From the NCBI RefSeq assembly GCF_014639535.1, contig NZ_BMGA01000010.1:1-64000 (forward strand): a DNA stretch of 64,000 nt. Direction: 5' to 3'. Source of the DNA: Flavobacterium palustre (GTDB taxonomy: Bacteria > Bacteroidota > Bacteroidia > Flavobacteriales > Flavobacteriaceae). The notes beneath the pieces were generated by a model. The model had not been told where the DNA came from. It made no database searches and was given only the letters and a program-made list of their open reading frames with translations. A program made the translations under genes and the position numbers. Positions 1 to 64,000 of the stretch are shown here, piece after piece; the first letter of the stretch is position 1; the number at the start of each line of letters is the position of its first letter.

Positions 1-432
1 CAAAGTAGCGTCTGCTGTAGTTCTTGCAGAAGTTTCTGTTGCCAAATCATCAGCAATGGCAGCTTCGGCAGCTGTAGCACGAGTCACTTCATTGGCTAAA
101 TTAGTGGTCAAATTAGTGTCTGCTGTAGTTCTTGCAGAAGTTTCTGTAGCTAAGTCTGCAGCAATGGTAGCTTCAGCAGCTGTAGCACGAGTTAATTCGT
201 TTGCCAAATTAGTTGTCAAAGTAGCATCAGCTGTAGTTCTTGCAGAAGTTTCTGTAGCTAAGTCCGCAGCAATGGCATCTTCAGCAGCTGTAGCACGAGT
301 CACTTCATTTGATAAATTAATTGTCAAAGTAGCGTCTGCTGTAGTTCTTGCAGAAGTTTCTGTAGCTAAATCAGTAGCAATGGCAGCTTCAGCAGCTGTA
401 GCACGAGTCACTTCATTAGCTAAATTATTTGA
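1..432. repeat. 108-bp tandem repeats in coding sequence
   Basis: Equivalent bases fall at 56, 164, 272 and 380, an exact 108-bp period (36 codons). Units are nearly identical in DNA, with scattered substitutions, so duplication or homogenisation is recent. The array runs off the left edge, so copy number is unknown. Confidence 0.9.
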
Positions 433-1128
433 TAAGACCAATAATTTTCCATCAACATACATTTTTACCGATTTTACACTCGGGTATTTAATATCAGAAG
501 TTCCATCTGTAGTTAAATCAATTGATTTGTTGACCAAATCTTCTTTTAAATTTAATGCTGTTTGAGTAGCGTTACTAATTGGTTTATTCAAATCAGTTGT
601 ATTATCAACGTTTTCTATACCTAAATTCGTTCTAGCTCCTAAAAGAGTCGTTGCATTAGTACCTCCGTTTTCTATAGCAACAACACCAGTAACATTTTCA
701 GCATTGATTGCCGAAAAAGCAAGAGGCGCATAACTAAATTCCTGATTGCTTATCTCAGTATAAGTAGCACAATTTCCATTGGTATTAATTCCAACTATCA
801 AACTTTTCTTTGAAGAGTTCCAAACAATAGACTGAAATGAAGCAGCATATCCCGCAGTTTGTGTTCCTTTACCAATCACTAAGTTTACCATACCAAAACC
901 ATCCGTTTTGGTTTGTACTGTTTCCTGATATTCAACATTTGAAAATTCATCAACAAACTTGAATACCATACAAATATCCTTATTGACAACAGGGCTATTG
1001 GCATTATTTACTCCTGGTAATTGTTCTCCCTTAGGATTCATAATTATAGCCTGATAGCTTATTCCATTCGTTTGAGCTAAAGTTTGAGCTACTATAAAAA
1101 ATACAAATAATACTATTATTTTTTTCAT
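1..1128 (-). CDS. Exported protein with 36-residue coiled-coil-like repeats (3' end outside window)
   Basis: The frame is open from the ATG at 1126-1128 to the window edge, giving 376 residues with no stop. It begins with a signal peptide (MKKIIVLFVFFIVAQTLAQ) and a globular N-terminal part of about 230 residues. After that comes a 36-residue unit of the type NEVTRATAAEAAIATDLAT followed by ETSARTTADATLTTNLA, repeated at least four times up to the edge. The Ala/Thr-rich, charged, low-aromatic units suggest an extended helical or trimeric coiled-coil stalk, as in flavobacterial tail-fibre-like or adhesin-like surface proteins. It is the last gene of a three-gene minus-strand operon after a T9SS-sorted protein and a barrel, with only 7 bp to the gene before it. 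Exact function is unknown. Confidence 0.75.
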   Translation of the reverse strand, partial: MKKIIVLFVFFIVAQTLAQTNGISYQAIIMNPKGEQLPGVNNANSPVVNKDICMVFKFVDEFSNVEYQETVQTKTDGFGMVNLVIGKGTQTAGYAASFQSIVWNSSKKSLIVGINTNGNCATYTEISNQEFSYAPLAFSAINAENVTGVVAIENGGTNATTLLGARTNLGIENVDNTTDLNKPISNATQTALNLKEDLVNKSIDLTTDGTSDIKYPSVKSVKMYVDGKLLVLSNNLANEVTRATAAEAAIATDLATETSARTTADATLTINLSNEVTRATAAEDAIAADLATETSARTTADATLTTNLANELTRATAAEATIAADLATETSARTTADTNLTTNLANEVTRATAAEAAIADDLATETSARTTADATL

Positions 1129-1135
1129 ATTGAAA

Positions 1136-1765
1136 TTAATTAATGTTGAAATGAACTCCTAACTCTAACTGATTGGTGTTAAATGATAATTTCTCTTTAG
1201 AAGTATTGGTAATATTTATACTCTGACAAAAATTATAGCCTAAGCTTAAAGCTCCGAAGGAAGAAATGGCATATTTAGCAGAAAATCCAATGGAAGATTG
1301 CAATATAATTCCTGAAAATTCTTTCTGCTGCTTTAAGTCATAATAGTTACCATTAATTTCCTGTTTACCATAAATCATAGTGGAACAATCCAAAGCTGTT
1401 TTAACTAAAAAATCAAAATCTTTTTTAGGTTTATTTTTACTAGACAACAAAGAATATAAGAATCCTCCATGAACACCAAGATACTGAGTATCCCAACGAT
1501 AAGAATTGGCAGAATTCCCGCCTATTGCATTATAATCATTCAAGGAAAGTCCTAATTGATAAGAAACTTTTTTAATGCCCAACGGTTTTTCAAATCCAAC
1601 TTCATAAAAACCACCTGTACCACTTTGAATATTTGGATTTACTTGAAGACTTTCGTCTTTATAAATGTACTTGGTATAATTTTTACCTGTTTTGAAATAA
1701 AGCTCTTGTGAAAAAAGAGGAATCGTAAGCAAAAAGAAGAAAATGAATAAGTAGTTTTTTATCAT
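1136..1765 (-). CDS. Outer-membrane beta-barrel-like protein
   Basis: 209 residues with a clear signal peptide (MIKNYLFIFFFLLTIPLFSQ) followed by alternating aromatic/polar strands and a barrel-like C-terminus ending in LELGVHFNIN. Strand-like segments such as FYEVGFEKPLGIKKVSYQLG and SFGALSLGYNF fit a small 8- to 10-strand barrel. Its start overlaps the stop of the preceding gene by ATGA (1762-1765), so translation is probably coupled. A barrel beside a T9SS cargo protein and a repeat-stalk protein suggests a surface assembly. No specific family is recognised, and outer-membrane location is inferred. Confidence 0.65.
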   Translation of the reverse strand: MIKNYLFIFFFLLTIPLFSQELYFKTGKNYTKYIYKDESLQVNPNIQSGTGGFYEVGFEKPLGIKKVSYQLGLSLNDYNAIGGNSANSYRWDTQYLGVHGGFLYSLLSSKNKPKKDFDFLVKTALDCSTMIYGKQEINGNYYDLKQQKEFSGIILQSSIGFSAKYAISSFGALSLGYNFCQSINITNTSKEKLSFNTNQLELGVHFNIN

Positions 1766-2232
1766 AGTTTAATTAATTTAGTATAGTATTTAAAGTTGGT
1801 GGTCTGTAGTTGAACTAAGTATTCTGAGCGAGGCAATTTAGCCAGTTCAATGGTCAAAATAGTATTCTCAATTTTGACTTCTTTTGAGAAAACCAATCGT
1901 CCACTGATGTCAAAAACATGAATCTCAATTGGATTAGGCATAAGTTGTGAAAACTCAAAATTAACAACATCCTTAAACGGGTTAGGATAAGTTCGGGTTA
2001 CGATCTCAGTTTTTTCAGTAGAAGCAATATAACTTCCCCAAAGACTTTGCTGAAATCCTTGCATAACAATTTCTTTATTACTAGAATTACCAATAATGCT
2101 TTGTTGACCTATAGTTTGACTTATAATATAGCCCTCAGCAGTTTTTGTGGTTATTCCTTGTGAAGAAAGCATCTGATGATGTAATACTTGCCCATAAAAA
2201 GGAACGGTAAATAATATAAACAAATACCTCAT
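1762..2232 (-). CDS. Small T9SS-secreted protein with C-terminal sorting domain
   Basis: About 156 residues. An N-terminal signal sequence (MRYLFILFTVPFYGQ) is followed by about 65 residues and then a typical type A sorting domain: TYPNPFKDVVNFEF, IHVFDISGRLVFSKEV and a Lys-rich end (KYYTKLIKL). This domain targets proteins to the type IX secretion system, where it is removed at the cell surface. I chose the start at 2232 because it puts the signal peptide at the very N-terminus; an ATG six codons upstream (2250) is also in frame. The part before the sorting domain contains ISQTIGQQSIIG, often seen in short flavobacterial proteins encoded next to barrel proteins. First gene of the operon. Confidence 0.8.
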   Translation of the reverse strand: MRYLFILFTVPFYGQVLHHQMLSSQGITTKTAEGYIISQTIGQQSIIGNSSNKEIVMQGFQQSLWGSYIASTEKTEIVTRTYPNPFKDVVNFEFSQLMPNPIEIHVFDISGRLVFSKEVKIENTILTIELAKLPRSEYLVQLQTTNFKYYTKLIKL

Positions 2233-2250
2233 AAAAATAATTTTAAACAA

Positions 2251-2594
2251 ACTTAATCGATATTTTTATACATTTCATCGATATTTTAAAAAATACCAGA
2301 TAAAAAACAGAATCAGTAACAACTTTTTAGTTTTTAGTAAGTACACAAACCATATTAAACACAAAAATCACATATAAAACTTTTATTTACAACAAATTAC
2401 AACAACAAAACAATTAGCTTTCAACTAACAATTTTAAATTATTTGAAATAATTTTTCAATTTTTAGTAAGTCGGTAATTAAATAAATAAAAACTGCTACA
2501 TTTGGAAACAGGCTGAAATTGTGTACAAAGTACCTTTTTAAAACCTTTAAAGAATTATTCTTATGCTTATGCCAAAAAACTAATAAAAAACCAA
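2251..2594. promoter_or_regulatory. Divergent intergenic region with promoter and 12-bp direct repeats
   Basis: Separates the minus-strand surface operon from the plus-strand AraC gene. A Bacteroidota -7 box TACATTTG lies at 2497-2504 on the plus strand. The 12-mer TTTTTAGTAAGT occurs twice, at 2331-2342 and 2460-2471, and ATCGATATTTTT is doubled near 2255-2290. These are candidate binding sites for the adjacent regulator; that role is inferred. Confidence 0.45.
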
Positions 2595-3773
2595 ATGATT
2601 TCAAATTTACTTTGCATTATTACTGGAATACTGGGCTTAATAACTACCTTTCTAATCTTTGGAAGTTACAGATTAAACAGGATGATGAATGTGTATATGA
2701 TGTTATTAATACTCGTTATTTCCTTACGTCATTTATTAATAGGTTTAACATATTTTATATCAACTCCTCTTTCTGTTCATTCTTTTTATAACAACACCTA
2801 TGTCTATTCTAATTTTGCAACAGTTGTCATTCCTCTATTTTATTTGTACTTTAAAAATTTAGCCAGCAATAATAAAAAATTTAATCGCAAAGAATTATTG
2901 CATTTTGTTTTCCCAATAAGCTTCTTTTTTATAATAGTGCTACTTGATAAATTAGAGCTTATTACAATACAATTGGAAATTCTGCTTTACACCGTCTTTT
3001 TTGCTTATACAGCGTGTTATACCCTATTATGCTACCAACTATTAAAAAACACGATTTGGTCAATTAAAACGGAAACTAAAACCCTAAAAAAACAAAATGA
3101 ATTAATAAAAAAATGGACAGCATTTTTATTCATAACAATCTGCATCATAAGCATTAGACTAATCGTTTCTATCCTGCTAAAGAGCTATAACGATGAACAC
3201 ATAAAAGGACTTAGCTACCAATGGATTTCCTCCTTGATTTGGTTATTTATTCTTATCAAAATATTGATTTCTCCCGAAATACTCTATGGATATGATATGC
3301 TTAGCCAAAAAATAAATGAAAACAGAAACAATGACCTCATCCTAAATACTCTCTGGAATACCTCCCCAAACATCGATTTAAACAACAGTCAACATTTAAT
3401 TTTAAAAGAAAAAATAGATAAAAACATTTTGTCCTATATAGAACAAATTGAAAAATTATCTTTTGAATATCAATTATTCAGAGATCCTAATATGAAACTT
3501 AGCGATTTAGCAAACAAACTTAATGTTCCTAAAAGTCACCTGTCTTATTTATTCAAATACCACTGTACTATTTCATTTTCGGAATACAAAAAAACAATCC
3601 GAATTCACGATGCCATCAAACATATTGAACAGGATTATCTAAAAAACAACACTTTAGATTCATTATCAAAAGAAGTAGGTTTTACATCTTACAATCCTTT
3701 TTTTACCAGTTTTAAAGAAGTTGCCGGTGTCTCTCCTATTGAATATTCAAAGAATTTAAGTTTTGGAAATTAA
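2595..3773 (+). CDS. Membrane-anchored AraC-family transcriptional regulator
   Basis: 392 residues. The N-terminal ~230 residues form about seven hydrophobic helices (first LLCIITGILGLITTFLIFGS), and the C-terminal ~100 residues are an AraC/XylS double helix-turn-helix (MKLSDLANKLNVPKSHLSYL, then SLSKEVGFTSYNPFFTSFKE, ending in GVSPIEYSKN). This 7TM-AraC layout is common in Flavobacteriia and suggests a regulator that senses a membrane or envelope signal. It is transcribed away from the T9SS/barrel operon and may control it through the repeats in the shared intergenic region; this is inference. A bidirectional terminator separates it from convergent ccsBA. The signal sensed cannot be read from sequence. 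Confidence 0.85.
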   Translation: MISNLLCIITGILGLITTFLIFGSYRLNRMMNVYMMLLILVISLRHLLIGLTYFISTPLSVHSFYNNTYVYSNFATVVIPLFYLYFKNLASNNKKFNRKELLHFVFPISFFFIIVLLDKLELITIQLEILLYTVFFAYTACYTLLCYQLLKNTIWSIKTETKTLKKQNELIKKWTAFLFITICIISIRLIVSILLKSYNDEHIKGLSYQWISSLIWLFILIKILISPEILYGYDMLSQKINENRNNDLILNTLWNTSPNIDLNNSQHLILKEKIDKNILSYIEQIEKLSFEYQLFRDPNMKLSDLANKLNVPKSHLSYLFKYHCTISFSEYKKTIRIHDAIKHIEQDYLKNNTLDSLSKEVGFTSYNPFFTSFKEVAGVSPIEYSKNLSFGN

Positions 3774-3776
3774 AAA

Positions 3777-3812
3777 AAGCCGTTTCAAGTGTTATCTCGA
3801 AACGGCTTTTCT
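3777..3812. terminator. Bidirectional rho-independent terminator
   Basis: Perfect 9-bp inverted repeat AGCCGTTTC / GAAACGGCT (3778-3786, 3799-3807) flanked by A- and T-tracts, between the convergent AraC and ccsBA genes. Confidence 0.85.
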
Positions 3813-3832
3813 ATTTTAAAATCACATTTATA

Positions 3833-6800
3833 TTATTTCTTATAATACTTTCTGTACTTAGGATAAGTAATTGCTCCTATTAAAGCAATACCTCCCATAG
3901 AATAGTAAATCCAGTTTAACGAATGTGCCTCACCACTGGCATAGGAATGCAATCCTACCAAGTGGAAATTGACTCCGTAATAAGTAAACAATATGGATAT
4001 AAAAGCAAACATACTCATCAGGTTGAAAATCCATTTCCCTCTTAAACTAGGAACAAAACGAGCATGAATTACAAAAGCATAGACCATAATACTAATTAAT
4101 GCCCAAGTTTCTTTTGGATCCCAACCCCAGTAACGACCCCAGCTTTCGTTAGCCCATTGCCCGCCAAGGAAGTTTCCAATAGTCAACATAATCAATCCAA
4201 TGGTCAATGCCATTTCGTTGATATAGCTAATCTCTTTGATGTTTAAATCCATCTTGGCTTTGTTCTTTTCGTTGGTAAAAAAGATTAACAGTAAGGCAAC
4301 AAAACCTAATATCATTCCCAGTGCAAACGGCCCGTAACTCGCTACAATCACCGCAACGTGAATCATTAACCAATAGGAATTTAAAACCGGTTGTAAATTG
4401 GCAATTTCAGGATCAATCCAGTTCATGTAAGCTGCCATCAAAATCATAGCAGTCACAAAAGCAGAGGATGCCACAGTTAATTTTGATTTAATATCGAAGG
4501 CTAAACCAAAGAACATCGTAGCCCAGGAAACATATACAATCGATTCATAAGCATTACTCCATGGCGCATGACCGGAAATGTACCAACGGGCAATTAATCC
4601 TGCGGTATGCAATGCAAACAATAATCCAATGATAATGTGCATGCCGTTAACCAAATAGTTCAACGCTTTTCTTTCTTTAAATATTTTTAAAATAGTAAAC
4701 AAAAGCATTAAAATGGCTGCTGTTAAATACCAATACGGTAATTTTTGGAAAACATCATATTTATTATATAAAATTTCCAATGTCACCTTATCTTCTGACG
4801 GCAATACTTTAGCACCAAATTTCTTCTGGAAACCATGCAAACTTTCTAATAATTCATCAGCATTTTTATAATCTCCGGACACTGAAGCATTGTTCAATGA
4901 ACCAAAATACAACGGCAAAACACTTTTAGTATAAGTCGAATCCATACCTTTTAAACCGGCAGTTTCTAACTCGTTGAAAGCAATCCATTTATTATTAGGG
5001 TCGTTCGGAATTGGGAAAATCTTCAAAATCGTTCCGCTCAATGCCGATTCCATCAAGTTGACTTTTTTATCCGTTTCTACGAAATCTTTTTCAAACTGAT
5101 TTGGATTAGCCGCCTGATAAGCTGCTTCTAAATAAGGAGATAATTTATAATTTCCCTGTCCGTCAAAAAAGGCAATAAAAGGCGCATATTTTGCTTTAGC
5201 GTCAATTCCAATAATTTTACGGATGCTGTCATTCCCGCTTTTGATATAAATCAATGGAACTTCAATCCACAACTGTGCATATTGTGACATCGACAAAAAC
5301 ACCTGATCGGAATTCATGCCTTTGTATTCGTTAGCATGACTTACTTTTCGCAATAATTCAGACGAAAAAGTATTAATTGGTTTCATCCTTCCGCCTGCAT
5401 CCTGAATAATCAATCGACCAAATTGAGCTGCATGTTTTTCTGAAACCTTGTATTTTGTTATTAAAGAATCCAACTGTTTCTCTGTTGGAGCCACTCTTAC
5501 AGGCATTTTCCCCGATTTGGTATTTTCACTATGAGCGTGATTGTGTTGCTGTTCGGTATGGTCATGATTGTGGTCGTGCCCTTCGTGATCGTGATCCTGA
5601 ATTTGTGCAAAACCATTAAAACTCAGGAATAAAACTAAAACGGTAATTAATTTATCTTTTTTATCCTTAACGACATCCAATTTTCGTTTCAAATCAGCAA
5701 AACGGGAATGTTTGGTAAACATAATGGCCATTAACGAAAAGAACAACAGGAAATACCCCGCATAGGTAATGTTAGTTCCCCAAAAATCATGATTTACTGA
5801 TAATATGGTACCTTTTTCATCTGGATCAAAGCCTGACTGGAAAAAACGATAGCCTTTGTGGTCTAAAACATGATTCATATAAATACGGGCATCAAATGGT
5901 TTTTCTGCCGAATCCAAAACTGTTACCTTACTTTCAAATGAAGAATAACTTTTCTCCGTTCCCGGATATTTTTGCGCAATAAAATCGTTTAATTTTACTT
6001 TAAAAGGCAAAATATAAGCCTTACTGCCATAAAATAATGAATATTCAATATTACCGATTTTCACTGTTTCAGGTTCGCCAGTTTTACCTTTCGAGCCTAA
6101 AATAGTAACTTCTTTTTCCTGTCCTTCGGCTTTAACAGTCAGAACTAAAGCATCTTCGTGAGTTTTCGCTTTGAAGTCATTATTGGATTCGTAATCAATA
6201 ACACCTCTTACAGCAGGATCTGGAAAAACAATTCGAATATCACCTATGCTGTACAACGAACGCATCATCAACGGCTGCACTTTATCTTTAGAAACCTCAC
6301 CCTGTAACTTATCAGCCATACGCATAAAGTTACCTTCAAAAGGTGTTTGAATTGTATAATTTACGCCGTCAAAATTAATATTGATAGCTCCATCAGTAGG
6401 TTTGTTTAATGCAAAAAGCACATTGTGAATATTTTGCACTTCGCCTTCTTTCAGAAAATGCTCCTCACGTCCGCCCGAACCTGCTTCGACTAATTTCATA
6501 TACAAAGTCCCTTTGGCATCCGGTTTCACATACTCTTTAGCGCCCATGATAAAATTTTTGTACTTGATTTCAAAAGGCGTATCGGCAAATTGTCCTACAA
6601 CACTAAAATCATTATTGGTTACCGGAGATAACAAAACTGCCTTTTCAAAAACCCTGCGTTTCATCTCGCCTTTGTATTCTCCATCAACAAAAACAGTCAG
6701 AAAGGTTTTATCCGAATAAAACTGGTTTTCGGTAGCGTTTTCACGAATAGGCATCATGCCCTCATAACTGATATAACGGGTTATAAAAGCACCCAAAAGA

Positions 6801-7066
6801 ATAAAAATAAAAGCCAAATGCAGCAATAAAGTAGCCCATTTTTCTTTTTTTAACAACTGATAACGCTTGATATTTCCAATGAAATTAACCATAAAAAACA
6901 CCATAATTCCTTCAAACCACCAGGTGTTATAAACCCAAATTCGGGCCGTATCGGTATTGTATTTACTTTCGATGAAGGTTCCTGCTGCCATTGCTACTGC
7001 AAAAGCCAGAAAAAGAAAAGCCATTAAGCGGGTAGAAAATAAAAAAGAGTATATTTTTTTATCCAT
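3833..7066 (-). CDS. ccsBA: Fused cytochrome c maturation protein CcsBA (ResB-CcsA)
   Basis: 1077 residues, the usual size of the epsilonproteobacterial/Bacteroidota fusion of both System II proteins. Residues ~1-460 are ResB/CcsB-like: N-terminal membrane helices, a large periplasmic domain, and a helix before residue 460. Residues ~780-1077 are CcsA: several helices and the haem-handling WWD segment WGRYWGWDPKETWALI near residue 975, with conserved His residues around it. System II carries haem outward and attaches it to apocytochrome c CxxCH motifs. Between the halves there is a second signal-peptide-like stretch (LITVLVLFLSFNGFAQ, ~472-487) followed by a His-rich tract (~487-514) and a periplasmic domain of about 250 residues. 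Single-gene transcript; the stop is close to the terminator. Confidence 0.92.
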   Translation of the reverse strand: MDKKIYSFLFSTRLMAFLFLAFAVAMAAGTFIESKYNTDTARIWVYNTWWFEGIMVFFMVNFIGNIKRYQLLKKEKWATLLLHLAFIFILLGAFITRYISYEGMMPIRENATENQFYSDKTFLTVFVDGEYKGEMKRRVFEKAVLLSPVTNNDFSVVGQFADTPFEIKYKNFIMGAKEYVKPDAKGTLYMKLVEAGSGGREEHFLKEGEVQNIHNVLFALNKPTDGAININFDGVNYTIQTPFEGNFMRMADKLQGEVSKDKVQPLMMRSLYSIGDIRIVFPDPAVRGVIDYESNNDFKAKTHEDALVLTVKAEGQEKEVTILGSKGKTGEPETVKIGNIEYSLFYGSKAYILPFKVKLNDFIAQKYPGTEKSYSSFESKVTVLDSAEKPFDARIYMNHVLDHKGYRFFQSGFDPDEKGTILSVNHDFWGTNITYAGYFLLFFSLMAIMFTKHSRFADLKRKLDVVKDKKDKLITVLVLFLSFNGFAQIQDHDHEGHDHNHDHTEQQHNHAHSENTKSGKMPVRVAPTEKQLDSLITKYKVSEKHAAQFGRLIIQDAGGRMKPINTFSSELLRKVSHANEYKGMNSDQVFLSMSQYAQLWIEVPLIYIKSGNDSIRKIIGIDAKAKYAPFIAFFDGQGNYKLSPYLEAAYQAANPNQFEKDFVETDKKVNLMESALSGTILKIFPIPNDPNNKWIAFNELETAGLKGMDSTYTKSVLPLYFGSLNNASVSGDYKNADELLESLHGFQKKFGAKVLPSEDKVTLEILYNKYDVFQKLPYWYLTAAILMLLFTILKIFKERKALNYLVNGMHIIIGLLFALHTAGLIARWYISGHAPWSNAYESIVYVSWATMFFGLAFDIKSKLTVASSAFVTAMILMAAYMNWIDPEIANLQPVLNSYWLMIHVAVIVASYGPFALGMILGFVALLLIFFTNEKNKAKMDLNIKEISYINEMALTIGLIMLTIGNFLGGQWANESWGRYWGWDPKETWALISIMVYAFVIHARFVPSLRGKWIFNLMSMFAFISILFTYYGVNFHLVGLHSYASGEAHSLNWIYYSMGGIALIGAITYPKYRKYYKK

Positions 7067-7430
7067 TTGTAAGGAATTGTGTTTTGTAAAAGTGCCACAA
7101 AAGTACTTAAAAATGTTGACTTCTAAAGTCAGGCAATTGTTAATTAAAATCCAAAATTAAGACACTGAAAACCTATTTATTGTTCTTTTTTTGGGCGTGC
7201 TCTTGTTGCAGAACTTTTTCGGGAAAATAGCTTTTTTTCTCAGCAACAAGGTCGGGTGATACGCTGTATTTTTTATTCCACTGCGTTCCATAAAAAGATG
7301 CCGCTCCTCCCCCTCACGAAAATTTCACAAAGAGAGGTTTGTTATACAAAAAACACTTTTTGTAAGACTATTTTAATATATTTGAAAAGAATGCAGCAAA
7401 CATCAAAAAAAGTCACTTCTCTATAAATTT
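7067..7430. other. Intergenic region; weak decayed-ORF trace
   Basis: No complete gene seen. On the minus strand, 7173-7313 reads open for 46 codons after an in-frame TGA (ending in PEKVLQQEHAQKKNNK) but has no start codon, so it may be the tail of a lost gene or chance. No promoter or terminator recognised for the neighbours. Confidence 0.3.
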
Positions 7431-8123
7431 ATGAAACAATATTACTCCATAATTTTAAGCTTAATATTTTTTAATTGTTTAGGCCAGAAAACAAATCAAA
7501 ATATCAATTCAAATTCAATCAAAAAACAAGTTGAATTATTTGAGTTTGAACTAAAATCTAACATAATAAAACCAACATTTTCAACTATTACAGACTCTGT
7601 TTCATTTTTTGATTCTAAACTAAAAATCAAGACTATTAAAAACAAAAATCATTTTCAAATTAAAATAAACGGAAATAAAATTGAAACTGACAAATATCTA
7701 ACTTTAAATGATGTTTGGAACAAAAAAGATTCAATCAATTACGCAAATCAAATTTCTCAAGTTAAATATTACAAACCCTTAAATTTATTAATACTCCAAC
7801 TCGATTTTTATCCTTGTACTGGACTTGGTTGTGCTGTTAATTATCAATTAATTTATGATTTAAGTTCAAAAAAAACATATCCATTTGGAAGATTTCGAAC
7901 AGGATTTGACATGAATTTATACAAGTTTAAAAATGACATTTATTATTTAAGTAAAAGTTTTTATGGTAGAAATGCTCAACTAAAAGATACTATCATTTAC
8001 AACCTTTATAAAATAAAACCAAAATCTATTCCCCAGAGAGATGAAAAATATTTTGCAAAGTTCACATATGAAGATGAGAATTATGAAAATGAAACAAGCT
8101 TTACTAGAAAATGGATACAATAG
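7431..8123 (+). CDS. Exported protein of unknown function
   Basis: 230 residues with an N-terminal export signal (MKQYYSIILSLIFFNCLGQ) that could be cleaved after GQ or, less likely, be a divergent lipoprotein signal at Cys16. The mature part is Lys/Asn-rich with many short beta-like segments and no recognised domain. A CTGLGCAVNY segment near residue 125 has two Cys that could form a disulfide. Very AT-rich. It stands 62 bp before a small membrane-protein gene, and nothing in the surroundings explains its role. Confidence 0.6.
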   Translation: MKQYYSIILSLIFFNCLGQKTNQNINSNSIKKQVELFEFELKSNIIKPTFSTITDSVSFFDSKLKIKTIKNKNHFQIKINGNKIETDKYLTLNDVWNKKDSINYANQISQVKYYKPLNLLILQLDFYPCTGLGCAVNYQLIYDLSSKKTYPFGRFRTGFDMNLYKFKNDIYYLSKSFYGRNAQLKDTIIYNLYKIKPKSIPQRDEKYFAKFTYEDENYENETSFTRKWIQ

Positions 8124-8185
8124 CTCCATAACTTCTGGCTCGATTTCATCGAGTGCCTACTTAAATTAAAAAAACCAAATATTAT

Positions 8186-8488
8186 ATGCTATACCTAATA
8201 TCCTTTTTATTACTATTTATACCAACAGTTTTCCAATACAAAATGGGAAATAAGGCATTAAACAAATCAATCAGTACTAATTATATTGTAATTTGTATTT
8301 TAAGTTTTTTTATGCAGCTGATTTTTACTTTTATAAGTTTTATTACTGTAATATTTGCCATAACAAATAGTGGAATTAAATGTGCTACAGGTGCCATTGG
8401 AATTATCCCAATCAGCATTATTATCTCACTTTTTATGATTCTAATCATTATTTTCCAACTAATCCGTAAAAAACAAAAAACAAAATAA
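8186..8488 (+). CDS. Small integral membrane protein, unknown function
   Basis: 100 residues with three hydrophobic segments (LYLISFLLLFIPTVF; YIVICILSFFMQLIFTFISF; IGIIPISIIISLFMILIIIF) and a basic tail (RKKQKTK). Probably a three-helix inner-membrane protein with no recognised family. Its TAA stop overlaps the ATA first codon of the following small reading frame (ATAA at 8485-8488), an arrangement like the usual ATGA coupling. Confidence 0.55.
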   Translation: MLYLISFLLLFIPTVFQYKMGNKALNKSISTNYIVICILSFFMQLIFTFISFITVIFAITNSGIKCATGAIGIIPISIIISLFMILIIIFQLIRKKQKTK

Positions 8489-8703
8489 ACCCCACAATAA
8501 GTCAAAAAATAATCGCCATTTGTAACGAAAAAATTGAAAAGAAAGGAGAAAACGTCGGGCTTTCCTTTTATGCTTTCTTTGCCAATAAAAACGATAATCC
8601 CAAACTTTTAATGGAAGTGGCTGAGTGGTGGATTATGAAACACCAACTCGATCATTTTGAAAAAGCAGTAAAAATTAGAGAAATGGTGGAAAATGGATTG
8701 TAA
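8485..8703 (+). pseudogene. Small conserved-looking ORF lacking a standard start codon
   Basis: 72 codons reading INPTISQKIIAICNEKIEKK and ending in FEKAVKIREMVENGL. The frame is open from a TAA at 8467 but has no ATG, GTG or TTG before the middle of the protein. The natural first codon is ATA at 8485, placed exactly where an ATGA-style overlap with the upstream gene would sit, so a G-to-A change at the start codon is the simplest explanation. The protein text (GLSFYAFFANKNDNPKLLME, VAEWWIMKH) is not low-complexity and resembles small flavobacterial cytosolic proteins of unknown function. Either a recent pseudogene or a rare ATA start. Confidence 0.5.
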
Positions 8704-9033
8704 TTTTTTTTAACCGCAAAGAGAGCGAAGTTTTCCGCAAAGGTCTCTAACCTTAGAATTTAAAAATAATCTGCTAATCTGCGGTAAAAGTTCTAACCGC
8801 ACAATGCTTTCGCAAAGATCTCAAAGATTAATATTAAAAAAATCTGTGGAAATTTCAGCGCAATGATTGTAAAAAATTAATTCGTGACCCGAGCGAAAGC
8901 GAATAGACGAAGTAATTCGTGGCTAAAAATCCAACCGCAAATTCGCAAATTTTTCCGCAAAGTTCATTTTAAAAACTTCTTTTTGTTATTGAAATTGATA
9001 TTGATTATTGCTATTGAAATTGATTATTGCAAC
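8704..9033. repeat. Intergenic repeat cluster with REP-like copy A
   Basis: No gene. The stretch is made of variants of AACCGCAAAG / CGCAAAG text plus a 46-bp partly palindromic unit at 8878-8923 (core GACCCGAGCGAAAGCGAAT). The same unit recurs in inverted pairs at 12099-12147 and 12283-12329, so it belongs to a dispersed repeat family. Confidence 0.7.
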
Positions 9034-11949
9034 TTAATTCTTCAAACAACTTTTCAAAATACTTACCGGATGTTGTGCTTTTCGGCTGGTTCCGTCAAAA
9101 ATCTGGTGACGACAGGAAGTTCCAGCTGCCGAAATAGCCACATTTTCATCAGTAGCTCTGATTTTTGGGAATAGAGTATCTTCGCCCATTTTCATACTTA
9201 TTTCGTAGTGTTCTTCTTCATAACCAAAAGAACCCGCCATACCGCAACAACCCGAATTGTAAATGGTAACCGAATTGTTTTTAGGTACATTCAGCATTGT
9301 AAAAGTAGCTTCAACGGCGCTCAGCGATTTCTGATGGCAATGTCCGTGAATTTTAATTTGCTTTTCGTTAGTAGAGAATTGTCCCGCATGAATTCGTCCT
9401 GCCACAATTTCTTTTTTGAAAAACTCTTCAATAGTCAGCACGTTTTTGGCCAGTTTTTCGGCAGCAGTTTTATCTTCTGCCAAGCGTAAATATTCGTCTC
9501 TAAAAGTCAATATCGCCGAAGGTTCAATTCCAATAAGCTGACAATCATCACTGATAATTGGAGCAAAAGTGGCCACGTTTTTAATGGCAATCATCTTTGC
9601 TTCTTCCAGAAATCCTTTCGAAATATAAGCTCTACCGCTTTCTTCATGATCGACAACCAGGACTTCGTAACCCAACTGCGTCAACAATTCGAAAGCATCA
9701 ATCCCAACATTCACATCGTAATAATTGGTAAACTCATCGCAAAACAAGACTACTTTTCCATTTGGATATTTCTTATTGCCATTGTTATTGTTATTGCTAA
9801 GCCATTTTCTAAACGTTTGTTTTGCCAAATGCGGCACTTCACGCTCGGGAGCAATTCCCATGGCTTTTTTTACCAAAGAAAGGTTGGAAACAATATTAGT
9901 CAAAGATGGAAACATACTTCCCATCTTATTCATTTTAGCATTGTTAGCAAAGAGTTTATTGCGTAACGAAAAACCATTCGTTTTTTGGTATTGGTACAAA
10001 AATTCGGCTTTTAAGGTCGCCACATCTACATTAGACGGGCATTCGCTGGCGCATGCTTTACAGCTCACGCACAACTCAAAAACTTCGTATAATTCCTTAT
10101 GATCGAATTTATTATCTTTATCCGAATGCGTTAAATATTCACGTAAAGCATTCGCACGGGCGCGAGTCGTGTCTTTCTCATTACGGGTAGCTCGATAACT
10201 AGGACACAAAGTTCCTCCCGCCGAAGGCATTTTTCGACAATCGCCCGAACCATTGCATTTTTCGGCAGCTCTCAAAATCCCCATACTGTCTGAGAAATCC
10301 TGAATGGTTTGGATATCCGGTTCTACCCTGTCGGTTTCAAAACGGAAATTTTCATCCATTTTTAAGGCATTAACAATTTTACCCATATTCAACACCGAAT
10401 TCGGGTCGAATGCTAATTTGAGTCTTTTTAGTAATTCATAGTTTTTTTCACCAATCATAAAAGGCAAAAATTCTCCTCTTACAATTCCGTCTCCATGTTC
10501 CCCACTTAAGGAACCACGGTATTTTTTAACCAAAATAGCCACTTCGGTAGCAATATTTCTAAATTGGTAAACCCCTTCTTTGGTCTTTAAATTCAGCACA
10601 GGACGCAGGTGCAATTCACCCGCACCCGCATGCGCATAATAAATCGCTGATTGTCCATGGCGTTCCATCATAGCCGAAAAATCGGCAATATAAGCCGGTA
10701 AATCGCTCAATTCTACCGCTGTATCTTCGATAGAATCGGCTGCTTTATCATCGCCTACAATACTTCCTAAAAGTCCAAGACCCGCTTTACGGAGTTCGTT
10801 TACTTTTTCCACATCGGCACCATATAACTTTACCGAGGCGTAACCAAAATTATTGTCTTCTAAATCTTTAATCAAAGCTTCCGCCTGTTTTTCGGCTTCT
10901 TCCATACTGATATAAGAACCTACTTCAAACATCATAATCGCTTTGGGTTCACCCTGAATAAAAAAGCGGTTTTTACTCTGTTCTTTGTTGTGTTTGGTAC
11001 AATCCAAGATGGTATCATCAATCATTTCACAGGTGTACAAATGGTGTTTCATAGCCACCATCACTGCTTCTAAACTCTCCTGAATACTATTAAAATGGGT
11101 CACCACCATAATATTATTCGACGGAGGTAAATCGTCCACTTTTAAGGTTATTTCAGTTGTAAAAGCCAATGTTCCTTCGCTTCCGCAAAGTAATTTTCCA
11201 ACATTAATTGTGGGCTCCGCTCCCCCAAATAAATCCGATTTCAATAAAACATCAACAGCATAACCGGTATTTCTTCGGTGAATTTCAGGTTTAGGAAATT
11301 CGTTCTTGATTTCCTGCTGATTGGCTTCATTTGATAATTCTTCGTATAAATTTCTATAAATCGAACTTTCTAGTGAATCGCCTTTGGTTTTTTCAATAAA
11401 TTCAGCCGAAGTAATCGTATTAAAAACTGCTATTGAGCCATCGGCCAACACGGTTTTGATCTCAACAATCTTATCACGGGTCACTCCATAACGAATGGAA
11501 GTTGTCCCGGATGAATTATTCCCCACCATTCCGCCAATCATACAACGATTAGAAGTGGAAGTATTGGGTCCGAAAAACACACCATGTGGTTTTAAATACA
11601 AATTCAATTCGTCCCGAATCACTCCCGGCTGTACGGTAACCGTTTTATTTTCGGCATCAAAATTTAAGATATTCGTAAAATATTTGGATACATCTACTAC
11701 AATTCCGTCACCAATAGTTTGTCCGGCTAAGGAAGTTCCGGCGGTTCTGGGAATCAGGGTTGTTTTATTGGCAATAGCATATTTTACTAGTCGAACTATG
11801 TCTTCCACCGATTTTGGCAATGCCACTGCTAAAGGAATGATACGATATGCCGAAGCATCAGTAGCGTATAAAGTTTTATGGAGATTATCATATAAAAGTG
11901 TTCCTTCTAACGAATTGGCCAATTGCTCTAATGAATGTGTATGAGACAT
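9034..11949 (-). CDS. FAD-linked 2-hydroxyacid dehydrogenase with Fe-S and CCG domains (YdiJ/Dld-like)
   Basis: 971 residues in the order expected of fused D-lactate / D-2-hydroxyglutarate-type dehydrogenases. FAD-binding PCMH domain at ~20-260 (PRTAGTSLAGQTIGDG; GMVGNNSSGTTSIRYG). FAD-oxidase C-terminal domain to ~540 (GEHGDGIVRGEF). Two cysteine clusters for 4Fe-4S centres (CNGSGDCRK near 562; CVSCKACASECP near 625). C-terminal cysteine-rich domain with HGHCHQKSL and NSGCCGMAGSFG. It should oxidise a D-2-hydroxyacid and pass electrons to the quinone pool; lactate, glycolate and 2-hydroxyglutarate cannot be told apart from sequence alone. No signal peptide, so probably cytosolic or peripheral. 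Stands alone between two repeat regions. Confidence 0.88.
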   Translation of the reverse strand: MSHTHSLEQLANSLEGTLLYDNLHKTLYATDASAYRIIPLAVALPKSVEDIVRLVKYAIANKTTLIPRTAGTSLAGQTIGDGIVVDVSKYFTNILNFDAENKTVTVQPGVIRDELNLYLKPHGVFFGPNTSTSNRCMIGGMVGNNSSGTTSIRYGVTRDKIVEIKTVLADGSIAVFNTITSAEFIEKTKGDSLESSIYRNLYEELSNEANQQEIKNEFPKPEIHRRNTGYAVDVLLKSDLFGGAEPTINVGKLLCGSEGTLAFTTEITLKVDDLPPSNNIMVVTHFNSIQESLEAVMVAMKHHLYTCEMIDDTILDCTKHNKEQSKNRFFIQGEPKAIMMFEVGSYISMEEAEKQAEALIKDLEDNNFGYASVKLYGADVEKVNELRKAGLGLLGSIVGDDKAADSIEDTAVELSDLPAYIADFSAMMERHGQSAIYYAHAGAGELHLRPVLNLKTKEGVYQFRNIATEVAILVKKYRGSLSGEHGDGIVRGEFLPFMIGEKNYELLKRLKLAFDPNSVLNMGKIVNALKMDENFRFETDRVEPDIQTIQDFSDSMGILRAAEKCNGSGDCRKMPSAGGTLCPSYRATRNEKDTTRARANALREYLTHSDKDNKFDHKELYEVFELCVSCKACASECPSNVDVATLKAEFLYQYQKTNGFSLRNKLFANNAKMNKMGSMFPSLTNIVSNLSLVKKAMGIAPEREVPHLAKQTFRKWLSNNNNNGNKKYPNGKVVLFCDEFTNYYDVNVGIDAFELLTQLGYEVLVVDHEESGRAYISKGFLEEAKMIAIKNVATFAPIISDDCQLIGIEPSAILTFRDEYLRLAEDKTAAEKLAKNVLTIEEFFKKEIVAGRIHAGQFSTNEKQIKIHGHCHQKSLSAVEATFTMLNVPKNNSVTIYNSGCCGMAGSFGYEEEHYEISMKMGEDTLFPKIRATDENVAISAAGTSCRHQIFDGTSRKAQHPVSILKSCLKN

Positions 11950-12489
11950 AATTAAACTATCTTTTGTGTATTTAATACAGTTCTAAAAATTATTTGACAA
12001 ATATAAATATATCGGTTTTTAAAAAAACATAAATAAGCTATTTAATATTTTTAACTCATTAATCAATAAACCACTTCTCACCAGAGCCCTGATGTATTAA
12101 CCGCAAATTGCTTCGCCGATTCGCTATTGCTCGGGTCGCAAATTTTATTTTTGATCTGAAAATCTTTGATAAAAATTCACAAATTTGAAAATAATTTTCT
12201 AGTTGTATTAATCGCCTTTGGCGATATTCGCAAATCAAAGCTTATAAAATTACTTTCATCATGAATTTTAAATTAGTTTTAAAAATTTGCGACCCGAGCA
12301 ATAGCGAATCGGCGAAGCAATTTGCGGTTATTAAAACAATTTGTATGTTTTTAACTGAAAGAAAAAAACAGTCTTTTTTGTTTTGGCAAAAAAATTGTAA
12401 TGCTTAAAACTACAGAAAAATTAATCCTGATTTATCCGCTAAACTTCACTAAAAAAACTATTTTTGGTAACTCTAAAACACCGCATTCA
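11950..12489. repeat. REPIN-like inverted repeat region (copies B and C)
   Basis: No gene. A 48-bp sequence at 12099-12146 is repeated perfectly in inverse orientation at about 12283-12329 (core TTCGCCGATTCGCTATTGC), with about 136 bp between. Paired inverted REPs of this kind are called REPINs. The spacer has another short palindromic part (CGCCTTTGGCG near 12213). No RAYT-type transposase gene lies nearby. Confidence 0.8.
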
Positions 12490-14052
12490 ATGAGTCATAA
12501 AAATCCAATCTGCTTATTTATCTCCGTTTTGTTGCTGTCTTTTGGCTACAGCCAGGCACAAAACAAAACCATTAATCCAAAAAACGAATTCAGAGCCGTA
12601 TGGATTGCAACCGTTGCCAATATTGACTGGCCTGTAAAAAACACCGATTCGGTAGCCAAACAAAAAGCCGATTTTATTGAAATCTTAGAAACTTATAAAA
12701 AACTGAATTACAATGTGGTTATTGTACAAATTCGCTCTGCCGGCGATGCCATGTATCCAACTAATTTAGCGCCATGGTCTAAATATTTAACCGGAAAACA
12801 GGGATTAGCACCTTATCCTTTTTATGACCCTTTGGACTGGATGATTACCGAAGCTCATAATCGGGGATTTGAATTTCATGCCTGGCTGAATCCTTACAGA
12901 GCAAGTATGGATTTGAACACCTCCGAATTAAGCCGAAGCCATGATGTAATCAAACATCCTGAATGGATGATTAAATACGATGGAAAATACTACTACAATC
13001 CCGCTTTACCGGAAGTTCAGGCACATTTAATTAATGTTGTTGATGAAGTAGTGACAAAATATGATGTGGATGCCATTCATTTTGACGACTATTTTTATCC
13101 ATACAGAGTACCGGGAAAAGCTTTTAATGATACTGCTTCTTATAAAAAATACGGAAAAGGGATGAGTTTGGAAGACTGGCGCAGAGATAATGTCAACACC
13201 TATCTAAAAAACACTTTTGATGCTATCAAAAAACTAAAACCCTGGGTGCAGTTTGGCATTAGTCCGTTTGGTGTTTGGAGAAACAAATCGGTTGACCCGA
13301 GAGGTTCTGACACACAGGCCGGACAAACCAATTACGACGATTTGTATGCCGACCCAATGGCATGGATGGAAGGCAATTACATCGATTACCTCTTACCGCA
13401 ATTGTACTGGAGCATCGAACACAAAACGGCTTCTTATGCCAAATTATTAAAATGGTGGTCTGAAAACACCAATGAAAACACAGCCCTTTATATTGGAAAC
13501 GGCACCTATAAAATCAATAACGATTCGGATAAAAAATGGTTCAATCCCAACGAAATCCCAAATCAAATTGATTTGACCCGAACCTATGCTAACGTGAACG
13601 GAAATGCTTTTTTTAGTGCCAAATGGTTTGTAAACAAAAATAAAGTAGTAACACAATTGCTAAAAGACAACCAATACCAATATCCGGCTTTGCCTTATGT
13701 TGTTCCAAATTCCAGACAAGAAGTTAAAGATGTTCCCAATGTAATGAACATCAACAATCAAAGCGATAGTACGCTGATTAGTTTGAGTTTTCCAACCCAA
13801 AGTAAAATTCGCTATGTAATGGTTTATGGAGTAACCGACAAAAATCTGATTAATGTTAATGATCCAAGTCAGATTATTGACAAAATAGCTTTTAAAGAAA
13901 CCAAAGACAGTATTACCATCAAAATACCAAAACTCTATCTGGAAAAACACAACAATTGTGCATTGACTTTTATAGATTATTTTGGAAATGAAAGTCAGGC
14001 AACATTATTAAAGGCAAACAATAAAAACCTAAAAACAAATGAAGACAGATAA
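12490..14052 (+). CDS. Family 10-like glycosyl hydrolase (GHL10 / DUF187)
   Basis: 520 residues from the ATG at 12490, chosen because it gives a signal peptide directly (MSHKNPICLFISVLLLSFGY, then SQAQ); an upstream in-frame ATG at 12400 would add 30 non-hydrophobic residues. The (beta/alpha)8 core is recognisable: EFRAVWIATVANIDWP at the start, VIVQIRSAGDAMYP, FHAWLNPYR, VDAIHFDDYFYPY, FGISPFGVWRNK, and YIDYLLPQLYWSIEH. These match the GHL10 family thought to act on cell-wall glycans. It overlaps the AmpG-like gene by 14 bp and precedes a NagZ-like gene, supporting a role in peptidoglycan turnover outside the cytoplasm. Substrate not proven by sequence. Confidence 0.85.
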   Translation: MSHKNPICLFISVLLLSFGYSQAQNKTINPKNEFRAVWIATVANIDWPVKNTDSVAKQKADFIEILETYKKLNYNVVIVQIRSAGDAMYPTNLAPWSKYLTGKQGLAPYPFYDPLDWMITEAHNRGFEFHAWLNPYRASMDLNTSELSRSHDVIKHPEWMIKYDGKYYYNPALPEVQAHLINVVDEVVTKYDVDAIHFDDYFYPYRVPGKAFNDTASYKKYGKGMSLEDWRRDNVNTYLKNTFDAIKKLKPWVQFGISPFGVWRNKSVDPRGSDTQAGQTNYDDLYADPMAWMEGNYIDYLLPQLYWSIEHKTASYAKLLKWWSENTNENTALYIGNGTYKINNDSDKKWFNPNEIPNQIDLTRTYANVNGNAFFSAKWFVNKNKVVTQLLKDNQYQYPALPYVVPNSRQEVKDVPNVMNINNQSDSTLISLSFPTQSKIRYVMVYGVTDKNLINVNDPSQIIDKIAFKETKDSITIKIPKLYLEKHNNCALTFIDYFGNESQATLLKANNKNLKTNEDR

Positions 14053-15307
14053 TAACCCTTGGTATTGGATACCCTTATTAAATTTTGCTTCGGGTTTTCC
14101 GTATGTAATTATCATTTCGGTTTCGGTGTTAATGTATAAAAACCTTGGAATCAGCAATGAAGATATTGGTTTATACACCAGCTTGTTGTATCTTCCGTGG
14201 GTAATTAAACCCTTGTGGAGTCCGTTTATTGATTTACACGGAACCAAACGAAAATGGTTTTTAACCATGCAACTATTCATTTCTATTGCCTTTTTAGTTG
14301 TGGGGTTTATTATCCCGACAAGCCAGTTTTTCATGATGAGTCTGGCTATTTTTTGGGTCGCAGCCTTTGCCTCGGCTTCTAATGATGTTGCCAGTGACGG
14401 TTTTTATTTATTGGCTTTAACCAAAGACCAACAATCTTTCTTTTTAGGAATCAGAAGTACTTTTTACAGAGCTTCGATGTTAACCGGAAACGGATTAATT
14501 ATTTTATTAGCGGGTTATTTGGAACATCAGTACAATGACAATCAAAAAGCCTGGTCATACACCATGATTTTTGTTGGATTGGTGATGACTTTTTTAACGA
14601 TTTACAACTACTTTGCTACTCCCAAAACGGAATTACCAATCAAAGCAGGAGAAACGGAAGAGAAAAATTTTGCCACCGTTTTTATCAGTTTTTTTAAAAA
14701 GAAACAAATCGGATTGATACTGGCTTTTATTCTCTTATTCCGTTTGGGAGAATCACAACTATTGAAAATGCTGACACCTTTTTTAGTCGATAAAACTGAC
14801 GTGGGCGGATTGGGATTAGAAACTGAAGATGTGGGAATTATTTATGGTACTTTCGGATTGATTGCACTTACAATTGGCGGAATTTTAGGCGGAATTGCTA
14901 TTTCTAAACAGGGTTTAGGAAAATGGATGTTGCCTATGATATTGATTATGCACCTGCCTATTCTGGGTTTTGTACTACTGTCTCATTTTCACCCAGCCTC
15001 TGTTTACTATATTTATGTAGTGGTTATTCTGGAGCAATTCGGTTACGGATTTGGTTTTGCTGCTTTCATGATGTATTTAATCTATGTTGCCGAAGGCGAA
15101 TCGAAAACTTCCCATTACGCTATTGCAACCGGCTTTATGGCACTCGGAATGATGCTTCCGGGCATGGCAAGTGGCTACATTCAGGAATATTTAGGTTATG
15201 GTAATTTCTTTATTTGGGTTTTCCTTGCCACCATTCCGGGATTGATTTTATCACGATTTTTAGTTTTCCCAAAGGATTTTGGGAAGAAAGTAGAAGAAAA
15301 AAAATAG
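14039..15307 (+). CDS. AmpG-like muropeptide MFS transporter
   Basis: 422 residues, about 12 membrane helices, of the AmpG / acetyl-CoA-transporter branch of the major facilitator superfamily. The N-terminal LLNFASGFPYVIIISVSVLM, the loop GISNEDIGLYTSLLYLPWVI and the first-half signature KPLWSPFIDLHGTKRKW are typical of AmpG-like proteins. AmpG imports GlcNAc-anhydroMurNAc (peptides) for recycling. The start overlaps the upstream GHL10 gene, indicating coupled translation, and a NagZ-like gene follows after a repeat region. Together they make a coherent turnover pathway: periplasmic cutting, import, cytosolic GlcNAc removal. Confidence 0.8.
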   Translation: MKTDNNPWYWIPLLNFASGFPYVIIISVSVLMYKNLGISNEDIGLYTSLLYLPWVIKPLWSPFIDLHGTKRKWFLTMQLFISIAFLVVGFIIPTSQFFMMSLAIFWVAAFASASNDVASDGFYLLALTKDQQSFFLGIRSTFYRASMLTGNGLIILLAGYLEHQYNDNQKAWSYTMIFVGLVMTFLTIYNYFATPKTELPIKAGETEEKNFATVFISFFKKKQIGLILAFILLFRLGESQLLKMLTPFLVDKTDVGGLGLETEDVGIIYGTFGLIALTIGGILGGIAISKQGLGKWMLPMILIMHLPILGFVLLSHFHPASVYYIYVVVILEQFGYGFGFAAFMMYLIYVAEGESKTSHYAIATGFMALGMMLPGMASGYIQEYLGYGNFFIWVFLATIPGLILSRFLVFPKDFGKKVEEKK

Positions 15308-15489
15308 TTTGTACGCTGATGAAACGGATTTACTTCGTAAAGAAGCTGATAAAAACAGATTTTTTTTAATTTTTCAAACAAATAATGACACGAAAAGTAA
15401 TCAGATAAAAACAGATTAAAAATCCGTTTTTATCTGTGTTTTCGCTTTTGCGAATCCGTTTTATCCGTGTACCATCAATTCTAAATCTT
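15308..15489. repeat. Intergenic inverted repeats, second family
   Basis: Contains a perfect 11-bp arm pair CAGATAAAAAC / GTTTTTATCTG (15402-15412, 15426-15436) extended by CGAAAA / TTTTCG. A further outer pairing runs between GATGAAACGGATT near 15318 and AATCCGTTTTATC near 15455. It forms a long imperfect hairpin between ampG-like and nagZ-like genes and may act as a terminator or mRNA stabiliser; this is inferred. Confidence 0.6.
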
Positions 15490-17085
15490 ATGACATTAGA
15501 ACAAAAAATAGGACAATTCTTTTTTCCGGCTGTTTTTATCAATGACAGCGAAGAAAACATCCAGGCAACTGAAGAACTCATTAGAAAATACAATATTGGC
15601 GGATTGACTTTTTTTCACAGTCGCGCCAGTGCAGCGACTAATTACGAATCCAAGAAAAAAATTGAATTTAACGACGACAGTTACATTCGATTAAAAGAAT
15701 TAATTGTCCGTTATCAAAAATGTGCTCCTACTCCACTTTTGATGAGTATTGATGCCGAATGGGGATTAGCCATGCGTGTCGAAAAAACACCGCAATATCC
15801 TTATGCTATTACACTGGGAGCTTTGCCTGATGATAAAAAAGACTTGGTTTATGAAGTTGGAAAACAAATCGCTTTGGACTTAAAATCGGCGGGAATTCAT
15901 TACAATTTGGCTCCTTTGGCTGATATCAATAATAATCCAAATAATCCTGTGATTGGTTACCGCTCTTTTGGTGAAAACAAAGAAAAAGTGGCCGATTTTG
16001 CGTTGGAATATTTACGCGGAATGAGCGATGAAGGAGTTTTAGGCTGTTTGAAACATTTCCCGGGTCACGGAAATACCAATATAGATTCTCATTTAGGTTT
16101 GCCTGTTTTAGAAGAAAACCTGGAACAATTGCTGGCTAATGAACTATATCCGTTTATTAAAGGAATCAAGAACAATGTCGATTCGATTATGATTGGGCAT
16201 TTGGCTGTTCCCGCTTTAAATGAAGGAAAAAACACTTCGGCAACTTTGTCTAAGAATATTATTGAAAAGCTTTTAAGAAAGCAATTGGGTTACGATGGTT
16301 TGGTGATTTCTGATGCTTTGAACATGCACAGCGTTTCTAAATTGTATGACATCAAAGGCCAACTGGAATGGGAAGCTTTCAATGCCGGAAACGATGTATT
16401 GTGTTTTGCCGAAAATGTTCCGGAAGGCATTCAGGCAATTTTAGAAAATGCTTCTCCGGAAAGAATTGAAGAGAGTTTTAATCGAATTTGGAAATGCAAG
16501 GAAAAAGCAGGCATTATTTCTGAAAACCAACCAAAAGGAAATTTAGATTTTGAAAAAGCTACAGCTTTAAACCAACAAATTGCCAAATACAGCATTACAA
16601 AAATTATTGATACTATTACTTTCGAAAACATTCAAAAAGCCAATAGCGAGAAAAAAGTAGCACAATTGTCTATCTACAAAAATGCGGAAAATCATTTTTC
16701 AAAAACCATTAATTCCAAATTACATTGCCCTCAATTTGCGATGGAATCGATTGTAGATTTTGATTTTGCAACTTTCGAAAAAACAGCAACATCTTTTGAT
16801 TATCTGATTGTTTCGTTATTTATTCCCAAAGCAAAACCTCTAAATCGCTTTGAAATCGATGAAGCGGTTTTCAACTTATTAGAAAAATTATTAGCAACTA
16901 AAAAATGCGTGATTTATGTATTTGGAAATCCTTATGCCCTGCCTTTAATCTCTAATTTAAGCAAGGCTTCAAGACTTATTCAGGTCTATCAGGATTTTAG
17001 CGAATTCCAAATTAATGCAGCCAATCAATTTTTATTGAATTCGGAATGCACAGGAAAACTACCTGTTTCAATTGAAATTCAATAA
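15490..17085 (+). CDS. Glycoside hydrolase family 3, NagZ-like beta-N-acetylhexosaminidase
   Basis: 531 residues from the ATG at 15490 (MTLEQKIGQFFFPAVFIND); upstream codons at 15436-15489 lie in repeat-derived sequence. The GH3 N-terminal barrel holds the signature KHFPGHGNTNIDSHLGLP near residues 186-203, in which the Asp-Ser-His loop supplies the His acid/base characteristic of NagZ, and the nucleophile Asp in VISDALNM near 271. The enzyme removes GlcNAc from GlcNAc-anhydroMurNAc in the cytosol; no signal peptide is seen, in agreement. The C-terminal ~170 residues form a second domain as in Gram-positive/Bacteroidota NagZ forms. Downstream of the AmpG-like transporter, so it probably works on the imported disaccharide. 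Confidence 0.87.
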   Translation: MTLEQKIGQFFFPAVFINDSEENIQATEELIRKYNIGGLTFFHSRASAATNYESKKKIEFNDDSYIRLKELIVRYQKCAPTPLLMSIDAEWGLAMRVEKTPQYPYAITLGALPDDKKDLVYEVGKQIALDLKSAGIHYNLAPLADINNNPNNPVIGYRSFGENKEKVADFALEYLRGMSDEGVLGCLKHFPGHGNTNIDSHLGLPVLEENLEQLLANELYPFIKGIKNNVDSIMIGHLAVPALNEGKNTSATLSKNIIEKLLRKQLGYDGLVISDALNMHSVSKLYDIKGQLEWEAFNAGNDVLCFAENVPEGIQAILENASPERIEESFNRIWKCKEKAGIISENQPKGNLDFEKATALNQQIAKYSITKIIDTITFENIQKANSEKKVAQLSIYKNAENHFSKTINSKLHCPQFAMESIVDFDFATFEKTATSFDYLIVSLFIPKAKPLNRFEIDEAVFNLLEKLLATKKCVIYVFGNPYALPLISNLSKASRLIQVYQDFSEFQINAANQFLLNSECTGKLPVSIEIQ

Positions 17086-17178
17086 CTTAATTATCAAAAC
17101 AATTTTAAAATAACTAAAACTTATTATCAAATAAATATTAATAATCAACTACTATTGCTATAAAACTTTTATAAAACT

Positions 17179-17186
17179 TATTTTTG
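17179..17186 (+). promoter_or_regulatory. -7 promoter box of peroxiredoxin gene
   Basis: TATTTTTG matches the Bacteroidota -7 consensus TAnnTTTG, 34 bp before the ATG at 17220. No convincing -33 element was assigned. Confidence 0.5.
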
Positions 17187-17219
17187 CGCCATCAAATAAT
17201 AACTTTTAAAATAAATAAT

Positions 17220-17858
17220 ATGTCTTTAGTAGGAAAAAAATTCCCAAGTATTACAGTTGACGCCATTTCTGAAATGGGAGATAACTTAAAAATCAACATC
17301 TTTGAAGAAGCAGTAAACAACAACAAAAAAGTACTTTTATTTTGGTACCCAAAAGATTTTACTTTTGTTTGTCCAACTGAATTACACGCTTTTCAAGCTG
17401 CTTTACCGGAATTTGAAAAAAGAAATACTATCGTAATTGGTGCTTCTTGTGATACTAACGAAGTGCATTTTGCATGGTTAAACACAGCAAAAAACAACGG
17501 TGGAATTGAAGGAGTAACTTACCCACTTTTAGCTGATACAACAAGAAATTTATCTGCTGCTTTAGGAATCTTGGATGCAGAAGCAGGTGCTTACAACGAA
17601 GATGCTGATACATATTTAGTAGAAGGTTCTAACGTGACTTACAGAGCTACTTATTTAATTGACGAAACTGGAAAGATTTTCCACGAAAGTGTTAACGATA
17701 TGCCATTAGGTCGTAACGTAAACGAATATTTACGTTTAGTAGATGCTTACACGCACGTACAAACTAAAGGTGAAGTTTGTCCAGCTAACTGGGAAGAAGG
17801 AAAAGAAGCTATGTCTGCTGACAGAGTTAGTACTGCTGCTTACTTGAGCGCTAACTAA
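17220..17858 (+). CDS. Typical 2-Cys peroxiredoxin (AhpC/TSA)
   Basis: 212 residues from the ATG at 17220 (MSLVGKKFPSITVDAI), preferred over an upstream in-frame ATG at 17184 that lies on the promoter box. Thioredoxin fold with the peroxidatic cysteine in FTFVCPTEL (Cys51) and the resolving cysteine in GEVCPANWEEGKEAM (about 187). Reduces hydrogen peroxide and alkyl hydroperoxides in the cytosol, normally recharged by thioredoxin or AhpF. A thioredoxin-like gene follows directly, then a small conserved gene and a thiol peroxidase, forming a peroxide-defence group. Strong codon bias (high use of GAA, AAC, GGT) suggests high expression. Confidence 0.93.
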   Translation: MSLVGKKFPSITVDAISEMGDNLKINIFEEAVNNNKKVLLFWYPKDFTFVCPTELHAFQAALPEFEKRNTIVIGASCDTNEVHFAWLNTAKNNGGIEGVTYPLLADTTRNLSAALGILDAEAGAYNEDADTYLVEGSNVTYRATYLIDETGKIFHESVNDMPLGRNVNEYLRLVDAYTHVQTKGEVCPANWEEGKEAMSADRVSTAAYLSAN

Positions 17859-17871
17859 GAATAAATTCCAA

Positions 17872-17928
17872 TCCCGAAGTTTCGGGATAAAATTCCAAAT
17901 TCCAATTTTGGGATTTGGAATTTTTAAA
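17872..17928 (+). terminator. Double hairpin after peroxiredoxin gene
   Basis: Two adjacent inverted repeats: TCCCGAA-GT-TTCGGGA (17872-17887), then AAATTCCAAATTCC paired with GGATTTGGAATTT followed by a T-tract. Probably terminates or attenuates the peroxiredoxin transcript. Confidence 0.55.
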
Positions 17929-18043
17929 TTGGAATATTCCATTTCAAAAAAATCAATAACATCTTAATAATTTAAAATTTACTAAGTTCAATCGCAAGAT
18001 TTGGAATTTGGAATTTAAGTTATTGGAATTTAAATTAAAAGAT

Positions 18044-18352
18044 ATGTTAATAGAATTAAACGAAGATACATTAGCTAATTTAGTTAATGAAAACGAAAAA
18101 GTAGTTGTTCAATTTTCAGCTTCATGGTGTGGTAACTGCCGTATTATGAAACCAAAATTCAAAAAACTGGCCAGTGAAAATGAATCGATTACTTTTGCAC
18201 TTGTTGACGCTGAAAATTTCCCGGAATCAAGAAAATTAGCTAACGTAAGCAACTTACCTACTTTTGCTACTTTCGTAAACGGAAAATTGGTAAACGAAAC
18301 ACAAACTAACAAACAGGAAGTTTTAATCGAATTGGTAAACGAAATTGTGTAA
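18044..18352 (+). CDS. Thioredoxin-like protein with CGNC active site
   Basis: 102 residues from the ATG at 18044 (MLIELNEDTLANLVNEN); upstream ATG codons lie in AATTTGGAATT repeat text. Compact thioredoxin fold with active site SASWCGNCRIMKP (Cys29, Cys32), cis-Pro in NLPTFATFV. The usual CGPC is CGNC here; replacing the proline typically raises the redox potential or alters partner choice. No signal peptide, so cytosolic. Its place between a 2-Cys peroxiredoxin and a Tpx suggests it is their dedicated reductant; this is inference from context. Followed by a strong hairpin. Confidence 0.85.
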   Translation: MLIELNEDTLANLVNENEKVVVQFSASWCGNCRIMKPKFKKLASENESITFALVDAENFPESRKLANVSNLPTFATFVNGKLVNETQTNKQEVLIELVNEIV

Positions 18353-18355
18353 AGA

Positions 18356-18405
18356 TTTATTGTTTAGAGTTAGTGGTTTATTGTTCCCTAACTATAAACA
18401 ATAAA
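18356..18405 (+). terminator. Long hairpin after thioredoxin-like gene
   Basis: 18-bp arms TTTATTGTTTAGAGTTAG (18356-18373) and CTAACTATAAACAATAAA (18388-18405) with one mismatch and a 14-nt loop. There is no U-tract, so it may be an mRNA processing or stability element rather than a classical terminator. Confidence 0.5.
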
Positions 18406-18446
18406 TTCAAAACAACAAACCATAATCTACAAACCACAAACAAAAA

Positions 18447-18704
18447 ATGAAACTACCCGTAATAAAACATCTGACGCAGTTTATCGAAGAAAACGATCAG
18501 GATTACATCATCGAAACCATTGAAGTACTGGAAGCTCTAACTGAGGTTTCATCACTTAAAGACGAAGAATTAGATGTTATTGGTGAGTTAATTTCGAATA
18601 TGTACGGCGCTCTTGAAGTACATAAACTAATTAAAAACGGAACCGATAAAAAAGAAGCATTGAATACTTTTATGAAAAGAGTATTGGGTTCTATCGACAA
18701 ATAA
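18447..18704 (+). CDS. Small conserved protein, DUF6952-like
   Basis: 85 residues (MKLPVIKHLTQFIEENDQDY to the end KRVLGSIDK), acidic and all-helical by composition, without signal peptide, membrane segment or cysteine. I recognise it as the short Flavobacteriia protein found beside peroxiredoxin and thioredoxin genes and believe it is the DUF6952 family; that name is from memory and less certain than the gene itself. The constant neighbourhood suggests a link to peroxide handling, but no biochemical function can be deduced. A terminator follows. Confidence 0.75.
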   Translation: MKLPVIKHLTQFIEENDQDYIIETIEVLEALTEVSSLKDEELDVIGELISNMYGALEVHKLIKNGTDKKEALNTFMKRVLGSIDK

Positions 18705-18724
18705 AACTTTGGTTTTTCAACAAT

Positions 18725-18755
18725 AAAATGCATCTCAAACAGTTGCATTTTTTTT
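18725..18755 (+). terminator. Rho-independent terminator after DUF6952-like gene
   Basis: AAATGCA / TGCATTT stem (18726-18732, 18744-18750) followed by a run of T. Confidence 0.65.
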
Positions 18756-18854
18756 GCATTTACAGCTATTCCTCAAATAGCCATTTCATTAAAAAACGTT
18801 TCCTCAAAGATTGAAAATCTTAAAACAGAAATCCTAATTCTTAAATAATTTTCA

Positions 18855-18862
18855 TACTTTTG
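18855..18862 (+). promoter_or_regulatory. -7 promoter box of tpx
   Basis: TACTTTTG matches TAnnTTTG, 23 bp before the tpx ATG and after the upstream terminator, so tpx starts its own transcript. Confidence 0.55.
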
Positions 18863-18884
18863 AAGCTCATTAAAAAAATCAATT

Positions 18885-19382
18885 ATGGCTTCAATTACAT
18901 TAGGAGGAAATCCAATAAACACTGCAGGAGAATTACCAAAAGTAGGTACAAAACTTGCCGATTTTAAATTAGTAAAAAACGATCTTTCTGTTGCTTCTCT
19001 AAGCGATTTTAGCGGAAAGAAATTAGTTTTAAATATTTTTCCAAGTATCGATACCGGAACTTGTGCTACTTCAGTACGAAAATTTAATGAGGCTGCTGCC
19101 AAATTAGACAACACCGCTGTTTTATGTATTTCAAGAGATTTACCATTTGCTCAAAAACGTTTTTGTGGAGCTGAAGGAATTGAAAATGTAGTGAATTTAT
19201 CTGATTTTCAAGAAGGAAGCTTCGGAAAAACAAATGGATTAGAAATTGTAGATGGACCATTGGCAGGATTACACTCCAGAGTATTAATTGTTACTGATGC
19301 TGACGGGACAATTTTACACACAGAACAAGTTGCTGAAATTGCTAACGAACCAAATTACGAAGCTGCATTAGCGGTGCTTTAA
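18885..19382 (+). CDS. tpx: Thiol peroxidase Tpx
   Basis: 165 residues, full length for the atypical 2-Cys Tpx family. MASITLGGNPINTAGELPKV is the family N-terminus. Peroxidatic Cys60 sits in SIDTGTCATSVRKFN and the resolving Cys94 in KRFCGAEGI, the same spacing as Escherichia coli Cys61/Cys95. Reduces hydroperoxides, preferring alkyl forms, using thioredoxin; cytosolic here because no export signal is present. Last of the redox genes; the DgkA gene begins one base after its stop, so tpx heads the transcript running into dgkA, ftsK and the envelope genes. Confidence 0.95.
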   Translation: MASITLGGNPINTAGELPKVGTKLADFKLVKNDLSVASLSDFSGKKLVLNIFPSIDTGTCATSVRKFNEAAAKLDNTAVLCISRDLPFAQKRFCGAEGIENVVNLSDFQEGSFGKTNGLEIVDGPLAGLHSRVLIVTDADGTILHTEQVAEIANEPNYEAALAVL

Positions 19383-19383
19383 T

Positions 19384-19758
19384 ATGGCTTTTCAAAAAGA
19401 CAATTCTTTTTTTAGCGGACGATTAAAAAGTGTCAACTACGCCTTAAAAGGTGCTGTTAAACTTATCACTACCGAACACAGCATAATGGTTCAGTTCTCA
19501 ATTGGAGTATTATTAACTGTTGCCGGATTTATTATAGGAATAACAGCCACCGAATGGCTTTTTCAAACTTTCGCAATCGGTTTAGTCTTAAGTATTGAAG
19601 GACTTAATACTGCAATAGAAAAAGTAGCCGATTTTATTCATCCGGATTACCACGAAAGAATTGGTTTTATAAAAGATATTGCTGCCGGATCTGTATTTTT
19701 TGCAGCAATTACGGCAATAATTATTGGTTTAATCATCTACGTGCCTCACTTTATTTAA
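19384..19758 (+). CDS. dgkA: DgkA-family diacylglycerol / undecaprenol kinase
   Basis: 124 residues with three membrane helices, as in the small integral-membrane lipid kinases. The signature EGLNTAIEKVADFIHPDYHE contains the catalytic glutamate and metal-binding residues (family motif E-x-x-N-T-A-I-E). DgkA enzymes phosphorylate diacylglycerol; the Gram-positive-type relatives phosphorylate undecaprenol, and sequence alone does not decide between them. It begins one base after the tpx stop and 22 bp before ftsK, consistent with one operon devoted to envelope and division functions. Confidence 0.88.
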   Translation: MAFQKDNSFFSGRLKSVNYALKGAVKLITTEHSIMVQFSIGVLLTVAGFIIGITATEWLFQTFAIGLVLSIEGLNTAIEKVADFIHPDYHERIGFIKDIAAGSVFFAAITAIIIGLIIYVPHFI

Positions 19759-19780
19759 GAGGTTCAGTTACATATACAGA

Positions 19781-22231
19781 ATGGCAAAAACAACAAAAAA
19801 AGAACCTTTAGATTCGAAAGACAATTCAAAACCTAAAGTTTTTAAATCATGGGAAATATCAAAACAGCATAAAACCATTTTAGGCTGTCTTTTAGTATTA
19901 TTTTCTGTTGCTTTACTGGTTGCTTTTGTCTCTTTCTATGTTTATGGACAAGAAGATCAAAGTGCTGTTTTAGAATTAACTAACAGAACTGAAACTGTAA
20001 AAAATTGGCTGGGAAAGTTTGGTGCTTTCCTGGCTGATTTAATAGTATATCAAGGCTTCGGGCTGGCTTCTTTCCTATTTGTCCGATTGTTTTTCTTAAC
20101 CGGAATCTTTTTAATTCTTGGTCTTTCCAGCCGAAAACTAAAAAATATTTGGTTTTGGGATTTATTTGTAATGATTAATCTTTCGGTACTATTTGGATTC
20201 TTTGCCACTTCATTACCTGAATTAGGCGGAACAATTGGCTACGAATTGAATTTATTTCTACAGGATTACATTGGAAAAACAGGTACTTTATTGTTACTCA
20301 TTTTTGGAATACTGATTTATGTTATTTTCAAACTAAGATTATCTGCTGAAAAAGTACAGTCCTTTTTTGAAAACAGCAAAAAAGATATTATTCCGGAAAC
20401 CAATAATAATTTTGCCCCAAAAACAGATAGTGCATACAATTTAGAGGAATTTGCAATAACTGAAGAAGAGTCAGAACCTGAAACAGAAAAAATCCCGGAA
20501 TTCAAACCTTCGCAATTTGAAATCAACAAAGAAGCTTTAAAGCCTACCATCAACAATCCGTCTGAAATTGATTTAAACCCCATTTCAAAACCGCTTGTCG
20601 TTGAAAAAACTGCAGCAGTAGCTATGGCCGTTGCCAATGAGGATTTTGTCATCGAAGCTTCACCTGAAGAAGAAGTCATAGAAGAAAATCTGGCTGCACG
20701 CCTTGTTGCTGATTTTGGATTATTTGATCCAACACTGGATTTATCCAATTATAAATTCCCAACCCTTGATTTACTCAAAGAATATTCAACCGGAGGAATT
20801 ACCATTAATCAGGAAGAATTAGAAGAAAACAAAAACCGAATTGTAGATACGCTTCGCAATTACAAAATTGAAATTGCACAAATTAAAGCCACTGTTGGAC
20901 CTTCGGTAACCTTATACGAAATAGTTCCGGAAGCCGGAATCAGAATCTCAAAAATTAAAAGCTTAGAAGACGATATTGCTTTATCGCTTTCTGCTCTTGG
21001 AATCCGTATCATTGCTCCTATTCCCGGAAAAGGAACCATTGGTATTGAAGTTCCAAACAAAAATCCTACGATGGTTTCTATGAAAAGTGTTATTGGTTCA
21101 ACCAAATTTCAGGAAGCCGAAATGGAATTGCCAATTGCACTTGGAAAAACAATTTCAAACGAAACCTTTGTTGTCGATTTAGCCAAAATGCCTCACTTGT
21201 TGATGGCAGGTGCTACCGGACAGGGAAAATCAGTTGGATTGAATGCGGTTTTAACTTCGTTGTTGTACAAAAAACATCCTGCCGAAGTCAAATTTGTATT
21301 GGTTGACCCTAAAAAAGTAGAATTAACTCTTTTTAATAAAATTGAAAGACATTATTTAGCAAAACTTCCTGATGTTGAAGATGCTATTATTACCGATAAT
21401 GCCAAAGTTGTAAATACTCTGAATTCACTTTGTGTGGAGATGGATAACCGTTATTCTTTGTTGAAAGATGCTATGGTGCGTAACATCAAAGAGTACAATG
21501 AAAAATTCAAATCCCGAAAATTAAATCCTGAAAACGGACACCGATTTCTACCCTATATTGTATTAGTGGTCGATGAATTTGCCGATTTAATTATGACGGC
21601 TGGAAAAGAAGTCGAAGTTCCTATTGCCCGTTTGGCTCAGTTAGCCCGTGCTATTGGGATTCACTTGATTATTGCCACTCAAAGACCTTCGGTAAACGTA
21701 ATTACAGGTTTAATTAAGGCCAATTTCCCTGCGAGAATTGCTTTTAGAGTAACTTCTAAAATCGATTCCAGAACCATTTTAGACACTCAGGGAGCCGATC
21801 AGTTAATTGGTCGTGGAGATTTACTATATACCAATGGAAATGATGTGGTACGTGTACAATGTGCCTTTATTGACACACCGGAAGTAGAAAAAATCACTGA
21901 TTTTGTGGGTTCACAAAAAGCTTATGCAACCGCTTATTTACTTCCTGAATACACCGGAGGAGAAGAAAATGGCATTAATCTTGATATGGATATTTCCGAA
22001 AGAGACAGTTTGTTTAGAGAAGCGGCTGAAATTATTGTCAACGCACAACAAGGTTCGGCATCCTTATTACAACGAAAACTAAAACTAGGCTACAACAGAG
22101 CCGGACGATTAATTGATCAATTAGAGGCTGCAGGAATTGTAGGCCCTTTTGAAGGCAGTAAAGCCCGCAGCGTAAATATTCTGGACATGCACGCTCTCGA
22201 TCAATTTTTTAATAATGAAGAAAATAATTAA
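19781..22231 (+). CDS. ftsK: DNA translocase FtsK
   Basis: 816 residues. The N-terminal ~185 residues carry four membrane helices, followed by an acidic linker (~190-310), the alpha domain, then the RecA-like motor with Walker A GATGQGKSVG near residue 477 and Walker B YIVLVVDEFADLIM near 592. The C-terminal gamma domain (LGYNRAGRLIDQLEAAGIVG) reads the oriented KOPS-type DNA sequences and activates XerCD. FtsK moves chromosome termini through the closing septum and helps resolve dimers. The linker is short compared with enterobacterial FtsK, normal for Bacteroidota. LolA-like and LptF/G-like genes follow with 5- and 8-bp gaps. Confidence 0.96.
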   Translation: MAKTTKKEPLDSKDNSKPKVFKSWEISKQHKTILGCLLVLFSVALLVAFVSFYVYGQEDQSAVLELTNRTETVKNWLGKFGAFLADLIVYQGFGLASFLFVRLFFLTGIFLILGLSSRKLKNIWFWDLFVMINLSVLFGFFATSLPELGGTIGYELNLFLQDYIGKTGTLLLLIFGILIYVIFKLRLSAEKVQSFFENSKKDIIPETNNNFAPKTDSAYNLEEFAITEEESEPETEKIPEFKPSQFEINKEALKPTINNPSEIDLNPISKPLVVEKTAAVAMAVANEDFVIEASPEEEVIEENLAARLVADFGLFDPTLDLSNYKFPTLDLLKEYSTGGITINQEELEENKNRIVDTLRNYKIEIAQIKATVGPSVTLYEIVPEAGIRISKIKSLEDDIALSLSALGIRIIAPIPGKGTIGIEVPNKNPTMVSMKSVIGSTKFQEAEMELPIALGKTISNETFVVDLAKMPHLLMAGATGQGKSVGLNAVLTSLLYKKHPAEVKFVLVDPKKVELTLFNKIERHYLAKLPDVEDAIITDNAKVVNTLNSLCVEMDNRYSLLKDAMVRNIKEYNEKFKSRKLNPENGHRFLPYIVLVVDEFADLIMTAGKEVEVPIARLAQLARAIGIHLIIATQRPSVNVITGLIKANFPARIAFRVTSKIDSRTILDTQGADQLIGRGDLLYTNGNDVVRVQCAFIDTPEVEKITDFVGSQKAYATAYLLPEYTGGEENGINLDMDISERDSLFREAAEIIVNAQQGSASLLQRKLKLGYNRAGRLIDQLEAAGIVGPFEGSKARSVNILDMHALDQFFNNEENN

Positions 22232-22236
22232 TTACA

Positions 22237-22878
22237 ATGAAAAAATTTATTCAATTTACATTTATCTTACTAATTTGTTTTTCCGTACAAGCACAGGACA
22301 AAAAAGCAAAAGCCCTTTTAGACCAGGTTACCGCTAAAGTAAAAAGCTATAATAATATTGTAATCGATTTTAAATATTCCCTCAACAACAGTAAAGAAAA
22401 TATCAATCAGGATAGTAAAGGAAATGTCACATTAAAAGGCAATCAATATGTTTTGAATTTCATGGGAATGACAAAAATATTTGATGGAAAAAAAACCTAT
22501 ACCATTGTTCCTGAAGACGAAGAAATAAATATTTCTTCGGTAAACGAAAAAGATGATTCTGCTGTTACACCATCAAAAATGCTGACATTTTTTAACAGCG
22601 GTTATAAATATTCGATGGACATTTTACAAAATGTAAGAGGTCGAAAAATACAATATGTAAAATTAATTCCAACAAATGCTAAGGATCAAAGGAAAGAAAT
22701 CCTTTTAGGAATTGATGTACAAACCAAACACATTTACAACCTGATTGAAACCGGTAAAAAAGGAACAAAAACAACTTTAACCGTTAATTCTTTTAAAACC
22801 AATCAACCTTTGTCAAAAAATCAATTTACCTTTGTAGCTAGCAAATACCCTAATTACTACATCAATAAATTAGATTAA
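22237..22878 (+). CDS. LolA-like periplasmic lipoprotein carrier
   Basis: 213 residues with signal peptide MKKFIQFTFILLICFSVQAQ. The mature protein has the LolA/LolB-like open-barrel pattern: an N-terminal helix (KAKALLDQVTAKVKSYNNIV), then repeated beta strands (FKYSLNN, GNVTLKGNQYVLNF, DGKKTYTIVPEDEEI). LolA carries lipoproteins from the inner to the outer membrane across the periplasm. The gene lies between ftsK and an LptF/G permease with gaps under 10 bp, an arrangement common in Flavobacteriia. The family call rests on fold pattern and context. Confidence 0.85.
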   Translation: MKKFIQFTFILLICFSVQAQDKKAKALLDQVTAKVKSYNNIVIDFKYSLNNSKENINQDSKGNVTLKGNQYVLNFMGMTKIFDGKKTYTIVPEDEEINISSVNEKDDSAVTPSKMLTFFNSGYKYSMDILQNVRGRKIQYVKLIPTNAKDQRKEILLGIDVQTKHIYNLIETGKKGTKTTLTVNSFKTNQPLSKNQFTFVASKYPNYYINKLD

Positions 22879-22886
22879 TCCATTAC

Positions 22887-24350
22887 GTGAAAATTCTTGA
22901 CAAATACTTATTAAAAACATTCCTGATTACATTTGCTACGGTATTTGTAATCTTGTTTTTTATATTCATACTTCAAACCATTTGGCTTTTTATTGCAGAA
23001 CTTGCAGGTAAAGATTTAGATTTTGGTTTAATTATCAAATTCTTACTCTTTTCGATGCCACGAATTATACCGTTGGTATTGCCTTTATCCATCTTGTTGG
23101 CATCCATTATGACCTTTGGTAATTTGGCCGAAAACTATGAATTTGCAGCCATGAAATCCTCAGGAATCTCTTTGCAAAGAGCCATGAGAAGCCTTACGTT
23201 GTTTATTCTGTTATTGAGTATTGTGGCTTTCTTTTTTGCCAATAACGTCATTCCTTTTGCCGAATACAAATTCATCAATTTCAGAAAAAATATTGCTCAA
23301 TTAAAACCGGCCATGGCCATTACAGAAGGTCAGTTCAGCGATGTGGGATACTACAACATCAAAGTCAATAAAAAATCAGGAGAAAACGGCAACAAACTAA
23401 CAGGGATTACCATTCACAAAAAATCAATGAATGGCGACGGCAGTAAAACAGTCATAAAAGCAAAAAATGGAGAGCTGATAAGCAGCGAAACTTCAAGTGT
23501 GCTTCAAATGATTTTAAATGACGGAAATTACTATGAAGATATTACTCCTAAAAAATTCTCCGACCGAAACAAAGTTCCTTTTGCTAAAAGTTCCTTTAAA
23601 AAATACACCATCAACATTGATTTATCACAACTGAATGATGTTGATGTAGATAAAGAAAAAATAGCCAACACCAATACGATGTTAACGGTAAACGAATTAA
23701 ATTATACTTTAGATTCTTTACATAAAAATTTTAAAACTGAAGTTGCTTCCTATTCTGAAAATATCAACTTAAGAACAGTTATCGAAAACAAAACCTATAA
23801 TGATGTTGCCAATAAAGAATTAGTCAAAAAAAGAAAAACACTTCCTCCGGATATACTTTCTTTGTATGACAACAAAAAAAAATCAGAAATTTTACGAACA
23901 GCCAGCAGCAATCTTAGCAGCATAGGATACAGTATTGACGGTAGCAAAATCAACCTTCAGGCCAAGCAAAAAAACATCAATAATCACCTATTGGCTTTTT
24001 ATGATAAATTTGTAATTGCTTTTGCCTGTATTATGATGTTTTTTATAGGAGCACCATTAGGAGCAATTATTAGAAAAGGCGGACTTGGATTGCCAATTAT
24101 TTTTGCCGTATTAATATTTATCAGCTTCCATTTCATGAATACATTTGGAAAAAGATTTGCTCAGGAAAACGGAATAAGTCCGTTTTTAGGAGCCTGGATG
24201 TCATCATTTATACTGACACCTCTTGCAATACTGTTAACATACAGAGCTACAAATGATATTGGTCTGATCAATATGGATATTATACTGGCTCCTTTACAAA
24301 AAACACTACAAAAAATAACACAAAAATTTACCACTAACAAAAAACAATAA
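22887..24350 (+). CDS. LptF/LptG-family permease (YjgP/YjgQ)
   Basis: 487 residues starting at GTG (22887), 8 bp after the LolA-like gene. The N-terminus MKILDKYLLKTFLITFATVF is the family hallmark; there are three membrane helices, a large periplasmic beta-jellyroll-like region (~130-370) and three C-terminal helices (ACIMMFFIGAPLGAIIRKGG). LptF and LptG form the inner-membrane part of the LPS exporter with LptB2. In Bacteroidota each gene often stands alone, and this sequence could be either subunit. The periplasmic domain is longer than in Escherichia coli, normal for the phylum. Confidence 0.88.
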   Translation: MKILDKYLLKTFLITFATVFVILFFIFILQTIWLFIAELAGKDLDFGLIIKFLLFSMPRIIPLVLPLSILLASIMTFGNLAENYEFAAMKSSGISLQRAMRSLTLFILLLSIVAFFFANNVIPFAEYKFINFRKNIAQLKPAMAITEGQFSDVGYYNIKVNKKSGENGNKLTGITIHKKSMNGDGSKTVIKAKNGELISSETSSVLQMILNDGNYYEDITPKKFSDRNKVPFAKSSFKKYTINIDLSQLNDVDVDKEKIANTNTMLTVNELNYTLDSLHKNFKTEVASYSENINLRTVIENKTYNDVANKELVKKRKTLPPDILSLYDNKKKSEILRTASSNLSSIGYSIDGSKINLQAKQKNINNHLLAFYDKFVIAFACIMMFFIGAPLGAIIRKGGLGLPIIFAVLIFISFHFMNTFGKRFAQENGISPFLGAWMSSFILTPLAILLTYRATNDIGLINMDIILAPLQKTLQKITQKFTTNKKQ

Positions 24351-24356
24351 CCTAAA

Positions 24357-25490
24357 ATGGTCACAGATAAAATACAACTCCACACAATTGAAGAAGCAAT
24401 TGAAGATATTCGTCAGGGAAAAATAATCTTAGTTGTTGATGATGAAGACAGAGAAAATGAAGGTGATTTTTTAGCAGCAGCCGAAAAAGTAACACCTGAA
24501 ATGATCAACTTTATGGCAACACATGGTCGTGGATTAATTTGTACTCCGCTAACCGAAAAACGCTGTAAAGAATTGGATTTAAAACCAATGGTTACCAACA
24601 ATACTGACCACATGGAAACAGCTTTCACCGTATCAGTTGACTTAAAAGGAAATGGGGTAACTACAGGTATTTCAGCCGCTGACCGAGCTAAAACGGTACT
24701 TTCTTTAATAGATGCTAAAACAAAACCACAGGATTTAGCCAGACCTGGACACATTTTCCCTTTAATTGCTAAAGAAGGTGGTGTTTTAAGAAGAACTGGA
24801 CACACAGAAGCTGCTATAGATTTTGCCAGATTAGCAGGCTTTAAACCAGCAGGAGTTATTGTCGAAGTAATGAACGAAGACGGTACAATGGCCCGTTTAC
24901 CTGAATTAGTAAAAATTGCAAAAAAATTCGACATCAAAGTTGTGTCAATCGAAGCTCTTGTTGCTTACAGAATGCAACACGACAGTATTATTGTTAAAAA
25001 AGAAGATTTTGACATCAATACCCGTTTTGGAACTTTCCGCTTAAGAGCCTACGAGCAAATCACAAACAAACAAATTCATATTGCTTTAACAAAAGGAACC
25101 TGGAATACAGGAGAGCCTATCTTAACCCGCATCCACTCTTCACAAGTAAATAATGATTTATTAGGTACTTTAACTAACAACGTTGACCAGCAACTAGACG
25201 ATATGTTTAAAATAATCAACGAAAACGGACGTGGTGCAGTAATTTTTATCAATCAGGATATGTCGGCTGTAAATCTGCTTAATCGTATCACTGAATTAAA
25301 AACACTTCAAGCCGAAGGAACTATGAAAGCCCCTAAAGTAGTCATTGATATTAAAGATTACGGAATTGGTGCTCAAATATTACACGATATCGATATCTCC
25401 AAAATACGATTGGTATCTAATAGTACACAAACCAAACGTGTAGGAATGATTGGTTATGGTTTAGAAATCACAGAATATGTACACTATTAA
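24357..25490 (+). CDS. ribBA: RibBA: DHBP synthase with GTP cyclohydrolase II-like domain lacking zinc cysteines
   Basis: 377 residues. Residues 1-205 are an intact 3,4-dihydroxy-2-butanone 4-phosphate synthase domain with DDEDRENEGDF, THGRGLICTPL and RPGHIFPL, which converts ribulose 5-phosphate in riboflavin synthesis. Residues ~206-377 have the GTP cyclohydrolase II fold, but the zinc site, normally a Cys-x10-Cys-x-Cys pattern after RVHSE, reads RIHSSQVNNDLLGTLTNN, without any of the three cysteines. The later RQEGRGIGL catalytic motif is replaced by INQDMSAVNL. GCH II activity is therefore probably lost, as described for RibBX-type hybrids, and a separate RibA would be needed. Last gene of the ftsK operon; terminator follows. 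Confidence 0.9.
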   Translation: MVTDKIQLHTIEEAIEDIRQGKIILVVDDEDRENEGDFLAAAEKVTPEMINFMATHGRGLICTPLTEKRCKELDLKPMVTNNTDHMETAFTVSVDLKGNGVTTGISAADRAKTVLSLIDAKTKPQDLARPGHIFPLIAKEGGVLRRTGHTEAAIDFARLAGFKPAGVIVEVMNEDGTMARLPELVKIAKKFDIKVVSIEALVAYRMQHDSIIVKKEDFDINTRFGTFRLRAYEQITNKQIHIALTKGTWNTGEPILTRIHSSQVNNDLLGTLTNNVDQQLDDMFKIINENGRGAVIFINQDMSAVNLLNRITELKTLQAEGTMKAPKVVIDIKDYGIGAQILHDIDISKIRLVSNSTQTKRVGMIGYGLEITEYVHY

Positions 25491-25541
25491 ACTATCGTTC
25501 TAAAAAACGAAACAGATTAACTCACACAGAATAAATCACTT

Positions 25542-25573
25542 AAATCAGCTATCAAAAAATAGCTGATTTTTTT
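25542..25573 (+). terminator. Rho-independent terminator of the ftsK-ribBA operon
   Basis: Perfect stem AAATCAGCTA / TAGCTGATTT with a short A-rich loop and a following T-tract. Confidence 0.9.
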
Positions 25574-25607
25574 ATCCAAATATGTTTTTTTATCTGGAAA
25601 AACCTCC

Positions 25608-25615
25608 TATATTTG
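25608..25615 (+). promoter_or_regulatory. Promoter -7 box of tRNA-Ser
   Basis: TATATTTG matches the TAnnTTTG consensus exactly, 32 bp before the mature tRNA 5' end. Confidence 0.65.
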
Positions 25616-25647
25616 CACTCGCAATCACAAAACGATAGCAACATACT

Positions 25648-25732
25648 GGAGAAATGGCAGAGCGGTCGAATGCGGCAGTCTTGAAAACTGTTGACTGTAA
25701 CAGGTCCGGGGGTTCGAATCCCTCTTTCTCCG
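25648..25732 (+). tRNA. tRNA-Ser (anticodon UGA)
   Basis: 85-nt class II tRNA. Acceptor GGAGAAA pairs with TTTCTCC, discriminator G; anticodon loop CTTGAAA gives anticodon TGA (serine, UCA codons); long variable arm; T-arm GGGGGTTCGAATCCCTC. CCA is not encoded. Its last 20 bases plus one form the attachment core of the integrated element, so the gene is kept intact by the left junction and a 3' fragment lies at 53656-53676. Confidence 0.97.
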
Positions 25733-25733
25733 C
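25713..25733 (+). other. attL core of island 1 (tRNA-Ser 3' end)
   Basis: 21 bp beginning TTCGAATCCCTCTTTCTCCG are repeated exactly at 53656-53676, 27.9 kb downstream. The T-arm and acceptor 3' half of a tRNA is a classic target for tyrosine recombinases, and an integrase gene lies 285 bp away. Confidence 0.92.
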
Positions 25734-25759
25734 AGAATAACTTTCAAAAGTTATCAAAA

Positions 25760-25793
25760 CCTCGAAAATCTTATGATTTTCGGGGTTTTTTCT
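25760..25793 (+). terminator. tRNA-Ser terminator inside island 1 left end
   Basis: CCTCGAAAATC / GATTTTCGGGG stem with TTAT loop and T-tract. The equivalent stem after the second attachment copy has different bases but the same fold. Confidence 0.8.
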
Positions 25794-25840
25794 TTTAAGA
25801 AACTCTCAAATAATACATTCTTTATCAAATTTCAAGGAGT

Positions 25841-25885
25841 AAAATCGAGACCCTAAAAAATCAAAATATTGGGTCTCGCAAAATG
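25841..25885. promoter_or_regulatory. Candidate recombinase arm sites at island 1 left end
   Basis: CGAGACCC and GGGTCTCG form a perfect inverted pair around an AT-rich spacer. The left half, AAAATCGAGACCCTAAAA, recurs at the other end of the island (53593-53610) with one base changed. A second palindromic motif, GGGTTACAACCC, lies at 25921-25932. Confidence 0.55.
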
Positions 25886-26017
25886 ATTAGCTAGAACGGA
25901 GAATCATCTGATTTTACTGGGGGTTACAACCCAGTTCTTAGCACTATCATTTTTTGAACATCTTGTAAATAGACAAACCTTATTATAACTTATTTGTATA
26001 ATTTAAAGGTTACCAAA

Positions 26018-27265
26018 ATGAAAGTAAAAACCACCTTGCATTTTTATGCAAAATCAACAAAGAGTAATTCAGCAGGGTTATTTCCAATTTATGTTAGGCT
26101 GACAGTAGACGGAAAAAGATTAGAGTATAGTACAAAAAAATTCATTGATCCAACCAAATGGTCGTCAAGTACCAGCAGAATGAAGGGCAATTCAGAAGAA
26201 GCACGTTCAATAAATAGCATACTTGATTTTGTAAAAAATAAAATCAATGAAATACAATATGAACTATTAAAAGATGGTATTTCCTTTACTATTGAAGAAT
26301 TTAAAAAAAGATTACTTGGTACTTCAGAAAGAACCAGGACACTTATCCCCATCTTCCAGGATCATAATAATAAAATAAAAGCACTTATCGGAAAAGAATA
26401 TGCTCCGGGAACTTTAGAACGCTATGAAACCTCTTTAAAGCACACCAAAGATTTTCTAATGTGGAAATACAATGTTTCGGATATTGAGATAGTAAAAATT
26501 GACCATGCCTTTATCACCGATTATGAATTCTATTTGAGAACTGTTCGTAATTGCTCCAATAATACAGCAGTAAAATACATTAAGAACTTCAATAAGATTA
26601 TCAAGATTTGTTTAGCCAATCACTGGATTGAGAAAAATCCTTTTGCTAATTATAAATCGAAAGTAAAAGAAGTAGAAAGAGTCTATCTTACCGAAAACGA
26701 AATCCAGGACATAATCAATAAAGATTTTGGAACCGACAGACTTTCATTAGTTCGAGATATCTTTATTTTTAGCTGTTTTACGGGACTTGCTTACATCGAC
26801 GTAAAGAATCTTACCAAATCACATATTAGCTTTGGTATCGACGGCGAAAAGTGGATATTTACCCACAGACAAAAAACAGAATCAGCTTCTAAAATCCCGA
26901 TACTTCCGGTAACCCAAATGATTATTGAAAAATACGAAAATCATCCGCAGGCAATTAATGAGGACCGCTTACTCCCTATTTTTAGCAACCAAAAAATGAA
27001 CGCCTATTTAAAAGAAATTGCGACAGTTTGTAATATCAAAAAAGAACTAACATTCCACATCGCCAGACATACTTTTGCTACTACAATCACACTAACAAAC
27101 GGAGTCCCTATTGAATCAGTTAGTAAAATGCTTGGTCATAAAAATTTACGAACTACCCAACACTACGCAAAAGTCCTGGATAAAAAAGTTGGAGAAGACA
27201 TGAAAATTCTAAAAGATATATTTTCAAATAAAGCTATTGGTATTAATCTAAAATCAGTTAACTAA
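26018..27265 (+). CDS. Tyrosine recombinase (IntDOT-like integrase) of island 1
   Basis: 415 residues from the ATG at 26018, which matches the start of the related integrase at 53927; an in-frame ATG at 25994 adds eight residues. Arm-binding domain at ~1-100, SAM-like core-binding domain at ~105-205 (YAPGTLERYETSLKHTKDFL), catalytic domain after 215. Catalytic residues visible are HIARHTFATT (His, Arg), LGHKNLRTTQHYAK (His and nucleophile Tyr), and a beta-hairpin Lys in RQKTESASK. The first catalytic arginine is not present in SCFTGLAYIDV, as in CTnDOT IntDOT. It should integrate the island into the adjacent tRNA-Ser. About 65-70% similar by eye to the second integrase. Confidence 0.95.
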   Translation: MKVKTTLHFYAKSTKSNSAGLFPIYVRLTVDGKRLEYSTKKFIDPTKWSSSTSRMKGNSEEARSINSILDFVKNKINEIQYELLKDGISFTIEEFKKRLLGTSERTRTLIPIFQDHNNKIKALIGKEYAPGTLERYETSLKHTKDFLMWKYNVSDIEIVKIDHAFITDYEFYLRTVRNCSNNTAVKYIKNFNKIIKICLANHWIEKNPFANYKSKVKEVERVYLTENEIQDIINKDFGTDRLSLVRDIFIFSCFTGLAYIDVKNLTKSHISFGIDGEKWIFTHRQKTESASKIPILPVTQMIIEKYENHPQAINEDRLLPIFSNQKMNAYLKEIATVCNIKKELTFHIARHTFATTITLTNGVPIESVSKMLGHKNLRTTQHYAKVLDKKVGEDMKILKDIFSNKAIGINLKSVN

Positions 27266-27441
27266 TAAATATTAAAATGTTAAATTATTTGTAAGATAAT
27301 TACAAATAAAACTCTAAATTGCGCAAGAATTTAATATCAAATAGCCACAATTGATATTAAATGATTAAAAATTCCAAAAACAAATTTCATCCTAATAAAA
27401 CGTGTATTAATATTTAAACAATAGGATTTTTAATACTCATT

Positions 27442-28935
27442 ATGAAAATATCATATTTACTTGAATGTTATGATGTAATCTTTCGTCAAACGATTTCCCC
27501 AATTACTAATTCAAACAAAACCATTTTTGAAGCACTTAGTAATAACGAAAATAATTCATATCGAATTTTTGAAATAGAAATCAATAAAAACAAAAACACT
27601 GATAATTTAAAAATTTGCCAAACATTTCACTCCTTACATCCTAAAGTTCAAGAATTAGAATTGAAATCAATATTTCATTTCAATGAATTTGTAGAATTTA
27701 TTCCAGTTTTAAAATCAATAATCGAATTTACCGGTGAAAATATTTTTATAGCAAAGCATCCTGAATGCACAAATAAATTTTATGTATATGAAAAATGTTC
27801 GATTAATGAAATACCAGTCATACAACGCAACTTATTTTATACACATCAAATTTTAAAAAATGAAAACCTCAACATTAAACGAGCTATAAAAGAACAAGTA
27901 TTTAATTATAAATCAAATTTAAAAATTGAACACTTTATTCATAAAATCCAGTTGTCTTTAGAATCTCAATTACATTTATTGATCAAACATATAGAACCTA
28001 AATCCAAAAAAGAACTATATGAATACTCTAATAATTATGATAAAATAGATTGTTTAAAATGTCAATTTTCCCATTTGGAAAAGCTGCTCATATTTCTTGA
28101 AAGAGAATACATAGATTATTTAAATGATAAATCGATGGTACCCTACCGAACGGTTTTAATTGATGAAGTTGAAATCGCTTCTAAAATAGAATTCGTCCGG
28201 AATTCTTTACTATCAATGGTTATCGATAAAGAGTTATTACAAATAATTTTCGAACCATTATTAAATCTGACTACTTTACATACTCACGAAAAAATTAGTT
28301 ATTACCAATACAATTACTCTAAAAAATATCTAATTGATATTGCGAAATTCATATATCAAAATCCAAACGGAATAACTCAATTAGAATGGTGCAATTGGCT
28401 GATAGAAATGCATGTCAATATGTTTAATTTTTTCGATTATATAACTTCTATTTTAAAAAATGAGTTTAATAATTGTGATACCGAAATGGAAAAGTTAAAC
28501 CTAATGTTCGATTATTTAAAAATCTACAACCAATCTAAAAACAAGCATTGCGTTTCATATAAAGAAAATCTCCCTTCTATTAAATTTCAAATTTATAACT
28601 GGCTCGAAGAAGAAATTGAATTCCTATCAAGAAAAACGGAACTCACCAAGAAAATAGAACATCGTGAGGAAAGCAACCATAATCATAATAAAATACACTT
28701 AGATCTTTCAGTTGCACAATTAGCCTATGTTCTTAATTTACTAATTAAAGCTGGATTAATAAAAAACAATAACCTCAAAGAAGTGCTTCAAGTAGCCACA
28801 GAAATTTTTAAAACTGACATGACAGAATCAATTTCTTTTGATAGTTTACGTTCTAAATTTTATAATGTAGAAACAAGTACTTCTGATGCAGTAAAATTAA
28901 AAATTGAAAACCTCTTAAATTTTACGAAGCTCTAA
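27442..28935 (+). CDS. Element-encoded protein of unknown function, RteC-like position and tail
   Basis: 497 residues, soluble, highly Lys/Asn/Ile-rich, with no recognised enzymatic motif. Most of it looks helical. The last ~75 residues (LDLSVAQLAYVLNLLIKAGL; FDSLRSKFYNVETSTSDAVK) match a C-terminal domain found in Bacteroidota mobile-element proteins. It sits directly after the integrase, the place taken by rteC in the neighbouring island, so a role in control of excision or transfer is plausible. Its 3' end overlaps the convergent small gene by 21 bp. Function inferred from position only. Confidence 0.6.
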   Translation: MKISYLLECYDVIFRQTISPITNSNKTIFEALSNNENNSYRIFEIEINKNKNTDNLKICQTFHSLHPKVQELELKSIFHFNEFVEFIPVLKSIIEFTGENIFIAKHPECTNKFYVYEKCSINEIPVIQRNLFYTHQILKNENLNIKRAIKEQVFNYKSNLKIEHFIHKIQLSLESQLHLLIKHIEPKSKKELYEYSNNYDKIDCLKCQFSHLEKLLIFLEREYIDYLNDKSMVPYRTVLIDEVEIASKIEFVRNSLLSMVIDKELLQIIFEPLLNLTTLHTHEKISYYQYNYSKKYLIDIAKFIYQNPNGITQLEWCNWLIEMHVNMFNFFDYITSILKNEFNNCDTEMEKLNLMFDYLKIYNQSKNKHCVSYKENLPSIKFQIYNWLEEEIEFLSRKTELTKKIEHREESNHNHNKIHLDLSVAQLAYVLNLLIKAGLIKNNNLKEVLQVATEIFKTDMTESISFDSLRSKFYNVETSTSDAVKLKIENLLNFTKL

Positions 28936-29085
28936 TATTTCCTTTAAAATTCGATACCCAAAGCCACGCATTTTTACTAAATCTTCATCTGAAATAGATA
29001 ATAATTCGGCTAACGTTTGAAGATTATTAAACTTCATAAAACTCAGCAATTCAGCACTTGGAGTAAAATCTTCATTTGTTCTCAT
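28915..29085 (-). CDS. Mini-protein resembling the RNA polymerase alpha C-terminal domain
   Basis: 56 residues from the ATG at 29085; in-frame codons upstream give a weakly hydrophobic extension that looks unlikely. The text LLSFMKFNNLQTLAELLSIS and DEDLVKMRGFGYRILKEILE follows the helix-hairpin-helix fold of alpha-CTD (compare LLRIRNFGKKSLDEI), including the phenylalanine-glycine turn that contacts UP-element DNA. A free-standing alpha-CTD could bind AT-rich DNA or interact with transcription activators. It is convergent with the preceding gene. Fold assignment is by pattern, and function is unknown. Confidence 0.55.
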   Translation of the reverse strand: MRTNEDFTPSAELLSFMKFNNLQTLAELLSISDEDLVKMRGFGYRILKEILELRKI

Positions 29086-29141
29086 AAAATAAATCGTTTT
29101 TACATAGTTATAAAAACAAGCTGCGTGGGACATCTGCTATC

Positions 29142-29257
29142 AGCCACAGAGGTACCGCCAAGCACCCACAGCACACGATTAACAGAGCCCACGCATTGCG
29201 TAGGCGAACAGTTAATTCGTGAGCTGTTATAGAATGTTTTGGCGGTTTTCTGTGGCT
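29142..29257. repeat. 116-bp imperfect inverted repeat (hairpin element)
   Basis: Outer arms AGCCACAGAGGTACCGCCAA and TTGGCGGTTTTCTGTGGCT. Inner pairings are CACACGATTAAC with GTTAATTCGTGAG, and GCCCACGCA with TGCGTAGGC. A single long cruciform in a gene-free gap, probably a dispersed repeat or MITE-like unit; no target duplication was identified. Confidence 0.65.
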
Positions 29258-29404
29258 CTACTTAACTTTCGCTATATGTATTGAGTTTTCACTCAATTAT
29301 TTTATTCTCGCACAAATTTAAACAAATACCCTTATTTCAAGTCATTTTGACAAAATATAAATTAAAATCTAATTATTTTTTTATGTTTTTAGTTTATTTT
29401 TCAG

Positions 29405-29418
29405 GGGGTTGTAACCCC
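29405..29418. promoter_or_regulatory. Palindrome upstream of the excisionase-like gene
   Basis: GGGGTT-GT-AACCCC, 68 bp before the HTH gene start at 29486. The inner motif GGGTTnnAACCC also occurs at 25921-25932 between the attachment site and the integrase, so one regulator may bind both. Confidence 0.45.
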
Positions 29419-29485
29419 TTTGTAACTGTTTTGGTGTATTCAAATGAACTCTATTTGCCATAATAAATTAATAAAATGTATAACT

Positions 29486-29773
29486 ATGGCTATCGAAGTA
29501 CTTACAAAAGAAGACCTGAATCAATTCAAAACAGAATTACTATCTGAATTCGCGCAGCTTTTAAATGCAAATCCCCAAAACAAACAGAAATGGCTCAAAT
29601 CAAAAGAAGTGCTGGAATTGTTAGCCATATCACCGGGAACTTTACAAAACCTCAGAATAAATGGTACACTGACCTTTACCAAAATTGGAGGAACTATTTA
29701 TTATGATCAGGATGATATCAATAAAATTCTGGAGCGAAATAAAAAAGCGGCCAAATTAACCCTCTTCAAATAA
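29486..29773 (+). CDS. Excisionase-like helix-turn-helix protein
   Basis: 95 residues from the ATG at 29486 (MAIEVLTKEDLNQFKTEL). The N-terminal half is a charged helix; the C-terminal half is the MerR/excisionase-type HTH: KWLKSKEVLELLAISPGTLQ and TLTFTKIGGTIYYDQDDINK. Such proteins in Bacteroidota elements act as recombination directionality factors or repressors. It opens a plus-strand operon with the wHTH protein and the ATPase. A homologous gene (56322-56624) sits at the same place in the neighbouring island, and both have a palindrome shortly upstream. Confidence 0.85.
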   Translation: MAIEVLTKEDLNQFKTELLSEFAQLLNANPQNKQKWLKSKEVLELLAISPGTLQNLRINGTLTFTKIGGTIYYDQDDINKILERNKKAAKLTLFK

Positions 29774-29797
29774 TGCATAACATTTAGTTGAATTACT

Positions 29798-30694
29798 ATG
29801 AACTATATCAAACACCTTTCGGGATTCTTTCAAAAAATCAGTTACGATACCGACCTAAATCCTACACACGTGAGTTTGTATATGGCATTATTTCAAACTT
29901 GGAATGTCAACCGTTTTCAAAATCCTATAAGCATTACCAGAAATGAAATGATGCGAATCAGTAAAATTTATTCCAAAGCAACATATCATAAATGCATTAA
30001 TGAACTACACGAAAAAGAGTACATAAAATACGAACCTTCCCATAATCCTTTCAAAGGCAGTTTAATCTACGTAAACAGCTTGGAAATAAGCCTGGAGCAA
30101 CCAAGCAAGAAAGAACAAAGAAGGTCAAAAAAAGAACAACCTATTGAACAAGTAGTGAACAAGTACAAGACAAGTACCTTACCAACTCCTAGACAAGCGC
30201 TGGTATCTTATATAAACAATACAAACAGTACAAACGCTTTAAATCTTGAAAACGAGAGCGCACAAGAAAAAAAATCAGATGGTGAAGATTTTGAAATTGA
30301 AAATTTGATACCAAGAGAAAAGAAGAAAAAAAAGTGGCGCGAAAAAAAAGAAAATTCAAAAAATGTCATCCCGAGCATGTCATCCCGAGCGTGTCATCCC
30401 GAGCGGAGTCGAGGGGCGAGGGACGAGGGACAAATCCCACCAAAATTCGATGATGTAAAACAATATTTCGTTTCACAAAATACCGAAGAAATCGAAGCCG
30501 AACGATTTTTTAATCATTTCCAGAGTAACGGTTGGTTAGTCGGCGGAAAATCCAAAATGTACAATTGGCAAGCTTCAGCCAATAATTGGATTTTAAACTT
30601 GCAAACCTTCAAGCCTCTCAAAATGGTAATATCAAATCCGATTCCGGGGAATTTAAAAACGTCAAACCAAAAAAAATACGATGAACCCTTATAG
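29798..30694 (+). CDS. Replication-protein-like winged-helix protein carrying a repeat insertion
   Basis: 298 residues. The N-terminal ~100 residues form a winged-helix domain (MNYIKHLSGFFQKISYDTDL; KATYHKCINELHEKEYIKYE) and the C-terminal ~70 residues a DnaT/DnaD-like segment (FDDVKQYFVSQNTEEIEAER; ASANNWILNL), the layout of phage and plasmid replication initiators or helicase loaders. The homologue in island 2 is 306 residues with the same ends. The variable linker here contains VIPSMSSRACHPERSRGARD, which is translated from three copies of the dispersed 14-bp repeat TGTCATCCCGAGCR, so an intergenic-type repeat has entered the gene in frame. The last codons overlap the ATPase gene by 14 bp. 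Confidence 0.75.
   Translation: MNYIKHLSGFFQKISYDTDLNPTHVSLYMALFQTWNVNRFQNPISITRNEMMRISKIYSKATYHKCINELHEKEYIKYEPSHNPFKGSLIYVNSLEISLEQPSKKEQRRSKKEQPIEQVVNKYKTSTLPTPRQALVSYINNTNSTNALNLENESAQEKKSDGEDFEIENLIPREKKKKKWREKKENSKNVIPSMSSRACHPERSRGARDEGQIPPKFDDVKQYFVSQNTEEIEAERFFNHFQSNGWLVGGKSKMYNWQASANNWILNLQTFKPLKMVISNPIPGNLKTSNQKKYDEPL
30364..30430. repeat. Bacteroidota TGTCATCCCGAGC repeats within a gene
   Basis: Three tandem copies of TGTCATCCCGAGC(A/G), the last extended to GGAGTCGAGGGG. The same family occurs between genes at 51709-51771, 52208-52230 and 57616-57690. Confidence 0.85.
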
Positions 30695-31337
30695 CGAAAT
30701 TCAAAAAACATTTGTAGTGAAAAATGGCATCAAAATGTACGACTTCGACAAATGCTTAGCGGCATTACAAATCATTGGACATTACCACTTTGGTAACCAA
30801 TTCAAAATTTACGAGGAAGACATCCCGGTTATCAGGAAACTAATTACCTATGCCATTCGAGATATAAATTCAACAACAAAATTAAATCTAAATCCCAACA
30901 AAGGAATCATATTGTCGGGGCCTGTTGGTTGTGGTAAAACTTCGTTAATGTATTTGCTGAATTATTTCTGTTCACATAACTACAGTTACAAAATAAAACC
31001 CTGTAGAGACATCGCCTTTGAATTTGCCGTTAAAGGATACGATGCCTTATTTCCTTTCACCAAAAAAGAATACAAGCAAATCAAACTAAACACCTATTGT
31101 TTTGATGACCTGGGAACCGAAAAACAAATCAAACATTTCGGCAACGAATGCAATGTAATGGCCGAAATTATCCTCAGCCGTTACGATTCATTCATCCACG
31201 AAAAAACACTAACACATGTGACCACTAACCTATCCGCTTCGGAACTCGAAGCGTGCTATGGTGACCGGGTACGGTCTCGGATGAGGCAGATGTTTAACCT
31301 TATAGCTTTTGACAGGGATACTAAAGACAAAAGATAA
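30681..31337 (+). CDS. DnaC-like AAA+ ATPase
   Basis: 218 residues. Walker A GPVGCGKTSL near residue 78, Walker B TYCFDDLGTE near 137, sensor region THVTTNLSASELEACYGDRV and a final arginine cluster RSRMRQMFNLIAFDRD. These are the features of DnaC/IstB-type helicase loaders and related plasmid replication ATPases. It overlaps the preceding wHTH gene by 14 bp and probably acts with it in loading a replicative helicase on the excised element. The island 2 homologue (57785-58429) is nearly the same length, with the Walker region strongly conserved. Confidence 0.85.
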   Translation: MNPYSEIQKTFVVKNGIKMYDFDKCLAALQIIGHYHFGNQFKIYEEDIPVIRKLITYAIRDINSTTKLNLNPNKGIILSGPVGCGKTSLMYLLNYFCSHNYSYKIKPCRDIAFEFAVKGYDALFPFTKKEYKQIKLNTYCFDDLGTEKQIKHFGNECNVMAEIILSRYDSFIHEKTLTHVTTNLSASELEACYGDRVRSRMRQMFNLIAFDRDTKDKR

Positions 31338-31547
31338 TTTAGTTTATTATTAGCAATCCACACTTCTACTAATTCAAAACCAATACTAATATCCATTATT
31401 TAAAAAACATTCTAAAATCAACCAAATCAATATGATTTTAATAAATTGTTACTGTCAATGTCTCAATAATGTCCTAATAAAACATTAAGTTTGAATCCTA
31501 AAAAAAGGAAATTAAAGAAATATAAAAACCTACATATTTACAATTAA

Positions 31548-34500
31548 ATGAGCTTCAATAAAATCCTAGAAAAATACCGTAAAATTTCATTTTCAGAAAA
31601 AGATAAAGGAGAACGTTTTGAACGTTTAATAAAAGCATATTTATTAACAGACCCTAAATATGCCAATCTATTTAAAAAAGTTTGGATGTGGAATGAATTT
31701 CCTTCAAAAGCTGATTTAGGTGGTAATGATACAGGTATTGATTTAGTAGCTTTGACAAATGACGGTGACTATTGGGCTATACAATGTAAATGTTATGCAG
31801 AAACTACAGTAATTGATAAAAAAGCAGTTGATACTTTCCTATCAACATCAAGTAGGTCTTTTAAAAATGAAGACTTACAAACCACTCATTTTTCACAATG
31901 TTTGTGGATTTCCACTTCAAATAATTGGTCTTCAAATGCCACAGAGTCTTTAAAAAACCAAAGACCTCCTGTTTCTCGTATAAATATTTATGATTTAGCA
32001 AATGCTCCTGTAGATTGGGAAAAATTAGAAAACAATATTACAGGCGAACTAGCCAGAACAAAAAAATATCCATTAAAGGAACATCAAAAAAATGCTTTAG
32101 AAAGTACCTACATTCATTTTAAAGAAAATGATAGAGGAAAATTAATAATGGCTTGTGGAACTGGAAAAACGTTTACCTCGTTGCGCATTGCTGAAAATGA
32201 AACTAAAGACAAAGGCTTAGTACTGTTTTTAGTACCTTCCATTGCATTGCTAGGACAAACCTTAAATGAATGGAGTGCTCAGGCAATGGTAAAAATAAAT
32301 CCAATTTGTATTTGTTCAGATCCTGAAATCACTAAAAAGAAAAAACAAGTCGATGATATAGATACAACTTCGGTTATCGATTTAGCATTACCAGCATCTA
32401 CAGATGTTCCAAATATTATTCATCAATTCAGAAGATTAAAAACTCATGCAAATGATGGAATGACTGTTGTGTTTTCAACATACCAGTCTATTGATGTAAT
32501 CTCAAAAGCTCAAAAAGAATTATCAAAAGTATATCCCGAATACAGTGAATTTGATTTAATTATTTGTGATGAAGCGCACAGAACAACTGGTGCTAAATTA
32601 TCTGGTCATGACGAATCAGCTTTCACAAAAGTTCATGATAATGATTTTTTAAAGTCAAAGAAAAGACTTTACATGACAGCAACACCTCGTTTATATGACA
32701 ATGAAACCAAAAGTAAAGCTGCTCAAGCAGATGCTATGCTTTGGTCAATGGACGATGTAAATGTTTATGGTGAAGAAATCTATCGTATTGGTTTCGGAGA
32801 AGCCGTGCAGAAAAAATTATTGACAGATTACAAAGTACTTATTCTCACATTAAGTGAAAATGATGTGCCTCCAGTAATTCAATCTATGATTGCAAATGCA
32901 GAAAGTGAAATAAAAGTAGATGATATGCCTAAATTAATTGGTTGTATCAATGCACTTTCAAAGCAAGTCCTTGGCGATGAGGGATTGGTAAAGTCATCAG
33001 ACCCTAATCCAATGCGTAGAGCGGTTGCCTTCTGTTCAACTATCGTGACTTCGCAAACTATTACAGATACATTTAATGATGTCTCTGATACTTATATTGA
33101 TTCATTACCAAAGGAATTCCGAGACAAAACAGTTTCCGTAGCGTCAAAACACATAGACGGTTCTATGTCGGCTACACAACGAAACGAATTATTAGGTTGG
33201 TTAAAAGACGAACCAAAAGATAATGAATGTCGTGTTTTAACAAACGTCAGATGCTTATCAGAGGGGGTTGATGTACCATCTCTCGATTCAGTTATGTTCT
33301 TATCAGCAAGAAACAGTCAAGTAGATGTTGTACAATCTGTCGGTCGTGTAATGCGTTTATCCGAAGGCAAACAATATGGTTATATTATAATTCCGGTTGT
33401 TGTACCTGCTAACGTTAGTGCAGAAGATGCCTTAAGTGACAACGAGAGATTCAAAGTAGTTTGGTCTGTTTTAAATGCATTACGTGCTCACGATGACCGA
33501 TTTAATGCTACTGTCAATAAAATTGAATTAAATAAAAAGAAACCTTCCAATATTTTAGTGGGAGGTTCAGGTATTGGATTTGATGAAAATGGAGACCCTT
33601 TTGTTAAAGATGGCTATGATGGTTCTACAGGTGAAATAATTGACGACCAACTACAAATTCATTTTGAAGAATTACAAAGCGCAGTATTTGCGCGTATGGT
33701 ATTAAAAGTTGGAGACCGTAGATATTGGGAACAATGGGCGCAATCTGTAGGAGAAATTGCAACACGTCAAAAAGAACGCATTTTAGAATTGATAAAAAAT
33801 TCACCTAAACACGAGAAAGAATTTGAAAATTTCTTAAAAGGTTTACGCAAAAATATCAATCCTTCTGTAGGTAAAGAAGAAGCGATTGATATGTTATCAC
33901 AGCACATCATTACAAAACCTGTATTTGATGCATTATTTGAAGGCTATTCTTTTGTTGAAAACAATCCAATGAGTCAATCCATGCAAAAGATGTTAGACTT
34001 ATTAGAAGAAGAGACAATAGAAGAAGATGTAAAGACATTAGAAAGCTTTTACGAATCTGTAAAAATGCGTGCTTCGGGTATTGATAATGCAGAAGGAAAG
34101 CAAAAGATTATTTTAGAATTATACGATAAGTTCTTTAAAACTGCTTTCCCTAAAATGGTGGAGCAGTTGGGAATTGTGTATACACCTACCGAAGTAGTAG
34201 ATTTTATTATCCATTCCGTTGCCGATGTATTGCAAAAAGAATTTAACCGTAATATCTCAGACGAAAACGTGCATATCTTAGACCCTTTTACAGGAACAGG
34301 TACTTTCATTACACGTTTAATGCAATCAGGTGTTATTCGTCCAGAAGATTTAGAACGCAAATACAAAAAAGAAATTCATGCTAATGAAATTGTTTTATTA
34401 GCCTATTACATTGCTTCAATAAATATAGAAAACGTATTTCATGACCTAACACCAGACCCTAATGACGGCATTGGTAAAGAAGTATATCATCCATTTGAAG

Positions 34501-36428
34501 GTATTTGTTTAACAGATACTTTCCAATTAGGCGAAACAAAAGATGGTGAACAATTATTCGATGAGATGTTCCCGAAAAACTCAAAACGTGTACAAGACCA
34601 ACAAAAAGCACCAGTTCGTATTATAATCGGAAATCCACCTTATTCAATTGGTCAAAAATCGGCTAATGATAACGCACAAAATCAGTCTTACCCTAAATTA
34701 GACAAACGTATTGCGGATACCTACGCTAAAGCTTCAAATGCAGGTTTAAATAAATCATTATATGATGCCTACATCAAAGCATTCAGATGGTCAACAGACC
34801 GTTTAGACCCTAAAAATGGAGGAATTGTTGCCTTCGTTTCAAATGGTGCATGGTTAGATGGGAATTCAACAGATGGTTTTCGTAAGTCTCTTGAAAAAGA
34901 GTTTGATTCCATATTCGTTTATAATTTAAGAGGAAATGCAAGAACAAGTGGTGAATTAAGACAAAAGGAAGCGGGTAACGTTTTTGGTGGTGGTACCCGT
35001 ACACCTATTTCAATTACTTTATTAGTTAAAAATCCAGAATCTAATAGCGAAAAAGCTAGAATCCATTACCATGATATTGGTGATTATTTAACACGTGAAG
35101 ACAAACTTAAAATTGTTTTAGAAAACAAAACATTTTTAAATCCAAATTTTGAATTAACTACATTACAACCGAATGAGCAAGGGGATTGGTTAAGTATGCG
35201 TAATGATGCTTTTGATAATTTTATTCCATTAGTTCCTGAGAAAAAGTTTGATTTAAAGACTCAATCTATATTTAATACATACGCAATAGGTATTGCAACC
35301 AATCGTGATGCATGGACATATAATTTTTCAAAAAAAGAAATTGAAAAAAACATGCAATCAATGATAGATTTTTATAATCAACAAAAAGATGCATTTGTAA
35401 CTGCTAAACAAAATTTAAAAAATTTAAGTATAGAGCAATTTATTGATAACGATGCTACTAAAATTAGCTGGACTAGAGCTTTGAGAAAAGATGCTACTAA
35501 TGGGATTACTCATATTTTTAAATCCAATGAATTTAGAAAATGTGTTTATCGTCCTTTTACAAAACAAAACTTATATTTTGACAAACCTTTTATAGAAAGT
35601 CCAGGTTTAAGTCCTATGTTTTTTCCAAAAAACACTTTATCAAATTTAGTTATTAGTATTACTGGTGCTGGTGCATCAAAGGCGTTCACCGTACTTATTT
35701 CTAATTCTATTCCGAATCTTGATGCGATAGAAAAAGCTCAATGTTTTCCACTCTATTATTTCGAAGAAAACAAAACAGCACAAAAAGGATTATTTGATGA
35801 AGGCAATGGTGAAGATTATATCCGTAGAGATGCTATTTCAGATTTTATTTTAGGAAGAGCAAAAGAACTATATGGTAAAAATGTAACCAAAGAAGATATT
35901 TTCTATTATGTATATGGCTTTTTACATTCAAATGAATACAGAGAAACCTTTGCAAATGATTTAAAGAAAATGTTACCAAAACTTCCATTGTTAGAGGAAG
36001 TAAAAGATTTTTGGGTTTTCTCTAAAGCCGGTCGTCAATTAGCAGAGTTACATTTAAACTATGAAAATGTTGCTCCTTATGATAGCGTTAGTGTTATCGG
36101 GGAAGACAAAAACAATTTTTTAGTTGATAAAATGAAGTTCCCTAAAAAGAACCAAAAAGACACTATCATTTACAACAATCATATCGTAATTTCAAATATT
36201 CCTGAAAAAGCATACGAATATATTGTAAATGGTAAATCTGCCATCGAATGGATTATGGAGCGTTATCAAGTTACTACACATAAGGACAGCGGTATCACCA
36301 ACAATCCAAACGACTGGGCTACCGAAGTTGAAAATCCACGATATATTTTAGATTTACTATTAAGCATAATCAATGTATCTGTTCAAACTGTAGATATAGT
36401 TAGCAATTTACCAAAACTAAAGTTCTAA
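31548..36428 (+). CDS. Type ISP single-chain restriction-modification enzyme
   Basis: 1626 residues in the order of LlaGI/LlaBIII-type enzymes. Mrr-like PD-(D/E)xK nuclease at ~1-140 (GGNDTGIDLVAL; WAIQCKCYAE). SF2 translocase at ~160-680 with Walker A MACGTGKTFT near 200, CDEAHRTTG near 341, MTATPRLYD and SVGRVMRLSEG. Then a helical coupler and an N6-adenine methyltransferase with motif I DPFTGTGTF near 909 and NPPYSIGQ near 1027, and a C-terminal target-recognition region. One polypeptide recognises, methylates and, after translocation, cuts DNA without the modification. It is followed with no gap by SIR2 and HerA-like genes, so three genes form one defence operon. No frameshift seen. Confidence 0.93.
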   Translation: MSFNKILEKYRKISFSEKDKGERFERLIKAYLLTDPKYANLFKKVWMWNEFPSKADLGGNDTGIDLVALTNDGDYWAIQCKCYAETTVIDKKAVDTFLSTSSRSFKNEDLQTTHFSQCLWISTSNNWSSNATESLKNQRPPVSRINIYDLANAPVDWEKLENNITGELARTKKYPLKEHQKNALESTYIHFKENDRGKLIMACGTGKTFTSLRIAENETKDKGLVLFLVPSIALLGQTLNEWSAQAMVKINPICICSDPEITKKKKQVDDIDTTSVIDLALPASTDVPNIIHQFRRLKTHANDGMTVVFSTYQSIDVISKAQKELSKVYPEYSEFDLIICDEAHRTTGAKLSGHDESAFTKVHDNDFLKSKKRLYMTATPRLYDNETKSKAAQADAMLWSMDDVNVYGEEIYRIGFGEAVQKKLLTDYKVLILTLSENDVPPVIQSMIANAESEIKVDDMPKLIGCINALSKQVLGDEGLVKSSDPNPMRRAVAFCSTIVTSQTITDTFNDVSDTYIDSLPKEFRDKTVSVASKHIDGSMSATQRNELLGWLKDEPKDNECRVLTNVRCLSEGVDVPSLDSVMFLSARNSQVDVVQSVGRVMRLSEGKQYGYIIIPVVVPANVSAEDALSDNERFKVVWSVLNALRAHDDRFNATVNKIELNKKKPSNILVGGSGIGFDENGDPFVKDGYDGSTGEIIDDQLQIHFEELQSAVFARMVLKVGDRRYWEQWAQSVGEIATRQKERILELIKNSPKHEKEFENFLKGLRKNINPSVGKEEAIDMLSQHIITKPVFDALFEGYSFVENNPMSQSMQKMLDLLEEETIEEDVKTLESFYESVKMRASGIDNAEGKQKIILELYDKFFKTAFPKMVEQLGIVYTPTEVVDFIIHSVADVLQKEFNRNISDENVHILDPFTGTGTFITRLMQSGVIRPEDLERKYKKEIHANEIVLLAYYIASINIENVFHDLTPDPNDGIGKEVYHPFEGICLTDTFQLGETKDGEQLFDEMFPKNSKRVQDQQKAPVRIIIGNPPYSIGQKSANDNAQNQSYPKLDKRIADTYAKASNAGLNKSLYDAYIKAFRWSTDRLDPKNGGIVAFVSNGAWLDGNSTDGFRKSLEKEFDSIFVYNLRGNARTSGELRQKEAGNVFGGGTRTPISITLLVKNPESNSEKARIHYHDIGDYLTREDKLKIVLENKTFLNPNFELTTLQPNEQGDWLSMRNDAFDNFIPLVPEKKFDLKTQSIFNTYAIGIATNRDAWTYNFSKKEIEKNMQSMIDFYNQQKDAFVTAKQNLKNLSIEQFIDNDATKISWTRALRKDATNGITHIFKSNEFRKCVYRPFTKQNLYFDKPFIESPGLSPMFFPKNTLSNLVISITGAGASKAFTVLISNSIPNLDAIEKAQCFPLYYFEENKTAQKGLFDEGNGEDYIRRDAISDFILGRAKELYGKNVTKEDIFYYVYGFLHSNEYRETFANDLKKMLPKLPLLEEVKDFWVFSKAGRQLAELHLNYENVAPYDSVSVIGEDKNNFLVDKMKFPKKNQKDTIIYNNHIVISNIPEKAYEYIVNGKSAIEWIMERYQVTTHKDSGITNNPNDWATEVENPRYILDLLLSIINVSVQTVDIVSNLPKLKF

Positions 36429-37634
36429 ATGACCAAGACCCAACCAAAAATAGCAATTAAGTTTTATCAAGGAGTAAAAGATTTAACGTCTAATTTTAAA
36501 GACGAAGAACAACTAATTGAAGGTATTAAGGAAAAGATGAATGATTTCTTCAATATGAAGAACATTTGCTTTTTATTTGGTTCTGGTACAAGTAGTGGTT
36601 CTATTCCTACAATGAAAGAACTAGTTACAAAAGCTAAAAATGAAATTACGTCTCTATCTAAAACCCATGTAGCATTTTATGAATCAATTACATTAAAAGA
36701 CCCTGATAATTTAGAAGAATTATTAGGGATCTTATATTCTTCTAAAATATATTTTTCTAGTGATGCTTCTAAAGGTGGTGAATTACAAATTTGTACAGAA
36801 GTTATTGAAGTTATAGAAAGGGTAATTTACACTGAGATTAATATTGATTTTAATGATTCAAAACATGAAGCCCAATTAAATAATTATAAGAATTTTTACC
36901 ATAAAGTAGGTTTTCGAAACAAGGATTTATCGCGTATAAGTATTTTTACCACTAATAATGATATGTTTAATGAATATGCGTTAGATAGTTTAAATATTTC
37001 ATATATCAACGGATTTGGTGGTGGTATAAATCGGTTTTTTAATCCTGCGTATTTTAACTATACTTTTTCAAAAAGAATGGATACCAGTATTGATAAATAT
37101 GAACCTATTGAAAATTTGGTTTATTTATATAAAATTCACGGTTCAGTCAACTGGTTGGAGGACATTTCAAATGCAAATACTTTTTTCAATATACGTGAAG
37201 AAACTTCTTTGAAAAATTTAGTATATGATTCTTCAAACAACGTCTTAATTTATCCTACTCCTACAAAACAAAATAAAAGTTTAGGGAGTCCTTATACTGA
37301 ACTTTTTAGAGAGTTTCAAAAAAAGTTATTGGAGCCAAATACTGTAATATTTGTAATAGGTTACAGCTTTAGTGATGAACACGTTAATAATATTATTTAC
37401 CAATCTTTAGCAACTAATTCTACTATCAATGTTGTTATTTTTAATGATTTATCTTCAAAAGAAATTTCTAAAATAAACGACAATAGGATATTTAAAATTT
37501 ATGGATATGATAGTACTGGTGCAAAAATTCATTATTTCAACAACATAATTGATAAGTTTATACCAGATATAAATATGCATAATAATGAAATTGAGCTACT
37601 TCGAAAATATATAACTGAAAATAAAAAACCTTAA
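36429..37634 (+). CDS. SIR2-domain defence protein
   Basis: 401 residues. SIR2/Rossmann motifs are intact: nucleotide-binding CFLFGSGTSSGS near residue 50, IFTTNNDMF near 174, the catalytic histidine in YKIHGSVNW near 237, and VIGYSFSDEHVNNII near 311. SIR2 proteins of this bacterial type hydrolyse NAD+ as an abortive response to phage; partners include HerA, Ago and DSR-like modules. The start codon follows the restriction gene stop directly, and the next gene encodes the N-terminal part of a HerA-like protein, so this is probably a SIR2-HerA (Nezha-type) pair whose partner is shortened. Expression with the ISP enzyme implies layered defence. Confidence 0.85.
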   Translation: MTKTQPKIAIKFYQGVKDLTSNFKDEEQLIEGIKEKMNDFFNMKNICFLFGSGTSSGSIPTMKELVTKAKNEITSLSKTHVAFYESITLKDPDNLEELLGILYSSKIYFSSDASKGGELQICTEVIEVIERVIYTEINIDFNDSKHEAQLNNYKNFYHKVGFRNKDLSRISIFTTNNDMFNEYALDSLNISYINGFGGGINRFFNPAYFNYTFSKRMDTSIDKYEPIENLVYLYKIHGSVNWLEDISNANTFFNIREETSLKNLVYDSSNNVLIYPTPTKQNKSLGSPYTELFREFQKKLLEPNTVIFVIGYSFSDEHVNNIIYQSLATNSTINVVIFNDLSSKEISKINDNRIFKIYGYDSTGAKIHYFNNIIDKFIPDINMHNNEIELLRKYITENKKP

Positions 37635-37635
37635 T

Positions 37636-38151
37636 ATGAAAATAGGTAAAATTGTTTCGGTGGAATATGATAAATTCAGAGTAAAACTCTTTCATAATAC
37701 TAAGGTCTCAACTATTAATATTGATGGGAAAGTATATTATTTTGGCAACATTGGTAGTTTTTTAAAAGTAAATAATTCAATTGGTGATTCAATTATTTGC
37801 GAAGTTGTAGCAGTATTAGATAATAGTAATGAATCTAAACCTTTTAGCGAATTTAATCTCGATAGTGCAAGAGAACTAATAATCAAACCAATTGGAACTC
37901 TTGATAAAAACAATAAATTCCTAATGGGTGTTGGCATTTTTCCATCAATCTATAGTGATACTATGATTGTTACAGAGGAAAATATGAAAGGAATAATGCT
38001 TAATAAAAATGAGGTTTCTACAACAAATAAAATTCATGATTACATCGATATAGGTATTAGTAAAAATTTTATCCACACCAATCAATTAGGCTATATTAAA
38101 TACAATGAGAACGAAAACTTTAATAACAGTGCTACATTTTCAATAGAATAA
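37636..38151 (+). CDS. HerA-like protein truncated to its N-terminal HAS-barrel region
   Basis: 171 residues. The N-terminus MKIGKIVSVEYDKFRVKLFH and the following strands (KVYYFGNIGSFLKVNN; SIICEVVAVLD) match the HAS-barrel that opens HerA/FtsK-type ATPases. Typical HerA proteins continue with ...GHY/DID...GSTGSGKS and reach ~550-650 residues; here the frame stops after NNSATFSIE, before any Walker A motif. No ATPase remnant is detectable in the next 110 bp before hipB. It starts 1 bp after the SIR2 stop. Either a deletion removed the motor, or a stand-alone barrel serves as SIR2 partner. Confidence 0.65.
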   Translation: MKIGKIVSVEYDKFRVKLFHNTKVSTINIDGKVYYFGNIGSFLKVNNSIGDSIICEVVAVLDNSNESKPFSEFNLDSARELIIKPIGTLDKNNKFLMGVGIFPSIYSDTMIVTEENMKGIMLNKNEVSTTNKIHDYIDIGISKNFIHTNQLGYIKYNENENFNNSATFSIE

Positions 38152-38166
38152 ACTAAAAACCAATAC

Positions 38167-38230
38167 AATAAACCTGTAATAGTATAATAAACCAACTAGG
38201 TTTATTAAATAATTATTTTTATTATATTTG
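38167..38230 (+). promoter_or_regulatory. hipBA promoter with operator-like repeats
   Basis: AATAAACC occurs at 38167-38174 and 38186-38193 and its inverse GGTTTATT at 38199-38206, upstream of a -7 box TATATTTG (38223-38230). Inverted operators over the promoter are normal for autoregulation by HipB; the assignment is inferred. Confidence 0.55.
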
Positions 38231-38268
38231 TATGACATATCAGTCACTAAAACCAAAATAAGCACTTT

Positions 38269-38616
38269 ATGAATGATAAACAATACATAAACTGGATTGC
38301 AATGAGCGATGTTGCACTGGCACAAACCATTGGAGCATTTATAAAACACCACAGGTTAGTACAAAATAGAACTCAGGAAGAAGTCGCTAATGAAGCAAAC
38401 ATAAGCCGCTCAACATTAAGTTTATTAGAAAAAGGAGAAGCCATTACAGTACCTACCCTTTTACAAGTACTAAGAGTTTTAGATTTACTTTATATAATGG
38501 ATGTTTTCAAAATTCAGGAGCAAATAAGTCCAATTGAACTGGCAAAAATAGACCAACAAAAAAGACAACGTGCTAGAAATAGTGATAGTGATAATTCAAA
38601 AAAATCAGACTGGTAA
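38269..38616 (+). CDS. hipB: HipB-like antitoxin, XRE-family regulator
   Basis: 115 residues with a Cro/C1-type HTH in the middle (HHRLVQNRTQEEVANEANIS; RSTLSLLEKGEAITVPTLLQ). The C-terminal tail is charged and probably disordered (QQKRQRARNSDSDNS). It binds operator DNA and neutralises the HipA kinase encoded next. The stop and the hipA start share a base (TAATG at 38614-38618), the tight coupling expected of a toxin-antitoxin pair. Operator-like repeats and a promoter lie upstream. Confidence 0.88.
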   Translation: MNDKQYINWIAMSDVALAQTIGAFIKHHRLVQNRTQEEVANEANISRSTLSLLEKGEAITVPTLLQVLRVLDLLYIMDVFKIQEQISPIELAKIDQQKRQRARNSDSDNSKKSDW

Positions 38617-39908
38617 TGATTACAACCGCTTTTATTAAAATATGGGATGAAACAGTGGGTGCTGTAGCCTGGAATGTAGAAACAGGGATTGCAAGTTTTG
38701 AATATGACCCTAAATTCATAACAAAAAAATGGGATTTGGCACCTTTAAAAATGCCATTGGCAAGTAGCAACCGTAGAATCTTTTCCTTTCCGGAACTTAA
38801 AAATATAAAAACATTCAAAGGATTACCTGGATTATTAGCAGATGTACTTCCAGACGATTATGGGAATCAACTAATAAACAATTGGTTAGCCCAAAATGGT
38901 CGTCCCGAAAACAGTATGAATCCTGTTGAAATGTTATGTTTCATTGGAACTCGTGGTATGGGTGCGCTAGAATTTGAACCTTCACAATTCAAAGCCAATA
39001 AAAGAGCATTTGACATCGAAGTAGATAATTTAGTTAATATCTCACAAAAAATGCTGGAAAAACGAGAAGGATTTGAAACCAACTTAAGCGAAGACGAACA
39101 AAAAGCCATGTTAGACATTCTTAAAATTGGAACTTCAGCAGGAGGAGCTCGTCCTAAAGCAATTATAGCATACAATGAAAAAACAGGACAAGTAAAATCT
39201 GGACAAACCAATGCTCCAAAAGGATTTGAACATTGGCTAATTAAATTAGATACAGTAAGTGATGTCCAATTTGGAGAAAGTACAGGTTATGGCAGAATAG
39301 AAATGGCCTATTATCTCATGGCAAAAGCTTGTGAAATAGAAATGATGGAATGTCGATTGATGGAGGAAAATGGTAGAGCTCATTTTATGACTAAACGTTT
39401 TGATAGACAAGATGGCGATACCAAACATCATATCCAAACACTGTGCGCTATGCAACATTATGACTTTAATCAAATAACAAGTTTTAGCTACGAGCAGTTA
39501 TTTCAAACAATGCGGTTATTAAAATTACCCTATCCGCAAGCAGAACAACTTTTTAGAAGAATGGCTTTTAATGTAATTGCTAGAAATTGTGATGATCATA
39601 CCAAAAATTTTGCCTTTAGATTAAAACAAAATGAAAATTGGGAATTGACTCCTGCTTATGATGTTTGCTTTGCCTACCGTCCGGAAAGTACTTGGGTAAG
39701 CCAACACAATTTAAGCATTAATGGAAAAAGAAAAGACATCACAAAAGAAGATTTGTTAATCGTAGCAAAATCAATGAATATAAAAAAAGCACCCTTAATT
39801 ATACAACAAATTAATGATGTAGTCAGTAAATGGACAACATTCGCAGAAGAAGCCAAAGTAAATAATAACTTTATGGAACAAATTAGCAAATCGCATTTAA
39901 TTTTATAA
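38616..39908 (+). CDS. hipA: HipA-like serine/threonine kinase toxin
   Basis: 430 residues, normal HipA length. N-terminal HipA subdomain at ~10-110 (FKGLPGLLADVLPDDYGNQL), ATP-binding P-loop region ARPKAIIAYNEKTG near 188, HFMTKRFDRQDGDTKHH near 256, catalytic RNCDDHTKNFAF near 325 and metal-binding LTPAYDVCF near 347. HipA kinases phosphorylate aminoacyl-tRNA synthetases (GltX in the model case), halting translation and giving persistence or phage-triggered dormancy. All catalytic residues appear intact. It forms a complete pair with hipB inside the defence part of the island. Confidence 0.92.
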   Translation: MITTAFIKIWDETVGAVAWNVETGIASFEYDPKFITKKWDLAPLKMPLASSNRRIFSFPELKNIKTFKGLPGLLADVLPDDYGNQLINNWLAQNGRPENSMNPVEMLCFIGTRGMGALEFEPSQFKANKRAFDIEVDNLVNISQKMLEKREGFETNLSEDEQKAMLDILKIGTSAGGARPKAIIAYNEKTGQVKSGQTNAPKGFEHWLIKLDTVSDVQFGESTGYGRIEMAYYLMAKACEIEMMECRLMEENGRAHFMTKRFDRQDGDTKHHIQTLCAMQHYDFNQITSFSYEQLFQTMRLLKLPYPQAEQLFRRMAFNVIARNCDDHTKNFAFRLKQNENWELTPAYDVCFAYRPESTWVSQHNLSINGKRKDITKEDLLIVAKSMNIKKAPLIIQQINDVVSKWTTFAEEAKVNNNFMEQISKSHLIL

Positions 39909-40015
39909 AAAACGTAAAAATTAGAACACAAAATAATTCAAACAGTCCTCACGAAGTCCCATTAGAAATACAACTAGATATTTTCGAAAAATTGAGGGGA
40001 TTTTAGTTTCCAGTT

Positions 40016-40055
40016 GCCACTCCTTTGCCAACGCTAGAAAAAAATTACTTTCATG
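40016..40055. repeat. 40-bp direct repeat, left copy
   Basis: 37 of 40 bases match 46391-46430. The two copies flank the chromate-resistance / IS1595 / His-rich-protein block of 6.4 kb. Confidence 0.8.
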
Positions 40056-40121
40056 TTTTTATTCTAGCACAAAAACAAGTAATTTGCTTTTCAGCCATAA
40101 TTAAAAAGCTATCAATGAAAA

Positions 40122-40156
40122 AGCACTCATTATTTCAAGTTGATTTAATGAGTGCT
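40122..40156. terminator. Terminator-like hairpin
   Basis: 11-bp perfect stem AGCACTCATTA / TAATGAGTGCT with A- and T-rich flanks, between convergent hipA and the chr operon. Confidence 0.65.
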
Positions 40157-40332
40157 ATAAAAAATAGTTTTAAACTAATATTCAATTGAATTTCTGTTGA
40201 AATTTTAAAAAACTTCAAATAAACGAAAATTTTGTACAATTGAATTAGACAATTAATTTATAGATAATAGAAAAGAACATCAGCCTTTAATAACAAACAT
40301 CTTTACAGAATAATTACCCTAATTTCAAAATT

Positions 40333-41061
40333 TTACAATGTCAATTTTAACGCATCGTTTAATCGTAATGCCACATTATCCCAATTGATAATATTAAAAA
40401 GGGCATCCACAAAATCAGTACGTTTGTTTTTGTATTTCAAATAATAAGCGTGTTCCCAAACATCAATAACTAATATCGGTATTGCACCCCATTGCGTTAG
40501 TTTTTCGTGGTTTTCACATTGCAAAATTACCAAGCTATCACTGTAAGGCTGGTAAGCTAATATTCCCCAACCGTTTCCATCCACATTTTTCGCCGTGGCA
40601 GCAATTAGAACTTTCAATCTCTCGAAACTACCAAAACTTTTCTCAATTCGTTTGAGTAAATCTCCTTTTGGTAAGTTGCTTTTATTCGTGAGATTTGTCC
40701 AAAATATGGAATGTAAGATATGTGATGAAAAATGATAAGATAGTTTTTTTGTCCAAAAATCAACTGTTTCCAAATTGTTTTCGTCCAATGCTTTTTTTAT
40801 CATTTGCATGTCCTTGTTTGCTCCTTTTACTGCTCCACCGTGATGAAAAGTATAATGCAGATGTAAGGTTTCAGCATCCATATAGGGTTCCAGAAAATTT
40901 TCGCTATAGGGCAATGTTTGTTGAATGTAATTACCATTGGCATCTACCAATTTATCAATTGAATTATCGGCTAAATTTTCAGCAAAGGCATTTGTAGTAG
41001 GAAGCACTAATGCTGCTGCACCAAACAAGGTGCTTGATTTTAAAAACTCTTTTCGGTTCAT
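40333..41061 (-). CDS. Exported Fe/Mn superoxide dismutase, ChrC-like
   Basis: 242 residues. Tat-like N-terminus MNRKEFLKSSTLFGAAALVL ending TTNAFA, so it is exported. Metal ligands of Fe/Mn-SOD are present: His69 in AETLHLHYTFHHGG, His117 in SHILHSIFW, Asp200 and His204 in VIDVWEHAYYLKY. It converts superoxide to hydrogen peroxide and oxygen. Last gene of an operon with chrA (4-bp ATGA overlap) and a ChrB-like regulator. In the chrBACF operon of TnOtChr, chrC also encodes a superoxide dismutase, so this is probably the ChrC equivalent, protecting against radicals made during chromate reduction. Confidence 0.88.
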   Translation of the reverse strand: MNRKEFLKSSTLFGAAALVLPTTNAFAENLADNSIDKLVDANGNYIQQTLPYSENFLEPYMDAETLHLHYTFHHGGAVKGANKDMQMIKKALDENNLETVDFWTKKLSYHFSSHILHSIFWTNLTNKSNLPKGDLLKRIEKSFGSFERLKVLIAATAKNVDGNGWGILAYQPYSDSLVILQCENHEKLTQWGAIPILVIDVWEHAYYLKYKNKRTDFVDALFNIINWDNVALRLNDALKLTL

Positions 41062-42224
41062 AGTACTAATTTTATAACAACTCCCACAACTGCTGCAACA
41101 GCAATAATGTAGGGTTCTTGAATTTTCTTGATATAAAGTAAAGCAAAAATGGTGGAAATAGCAATCAGTGTTGTTGGAATATCCAAAATACTTCTGGATG
41201 CAATTACTCCAACCGCTCCCACCAATGCTCCAACTACAGCTGCTGTAATTCCATCCACAAAAGCTTTGATAGATTTATTTTGCGCGATTTTTTTAAAAGA
41301 TGGAGCCAAAGCAATCGTAAATAAATAACAAGGTAAAAATGTGGCTAAAGCAGCTACCAAAGCACCTGGAAAACCGGCAACCAAATAACCAATAAAGCCA
41401 ACAGTAATAACAACGGGACCGGGAGTAATCATTGCAACGGCAACTGCATCTACAAATTGATGTTCCGTCAACCATTGGTTTTCTACCACAACTCCCGAAT
41501 GTAAAAAGGGTACAATTGCCAATCCACTACCAAATACAAATGCTCCAGCTTCGGCAAAAAAGATGGCAATTTTCACGAGAGTAGAATTGTCATAGTTCCA
41601 AAAGCCCATTGGTAACAAAACAATAGAATTGGTAGTTTTATTATTAAACCATTTTGGAGGAGCTTTAACAAACATATATAAAAATCCTGCTACTATAAAT
41701 AACAAAACCTGTTCTTGCTGTGTAACCAATGTTACAATTACAGCAACGATAAAAAACAGCCACAACAGCCAATTTTGTTTGAAAGAAGATAGATTAAATT
41801 TTCCGATAGATTTTATGGTCAGTTTATAGGAACTCATTACGATAATACCGATAACTGCTGCGCCTATGCCATAAAAAACGGCTTGTATCCAAGACAAACC
41901 TCCATATAATTTGTAAACGATTCCCAATAGCACTACCATTATAAAAGAAGGTAAAATAAAGGCAAAACCTATTAAAGTTGCCCCTAAAAAACGGTAATGT
42001 ACAAATCCAAGGTAAATAGCTAATTGTGCCGCTAATGGCCCTGGAGCTAATTGTGCCAAAGCTAGACCTTCTTTATATTCTTCTTCTGAAATCCATTTTC
42101 TGTTTTCGACTAAATCTTTGTGCATATAACCAACCAAGGCTACTGGTCCACCAAACCCCATTGTTCCTAATTTCAGAAAATAAAGGGTTAATTCCTTTAA
42201 AGTATATATTGGGTTCTTTTCCAT
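41058..42224 (-). CDS. chrA: Chromate transporter ChrA
   Basis: 388 residues, long-chain form with two homologous halves of about six helices each. The first half carries FLKLGTMGFGGPVALVGYMH and LAQLAPGPLAAQLAIYLGF, the second FFAEAGAFVFGSGLAIVPFL and VAMITPGPVVITVGFIGYLV, the paired CHR signatures with GGP / PGP motifs. ChrA exports chromate from the cytosol using the proton-motive force. Its stop overlaps the SOD start (ATGA), and a small outer-membrane-like protein and ChrB-like regulator lie upstream in the same direction. Confidence 0.94.
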   Translation of the reverse strand: MEKNPIYTLKELTLYFLKLGTMGFGGPVALVGYMHKDLVENRKWISEEEYKEGLALAQLAPGPLAAQLAIYLGFVHYRFLGATLIGFAFILPSFIMVVLLGIVYKLYGGLSWIQAVFYGIGAAVIGIIVMSSYKLTIKSIGKFNLSSFKQNWLLWLFFIVAVIVTLVTQQEQVLLFIVAGFLYMFVKAPPKWFNNKTTNSIVLLPMGFWNYDNSTLVKIAIFFAEAGAFVFGSGLAIVPFLHSGVVVENQWLTEHQFVDAVAVAMITPGPVVITVGFIGYLVAGFPGALVAALATFLPCYLFTIALAPSFKKIAQNKSIKAFVDGITAAVVGALVGAVGVIASRSILDIPTTLIAISTIFALLYIKKIQEPYIIAVAAVVGVVIKLVL

Positions 42225-42237
42225 AATTCAAGATGTT

Positions 42238-42744
42238 TTAAAAAGCGATACCAAATTGGAAACCTACAGTAAATGTAGCTGGATGTTCGTTCCCAAATCG
42301 TACTGGTAATGGAACAGCCACATAATAACTACTGTTGGTGTTTTTTATTACTGTTTTGTTGAAAACCGGCGTTATACCATATCTACCATTCGTTTCAAAA
42401 GCAGCCCTTCCTGCAAAGGTGTAACCTTTCCCTAATGCTACCAATACTCCGGGATGGAATAACAAATTATTCATTTTGCTGATTCCGTCTTCTGATTTTA
42501 TGTTGGGAACTACTTCAAATGAAAATCCAATTTTAGAGCTTTTCCAAATATTGACTCCTGTTGGAAAACCAACGGCGTAATAATCTCTGAAATTTACATT
42601 CGTTTCCTCAGAACTAAAAGTAGCTATTGGATGAAGTACACCAAAATACCCCGTTATTTTGGGATAAGAGGTTTGAGAAAAAACAGAGGTATTGAATACC
42701 AATAAAGCAAAAAGGATGGCTAATCTTATTTGTGTCATAATCAT
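42238..42744 (-). CDS. Outer-membrane barrel-like protein of the chr operon
   Basis: 168 residues. Signal peptide MTQIRLAILFALLVFNTSVF-SQ; the second of two ATG codons (42738) gives the neater signal. The mature part has alternating barrel-type strands (KITGYFGVLHPIATFS; GKGYTFAGRAAFETNGRYG) and ends in a phenylalanine-rich C-terminus (FTVGFQFGIAF) typical of outer-membrane barrels. It lies 13 bp before chrA in the same operon, so it may serve chromate efflux or envelope protection; this is inference. No named family recognised. Confidence 0.65.
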   Translation of the reverse strand: MIMTQIRLAILFALLVFNTSVFSQTSYPKITGYFGVLHPIATFSSEETNVNFRDYYAVGFPTGVNIWKSSKIGFSFEVVPNIKSEDGISKMNNLLFHPGVLVALGKGYTFAGRAAFETNGRYGITPVFNKTVIKNTNSSYYVAVPLPVRFGNEHPATFTVGFQFGIAF

Positions 42745-42798
42745 TAATTTATTTTATGACGACAAAACTAATGATGTCAGGATGGTATAAATAGTATC

Positions 42799-43668
42799 TT
42801 ATTTACCTTTTGTATCTGAATTACCTTTTTGTGATTTTTTACGATAAAAAGAAGGGTTTTTCCCTGTACTTTGTTTAAATATTCTCGTAAAATGACTTTG
42901 GTCTGAAAAACCCGTCATATAAGCTATTTCAGTAAGCGTATAGGTTGAATTTTGAATAAGAGTTATGGCTTTTTCTATTCGTAATTTTCTAACATAATCT
43001 CCAAAATTAAGGTCGTCAAAATACTTTGAAAATTCTCTTGATAGATAGGAAGGGTTTATTTCCAAATCATTAGATATTTTTTTTAAGTCAAAAGTAAATT
43101 GGGTATCTATTTGATCCTGAATAATTGCTTTTAAATCTTTAACCCAGGCAGGCGTTTTCTTTTTACTTACTTTTTTCTCTTTTAAAAATGTTTGATATAC
43201 TTCGTGTAACAGTTTTTCAAAAGGGCTGTTTTGTAAATGATTTTGCTTGTATAAATGTGTTGCCCAACTGTATAGCGCATCATAAATAACCATTCCGGTT
43301 TTCAAAAGTTCATAATCATCTTTGATATTGTATGAAAGTCCAGCTGAGATTGCCCAAAGTCCAGCAGCTTCTTTTGCTAAATCATGTCTGTCTGTATCTG
43401 CTCCACGAACAATTTCCGCAATTATCAATAGAGCGGGATCAGTAATTTTATGTTTTTTAATGATATAATCAAAAGAGCTTTTGTCCTTATAGTGGGTATA
43501 TTCTACATCAGGCATATCAAACGGAATGGCATCCAAGGCTTTTGCTTTATCTAATACTTCGCTGAATGGAACATAAATAAATTCGGCTTCTTTATCAATA
43601 AACGTCTTTATCAGCCAAGGACAGGCAATTCTATCTATTTTAGGTCTTTCTCTGGTAATCCATTTCAT
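42799..43668 (-). CDS. ChrB-domain / AraC HTH fusion, probable chromate-responsive regulator
   Basis: 289 residues. Residues 1-140 are the ChrB C-terminal domain: MKWITRERPKIDRIACPWLI and DADRHD-type motif GADTDRHDLAKEAAGLWAIS, which carries conserved histidines and a cysteine. Residues ~180-280 are an AraC double HTH (DLKKISNDLEINPSYLSREF; TLTEIAYMTGFSDQSHFTRI). ChrB proteins sense chromate and regulate chr operons; here the sensing domain is joined to an AraC reader instead of the usual winged helix. First gene of the operon running to the SOD. Probably activates or derepresses chrA on chromate exposure. Confidence 0.82.
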   Translation of the reverse strand: MKWITRERPKIDRIACPWLIKTFIDKEAEFIYVPFSEVLDKAKALDAIPFDMPDVEYTHYKDKSSFDYIIKKHKITDPALLIIAEIVRGADTDRHDLAKEAAGLWAISAGLSYNIKDDYELLKTGMVIYDALYSWATHLYKQNHLQNSPFEKLLHEVYQTFLKEKKVSKKKTPAWVKDLKAIIQDQIDTQFTFDLKKISNDLEINPSYLSREFSKYFDDLNFGDYVRKLRIEKAITLIQNSTYTLTEIAYMTGFSDQSHFTRIFKQSTGKNPSFYRKKSQKGNSDTKGK

Positions 43669-43713
43669 CTGTAATTCTTTTTTGGGTACAATTAAAAAGT
43701 TGACAGTTTTAAA

Positions 43714-44370
43714 TTATTTACACGGTTTTTGTTTAATCCTTGCTTTTTCGTTACTAAATTTTTGCCTTTCGTTTCTATCTAATTTTTGTAAAATATAGTT
43801 GTAATCATAGTTTTGACGGTCTAATTCTTTTTGTAAACTATCAAAAGTAACTTGATGTTTGTCTTTTACAGCAGTAGTAATTACAGCAATTTTAGCTTTT
43901 ATTTTATTTTGCTCTGCAATCAAATACAAATAAGTTGCATCCTGATTTAATTTAGATTGCAAAAAAGCTATTTTATTTTTTAAAGGAGTTATTTCACGAA
44001 TATTATTGTTGTCATTTTGTTCTAATTCTTTTTCAAATTCCGGTGTAGAGATATGTCCATAAATATGTTCGTGAGCTTCTGAAATCTTACGACTCTTATT
44101 CAGATATTTAATGTTAATTTCGTTTATCCGATGATTAAGTAATGCTATTTCAGATTGAATCGGTTTTATAATTCGGGTTATCTTTTGATTTATGGAAATC
44201 AATTCTGGATTCAATTGTCTTGAGTTTTGAATGCTCTCTAATCTTACTTTTTCTTTAGTACTTAACCAAGCACATTTTGTTTTTTTATATTCCTGTAGCC
44301 AACTTTTTCGATTGTCAATGCAAGATGTTGCCAATAAAAGTGTAGCCAGAATCCAAATAAATTTATTCAT
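43714..44370 (-). CDS. Coiled-coil lipoprotein, unknown function
   Basis: 218 residues. Lipoprotein signal MNKFIWILATLLLATSC with lipobox Cys17, then a long, strongly charged helical region (LNHRINEINIKYLNKSRKIS; KIAFLQSKLNQDATYLYLIA) predicted as coiled coil, ending in a basic segment. It is 45 bp upstream of the chrB-like gene on the same strand and 31 bp downstream of IS1595. No family recognised; membership of the chr operon is possible but not shown. Confidence 0.6.
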   Translation of the reverse strand: MNKFIWILATLLLATSCIDNRKSWLQEYKKTKCAWLSTKEKVRLESIQNSRQLNPELISINQKITRIIKPIQSEIALLNHRINEINIKYLNKSRKISEAHEHIYGHISTPEFEKELEQNDNNNIREITPLKNKIAFLQSKLNQDATYLYLIAEQNKIKAKIAVITTAVKDKHQVTFDSLQKELDRQNYDYNYILQKLDRNERQKFSNEKARIKQKPCK

Positions 44371-44381
44371 TGATTTTATTT

Positions 44382-45366
44382 TTTGATTGTCCGTTTTTAG
44401 TTATAATCCTGTAATGCTTGCTATTACTAGCCTGTCGAATAATTTTTCTTCAAAATATCTCCTGTTAAGCTTGTAGACAAACTCATTTAGGTATAACTGA
44501 AGATATTTCCCTTTAATTTTATGATAATTCCCTAAGAAATTTCTTTTTTCATTGCTAATTGCGATATGTACCCACTTTAAAGTTTCTGTTGTTGTTTCTT
44601 TATTCGATTTTTCAGTGATATGAATCTCAACATAATCTGCAATATCTATATAGGATGTGCTTTTGTCTGTAAAAAGAATACTTTTTTCAGAAATAGATTC
44701 CTGAATTGTTTCATTAATTTGTTCAGAAGTATGATCTGTTAAAACTTTTGCTTTAAAATACCTGCATTGATTTGATTTTTCTCCTGTTTCAATATCTTCC
44801 AAAACAGTTGATTCAGCCATAATTGCAACATTGGATTTTCCAACAGCACCACGTCCGCGAATTCCTTTCTCCTGTTCTATTTTAGAAGACTCAACAGTAA
44901 AATATCCTTCATCAAATTCAATCATCCCTTCTAAAGTATAACGAGCATCTCGATTGCCCATTGCTTTTCGCAACTTATGCACCATAGACCAAACTGGTTC
45001 GTAGCGTTTCAAACCTAATTGTTTTTGAATTTCTTTGCTTGAAAAACCTTTTTTGGTGGCCGTAAGCAGGAATATCGTTTTGTACCAAATTAAAAAGGAC
45101 AAATTAGAACTTTGCATTATAGTACCACTTCGCAATGAAATTCTGCTCCTGCATTTTTTACATTCATAACTCCATCTACTTTTTATCCAAAAATGATCTT
45201 TGTTTCCACATTTGCATTGAACGCCAATTTTATCTCTCTCTTCCTTAAAATGAAGCCTGCAAGCTTCTTCGCTGCCAAAATTTGCAGTAAAACTGAATAG
45301 ATTCATCCTTTTTTTTATCAAAAATAACACTTTTTCTTTAATTATGATTGATTACGGACAATCAAA
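44382..45366. mobile_element. IS1595-family insertion sequence, 985 bp, intact
   Basis: 13-bp perfect terminal inverted repeats TTTGATTGTCCGT (44382-44394) and ACGGACAATCAAA (45354-45366), flanked on both sides by the 8-bp target duplication TTTTATTT (44374-44381 and 45367-45374). Eight-base duplications are typical for this family. One full transposase gene inside. Confidence 0.9.
44401..45306 (-). CDS. IS1595-family (ISXO2-like) transposase
   Basis: 301 residues from the ATG at 45306 (MNLFSFTANFGSEEACRLHF). N-terminal zinc ribbon with two CxxC pairs (QCKCGNKDHF; YECKKCRSRI), then an HTH (GFSSKEIQKQLGLKRYEPVW) and the ISXO2-like DDE domain beginning at IEFDEGYFTVESSK with the second Asp in LFTDKSTSYIDI and later residues in NFLGNYHKIKGKYLQLYLNE. 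Moves the surrounding IS by cut-and-paste. No frameshift or stop, and fresh target duplications suggest recent insertion. Confidence 0.93.
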   Translation of the reverse strand: MNLFSFTANFGSEEACRLHFKEERDKIGVQCKCGNKDHFWIKSRWSYECKKCRSRISLRSGTIMQSSNLSFLIWYKTIFLLTATKKGFSSKEIQKQLGLKRYEPVWSMVHKLRKAMGNRDARYTLEGMIEFDEGYFTVESSKIEQEKGIRGRGAVGKSNVAIMAESTVLEDIETGEKSNQCRYFKAKVLTDHTSEQINETIQESISEKSILFTDKSTSYIDIADYVEIHITEKSNKETTTETLKWVHIAISNEKRNFLGNYHKIKGKYLQLYLNEFVYKLNRRYFEEKLFDRLVIASITGL

Positions 45367-45448
45367 TTTTATTTTTATCTATTTTCATATAATATAAAGT
45401 TTAATTTAATGCCTGTAATTACAATAATTACAGGCATCAAAAAATTAA

Positions 45449-45694
45449 TTAATGGTCGTGTTTCTCGCCATTTTCGTGTTGGTGGTCGTGCGCTTCTTTT
45501 GTAGCTGTACTATCTTTGCCAACAGTAAATTCTTCTTGGGTAACAGAATCGGTTTCGTGATTCGGATGTGCTGCACCATCTTCGTGTTGATGCGTTCCAT
45601 CTGTGTGATCGTGTCCGTGTTCTTCGGTTTTTTTACCATTACAAGCAGTAAATAACATTCCTGCAACTGCCATTGAAAGCAATAATTTTTTCAT
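45449..45694 (-). CDS. His-rich lipoprotein, probable metal binder
   Basis: 81 residues from the ATG at 45694. Lipoprotein signal MKKLLLSMAVAGMLFTAC, then an acidic, His-rich chain: EEHGHDHTDGTHQHEDGAAH and HDHQHENGEKHDH. About 17 of the mature residues are His. Such surface or periplasmic tails bind zinc, nickel or copper. It lies between IS1595 and a second His-rich exported protein, close to the chr operon. Metal specificity cannot be read from the sequence. Confidence 0.75.
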   Translation of the reverse strand: MKKLLLSMAVAGMLFTACNGKKTEEHGHDHTDGTHQHEDGAAHPNHETDSVTQEEFTVGKDSTATKEAHDHQHENGEKHDH

Positions 45695-45782
45695 TGATTT
45701 TGTTTTTAGAAAGTTGTATATATGAAAATAACTTAAAGCCCAAAAAGGCAATAAGTGTCCTGTAATTCAAATAATGAATAGT

Positions 45783-46181
45783 TTAGCTAAAAATTGTGGG
45801 CGGACCACGAAACTGTAAGGAATGTAAATGGGGAGAAATAAAAATAAGCGGTTCATTATTTCGAACTACTTCATTTTTATTATAATATCCAATTGAATCT
45901 GTAAAAACTGAAGTTGAATTTAGTACAAAGTCTTGATTCGGAACTTCTTTAATGATTTTTACAACCTCTTCTAATTGGCTATTGGAAAAAGTATCTGAAG
46001 AGTGGTTAAAATGAGAAAATAATAATGACAATGGACTTTCATCCGATTGTTCTTCGTGATGATGATGGTGTTTCCCATCGTGATGATGTTCTACTATGTG
46101 GGTATGCGGAAATAAGCTATGTCCTAATTGAATAAAACAAGCTATGAAAAGAAACAATATGTAAATTGACTTTCTATACAT
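45783..46181 (-). CDS. Exported His-rich protein, possible metal binder
   Basis: 132 residues. N-terminal hydrophobic signal MYRKSIYILFLFIACFIQLG followed by a dense His cluster (HTHIVEHHHDGKHHHHHEE), then a soluble region ending in FRGPPTIFS. I chose the internal ATG because it puts the signal peptide first; the frame is open upstream only through non-ATG starts. The final RGPP motif is seen at the end of small Bacteroidota proteins encoded with copper/heavy-metal efflux genes, from memory. Neighbouring His-rich lipoprotein and chr operon support a metal role. Confidence 0.6.
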   Translation of the reverse strand: MYRKSIYILFLFIACFIQLGHSLFPHTHIVEHHHDGKHHHHHEEQSDESPLSLLFSHFNHSSDTFSNSQLEEVVKIIKEVPNQDFVLNSTSVFTDSIGYYNKNEVVRNNEPLIFISPHLHSLQFRGPPTIFS

Positions 46182-46390
46182 TGCAACAAAAGTAAGTAAT
46201 TTTTTCAAAAGTAAATAGAGACAAAAAACAGAAAGCTTAATCATTATCTCTTCGAGTTGTACAAAACTTTCATTTACTTCAAGTATTCCTAAACAAAAAG
46301 TTGCCGATTGATTCATTTCGCTAATTAAGTTTCCAATAACGAGAACATTCTTTTTCGTATGTTGGTAAAAAGACGTTTTACATTTCATAA

Positions 46391-46430
46391 GCCACTCCTT
46401 TGCCAACGCTCAAAAAAAATTACTGTCATG
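46391..46430. repeat. 40-bp direct repeat, right copy
   Basis: Matches 40016-40055 at 37 of 40 positions. The right half also forms the left arm of the first hairpin in the array that follows. Confidence 0.8.
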
Positions 46431-47308
46431 GTTATTGGCTCAATAACCCGTACGCTCCGCAACTCATGCCAGTAATTTTTTCCCCAAAAGCTTCTTTACA
46501 TAATGTGGCATTATAGTGCATCAACAAAATCGCAATCCAAAAGAAGTTACCGTATGCACTATAATAACATTATGTAAAAAAGCCGCACACCCAACGCGCT
46601 TGCCAGTGGCTCCAGGACAACATTTTTTGCAGCTCCCATCGCATCACCCAGCTACAAAAAAATACCGTCCTTCGCCACTGGCTTTAACAATGTGCTGTAT
46701 TTCATTAGAAACTTTAGTGTTATTATTACTATTAACTAAATTTGCGTTAGCTGTTTTTATCTGCTTTGTGCTTAAATAGGAAGTAGTTGCATTGCTTTTG
46801 TAAGTGCTTTATCAATTCCATAGCAATTTCCAGTCTGAATACAGGAAACGGAATATAAACACTAGTTAAGCACCCACAAAACCAAAATCCCCGGCAAGAG
46901 TATTATTTTTTATTTGCCAGAAAAACAGCAGTAATTGCTTTAACGGAAAAGCCGATGCCATACCGTTCCTATTAGTAATAAATCTTACACTATAAGTATC
47001 GTCTTTCTTTCAAGCCTATGGCAGCAGCTTTTCCATTAAACCAATCAGAACATCCCGATAAGCAAATAAAAAATAATACCCTTGCTTGCGCTACTGCCAT
47101 CGCACTAGGTAAGTCTTTGTATTGTTTTTTGAAGATGCTTTACTTTCTATAAGACAACATACTGCTGACTGAAAACTGCCTCTGCCGACTGACTAAAAAA
47201 GCATCCTCAAAAATCAAATAGTAAAAAAGAGTATCAAATTTTTCAGCCGGATAAAAAACGTTTTTATTTTTTGATTTCGGTATTTCCATCCGTCCAAAAA
47301 ATTGGATA
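46413..47308 (+). other. Array of seven long imperfect hairpins; candidate structured ncRNA or DNA structure
   Basis: Consecutive inverted repeats fill nearly the whole stretch. 46413-46483 (AAAAATTACTGTCATG / CATGCCAGTAATTTTT, with inner GGTTATT / AATAACC). 46495-46578 (TTTACATAATG / CATTATGTAAA). 46602-46682 (GCCAGTGGC / GCCACTGGC, extending about 33 bp). 46768-46873 (GTGCTTAA / TTAAGCAC). 46895-47084 (23-bp arms with one mismatch plus an inner 23-bp pairing). 47125-47214 and 47232-47308. No coding frame has credible protein text. A -7 box lies at 46737-46744 and a terminator at 47493-47520, so the right part could be a plus-strand RNA of roughly 770 nt. An oriT or other conjugation-related DNA structure is the alternative. 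Confidence 0.6.
46737..46744 (+). promoter_or_regulatory. Possible promoter within the hairpin region
   Basis: TAAATTTG matches TAnnTTTG; it is placed just before the four downstream hairpins. Confidence 0.35.
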
Positions 47309-47492
47309 CCCTTTCAAGAACTACCCTGCTAAAATCAACATTTATTATTCCAAAATTTCATCCAAACAGACAAGGGAAATTTGATTAGATATTTCAAAAT
47401 AAAAAATAAAAAAAAGAGAGCAAAGCTAAGTTGCAGGTATTCAAAAAAGCAAGTTCAAGCCCTCCGGGTTTCATAAAAAATCTCCACCCTTC

Positions 47493-47520
47493 AACCTGAA
47501 TTTATTTCAGGTTCTTTTTT
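47493..47520 (+). terminator. Terminator after hairpin region
   Basis: AACCTGAA / TTCAGGTT stem followed by C and six T on the plus strand. No plus-strand protein gene precedes it, which supports a noncoding transcript ending here. 47521-47739 holds nothing recognisable. Confidence 0.7.
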
Positions 47521-47739
47521 ATAAACCAATCTCTGCTTTTTAATAGATTCTGGATTAAAAGTCGGGTAGTATTTTTTCTGAAAAACTTGCTTTTTTGAAA
47601 CCTTCCACTTGAAGAACGGCTTTCTTTTTTTTCTTTTTCTTTTGAAAAATTTATTGGTGCAGAGCGTAGCGAGGCACTCAGGTAGTCATCAGAAACAGCA
47701 GGGAAATAAGAAGAAAAGCTAATCTTTAAATCCGAAGCT

Positions 47740-48165
47740 ATGCCAAATTTCATTATCAAAACACACCAAAAAGACACGCTTTACAGCAAACCGCATTTAT
47801 TCATATTAAACAAGGGAATGAACAGCGGTAAACCCCAAAAAGAACCATTTACAAACAGTTTTGTAATCATTTTTCAAAATGAGGAAGATTGTGAGAATAG
47901 TTATTTTGTGGCGTACAGCTTATGGAAAACCAAGTTTTGGCATCCATTTTTAGTAGGTTCGGTTATCCCGTTTTTACGCCTTCAAAATTTTTCGAAAGAA
48001 TTCAATCTAAAAGCCAGTTTGATGATGCAGGAACACGAAGAACATCTCAAACAAGTTGCAGCTTTAAAACTCCTGGAACAAAAAGAAAAACAATTCCACC
48101 AGAATATCAATCTCATTAACGATATGCGTAGGGTGATTTTGTACCGCTACTGCAAGAAAAACTGA
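47740..48165 (+). CDS. Conserved Bacteroidota mobile-element protein, DUF6943-like
   Basis: 141 residues (MPNFIIKTHQKDTLYSKPHL). The central text SFVIIFQNEEDCENSYFVAY, SLWKTKFWHPFLVGSVIPFL is what I recall of the DUF6943 family, frequent in Bacteroidota conjugative elements; the name is from memory. The C-terminal half is a charged helix (LEQKEKQFHQNINLINDMRR). Soluble, with no catalytic motif. With the following small gene it may be a remnant of a conjugative-element accessory region inside the island. Confidence 0.65.
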   Translation: MPNFIIKTHQKDTLYSKPHLFILNKGMNSGKPQKEPFTNSFVIIFQNEEDCENSYFVAYSLWKTKFWHPFLVGSVIPFLRLQNFSKEFNLKASLMMQEHEEHLKQVAALKLLEQKEKQFHQNINLINDMRRVILYRYCKKN

Positions 48166-48190
48166 TTAATTAACTTTTAAAATTACTCCT

Positions 48191-48370
48191 ATGAGCATTT
48201 TTTTATTATTCCAAACAGACAATTGGAAATCAAGAGCATCAAGAGTGTTTTTTGGTGCTTTTGATAGCAGAAACAAAGCTATTGACTTTGCAAAATACAA
48301 CGATTTGTACTGCCATAATTCAGAAGTAGTGGTCGTTGAGGTGGTACTCAATCAATTTGGTGAAATCTAA
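48191..48370 (+). CDS. Small conserved-looking protein, 59 aa
   Basis: Starts ATG at 48191: MSIFLLFQTDNWKSRASRVF, continuing GAFDSRNKAIDFAKYNDLYC and ending VVEVVLNQFGEI. 25 bp after the DUF6943-like gene and followed at once by a terminator, so the two form one transcript. The text is compact and non-repetitive, as expected of a folded alpha/beta mini-protein. Function unknown. Confidence 0.65.
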   Translation: MSIFLLFQTDNWKSRASRVFFGAFDSRNKAIDFAKYNDLYCHNSEVVVVEVVLNQFGEI

Positions 48371-48418
48371 AAACAGTAAAGCCTATTCTTACGATTAGGT
48401 TTTCTGTTTTTTTTTTTA
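48371..48418. terminator. Bidirectional terminator
   Basis: AACAGTAAAGCCTA pairs with TAGGTTTTCTGTT, followed by a long T-run; serves the plus-strand small gene and the convergent minus-strand membrane gene. Confidence 0.8.
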
Positions 48419-48435
48419 GGATATTTACTAAAAGA

Positions 48436-50490
48436 TTATTTCCTTTTTTTAAAGTTCTCTTTTTTTAATAAAATAGAATCAATTTTTTTTGTTGCCAGTG
48501 AATCAATACTTTCGTTAAGTTCTTTTTTAATCACAACTTCAGTTTTTTCATCTGAAATAATAGTATTATAACCAATAGTAGCTAAAACAATGAGAACAAT
48601 AACATAAATATATCCTACCCAGGATCTTATAAAGCCTCTTGTCGCAAATAATATCAACATAACAAAAATTCCTAATGCACAAGCTAATCCAAACATAAAT
48701 AAAATGGATTCGGAAACACTATCCACAAATTTATATGCAGGGATAGAAGATAAAACGAAAGTTATAATCGCTGTAAAAATGGATATGATTTCGATAGATT
48801 TAAAGTCTCTTTTTTCTATTTCTCCTTTTAATTCTTTAATTTCTTCTAAATCTTTACGTATTCTTCTTATAGCATCAATTTGAAATGAAAGACTTTTGAA
48901 TTTTTGTCTTATTTCTGCATATTGCTTTTCTATTTGGTTGTTAACCGCAGGTAATATAAATGACGATGAAATAAATATGAAAGGTAATTCTTTGATTTTA
49001 AATTCAGGGATATTAATTGTACTCTCGTCAAACGGTAGTAAAAAGATATAATTATTATTGATTTTGGACCATTCTTTGTTTAAATAGTATTCATCTAGTT
49101 TTTTTCTGCATTCTGAGGAGATTAGTTCCTCATATTCGTCGAGAAACTTTATGTTGCTTACTTCATCACTCTTTTTATTTAGAATATCTATTAACGCATT
49201 AAGGTACTTGTAGTCTAAAAAGAAATTGTTAATATCTCCTTGTGTTTTGTCTTTTGCTTTGTAATACTCATCCTTGATGGTATGTATATTGTTGTTTTTT
49301 TCTAAAAAAGATGAAAACGCGTTATTTACGGCATAATTTTTAATGATATTAAGAGAATATCTATCGTAAAAATTGTCGGTATTTTCACTTTTTTTACTTA
49401 ATAAAAACTTGCTGATTTCGGTTAACTTCGAATAATTTCTGTTAACGTCCTTATAATACTTTATAAGTTGATGTAGTTGAAGAAATTTAAGATCTTCAAA
49501 TTCATTATTTTTAAATTGTTTTATTCTACGTTCAGTCTTATGCTGCCATGGAGAAAATAATTCATAATGTGAATCTATAATATTAGTCCAGTATATTATA
49601 TCTGGATTTGTTGTACTATAATCTTGTATAGTATTGGTGTTTCCATCAACTGAAAAATGGACGGCTGTATTTTCTTGTTGTTTCCTGGCTGTCCATTTAT
49701 ATTCTAAATATTCTATTTTAAACTTTAGAACTTTAGTAATAGTGTCAAATTCGAATAAATCTATTTCTTCAATAGCTTTTTCTATTTTAAACAATCCTTC
49801 AAATTGTCTGTCTTCACTTGAAAAAAAATGATCATAAAATGATAACTCAAGATTGTTTACAAAATATTTACATAGGTTTTCGGAATGATCTGAAAGTGTG
49901 GCTTTATGGTATTCTTTTCTAATTTGTTGATTAAATGAAAACACATAATCAACTTTGTCTGTAGAATATTCATTTTCAATCCCCTTTATAAAAGTCTTGT
50001 AAAATGTACAGCCTATTTTTATTGCTGATATGAATTCAGAAATTTTTGTTTGTAATTCTCTATGAAAAGAATTTGTATAATTTAAGGTGTCTGATAGTCT
50101 ATTCTCAACAATGTCAATTTCATTTTTTAAATTCTTGTTATAAATATACTCACCTGAAAGGAGTGAATAATTTAGTAACTTATATAGATTACTAAGTGTA
50201 GTGTCTGAATCTTGAAAGTAAATGTCTTTTTGAACTGATAGCGATGAAACAATTTCTTCTTTATCGTCTTGAGATAATTTTTTAGTTAATTCTTCAGTTA
50301 CTTCTAGAGATTCATTTGTGTCATTTGGAACTTCATTATCAGGTTCATCTATATTATCAAATAACCAAGAGGTACTTGATTTGTCAGATTCCTCAAGACC
50401 CGAAATCTCGTGAAAAACTGTATTAATATCTTTGGAGTTCTGCTCAAAAACCTCAATGATTGAACATATTTTAATAGCATAATTCTCCAT
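48436..50490 (-). CDS. Large membrane-anchored protein paired with a Panacea-domain protein
   Basis: 684 residues. The N-terminal ~540 residues are soluble, highly charged and helical with no recognised domain. A coiled-coil segment (FQIDAIRRIRKDLEEIKELK) leads to a C-terminal membrane region with three or four helices (IISIFTAIITFVLSSIPAYK; ILFMFGLACALGIFVMLILF; IYVIVLIVLATIGYNTIIS) and a Lys-rich tail. It follows the Panacea gene by 9 bp on the same strand. In PanAT toxin-antitoxin systems the Panacea protein neutralises varied toxins, including membrane-acting ones, so this may be a toxin or phage-triggered membrane effector. No homologue is recognised by eye. Confidence 0.6.
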   Translation of the reverse strand: MENYAIKICSIIEVFEQNSKDINTVFHEISGLEESDKSSTSWLFDNIDEPDNEVPNDTNESLEVTEELTKKLSQDDKEEIVSSLSVQKDIYFQDSDTTLSNLYKLLNYSLLSGEYIYNKNLKNEIDIVENRLSDTLNYTNSFHRELQTKISEFISAIKIGCTFYKTFIKGIENEYSTDKVDYVFSFNQQIRKEYHKATLSDHSENLCKYFVNNLELSFYDHFFSSEDRQFEGLFKIEKAIEEIDLFEFDTITKVLKFKIEYLEYKWTARKQQENTAVHFSVDGNTNTIQDYSTTNPDIIYWTNIIDSHYELFSPWQHKTERRIKQFKNNEFEDLKFLQLHQLIKYYKDVNRNYSKLTEISKFLLSKKSENTDNFYDRYSLNIIKNYAVNNAFSSFLEKNNNIHTIKDEYYKAKDKTQGDINNFFLDYKYLNALIDILNKKSDEVSNIKFLDEYEELISSECRKKLDEYYLNKEWSKINNNYIFLLPFDESTINIPEFKIKELPFIFISSSFILPAVNNQIEKQYAEIRQKFKSLSFQIDAIRRIRKDLEEIKELKGEIEKRDFKSIEIISIFTAIITFVLSSIPAYKFVDSVSESILFMFGLACALGIFVMLILFATRGFIRSWVGYIYVIVLIVLATIGYNTIISDEKTEVVIKKELNESIDSLATKKIDSILLKKENFKKRK

Positions 50491-50499
50491 TAATAGAGG

Positions 50500-51045
50500 T
50501 TAGTTGTTGAGGTGAAAAAATTTTTCTTCTGCTTTAATTATTTCTGAAGGAATAAATTCTCGGAGTGTGTAATTTTTTTTTGCTTTTGCAAAAAAATATC
50601 TCCATGAATACCATGAATGACTTAATTCTACTAAATCAAAAGCATTCATTTTTATGAGATTTGGATTTATAGTCTTTAAAACTCCAATAGACGTATCTAT
50701 TTTTGTTCTTGAGTCAATGTTGATTTCTGTAACTTCAAAATCTGGTAGTATGGTAGTTTTTGTATTGTCAATACTTATTCTGCGGAGTCTTTTATTCTTA
50801 ATTGCAAAATAAATATCACTCTCAACATGACCATATGGCATAGCTACTATATTATCAAAGACATCATCTAGTAAGGTATTTTGTGAGTTTTTGGTAGTAC
50901 CTACAGCAGATACAAAGAAAAGTAGTTTAAGAGCTTTCAATACACTAATATCATTGTTTTCGCTTCCGTTATTTAAACTTTTATTCCATTCAAGAAGTTT
51001 AAATACAAGATATTCAAATGCGTCTATTTTTTTTTGCTCTTTCAT
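50500..51045 (-). CDS. Panacea-domain (DUF4065 / SocA-like) putative antitoxin
   Basis: 181 residues, soluble. The text VLKALKLLFFVSAVG, IVAMPYGHVESDIYFAIKN and DLVELSHSWYSWRYFFAKAK followed by EFIPSEIIKAEEKFF reproduces the Panacea pattern (KLLYFA ... YGPV..VY ... LVELSH..SW..A ... I..EI). Panacea proteins are antitoxins of PanAT systems or proteolysis adaptors such as SocA. It is the first gene of a two-gene operon with the 684-residue membrane protein. The arrangement antitoxin-then-effector fits a toxin-antitoxin or defence pair; the partner type appears new to me. Confidence 0.7.
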   Translation of the reverse strand: MKEQKKIDAFEYLVFKLLEWNKSLNNGSENNDISVLKALKLLFFVSAVGTTKNSQNTLLDDVFDNIVAMPYGHVESDIYFAIKNKRLRRISIDNTKTTILPDFEVTEINIDSRTKIDTSIGVLKTINPNLIKMNAFDLVELSHSWYSWRYFFAKAKKNYTLREFIPSEIIKAEEKFFHLNN

Positions 51046-51251
51046 AGCCGTTTTTTACAAGGGTGCAAAAGTACTAAGTTTTCGTAAATATAATACTAAT
51101 TTTAAAGAATCTTTTGTTTTAAACCATTTTTTTTTATTGGTTATCTGTTTATGGTTCTTCAAAACCAAGAGTCTCTGTGTAAAACAGAAAGCCTGATCTC
51201 ACGACCAGGCTTTTGAATTGCTTCGGAAAAGGTTACCAATCAAAACCGAAA

Positions 51252-51425
51252 CTATTTTTTGAATTTAATCAAACATTTTAAAAGAAGCGAAACGACAAAA
51301 CTGACGGTAGCTCCTATGACTGCCAAGATAATGGTTTTTACAATATCTTCAGAAAGGATATTGGGTACAATACTCAAAAACGTTCCTGAAGCAGTCCCAA
51401 TCGGAAGGCTGTTATTCGATTCCAT
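51252..51425 (-). CDS. Single-helix mini membrane protein
   Basis: 57 residues: MESNNSLPIGTASGTFLSIV, then PNILSEDIVKTIILAVIGAT and VSFVVSLLLKCLIKFKK. One clear membrane helix with a short basic tail. Its start overlaps the end of the 92-residue gene by 14 bp, so it is part of the four-gene minus-strand operon 52992-51252. Size and topology resemble phage spanin/holin-like accessory peptides; no family recognised. Confidence 0.6.
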   Translation of the reverse strand: MESNNSLPIGTASGTFLSIVPNILSEDIVKTIILAVIGATVSFVVSLLLKCLIKFKK

Positions 51426-51690
51426 CGCGTGCTAAATTTTCGTTGTCCTTTTGCAACTGCTTTAAAATAGCTTCTTCATTTTCTACAGTATCATCAACTG
51501 TAATTTGGCTAATCGCCGAAATGATACCTCCCGCTAAAGCGGTATAACCTGCCACACTCACTACAACAGCCGGTAAAGCTACAGGTGCAGCTACAATTGT
51601 TCCACTTATGGCCAATAATACCAAACCAATACTACGCAAAGTTTTAAAAAACTTTGGTGTTGGTGCTTTTGCTCTTTCTACTATATTCAT
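51412..51690 (-). CDS. Holin-like small membrane protein
   Basis: 92 residues. Two membrane helices (SIGLVLLAISGTIVAAPVAL; VVVSVAGYTALAGGIISAIS) with a charged N-terminus and an acidic C-terminal tail (ENEEAILKQLQKDNENLARD). This layout is holin-like. It overlaps the following single-helix peptide and comes after DUF5675 in the same operon, so a membrane-permeabilising or secretion-related unit is plausible. Function inferred from size and topology only. Confidence 0.55.
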   Translation of the reverse strand: MNIVERAKAPTPKFFKTLRSIGLVLLAISGTIVAAPVALPAVVVSVAGYTALAGGIISAISQITVDDTVENEEAILKQLQKDNENLARDGIE

Positions 51691-51708
51691 AATATACCTT
51701 CTATTTAT

Positions 51709-51771
51709 TGTCCTCCTGAGCGTGTCCTCCCGAGTGCGTCAGGCTGAGCGTGTCAGGCTGAGCGCAGTCGA
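51709..51771. repeat. Dispersed Bacteroidota repeats
   Basis: Degenerate copies of GTCCTCCCGAGCG and GTCAGGCTGAGCGCAGTCGAAG in tandem. They run into the 3' end of the DUF5675 gene. A further copy, TGTCAGACTGAGCTTGTCGA, is at 52208-52230. Confidence 0.75.
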
Positions 51772-52190
51772 AGCCCGAAGCTAGAAGCCCCAAGGGACGA
51801 TTCAACAATTAATTCAACACTTTCTTCATTATCCAAAGCCTTATATACAATGCCTTTCAGCTTATTAAAAGCTATTCGGGACATCAAACCAAGTCCTGGA
51901 CCAGAAAGTTTAGTGACCGGAGCAATACAGCCTTGTAACTCCTGTTGGGCATTATTAGCTGGATGAAATAGAATAAACTTTCTATTGGGTACATCCACCA
52001 ATTCCAAATGCCATTTGTATTTAGCACTGTATCGCTTTCTGATAAAATATTTCCCCTCCGGAACACAGGAAACCTTCGTTTCGTTCATCTTCCACGGCAA
52101 TTCAATAGTATTACAGATCAATTTACCTTCACATTCGAGTTTACCATTGGTTCCTTCAGGGAAATAAGTTCTGTTTAAAAACAAAACCAT
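51753..52190 (-). CDS. DUF5675-like protein
   Basis: 145 residues. MVLFLNRTYFPEGTNGKLEC, then CNTIELPWKMNETKVSCVPE, GKYFIRKRYSAKYKWHLELV and FHPANNAQQELQGCIAPVTK match my memory of DUF5675, a family near phage/tailocin lysis or murein-related genes; several of its conserved positions (GxY, H, GCI.P) recall a catalytic hydrolase or transpeptidase-like fold. The last ~14 residues (SLGASSFGLRLRSA) are translated from the dispersed repeat that overlaps the 3' end, so the original stop was lost. Second gene of the four-gene operon. Confidence 0.65.
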   Translation of the reverse strand: MVLFLNRTYFPEGTNGKLECEGKLICNTIELPWKMNETKVSCVPEGKYFIRKRYSAKYKWHLELVDVPNRKFILFHPANNAQQELQGCIAPVTKLSGPGLGLMSRIAFNKLKGIVYKALDNEESVELIVESSLGASSFGLRLRSA

Positions 52191-52233
52191 ATTTTAACAC
52201 TTAAATTTGTCAGACTGAGCTTGTCGAAGTCCA

Positions 52234-52992
52234 TTACACTCCTCCGTTAACTACGATAAGTGCTAACGGGTTGTAAGCTCCGTTTTTCAGCGAATACATA
52301 CTTCCATTCACCTCTTGGTAGAACTCCAATCCTAAAGCCAAAAACAAGGGTTTAGTACTGTTTGGAGTAACCATATTTACTTGGTTAATCACAGCGGTAG
52401 CCGTAGCATCCCAAGCCATAATGGCTGTTTCTGCATGTTGTTCAACAAAACTTTCATTCTCAAAATCAACTTCAACACCGGCTGAAATGATTTTGAAATG
52501 AGTAGTTCCCCCGGGAGCAGCAATCATATTCGATGGAATAAAAGAAGGAATATCCACGGTAATTTCACCGGTAACCCTGTCAATACTTCCGGTATAAGGA
52601 GCAAATAAACTAGTACCTAGCTTTCCACGAATATTAAATTCAAATCCTGCCAACAATTCTGCCTCACCGTCAATTACGTTTCGTAATCCACGTTCGTTAG
52701 TAGAATCAGCCTGAATCACCTTAACCATAGATTGCGTCAAACGGCTCACCATTCTGCTATCCGCAGAGTTCAAAAGCAAGACTCTAAGAGCTGTTCTTAA
52801 AACCTTTCCTGCTTTTCCAGCTCTACCAAATTCAGATCCGTTTTCACGTGTTCTTTGAAACGCAGGATCAGTTGCGATTCTGTTAGCGTCAATTCCGCCT
52901 TTTTCTCTCGCTAAATGACCATCCTGCGTTTTGTAAAAAGTAATATCCCCGATAGTACCTTTTAATTTAATTATGCCTTTTTGCCTTGCCAT
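52234..52992 (-). CDS. Conserved flavobacterial protein beginning MARQKGIIKLKG
   Basis: 252 residues. N-terminus MARQKGIIKLKGTIGDITFY is basic and strand-rich (also FYKTQDGHLAREKG); a helical part (LRTALRVLLLNSADSRMVSR) and beta-rich C-terminal domain follow (GEITVDIPSFIPSNMIAAPG; LFLALGLEFYQEVNGSMY). I have seen this start in Flavobacteriia next to DUF5675 and holin-like genes. Soluble, no signal peptide. First gene of the operon, and probably the main component of whatever the four genes build; structural, phage-tail-like or secreted roles are possible but unproven. Confidence 0.65.
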   Translation of the reverse strand: MARQKGIIKLKGTIGDITFYKTQDGHLAREKGGIDANRIATDPAFQRTRENGSEFGRAGKAGKVLRTALRVLLLNSADSRMVSRLTQSMVKVIQADSTNERGLRNVIDGEAELLAGFEFNIRGKLGTSLFAPYTGSIDRVTGEITVDIPSFIPSNMIAAPGGTTHFKIISAGVEVDFENESFVEQHAETAIMAWDATATAVINQVNMVTPNSTKPLFLALGLEFYQEVNGSMYSLKNGAYNPLALIVVNGGV

Positions 52993-53289
52993 AATTCCTA
53001 AAATTTAAGTTTGAAATTAATTTTACATTCTCTCAATCAACATTCTGCTGCAGCATTCCTAATTTGATTTCAAAGCAAATTTTAGACATTAAAACCACAT
53101 AAAAAAAGTGAACCATACGATATGACATTTAATGATACAATTGGCATATATAGACTTGTTTGTCAAAGATTTTTTTTGAAAATCGAATAATTTGTAACTT
53201 AAAACAATTAAGAATATTCACTATTTTTATTCTCAGATTAGATAGTAGTCATAAGTTAATCAAAGTCTTATCAAAAGCATAGTTAGTGT

Positions 53290-53493
53290 ATGAAAACAGA
53301 ACCAAAGAGAGTGTGTATCTACGCAAAGGATATTCAACGCATTACTGGAAAGTCATATCGTCAAAGCATCAGAATACTTCAAAAAATCAGAACCGAACTT
53401 AAAAAGCAGGAGAATGAGTTAGTAAGTATTGAAGAATTCTGTTTATTTACCAGTTTAAAATACGAACTAGTAGAGCCTTTAATTATTGGATAA
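53290..53493 (+). CDS. Small DNA-binding-like protein
   Basis: 67 residues (MKTEPKRVCIYAKDIQRITG; RQSIRILQKIRTELKKQENE; FCLFTSLKYELVEPLIIG). The pattern AKDIQRITGKSYRQSIRILQ looks like a helix-turn-helix, and the protein matches a short family common in Bacteroidota genomes and elements. It stands alone 163 bp before the right attachment site of island 1. Its role is unknown; control of the element is possible. Confidence 0.7.
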   Translation: MKTEPKRVCIYAKDIQRITGKSYRQSIRILQKIRTELKKQENELVSIEEFCLFTSLKYELVEPLIIG

Positions 53494-53592
53494 ACTAGTT
53501 AAACTAATTCATTTATTGAACAAGTTAATCGTTTATTATTCATATATTTGCGGTATAAGATTTGTCTAAAAATAACATATTTTTTGAGGTTC

Positions 53593-53676
53593 AAAATCGA
53601 GACCCTAGAATTTTATTTTGCTAAACCCCTATTAAATATAGGTTGAAAATGGATTTTCGAATCCCTCTTTCTCCGC
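53593..53676. other. attR of island 1 / attL of island 2, with arm-type motif
   Basis: 53656-53676 repeats the tRNA-Ser 3' end exactly (TTCGAATCCCTCTTTCTCCG plus C). AAAATCGAGACCCTAGAA at 53593-53610 repeats the motif at 25841 with one change, supporting this as the end of island 1. The next integrase begins 250 bp further on, so the junction serves both islands. Confidence 0.88.
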
Positions 53677-53700
53677 TGACTGATTAACAAAAGTCAACAA

Positions 53701-53737
53701 AACCCTTTAAATCTTATGGTTTAAAGGGTTTTTCTTT
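53701..53737 (+). terminator. Terminator at island 2 left end
   Basis: AACCCTTTAAATC / GGTTTAAAGGGTT stem around TTAT, then a T-tract; equivalent in place and fold to the one at 25760-25793. Confidence 0.8.
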
Positions 53738-53926
53738 TTATGCAATGTGCAGAATATTCATTTATTCTCAATACTAAAGGAGCACAATTCGGGGTACATA
53801 AATGAGGTTCATTTCAAGTACCCCTATCTGAAGTAAATGAGTATCCGAGCACAGGTATAGAAGCTGAACATCTTGATTGGCTTCGGTAACAATTTTAACT
53901 TAATAATAATTTAAAAGGTTACCACC

Positions 53927-55174
53927 ATGAACAATCCAATTACAATTCTTTTTTACCTAAAAAGAGCAAAAGCAAATTCAAATGGACTAGTTCCCATATT
54001 TCAAAGAATTACCATTAACGGAAAACGATTAGACAACAGTACCGGAAAATTCATAGATCCGACAAACTGGAACGCTGATTTATCCAGATTAAAAGGTAAT
54101 TCGGCAGAAGCTAGAACAATAAATAGTCATCTTGAAAATTTAAAAGGAAAGATTTATGAAGCTGAGAAAAAATTAATCTCCCGGGATGAAGAATTAAACA
54201 TCGAAAATATCCGAAATATACTTTACAATAGTAAGAAACGGGAACATTTACTGATTCCTATTTTCAAAGAACACAATCGTAAAATAAAAGAATTAATCGG
54301 TTTGGAATACGCACCAGGAACACTGGAACGATATGAAACATCCCTAAAACACACTCAAAATTTCCTAAAATGGAAATATAGTATTTCCGATATCAGTATT
54401 GAAAAAATTGATCACGCCTTTATTACCGAATATGAATTCTATTTGCGCAGCGAGCGAAAATGCGCCAATAACACAGCTGTAAAATACATCAAGAACTTTC
54501 ATAAAATCATCAATCAATGTCTAGCCAATGGATGGCTAGATAAAGATCCTTTTGTAAACTATAAAGCAAAAGTCAAAGAAGTAATTAGGGAGTTCCTAAC
54601 TGAAAAAGAAATTGAAACAATAATGAATAAAGAGTTTGTTTCTGAGCGTCTCGAATTAGTCCGTGACATCTTTATTTTCAGCTGCTTTACCGGTTTGGCA
54701 TATATCGATGTAAAACAACTTACATTGAATAATATTTCGTTAGGAATAGATGGAGATAAGTGGATATATAAAAATCGACAAAAAACAGACACAACATCTA
54801 AAATACCATTACTCCCTACTGCACAACTTATTCTGGATAAATATGAAAACCATCCCGTCTGTAAGAACGAAAAACGACTACTTCCTATCCTGTCCAATCA
54901 AAAAATGAATGCTTATTTAAAAGAAATAGCGGATGTATGTGGAATCAAAAAGGATCTTACCTTTCATATTGCCCGCCATACTTTTGCAACAACGGTAACA
55001 CTTTCTAATGGTGTCCCTATCGAAACTGTTAGCAAGATGCTTGGTCATACTAATCTAAAAACTACTCAACATTATGCCAAGATATTAGACAAAAAAATTA
55101 GTGAGGACATGCAATTTCTTAAAGATAAATTTAACGTAAAAAGAGATAAAATACAACAAAATAAAAATATTTAG
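53927..55174 (+). CDS. Tyrosine recombinase (IntDOT-like integrase) of island 2
   Basis: 415 residues, the same length as the island 1 enzyme and collinear with it. Arm-binding N-terminus (MNNPITILFYLKRAKANSNG), core-binding domain (YAPGTLERYETSLKHTQNFL) and catalytic HIARHTFATTVTLSNGVP with LGHTNLKTTQHYAKILDKK. The first catalytic Arg position again reads SCFTGLAYIDV. The two proteins have near-identical core regions but diverge at the N-terminal arm-binding domain, as expected if they use the same attachment core with different arm sites. Its start follows GGTTACCACC, like GGTTACCAAA before the first integrase. Confidence 0.95.
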   Translation: MNNPITILFYLKRAKANSNGLVPIFQRITINGKRLDNSTGKFIDPTNWNADLSRLKGNSAEARTINSHLENLKGKIYEAEKKLISRDEELNIENIRNILYNSKKREHLLIPIFKEHNRKIKELIGLEYAPGTLERYETSLKHTQNFLKWKYSISDISIEKIDHAFITEYEFYLRSERKCANNTAVKYIKNFHKIINQCLANGWLDKDPFVNYKAKVKEVIREFLTEKEIETIMNKEFVSERLELVRDIFIFSCFTGLAYIDVKQLTLNNISLGIDGDKWIYKNRQKTDTTSKIPLLPTAQLILDKYENHPVCKNEKRLLPILSNQKMNAYLKEIADVCGIKKDLTFHIARHTFATTVTLSNGVPIETVSKMLGHTNLKTTQHYAKILDKKISEDMQFLKDKFNVKRDKIQQNKNI

Positions 55175-55246
55175 TAAGAAATATACATTACAATATTGGG
55201 ATTTAATACTTAATATTGCCGCATAAACCAATCCAAATAAAAGTTT

Positions 55247-56071
55247 ATGCTACCAGACTATAAAACCTACTTTGATCAAATATATTTAGGCTTAAGAGCT
55301 TTAAAACAACAGGAAAACAATGGAAATTGCAAAAAGCTAATTCAATATTTAGAACACCATAAATTGGTGGTCAATAACTGGTTACGCAATTATAACTTTT
55401 CAACGGACGAAGAAGAAATAAAATTTTTCAAGAATTATAAGCCTCAATTAACCTCTAAAATCATCTATTACAAAATCCGCCAGGATATCTACCTCAACTT
55501 ACCTAAATCACAGAAAGCAATCTACAAATACTACGACAAACTGCTGGATAAAAACAATCATGTTCCAACTAAATTAAAACCGTTTTATCGTTATTTAGGA
55601 AAGGAATCGACTCACCGGGATACCGAATATTTCTTAAGACGAAATAATATCTCCGACATCAATGATCAATATCATTTTATTTTTTCAGATGAGCGAACCT
55701 GTACAAAAATGGATATTTCAATAGCCATATTAATAGCCCGCGAAAAAATCATTAGTCATCTTGAAACCAGGTTGAATGAAATTGAACAACAAACCAAAAA
55801 TTCTAAATGGATTTCCAATTTGAAATGGACGGGAACCAAAATTGAACTTATCGAATTAATTTATTCACTCCAATTTGTAAAGGTTATAAATGCGGGTAAT
55901 ACCGATATCAAAGAAATTGCTGCCGGTATGGAACATTTATTTAACATCGAGTTAAAACCCCATTTGTACGGAACTTACCAAGATATTAAGAAACGAAAAA
56001 CAGGACAAACTAAGTTCCTGGACAAAATGTCAATTACCTTACAAACTACCATTTTCGACGAAGAAATCTAA
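55247..56071 (+). CDS. rteC: RteC-like regulator
   Basis: 274 residues. N-terminal helical half (LLPDY... KKLIQYLEHHKLVVNNWLRN; DEEEIKFFKNYKPQLTSKII) and C-terminal LKWTGTKIELIELIYSLQFV, then AGNTDIKEIAAGMEHLFNIE and RKKTGQTKFLDKMSI-like tail identify RteC. In CTnDOT, RteC activates excision gene transcription after tetracycline induction. No tet gene or RteAB two-component pair is visible here, so its inducer must differ. It sits just after the integrase, the position filled by an unrelated-looking 497-residue gene in island 1. Confidence 0.88.
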   Translation: MLPDYKTYFDQIYLGLRALKQQENNGNCKKLIQYLEHHKLVVNNWLRNYNFSTDEEEIKFFKNYKPQLTSKIIYYKIRQDIYLNLPKSQKAIYKYYDKLLDKNNHVPTKLKPFYRYLGKESTHRDTEYFLRRNNISDINDQYHFIFSDERTCTKMDISIAILIAREKIISHLETRLNEIEQQTKNSKWISNLKWTGTKIELIELIYSLQFVKVINAGNTDIKEIAAGMEHLFNIELKPHLYGTYQDIKKRKTGQTKFLDKMSITLQTTIFDEEI

Positions 56072-56239
56072 ATCCTTGCCATGCAGGGATTTTTTATTTC
56101 CCCATGTCAACCACATAGGGAAATTTATAATTTTTCAACACTTTGGGCTTTTAACAGCTTTCAAAATTATCCGTTTACAAACGAATAATCATAAATTACT
56201 TTTAAAAATCAACTAGTTACGTTTTTTTAATACAAAATC

Positions 56240-56256
56240 GTTCCCTACTAGGGAAC
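56240..56256. promoter_or_regulatory. Palindrome upstream of island 2 HTH gene
   Basis: GTTCCC-TACTA-GGGAAC is a perfect inverted repeat 66 bp before the start at 56322. A weaker copy (TTTCCCCATG / CATAGGGAAA) is at about 56096-56127. Probable operator for the HTH protein. Confidence 0.5.
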
Positions 56257-56321
56257 ACCTATGGAAATAAATTATTCCAAAAGCCCTTGTTTTGTCTTGT
56301 TCAACTTTAAACAAATTCAAA

Positions 56322-56624
56322 ATGAGCTTACATCCTAAAAAACTGTTCCCGGAAGTCGAAAATATCGAACTATTGAACCACCAGGTCGTTACCAAAAGAG
56401 ACCTTCTAAATGCTTCTAACATTATTCTCTCTGAATTAAAAGAAATCCTATCCATAAAGGAAAAGCCATCCGAATGGTTGCGTTCAACCGAAGTTCGTAA
56501 AATATTAAAAATATCCAGCGGAACGCTCCAAACACTTCGTATCAGTGGTGCTTTAAATTACACCAAAATTGGAGGCACCTTGTACTACAAATACGAAGAC
56601 CTCGAGAAATTACTCAATCAATAA
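56322..56624 (+). CDS. Excisionase-like helix-turn-helix protein
   Basis: 100 residues from the ATG at 56322 (MSLHPKKLFPEVENIELLNH). C-terminal HTH: WLRSTEVRKILKISSGTLQT and ALNYTKIGGTLYYKYEDLEK, the same family as the island 1 gene at 29486. Likely a recombination directionality factor or repressor. It heads the operon with the wHTH protein and the ATPase. The upstream palindrome differs in sequence from the island 1 one, suggesting separate regulatory specificities. Confidence 0.85.
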   Translation: MSLHPKKLFPEVENIELLNHQVVTKRDLLNASNIILSELKEILSIKEKPSEWLRSTEVRKILKISSGTLQTLRISGALNYTKIGGTLYYKYEDLEKLLNQ

Positions 56625-56676
56625 AATAAGACGAAAAAGTCTTAACACTTAATTCTGTCATCTTAATACTTGAGTT

Positions 56677-57597
56677 ATGAACTACATTAAACATCTCACT
56701 GGCTTTTTCATTAAATCCAATCAGGATCTAAGCATCACTCCAACTCACATCAGTTTGTATCTGGCATTATTTCAAAGATGGAATCTAAACCGCTTTAAAA
56801 ATCCAATTCTAATCTCCAGAGAAGAAATGATGCTTACTGCTAAAATAAAATCCAAAGCCACTTACCATAAATGTATTAAGGAGCTGCATGATAAAAAATA
56901 TATTATTTACAAACCATCCTATAATCCTTATACCGGCAGCGAAGTAATCTTACCCGATTTATCTTTAAATGCAATAGACAGCCATGGTGTTAACGATTCA
57001 ATTACAGAGATTACCATACCAGATATTGAACCAAACCTGTTCAATTCAGAACAAACAAGTACAAAAGATGAACCTATGAAGTTCAATAAATGTGTAACTA
57101 GTTCAAATAATGAGTTTAGCGAACCATTAAATGAACCAACACCCCCTAAAAAAGACACAAAAAAAGACTTAACCGTACTAAATTTTGACAGCACCATACC
57201 AAATTTTGACCGAACCGTACTAAAAAATGGTATCTATAATAAAACTAATATAAACACTAATAAAACTATAAGTGCACCCACCCAAAAAAAGGAAAAAAAT
57301 AAAACCAGTTCAATAAATGAAAAAGTACCTCCAAACTTAGATGCTGTTAAAAATTATTTCAAAGAAAAAAATATCCGCGAACTGGAAGCCGAAAAGTTTT
57401 TCAACTATTATAATTCCAATGGCTGGCTCATAGGTGGTAAAACGCCAATGAAAGATTGGAAAGCAGCAGTACGAAATTGGATCTTAAACCTGGAAAAGTT
57501 CAATAACAATCAAAACCTTCAAACAAATCCAAATCCAAACTTAAAACCTAATAATCTCAACGTCTCTAACAACAAAGACTATGCCGAACCGCTATAA
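56677..57597 (+). CDS. Replication-protein-like winged-helix protein
   Basis: 306 residues. N-terminal wHTH (MNYIKHLTGFFIKSNQDLSI; KATYHKCIKELHDKKYIIYK), a long Thr/Asn/Lys-rich linker (~110-215, e.g. LTVLNFDSTIPNFDRTVLKN), and a C-terminal DnaT-like segment (AVKNYFKEKNIRELEAEKFF; WKAAVRNWILNLEKF). Collinear with the island 1 protein, whose linker instead carries an inserted repeat. Proposed role: origin binding or helicase loading for the excised element together with the ATPase encoded next. The linker contains LNFD/PNFD short repeats. Confidence 0.75.
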   Translation: MNYIKHLTGFFIKSNQDLSITPTHISLYLALFQRWNLNRFKNPILISREEMMLTAKIKSKATYHKCIKELHDKKYIIYKPSYNPYTGSEVILPDLSLNAIDSHGVNDSITEITIPDIEPNLFNSEQTSTKDEPMKFNKCVTSSNNEFSEPLNEPTPPKKDTKKDLTVLNFDSTIPNFDRTVLKNGIYNKTNINTNKTISAPTQKKEKNKTSSINEKVPPNLDAVKNYFKEKNIRELEAEKFFNYYNSNGWLIGGKTPMKDWKAAVRNWILNLEKFNNNQNLQTNPNPNLKPNNLNVSNNKDYAEPL

Positions 57598-57615
57598 TCT
57601 GAACTCATAGCCAAA

Positions 57616-57781
57616 ACATGTCATCTCGAGCGAAGTCGAGAGACCACAACCCACAACTTGTCACCCTGAGCTTATCGAAGGGCATAACCCATCCCGATAG
57701 CTATCGGGACTCATAACCCACAACCCACAACCCACAACCCACAACTCATAACTCATAACTCATAACTCATAACTCATAACT
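57616..57781. repeat. Dispersed repeats and a 7-bp tandem array before the ATPase gene
   Basis: TGTCATCTCGAGCGAAGTCG and TTGTCACCCTGAGCTTATCG-type copies (57616-57690), a perfect palindrome TCCCGATAGCTATCGGGA near 57692-57709, then ten 7-bp units CATAACC / CACAACC / CATAACT at 57712-57781 ending 3 bp before the ATG. In island 1 the same two genes overlap, so this 187-bp spacer was inserted or expanded. Confidence 0.85.
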
Positions 57782-57784
57782 CAC

Positions 57785-58429
57785 ATGACCTACTACGACA
57801 CCTACCATATCGCCAACAATACCAAAATTTTTGAACCACGAAAATGTTTTCAATTCCTGGAACAACAAGGAAAAGAAATGTTCAATTCCAATTTCAAAAT
57901 CCATAGTTACGACTATCCAACTATTTACAAGCTACTGATTTATGCTATTAGAGACCAAAAGGTTGCTCTAGAGTTAGGAATTGACCTCAACAAAGGAATT
58001 ATGCTTTCGGGACCAATTGGATGCGGAAAAACCTCATTAATGCACCTGATAAAACCTTTTATCCATCAAAAAAATGAATACAAAATCAAAACCACCAGAC
58101 AAATTTCCTTCGAATTTGCTAAATCCGGTTACGAAATCCTTAGTCAGTACACCTATAAAAACCCGAACCAAAACCGTTTGACCGGCTATTGTTTTGACGA
58201 CCTTGGTGCCGAACAACAAATCAAACATTTCGGTAATGACTGTAACGTTATGGCCGAAATCCTAATCACACGCTATGAAGAATTCATCGCCAATGGTTCG
58301 ATTACTCACATAACAACCAATCTTTCTGCTTCTGAAATTGAAAAAGCTTATGGAAATCGGGTTCGTTCAAGATTGAGACAAATGTTTAATTTGATAGCTT
58401 TTGACAAAGAAGCAAAAGATAAACGATAA
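57785..58429 (+). CDS. DnaC-like AAA+ ATPase
   Basis: 214 residues. Walker A SGPIGCGKTSLMH near residue 78, Walker B GYCFDDLGAEQQ near 137, ITHITTNLSASEIEKAYGNR and RSRLRQMFNLIAFDKEAKDK at the end. Strongly similar to the island 1 ATPase, most of all across QIKHFGN(D/E)CNVMAEI. Probable helicase loader partner of the upstream wHTH protein. The start directly follows the 7-bp repeat array, so translation initiation may be sensitive to its length. Confidence 0.87.
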   Translation: MTYYDTYHIANNTKIFEPRKCFQFLEQQGKEMFNSNFKIHSYDYPTIYKLLIYAIRDQKVALELGIDLNKGIMLSGPIGCGKTSLMHLIKPFIHQKNEYKIKTTRQISFEFAKSGYEILSQYTYKNPNQNRLTGYCFDDLGAEQQIKHFGNDCNVMAEILITRYEEFIANGSITHITTNLSASEIEKAYGNRVRSRLRQMFNLIAFDKEAKDKR

Positions 58430-58978
58430 GGTTGAACATTTATGAACTCCGAAAAAAAACAATATAAAACAGTGAATAAATGTTCAATTTGAAACCTTCC
58501 ATCTGATCACTGGAAAATGAGAATTTTAAAGCAGATGCCTTTTTATAAACATAAAGAGGCTTTTGATAAACTGTACAATATTCTATATTCAAACCAACAA
58601 CTCTAACACTGACTTTAAGTGGGTGAATAATTTATCCGAAAAACAAATTATAATTATCAAAGCCATTCATGGTGACAGTAAAATAAAAAAATCTGTTTTA
58701 ATGCAAATGACTGATTTCAGTGCAACTGCATTGGATAATAATTTGGAAATCCTTAAAAAAAAGAAGGGTTCTTGGAGCTTGAAGGAACTAAGGACAGTGT
58801 TTGGATTTTGCATTACATAAATCTAAAAGTGGGTAAATAATCCATTTTTTTAATTATCTGTCCCGTTCTAAAATAACAATCTTTTTAGCTATCATTATTT
58901 TAAAACGGGATATTTCTTTCTATACCAAAGGAACATTATAAAAATGCTTATTCATAAAAAAATCTCTTAAAATATGAT
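58430..58978. pseudogene. Gap with a frameshifted small ORF
   Basis: 58563-58820 reads NNLSEKQIIIIKAIHGDSKI, VLMQMTDFSATALDNNLEIL in one frame. Shifting one base in the A-run near 58755 continues as EGFLELEGTKDSVWILHYIN and stops at 58840. The combined text resembles the wing of a winged-helix domain, so this may be the broken tail of a larger ATPase or regulator. No upstream start with coding character was found. Confidence 0.3.
58861..58912. terminator. Terminator-like hairpin
   Basis: TCCCGTTCTAAAATAA (58861-58876) pairs with TTATTTTAAAACGGGA (58895-58910) with one mismatch. Likely ends the minus-strand GH2 transcript. Confidence 0.65.
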
Positions 58979-60775
58979 TTAATTTTGTAGCGGCTTCTCT
59001 TTAGAATAAAACTCTTTCAGCACAAACCACGCTTTTTTCTTTTCTCCCTTATCAGAGAGTAACCCCTTACGATTCCATCCTTTTTGGAAAGTGGGATGCA
59101 AGCGAAGTGGCGATTGAAAATCGGCTAAAATCCACGGACAGGTACCACGTAAAAATGGAATGCGTTTCAGCATCGTAATCTGATCTTTATAAAATTGTTC
59201 CATGTATTCTTCACTCCACGAACTGGCCACATCTGCAGCACCATGATTTTCATACAAGGCTTCACAGCCAAATTCACTCATAATAACCGGTTTCTCGTAT
59301 TTAGATACCCATTCAATTTCGGACGGTGATTTAAACCAAGGTTTGTACCAACCTATGTATTCATTGATACCAATCACATCTAGTGAATTAATCAGATCAT
59401 CTTCAATGACAACTTTGTTTCCAACATATTTTATATTATTGAAAGCTGCCGAAATAAGACGAGTATTATCTATACTTCGACAAAGCATAGCCATATTAGA
59501 AATCGCCTGAGTACGATTTTTAGATCCTTGTGGAGTTTCGTTCGCCATACTCCAGGTTATTATTCCACAACGGTTTTTATCGCGTCTTAAAATTTCTTTC
59601 AGTTGCAAATTCATCAGCTGTTGTGTAGGTTCTTTGTCAAAACTAATTGACTGGAAAACGGGAACTTCTTCCCAAATCATAAAGCCCATACGTTCGGCCA
59701 TGCGTACCATATTCTCGTTATGAGGATAATGAGAGGTTCGTATAAAGTTACACCCCAATTCTTTTGCCCAAGTGAGTAACATAAGTGCATCCTCCTCGGA
59801 ATAAGCACGACCTTTACGTTGTGGCACTTCTTCGTGAATGTTTACCCCTTTTAAAAATACTGACTCTCCGTTTAGTAAAATGTCGGTTCCTTTAGTTTCA
59901 ATGCTTCGAAATCCTATTGCTTCTGACACAGCATCACTTTCACAACTAATTTTTACCTGATACAATTTCGGATTTTTTGGATTCCAAAGCGATAATTTAG
60001 CGGGAAATTTTATTGCTGCATAGCCTTCAGCATTGGTTTTCAAAACCAAATTGATTTTTGCTTCTGGGATTTGTACTTTAACTTGCTGGGCTGATGTTAC
60101 TCCTGCTAACTTTATATATCCTGACACTATGTTTTTCGAACCTTTCTCCAGTTGAATAAAATAATCATCAATATAAACCGAAGGCGTTTCTACTAACCTT
60201 ACATCACGTGTGATTCCACCATAATTCAACCAATCGTAACCTGTAGCTGGCACACCATCTTTTTGTCGCTCATTGTTAACGCGTACAATAATCGAATTTT
60301 CACCGTCTTTTATCTTATCAGTAATTTCAAATTGAAAAGGAGTAAAACCTCCTTCATGACTACCAATTTTTTCCGAATTCAAAAAAACATCAGTGATATA
60401 GTTGGCAGCATCAAAATACAGGAACAAACGTTTACCAGCCTGTTTTTGAGCAACAAAAGTTTTCTTGTACCAAACTGTCGATTCGTAGTTTTTAAGTTCC
60501 GGCAATTGCGAATTGATATCTCCCGGCACATTAAAAACGGGTCCACCATCAAATGAATATTCATAAAAATCTGATTTTTCAACAGGCTTCTTGTCTTTAT
60601 ATAGAGCCTTCCATGATTTAATTCCAACGTCGTAAGGATCTATGATGACTTGCCATTTACCGTTAAGGCTTGTTTGCTTTCGAGCGGGAATATTAGTCAT
60701 AAAATCCTGTGCAGAAAGAAACGTGCATTTAAATAAAATTAAAAGTAATAAAAGCCTACAGCTATATTTTTTCAT
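58979..60775 (-). CDS. GH2 beta-glucuronidase-like enzyme
   Basis: 598 residues. Signal peptide MKKYSCRLLLLLILFKCTFL ending SAQ, so exported. GH2 layout: jelly-roll (STVWYKKTFVAQKQAGKRLF; LYFDAANYITDVFLNSEKIG), Ig-like domain, then TIM barrel. The acid/base Glu lies in ITWSMANETPQG near 411, the nucleophile Glu in PVIMSEFGCEAL near 497. NWLNYGG-type text (GYDWLNYGGITRDVRLV) and overall length match beta-glucuronidase better than beta-galactosidase. Would release glucuronate from glycan side chains. It belongs to a minus-strand glycan cluster with GH43 and GH106-like genes. Confidence 0.85.
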   Translation of the reverse strand: MKKYSCRLLLLLILFKCTFLSAQDFMTNIPARKQTSLNGKWQVIIDPYDVGIKSWKALYKDKKPVEKSDFYEYSFDGGPVFNVPGDINSQLPELKNYESTVWYKKTFVAQKQAGKRLFLYFDAANYITDVFLNSEKIGSHEGGFTPFQFEITDKIKDGENSIIVRVNNERQKDGVPATGYDWLNYGGITRDVRLVETPSVYIDDYFIQLEKGSKNIVSGYIKLAGVTSAQQVKVQIPEAKINLVLKTNAEGYAAIKFPAKLSLWNPKNPKLYQVKISCESDAVSEAIGFRSIETKGTDILLNGESVFLKGVNIHEEVPQRKGRAYSEEDALMLLTWAKELGCNFIRTSHYPHNENMVRMAERMGFMIWEEVPVFQSISFDKEPTQQLMNLQLKEILRRDKNRCGIITWSMANETPQGSKNRTQAISNMAMLCRSIDNTRLISAAFNNIKYVGNKVVIEDDLINSLDVIGINEYIGWYKPWFKSPSEIEWVSKYEKPVIMSEFGCEALYENHGAADVASSWSEEYMEQFYKDQITMLKRIPFLRGTCPWILADFQSPLRLHPTFQKGWNRKGLLSDKGEKKKAWFVLKEFYSKEKPLQN

Positions 60776-61122
60776 GGGAAAATAGATTTATTATATTATA
60801 GATTTTATATAAGAAAAGACAGCAGTATGTTATTTAACGACTCACTATTAATTTATTTTTACTGTTGTCTCAGCTAACTTTAGAACAAATAAGAATCTTA
60901 CAAATTAAGACTAATTTTCAAATAGATTTGATAGAACATATCACTATTTAGATGGATTATATTACTATAATCTCCAACTTCATAACAGCCAATAAAGTCC
61001 TTATTTTACCCAAAGTAGAAACCTTTAACACTAAAACTAAAAGAATCTCAGTTAAAAGGCTACGCTTTTAATTGAGTTTCTTTATCAAAACGAGTAACGT
61101 TTTTTTCAGAACCAGACAATCA
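60776..61122. other. Gap between GH2 and GH43 genes with one terminator
   Basis: No gene. A hairpin at 61041-61082 (AAGAATCTCAGTTAAAAG / CTTTTAATTGAGTTTCTT with small mismatches) probably ends the GH43 transcript. Nothing else recognised. Confidence 0.55.
61041..61082 (-). terminator. Terminator of GH43 transcript
   Basis: Imperfect 18-bp stem with GCTACG loop, 40 bp after the GH43 stop on the minus strand. Confidence 0.6.
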
Positions 61123-62130
61123 TTAATCCTTCCTTAAAATGCTTGTCTCTCCGGTTTTTACATTAATTTTCCATGGTTTCGGCTCTGGCAACCAAAGCTT
61201 CCCCCCTCCAATTTCCAAAGGCATCCACAGGTAACGTGAATCCCATTGTGTGTCCGGTTTCCAAATATCACCCGTAAATAGTACTGTAGTTTTCTTGGAG
61301 CCAACCACTTTTATCAGCATAGACGATTGTGAGTCGTAGGTCTTTGTTTCTACAGGAGCTATATCTTTAAATTCTGTCCAAGGTCCTTCAAGCGAAGTAG
61401 CAGTTGCATATTTATTTGGATTTGGTTTCCAACCAGTAAGACCTGAACCTAAGCAATAATACAAACCTTTGTAATTTACAATAGCTCCACCTTCTATTCG
61501 GGCTTTTATAAGTGACATGTTCTTTTCAACGTCCATATAATCATCTGAAAGTCGGGCTATACGAAAACCACCACTCGGACGATCTTCAAAAATGATATAG
61601 GCTGTGCCATCATCGTCAATAAATTGACCAATATCCCTGCTTTCAAATCCCAGTGGTCGAAAACGTCTCACATATTGAAACGGCCCGGTTGGTTTATCGC
61701 TTACCGCTATTCCCATATTTGCCAGTTTATAATTGACATCAATATGTAAGTACATCACATATTTCTTCGTCTTTTTGTTAAAATAAACCTTTGGTCTTTC
61801 CAACACCCAATTGGAAGAAAGCGAATCGGGAGCAGCCATTTTCAAGACATTACCTTTAAATTTCCAGTTAGTTAAGTCTTTAGATGAATAACAACTTACA
61901 TAGCGATACTGAGGATCTAGATCTTTTGCCCTACTTTCACCATACCAATAATAAGTGTTTTTAATTTTGGTAATTCCACCACCATGAGCTTGTATGTGAT
62001 TCCCATCGGTATCTGGCCAAATTTCACCAGGATGAATACTCTTTTGTTTTTGTGCCATTACACTTGTACAAAAAGTGACTATAAAAAGCGCAAGAAAGAA
62101 ATGTGTGTTTTTTAATAAAATATTCTTCAT
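61123..62130 (-). CDS. Glycoside hydrolase family 43 (galactan beta-1,3-galactosidase-like)
   Basis: 335 residues. Signal peptide MKNILLKNTHFFLALFIVTF to VMAQ. Five-bladed propeller with GEIWPDTDGNHIQAHGGGIT and YYWYGESRAKDLDPQY at the start, DIGQFIDDDGTAYIIFEDR in the middle, RIEGGAIVNYKGLYY later; the Asp-Asp-Gly and Glu-Gly-Gly text contains the catalytic residues. The IQAHGGG start is typical of subfamilies around GH43_24/GH43_34, which include exo-beta-1,3-galactanases. Located 78 bp after a GntR gene and between GH2 and GH106-like genes. Confidence 0.83.
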   Translation of the reverse strand: MKNILLKNTHFFLALFIVTFCTSVMAQKQKSIHPGEIWPDTDGNHIQAHGGGITKIKNTYYWYGESRAKDLDPQYRYVSCYSSKDLTNWKFKGNVLKMAAPDSLSSNWVLERPKVYFNKKTKKYVMYLHIDVNYKLANMGIAVSDKPTGPFQYVRRFRPLGFESRDIGQFIDDDGTAYIIFEDRPSGGFRIARLSDDYMDVEKNMSLIKARIEGGAIVNYKGLYYCLGSGLTGWKPNPNKYATATSLEGPWTEFKDIAPVETKTYDSQSSMLIKVVGSKKTTVLFTGDIWKPDTQWDSRYLWMPLEIGGGKLWLPEPKPWKINVKTGETSILRKD

Positions 62131-62207
62131 GTTTTATTTTTTGTATAATTGCAAAATAATTTTTATTACTACTATTTTTATTTAGCTCGATATTAAAAAG
62201 ATACTCA

Positions 62208-62492
62208 TCAAAGAACGGATATATTATCCGACACATAATACCCTTTTCCCAAAACGGGAAAAATTAAATTTCGTTCTCGTAAAATTTTATAAGCTTTTCC
62301 AACAGTATCTTTAGATATAGAACAAGAGCTACTAAGTTCTGTAATGGAAGGTATTCGTTGCCCTTCTTTTATTTTTCCATTTATAATATCATTCGAAATA
62401 CTTTGTTCAATCTGATTATATTTGGGAACACTAGAATCATTGTTAATATTAACAATAATATTTGTGACTCTTTTTGTCATTTTTTTTTTCAT
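62208..62492 (-). CDS. Short GntR-family regulator (DNA-binding domain only)
   Basis: 94 residues. GntR winged helix: YNQIEQSISNDIINGKIKEG, PSITELSSSCSISKDTVGKA and YKILRERNLIFPVLGKGYYV. The frame stops directly after the wing (SDNISVL), although relatives in Bacteroidota glycan loci usually continue into a LacI-type sugar-binding domain of about 250 residues, or are short YtrA-like forms with a further C-terminal helix. It may be truncated or a naturally short form. It is upstream of the GH43 gene in the same direction and could control the cluster. Confidence 0.8.
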   Translation of the reverse strand: MKKKMTKRVTNIIVNINNDSSVPKYNQIEQSISNDIINGKIKEGQRIPSITELSSSCSISKDTVGKAYKILRERNLIFPVLGKGYYVSDNISVL

Positions 62493-62567
62493 TATCTTTT
62501 TATTATTATTTACAAGACTATATTTATTACTTCTAAAAAATCAAATATCGCTGATAAAACAAAACGT

Positions 62568-64000
62568 CTACTTTATTCGCTGAACAATCAATACCTTATC
62601 CATGATTCCAGAAGGGACTAAACGATCTTTGGGCGAAGCAATTTCAGGATAAGCATAGGTAAATCGTTCCAATTGTAGTAGTGATGCGTCACCTATCATT
62701 CGGTTGGTCAATGAATTTGCCACCTGAATTTCAAGAGTGTTTTCGCCATTTTTTATGTAAGGCGTTATATCAGATTCCCACGGACTACACCATACAGTCG
62801 ATACCTCTTTTCCGTTAATCAAAACCCGTGCAATGGAACCCAATTGTGGAAAACGAAGTAATAATTGTTTATCCAAAAGAGATTTATCCAATTGAATAGT
62901 CTTGCGATACACTGCTGTTCCGGAATAATACTTAATTCGCTTATCTTCATTTTCAGTCCAATCTTTTAAATTAGTAAAAGTAACTTCGCCTGGACCTCCC
63001 CTTTTTGGGTCAAAAAACACTTTCCAATCTCCATCAATCGATGTTACTTTTTCTTCGATGTTCATCGATTTTGTTGGGAGATTTGATGAATTTTGATTAG
63101 ATGTAACAATAAATCCTGATTCATTAGGCTGTAAAACAACATCTAATAAAAGACCATCTTTACCCGAAGCTGTAACAGGAAGAACATATTGTTTTCCAGT
63201 TGTCGGATCCCAATATTCGGCGTTTGTTGCCGTGGTGCGTAAACGAATACTATCTTTAAAAACGTTTTTGCTGTGGTTGTTTAGAAAATAAACATCCGTG
63301 TCTCCTAAACTACGATGTGCAAAATAAACCTTGTCAGTAACGGTATTGCCGCTTTTAAAGGCAGCATCGGGTTTGATATTTTGCTTTGCCAATACTTCGT
63401 CAAGGGTCATCCCCCAATACACTTTTCCTTTACCAAATACTTTAGTTCCTGATGGTTTTGTATCCCACAATTGGTTAACCAAATCCTGATATTCTTTTGC
63501 GAAAGCAGCTTCTTTTAAAGAGCCTAAACTCGTTGGACGTGAGCCATAAATTGGCACTCCTTCTTTTACTAATTGTACAATTTGGCGCAATGCTTCCAGC
63601 GAAATATCTCCATTGTTTGGAAGTAATAATATTTGGTAACTAACACCGTCAGGAAGTACAATGCGTCCTTCTTTGGCAGACATTCTACTCACCAAAGCAT
63701 CTTTGGTACAAACATCAAAATCATATCCTTCCGGAATTACTGGCAAGCGATTTGCTAATAGTTTTACAGGAGCATTTTCGCCCAAATAAATACATAAATC
63801 AGCCACCGATTTTCCATTACGCATCAATCCCGCACATCTTGCCTGATAATCCCAAAATGGACGACTGTAGTTCCAAAAAGTATTGTTTCTGTTCAATACA
63901 TATTGCCTTCCTCCACCTGTACTTCCTGGTATTTTGTCTAACCAGGGTTGGTATGCCGAGGCACAAACCACAAATTCCTGCGCACCAAAAGCATAAGCAT
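62568..64000 (-). CDS. GH106-like alpha-L-rhamnosidase (5' part outside window)
   Basis: The frame is open to the right edge (reading AYAFGAQEFVVCASAYQPWL there), so only the last ~477 residues are present. The text STGGGRQYVLNRNNTFWNYS and DYQARCAGLMRNGKSVADLC is characteristic of the large GH106 proteins (usually about 1000-1100 residues), followed by a beta-sandwich with GH2-like sugar-binding fold (LLLRFPQLGSIARVLINGKE; WCSPWESDITPYIKNGENTL). These enzymes remove terminal L-rhamnose. The C-terminal region is intact with a normal stop. Likely exported, though the N-terminus is not visible. Confidence 0.8.
   Translation of the reverse strand, partial: AYAFGAQEFVVCASAYQPWLDKIPGSTGGGRQYVLNRNNTFWNYSRPFWDYQARCAGLMRNGKSVADLCIYLGENAPVKLLANRLPVIPEGYDFDVCTKDALVSRMSAKEGRIVLPDGVSYQILLLPNNGDISLEALRQIVQLVKEGVPIYGSRPTSLGSLKEAAFAKEYQDLVNQLWDTKPSGTKVFGKGKVYWGMTLDEVLAKQNIKPDAAFKSGNTVTDKVYFAHRSLGDTDVYFLNNHSKNVFKDSIRLRTTATNAEYWDPTTGKQYVLPVTASGKDGLLLDVVLQPNESGFIVTSNQNSSNLPTKSMNIEEKVTSIDGDWKVFFDPKRGGPGEVTFTNLKDWTENEDKRIKYYSGTAVYRKTIQLDKSLLDKQLLLRFPQLGSIARVLINGKEVSTVWCSPWESDITPYIKNGENTLEIQVANSLTNRMIGDASLLQLERFTYAYPEIASPKDRLVPSGIMDKVLIVQRIK

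Follow-up and report, generated by a model that had tools for sequence, protein, structure and literature searches.

Several islands at one tRNA gene are common in genomes, and composite islands of ICESt1-type streptococcal elements are said to grow by site-specific accretion and deletion, as at the locus described here. CTnDOT and NBU1 of Bacteroides resemble this locus in the domain layout of the integrase, in the missing first catalytic arginine (as in CTnDOT) and in an RteC protein, here carried by element 2; in the part of the source drawn on, that arginine is weakly conserved in the IntCTnDOT subgroup and absent in CTnDOT (PMC8138268). Unlike those elements, ours lie in a genome devoid of the PF03432 relaxase, are stacked at a tRNA gene and possess an unfamiliar right-end module. 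The ssrA islands of Dehalococcoides also lie in tandem 3' of one RNA gene between 20-bp direct repeats, with an integration module conserved at one end, adaptive cargo and, as far as the cited text goes, no conjugation system of their own; however, they use serine recombinases at tmRNA, whereas here we see tyrosine integrases, arm sites, tRNA-Ser and exchangeable arm-binding domains (PMC3146451). Salmonella genomic island 1 forms tandem arrays at one attB, but the arrays in the portion cited consist of identical copies, in contrast to the different elements with different arm sites found here (PMC2297512); its integrase has been placed in the IntCTnDOT subgroup in the same partial account (PMC8138268). 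Mycobacteriophages of clusters J and K have related integrases and a common core with differing N-terminal arm-binding domains or arm sites, although these are phages, few cases and, in the passages cited, no stacks, and the cluster J authors describe there no systematic site difference accompanying the domain difference (PMC3706429, PMC3203893). Tandem accretion is already known, while arm-domain swapping inside such stacks looks like a novel form of it, and it touches the question of how one-core islands escape excising each other.

Anatomy of the tRNA-Ser locus

The stretch analysed, hereafter the window, comprises 64,000 nucleotides of Flavobacterium palustre at the start of contig C10. 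The integration target is a tRNA-Ser(TGA) gene at 25648-25733 (+; ARAGORN), the final 21 bases of which recur exactly, as the earlier note had stated: TTCGAATCCCTCTTTCTCCGC occupies 25713-25733 (+; attL1, the left end of element 1) and 53656-53676 (+; between elements 1 and 2). No further copy with at most 3 mismatches was found in the window, and shuffled sequence gave 0 in 100 shuffles. The search past 64 kb that the note had advised located a third, 17-bp core at C10:85990-86006, the right end of element 2, and a weaker, 12-bp fourth at contig position 116106. All four copies share one orientation; the tRNA 3' end is regenerated and displaced direct repeats lie co-oriented at the junctions, the arrangement expected of tandem islands. 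A core copy on contig C11 was also considered as the end of element 2 and rejected, since it belongs to another intact tRNA-Ser(TGA) gene, preceded by an identical stretch. We read the locus, with a probability of about 0.8, as a stack of site-specific integrative elements at a single tRNA-Ser gene; a tyrosine integrase encoded by each element probably placed it at the core, common to all of them, at the 3' end of the tRNA. Since each would bring a tRNA 3' end and a terminator of its own, the tRNA would stay whole and reusable. Terminator-like hairpins follow the first core at 25754-25789 (+) and the second at 53697-53732 (+), as found by alignment. They had been described as covarying, which applies to these two copies, whose stem differs on both sides (by eye, 36-column alignment), but goes no further, because 0 of 12 pairs are changed on both sides in a four-hairpin consensus that adds the cores at 85990 and 116106.

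Element 1 lies between the first two cores. Its left arm-type site, AAAATCGAGACCCTA, lies at 25841-25855 (+) with an inverted partner, GGGTCTCG, at 25871-25878, and the right copy of AAAATCGAGACCCTA lies at 53593-53607 (+). Integrase 1 (26018-27265, +; arm class GAGACCC) has 415 codons when counted from the ATG at 26018, the open reading frame list beginning at the TTG at 25994. The regulator slot holds a 497-aa protein (27442-28935, +) without a Pfam match, with relatives at a tRNA-Val element and in genome G014; its identification as a divergent RteC was unsupported (hhalign relation probability 1.5%). An excisionase-like HTH_17 protein follows (29444-29773, +; PF12728, PHROG excisionase matches), then a protein that we name Rep-like by inference (29798-30694, +), matching only PHROGs of unknown function, and a DnaC-like ATPase (30681-31337, +; PHROG DnaC-like helicase loader, 1.2e-18). 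The cargo comprises a type ISP/IIG restriction enzyme, SIR2 protein, HerA-like fragment, HipB-like HTH protein and HipA (31548-39908, +), as well as a superoxide dismutase, chromate transporter, ChrB-AraC regulator and IS1595-type transposase (40333-45330, -). The right-end module consists of a DUF6943 protein (47740-48165, +; PF22105) that recurs in element 2, a DUF5675 protein (51753-52190, -; PF18925) that also recurs and had no PDB match below E 0.07, a 252-aa protein (52234-52992, -) and a 67-aa ORF adjoining the right core (53290-53493, +). The 252-aa protein has no Pfam match but a 95% identical copy in element 2, and its predicted structure was useless (mean pLDDT 37.6). The 67-aa ORF is modelled as two helices (mean pLDDT 81.7); a PDB search with this model gave 34 entries up to E 10, none of them at E 0.001.

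Element 2 begins at the second core, and its left arm-type site, GGGGTACATA, is found at 53791-53800 (+), with an inverted partner GTACCCC at 53818-53824 and a right copy at C10:85927. Integrase 2 (53927-55174, +; arm class GGGG(T/C)AC) likewise has 415 codons, confirming the claim of an integrase of this length after each core, and is 67% identical to integrase 1 over 400 residues. Both show N-terminal arm-binding, SAM-like core-binding and catalytic domains over cut-off (PF17293, PF13102, PF00589). The usual motif at the first catalytic arginine is TGLR, in place of which both read FTGLAYIDV; judged by domain layout and the lost arginine, both are of IntCTnDOT type. RteC (55247-56071, +; PF09357, 9.5e-54), an excisionase-like HTH_17 protein (56292-56624, +; PF12728), a Rep-like protein (56677-57597, +) related to that of element 1 by a 71% repeat over 264 nt and a DnaC-like ATPase (57785-58429, +), related to that at 30681-31337 by translations and relatives, complete the series. 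The gene order of the two elements is thus the same, as the note had it, except that the regulator slot holds the 497-aa protein in one and RteC in the other. The note had placed the end of the second element at 58429, wrongly: cargo starts at 58979 (to 64000, -; GH2, GH43, GH106 and others), and the element, which holds a pectin-type locus, continues beyond the window to the third core at C10:86006, followed by a third integrase.

Element 3, with this integrase 3' of the third core, carries a heparan-type locus and reaches to the 12-bp core at 116106. Its ends are unlike (GTGCACC left, GTTACCC right), its integrase lies 597 bp from the core as against the usual 250-300 or so, and replication and right-end genes were looked for in it and none was found. 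One site of this genome thus brings together two glycan-degradation loci, defence genes and chromate genes. The module of these elements also occurs at tRNA-Val in the same genome.

Stacks in relatives

Accretion in tandem at one tRNA, the central claim of the earlier note, is strongly supported by three integrases in line here and stacks of 2-4 in genus relatives (G005, G010, G013, G017, G150 and G173). Element number varies among the relatives read, and the repeat corresponds to the 3' end of the tRNA; neither are both segments always present, nor is the repeat unrelated to the tRNA. Neighbouring sites 3-80 kb apart were co-oriented 47 to 1 among the 150 sites listed in 55 genomes, and some cores, tRNA copies among them, have no integrase of this family after them. 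We make no claim on the prevalence of stacks, because one search covered only genomes already known with at least 2 copies and the other gave 150 listed sites. When stacks were compared with unoccupied tRNAs, no common gene was seen in the right flank across the genomes compared, except in two pairs of loci; since right flanks differ among relatives, no clean empty site was found in them.

Arm sites and the exchange of arm-binding domains

Arm-type repeats occupy fixed places inside both ends of an element, are alike within elements 1 and 2 and differ between them (GAGACCC in element 1, GGGGTAC in element 2). Across elements, arm ends matched at 676 compared with 426 +/- 20, and 0 of 20,000 permutations was as good. 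With arm classes assigned by short patterns, as for the junction labels below, the two ends agreed in 34 of 38 readable elements and were mismatched in 4 (7 of 45 unread). With classes assigned by eye, arm-binding domains were 54-98% identical in the 94 pairs of one class and 18-60% identical in the 767 pairs of different classes; 3 of the 45 labelled integrases, not full length, were left out. The classes were also assigned by eye in the breakpoint analysis and, for older rows, the tree analysis. These showed identity breaking sharply near residue 100-108, between the arm-binding and the core-binding/catalytic parts, and 5 class changes on the arm-binding domain tree (the minimum) compared with 18 on the core-binding/catalytic tree. 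Because the arm-binding domain follows arm class and the core-binding/catalytic part does not, we conclude that the former was swapped repeatedly against the latter.

Without swapping, the pattern would call for rapid divergence of arm-binding domains under selection, with the catalytic part constrained by the tRNA core. Integrase N-terminal domains may indeed evolve faster, and support is weak for 16 of the 36 inner branches of the catalytic tree; however, the change in identity is abrupt, the ten most similar pairs with unlike classes reaching 94-96% in the core-binding/catalytic part but 45-56% in the arm-binding domain, and at a catalytic identity of 0.85-0.95 arm-binding identity is 0.78 for the 39 pairs of one class but 0.48 for the 96 pairs of different classes. 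Different classes are also united by starred branches of the catalytic tree (B with C; B with A; B, D and E), and we regard divergence without swapping as very improbable. The arms themselves could also be idle, any integrase of a stack recombining any pair of shared cores so that elements leave singly or together. The core is shared, and exact between its first two copies, and stacks of identical SGI1 copies have been proposed, in the portion cited, to lose one or several (PMC2297512). Idle arms nonetheless appear unlikely to us: the two ends of an element agree far better than in permutations and arm class goes with the N-terminal domain of the integrase, a pattern not expected of arms that do nothing, and IntDOT is reported in the cited part of the source to bind arm sites (PMC8138268).

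We favor functional arms, with each integrase predicted to excise mainly the stretch bearing its own arm sites at both ends, so that one-core elements would stay separately excisable and an exchange of ends would change the extent of the mobile unit. The note's proposal of excision singly or together through the shared core holds for the core, but the anatomy would favor single excision, because the arm-type sites are element-specific; joint excision of elements 1 and 2 would bring a cognate arm set together with a foreign one. The circle probably replicates via the Rep-like and DnaC-like genes and reaches other cells. That it does so packaged by a helper, as a phage satellite or prophage remnant, is suggested by integrase, excisionase-like, Rep-like and DnaC-like genes that are found also in phages and satellites, by the fact that the HTH_17 and ATPase proteins match PHROGs and by 144 phage records that hold relatives of the integrase at less than 60% identity. 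We give this little credence, since structural and packaging genes are absent among the 48 Pfam-scanned and 10 PHROG-scanned proteins (part of the ORFs), the 252-aa protein gave no hit across 50,697 phage records and was unconfirmed in viral contigs (six peptide patterns), and core spacing is wide, about 10 to 84 kb. Helper-interference genes were likewise not seen among the proteins scanned with Pfam and PHROGs, nor relaxase and mating-pair genes among the 48 Pfam-scanned proteins of the elements (in both cases part of the ORFs). A search for one relaxase family, PF03432, found it absent from this genome (G000), G010, G013, G150 and G161 and present in G005, G017 and G173, the G017 match lying on the stack's contig about 55 kb past the last core found.

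Arm classes of neighbouring elements

An integrase was present at 42 of 105 distinct non-tRNA cores, and both classes could be read at 31. With coarse labels, neighbours shared an arm class at 1 of these 31 junctions (P 0.048), where an int3-type end lies beside an int2-type end in G150. Labelling int3-type ends apart gave 0/31 (P 0.016; this and the other P values are nominal). The labels were split only after the coarse-label result was known; the right ends of G155, G164 and G099 were also labelled int3-type because their core is without the final TC, which slightly lowered the expected number. Thinning to junctions under 70% alike gave 0/26 (P 0.039) and restriction to int1/int2-type ends 0/16 (P 0.026), while the first neighbour test, of pairs with an integrase at both cores, had found 0/16 of one class (P 0.118). 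A tentative reading, which we hold at somewhat less than even odds, is that integrative elements sharing one attB fall into compatibility groups by arm class. The catalytic part fitting the tRNA core would be kept and the arm-binding domain exchanged together with arm DNA, because an incoming element would risk cross-excision or deletion next to a resident of its own arm class; class would thereby sort the stacks, and swaps would renew them. If so, an exchange of ends would also alter what is mobilised as one piece.

Interchangeable end-recognition parts combined with a common DNA-cutting part may be how stacked islands stay separable. Arm class would then be an address readable from sequence, predicting both the part of a stack expected to move and the integrase that should move it, and the natural swaps offer a ready series for studying arm-site recognition. 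An integrase search of genome contigs gave three loci, two in Mucilaginibacter adjoining tRNA-Ser genes and a weak one in a Sedimentisphaerales MAG, and a circular 25-kb Marivirga record has the closed order that was predicted.

Islands stacked behind tRNA-Ser(TGA)

The genome comprises 3,970,070 bases in 36 contigs, and the window covers C10:1-64000 of the 117,651-base contig C10, to which the coordinates below refer. The terminal 21 bases of tRNA-Ser(TGA) (25648-25733) have, as the earlier note read them, an exact second copy at 53656-53676. That note proposed looking for a third copy, and at two mismatches or fewer the only further 21-bp match in the genome is a second intact tRNA-Ser on contig C11. 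A search with shorter core pieces found 17 bp at 85990-86006 and 12 bp at 116106, both in the same orientation as the other cores. The 17-bp copy is not a chance match, since first-order simulation of the 63,951 bases past 53700, repeated 300 times, gave pieces of at most 13 bases; 12 bases or more arose in 6 of the 300. Support for the 12-bp core comes mainly from relatives, as elements with the integrases nearest the third one have right ends reading CCTCTTTCTCCGC (genomes G005, G010, G015, G150, G161). The G161 right core, GCGGAG-CCTCTTT-CTCCGC, suggests CCTCTTT as a candidate 7-bp exchange region.

Measured between cores, element 1 spans 27,943 bp and element 2 spans 32,330 bp. The left end of element 1 encodes an integrase, a 497-aa protein, an excisionase-like HTH_17 protein, a Rep-like protein and a DnaC-like ATPase. 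The gene order previously described as the same in both elements holds for this left module except at its second place, where element 2 carries RteC vs. the 497-aa protein of element 1. Just inside their right cores both share a module of DUF6943, DUF5675, a 252-aa protein and a 67-aa ORF. Relatives of the last two adjoin the 3' end of the second tRNA-Ser(TGA) on C11 (locus L007:1823-9929), oriented opposite to the stack, and an HlyD-like gene farther along seems shortened.

The cargo of element 1 includes a type ISP/IIG restriction enzyme, SIR2, HipBA, superoxide dismutase and chromate genes. The SIR2 protein and a following 171-aa protein (36429-38151) form a SIR2-HerA-like defence pair adjoining HipBA, in which HerA looks truncated, matching in its first quarter only (positions 8-163 of 654). 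A 58-nt direct repeat (40001-40058 and 46376-46433, 83% identical) brackets the superoxide dismutase, chromate and IS1595 genes, as if this 6.4-kb block had moved as one unit. Proteins of 218 aa (43714-44370) and 684 aa (48436-50490) had no Pfam match, and the latter none in PHROGs, NCBIfam or PADLOC either.

Element 2 carries GH2, GH43, GH106, GH28, a rhamnogalacturonate-lyase protein and a hybrid two-component regulator, and short CCACAACCC repeats lie between its Rep-like and ATPase genes (57644-57763). After a third integrase (86603-87823, 406 aa) come GH88, two heparinase II/III-like proteins, a polysaccharide lyase, SusD, an N-sulphoglucosamine-type sulfatase and a glucosamine-6-phosphate isomerase protein. 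From these protein families the predicted substrates would be rhamnogalacturonan for element 2 and a heparan-type glycan for the third-integrase locus. Another element, at tRNA-Val on contig C2, has both the left and right-end modules, and its integrase shares 62% identity with integrase 1; a 14-base stretch from the 3' end of tRNA-Val recurs 44 kb away.

The hotspot in related genomes

One tRNA-Ser(TGA) is preceded by the same upstream gene as in the window in each of the 14 genus relatives read first (proteins 78-90% identical) and in four more relatives. Three elements lie in a row in G013 and four in G150, and two or three integrase-bearing cores occur in each of G005, G010, G017 and G173. 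Where a core has an integrase of this family behind it, the gene in most cases begins ~250-300 bp on; many cores, among them tRNA copies, have none. G030 and G047 (loci L039 and L040) show the reverse order: the right-end protein adjoins the tRNA, and near the far core lies a distant integrase, 26-28% identical. Another integrase family seems to exploit this hotspot in the opposite order.

The 13-bp core is present in 138 of 150 genus genomes. Among the matches listed (150 sites, 55 genomes), neighbours 3-80 kb apart were co-oriented vs. not by 47 to 1, and 25 of the 55 genomes had a co-oriented pair at that spacing, some copies being whole tRNAs. The core outside a tRNA (HAATCCCTCTTTCTCCGC) was found in 77 of 399 genus genomes, with 0 for control columns of reversed pattern. 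Whole tRNA-Ser(TGA) copies lie 0.2 to 34 kb apart in G008, G006, G036, G004 and G015 (loci L028-L029, L032, L034, L036, L042, L044); the whole tRNA, beyond its 3' end alone, has been multiplied at the hotspot.

Arm-type sites and exchange of the arm-binding domain

Element 1 carries AAAATCGAGACCCTA 107 bp past its left core and 63 bp ahead of its right core, with an inverted GGGTCTCG also at the left end. The corresponding places in element 2 hold GGGGTACATA and GTACCCC, and relatives have the same layout with other motifs (GGTGTCACT, GGTTACCC, GGTGCAC, AGTGACC, GGTACCC and others). Over the 42 elements that have a right core and an integrase behind the left one, similarity between an element's own ends summed to 676 vs. 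426 +/- 20 when permuted, a value reached in 0 of 20,000 permutations. Arm class, named by motif, matched at both ends in 34 of 45 elements, differed in four and was not readable in seven. Two of the four unlike-ended elements are adjacent in G150 (left C/right B; left E/right C), as if ends had been exchanged within that stack, and the outer C ends would delimit one unit across both neighbours. In the window's genome the ends of element 3 likewise differ, with GTGCACC at 86183 and GTTACCC at 116038.

The integrases follow the same classes in one domain. The labels came from DNA rather than from the protein, and 42 of the 45 labelled integrases were full length. Arm-binding domains were 54-98% identical in one-class pairs (median 76%, 94 pairs) vs. 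18-60% in different-class pairs (median 31%, 767 pairs), and identity breaks abruptly near residue 100-108. Between G010 (class C) and G120 (class B) the core-binding/catalytic part is 96% identical and the arm-binding domain 52%; in 60-nt windows their DNA is mostly 42-77% identical ahead of the break and mostly 85-97% past it. A tree of the arm-binding domains of 40 integrases (six classes) requires five class changes, the minimum. The core-binding/catalytic tree of the same 40 requires 18 vs. a shuffled mean of 24.5, and its starred branches unite different arm classes; both trees were made by a quick method, and 16 of 36 inner branches of the latter are weak. Taken at the level of sequence, these comparisons demonstrate exchange of the arm-binding domain between integrases.

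Same-class neighbours were found at 0 of 31 junctions with both classes readable (expected 3.65, P 0.016), with P 0.039 for a thinned set of 26 junctions, 1 of 31 under coarse labels (expected 4.46, P 0.048) and 0 of 16 where both cores had integrases (P 0.118). This is a nominal trend, among relatives of common ancestry. One class does occur twice, non-adjacently, in G013 (B-A-B) and G150 (left ends E-C-E).

Excision and transfer

Lambda and IntDOT provide the model for integrase action at the cores, arms and matched ends demonstrated here. On the pattern of IntDOT (PMC8138268), the N-terminal domain would engage the arms and the catalytic part the shared core, and each integrase would therefore excise the stretch bordered by its own arms. 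Earlier work already describes tandem accretion, both at RNA genes and of islands (PMC3146451, PMC2297512), and in mycobacteriophages a single core has been noted with differing arm-binding domains or differing arm sites (PMC3203893, PMC3706429). Judged by titles and the start of abstracts, in a search mostly outside subscription journals, no paper was found on these elements or on stacked islands that exchange arm classes.

Among 72,556 plasmid records a single one, the circular 25,320-bp p1 of Marivirga sp. BKB1-2, encodes a protein related to the 252-aa one. Its order is DUF5675, the 252-aa and 67-aa relatives, two direct GTGTCC repeats, a core-like stretch, a terminator hairpin, more GTGTCC repeats, an integrase, a 497-aa protein relative, HTH_17, a Rep-like protein and an ATPase, which is the order expected of an element closed into a circle. 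In this record the reading frame of the integrase is interrupted and no tRNA core was identified; p1 may be either an excised element or an established plasmid. No structural phage genes were found among the element proteins scanned (part of the ORFs), and no PF03432 relaxase in our own genome, G010, G013, G150 or G161. Such a relaxase was found elsewhere in G005, G017 and G173, and in G017 it lies on the contig of the stack, ~55 kb beyond the last core found.
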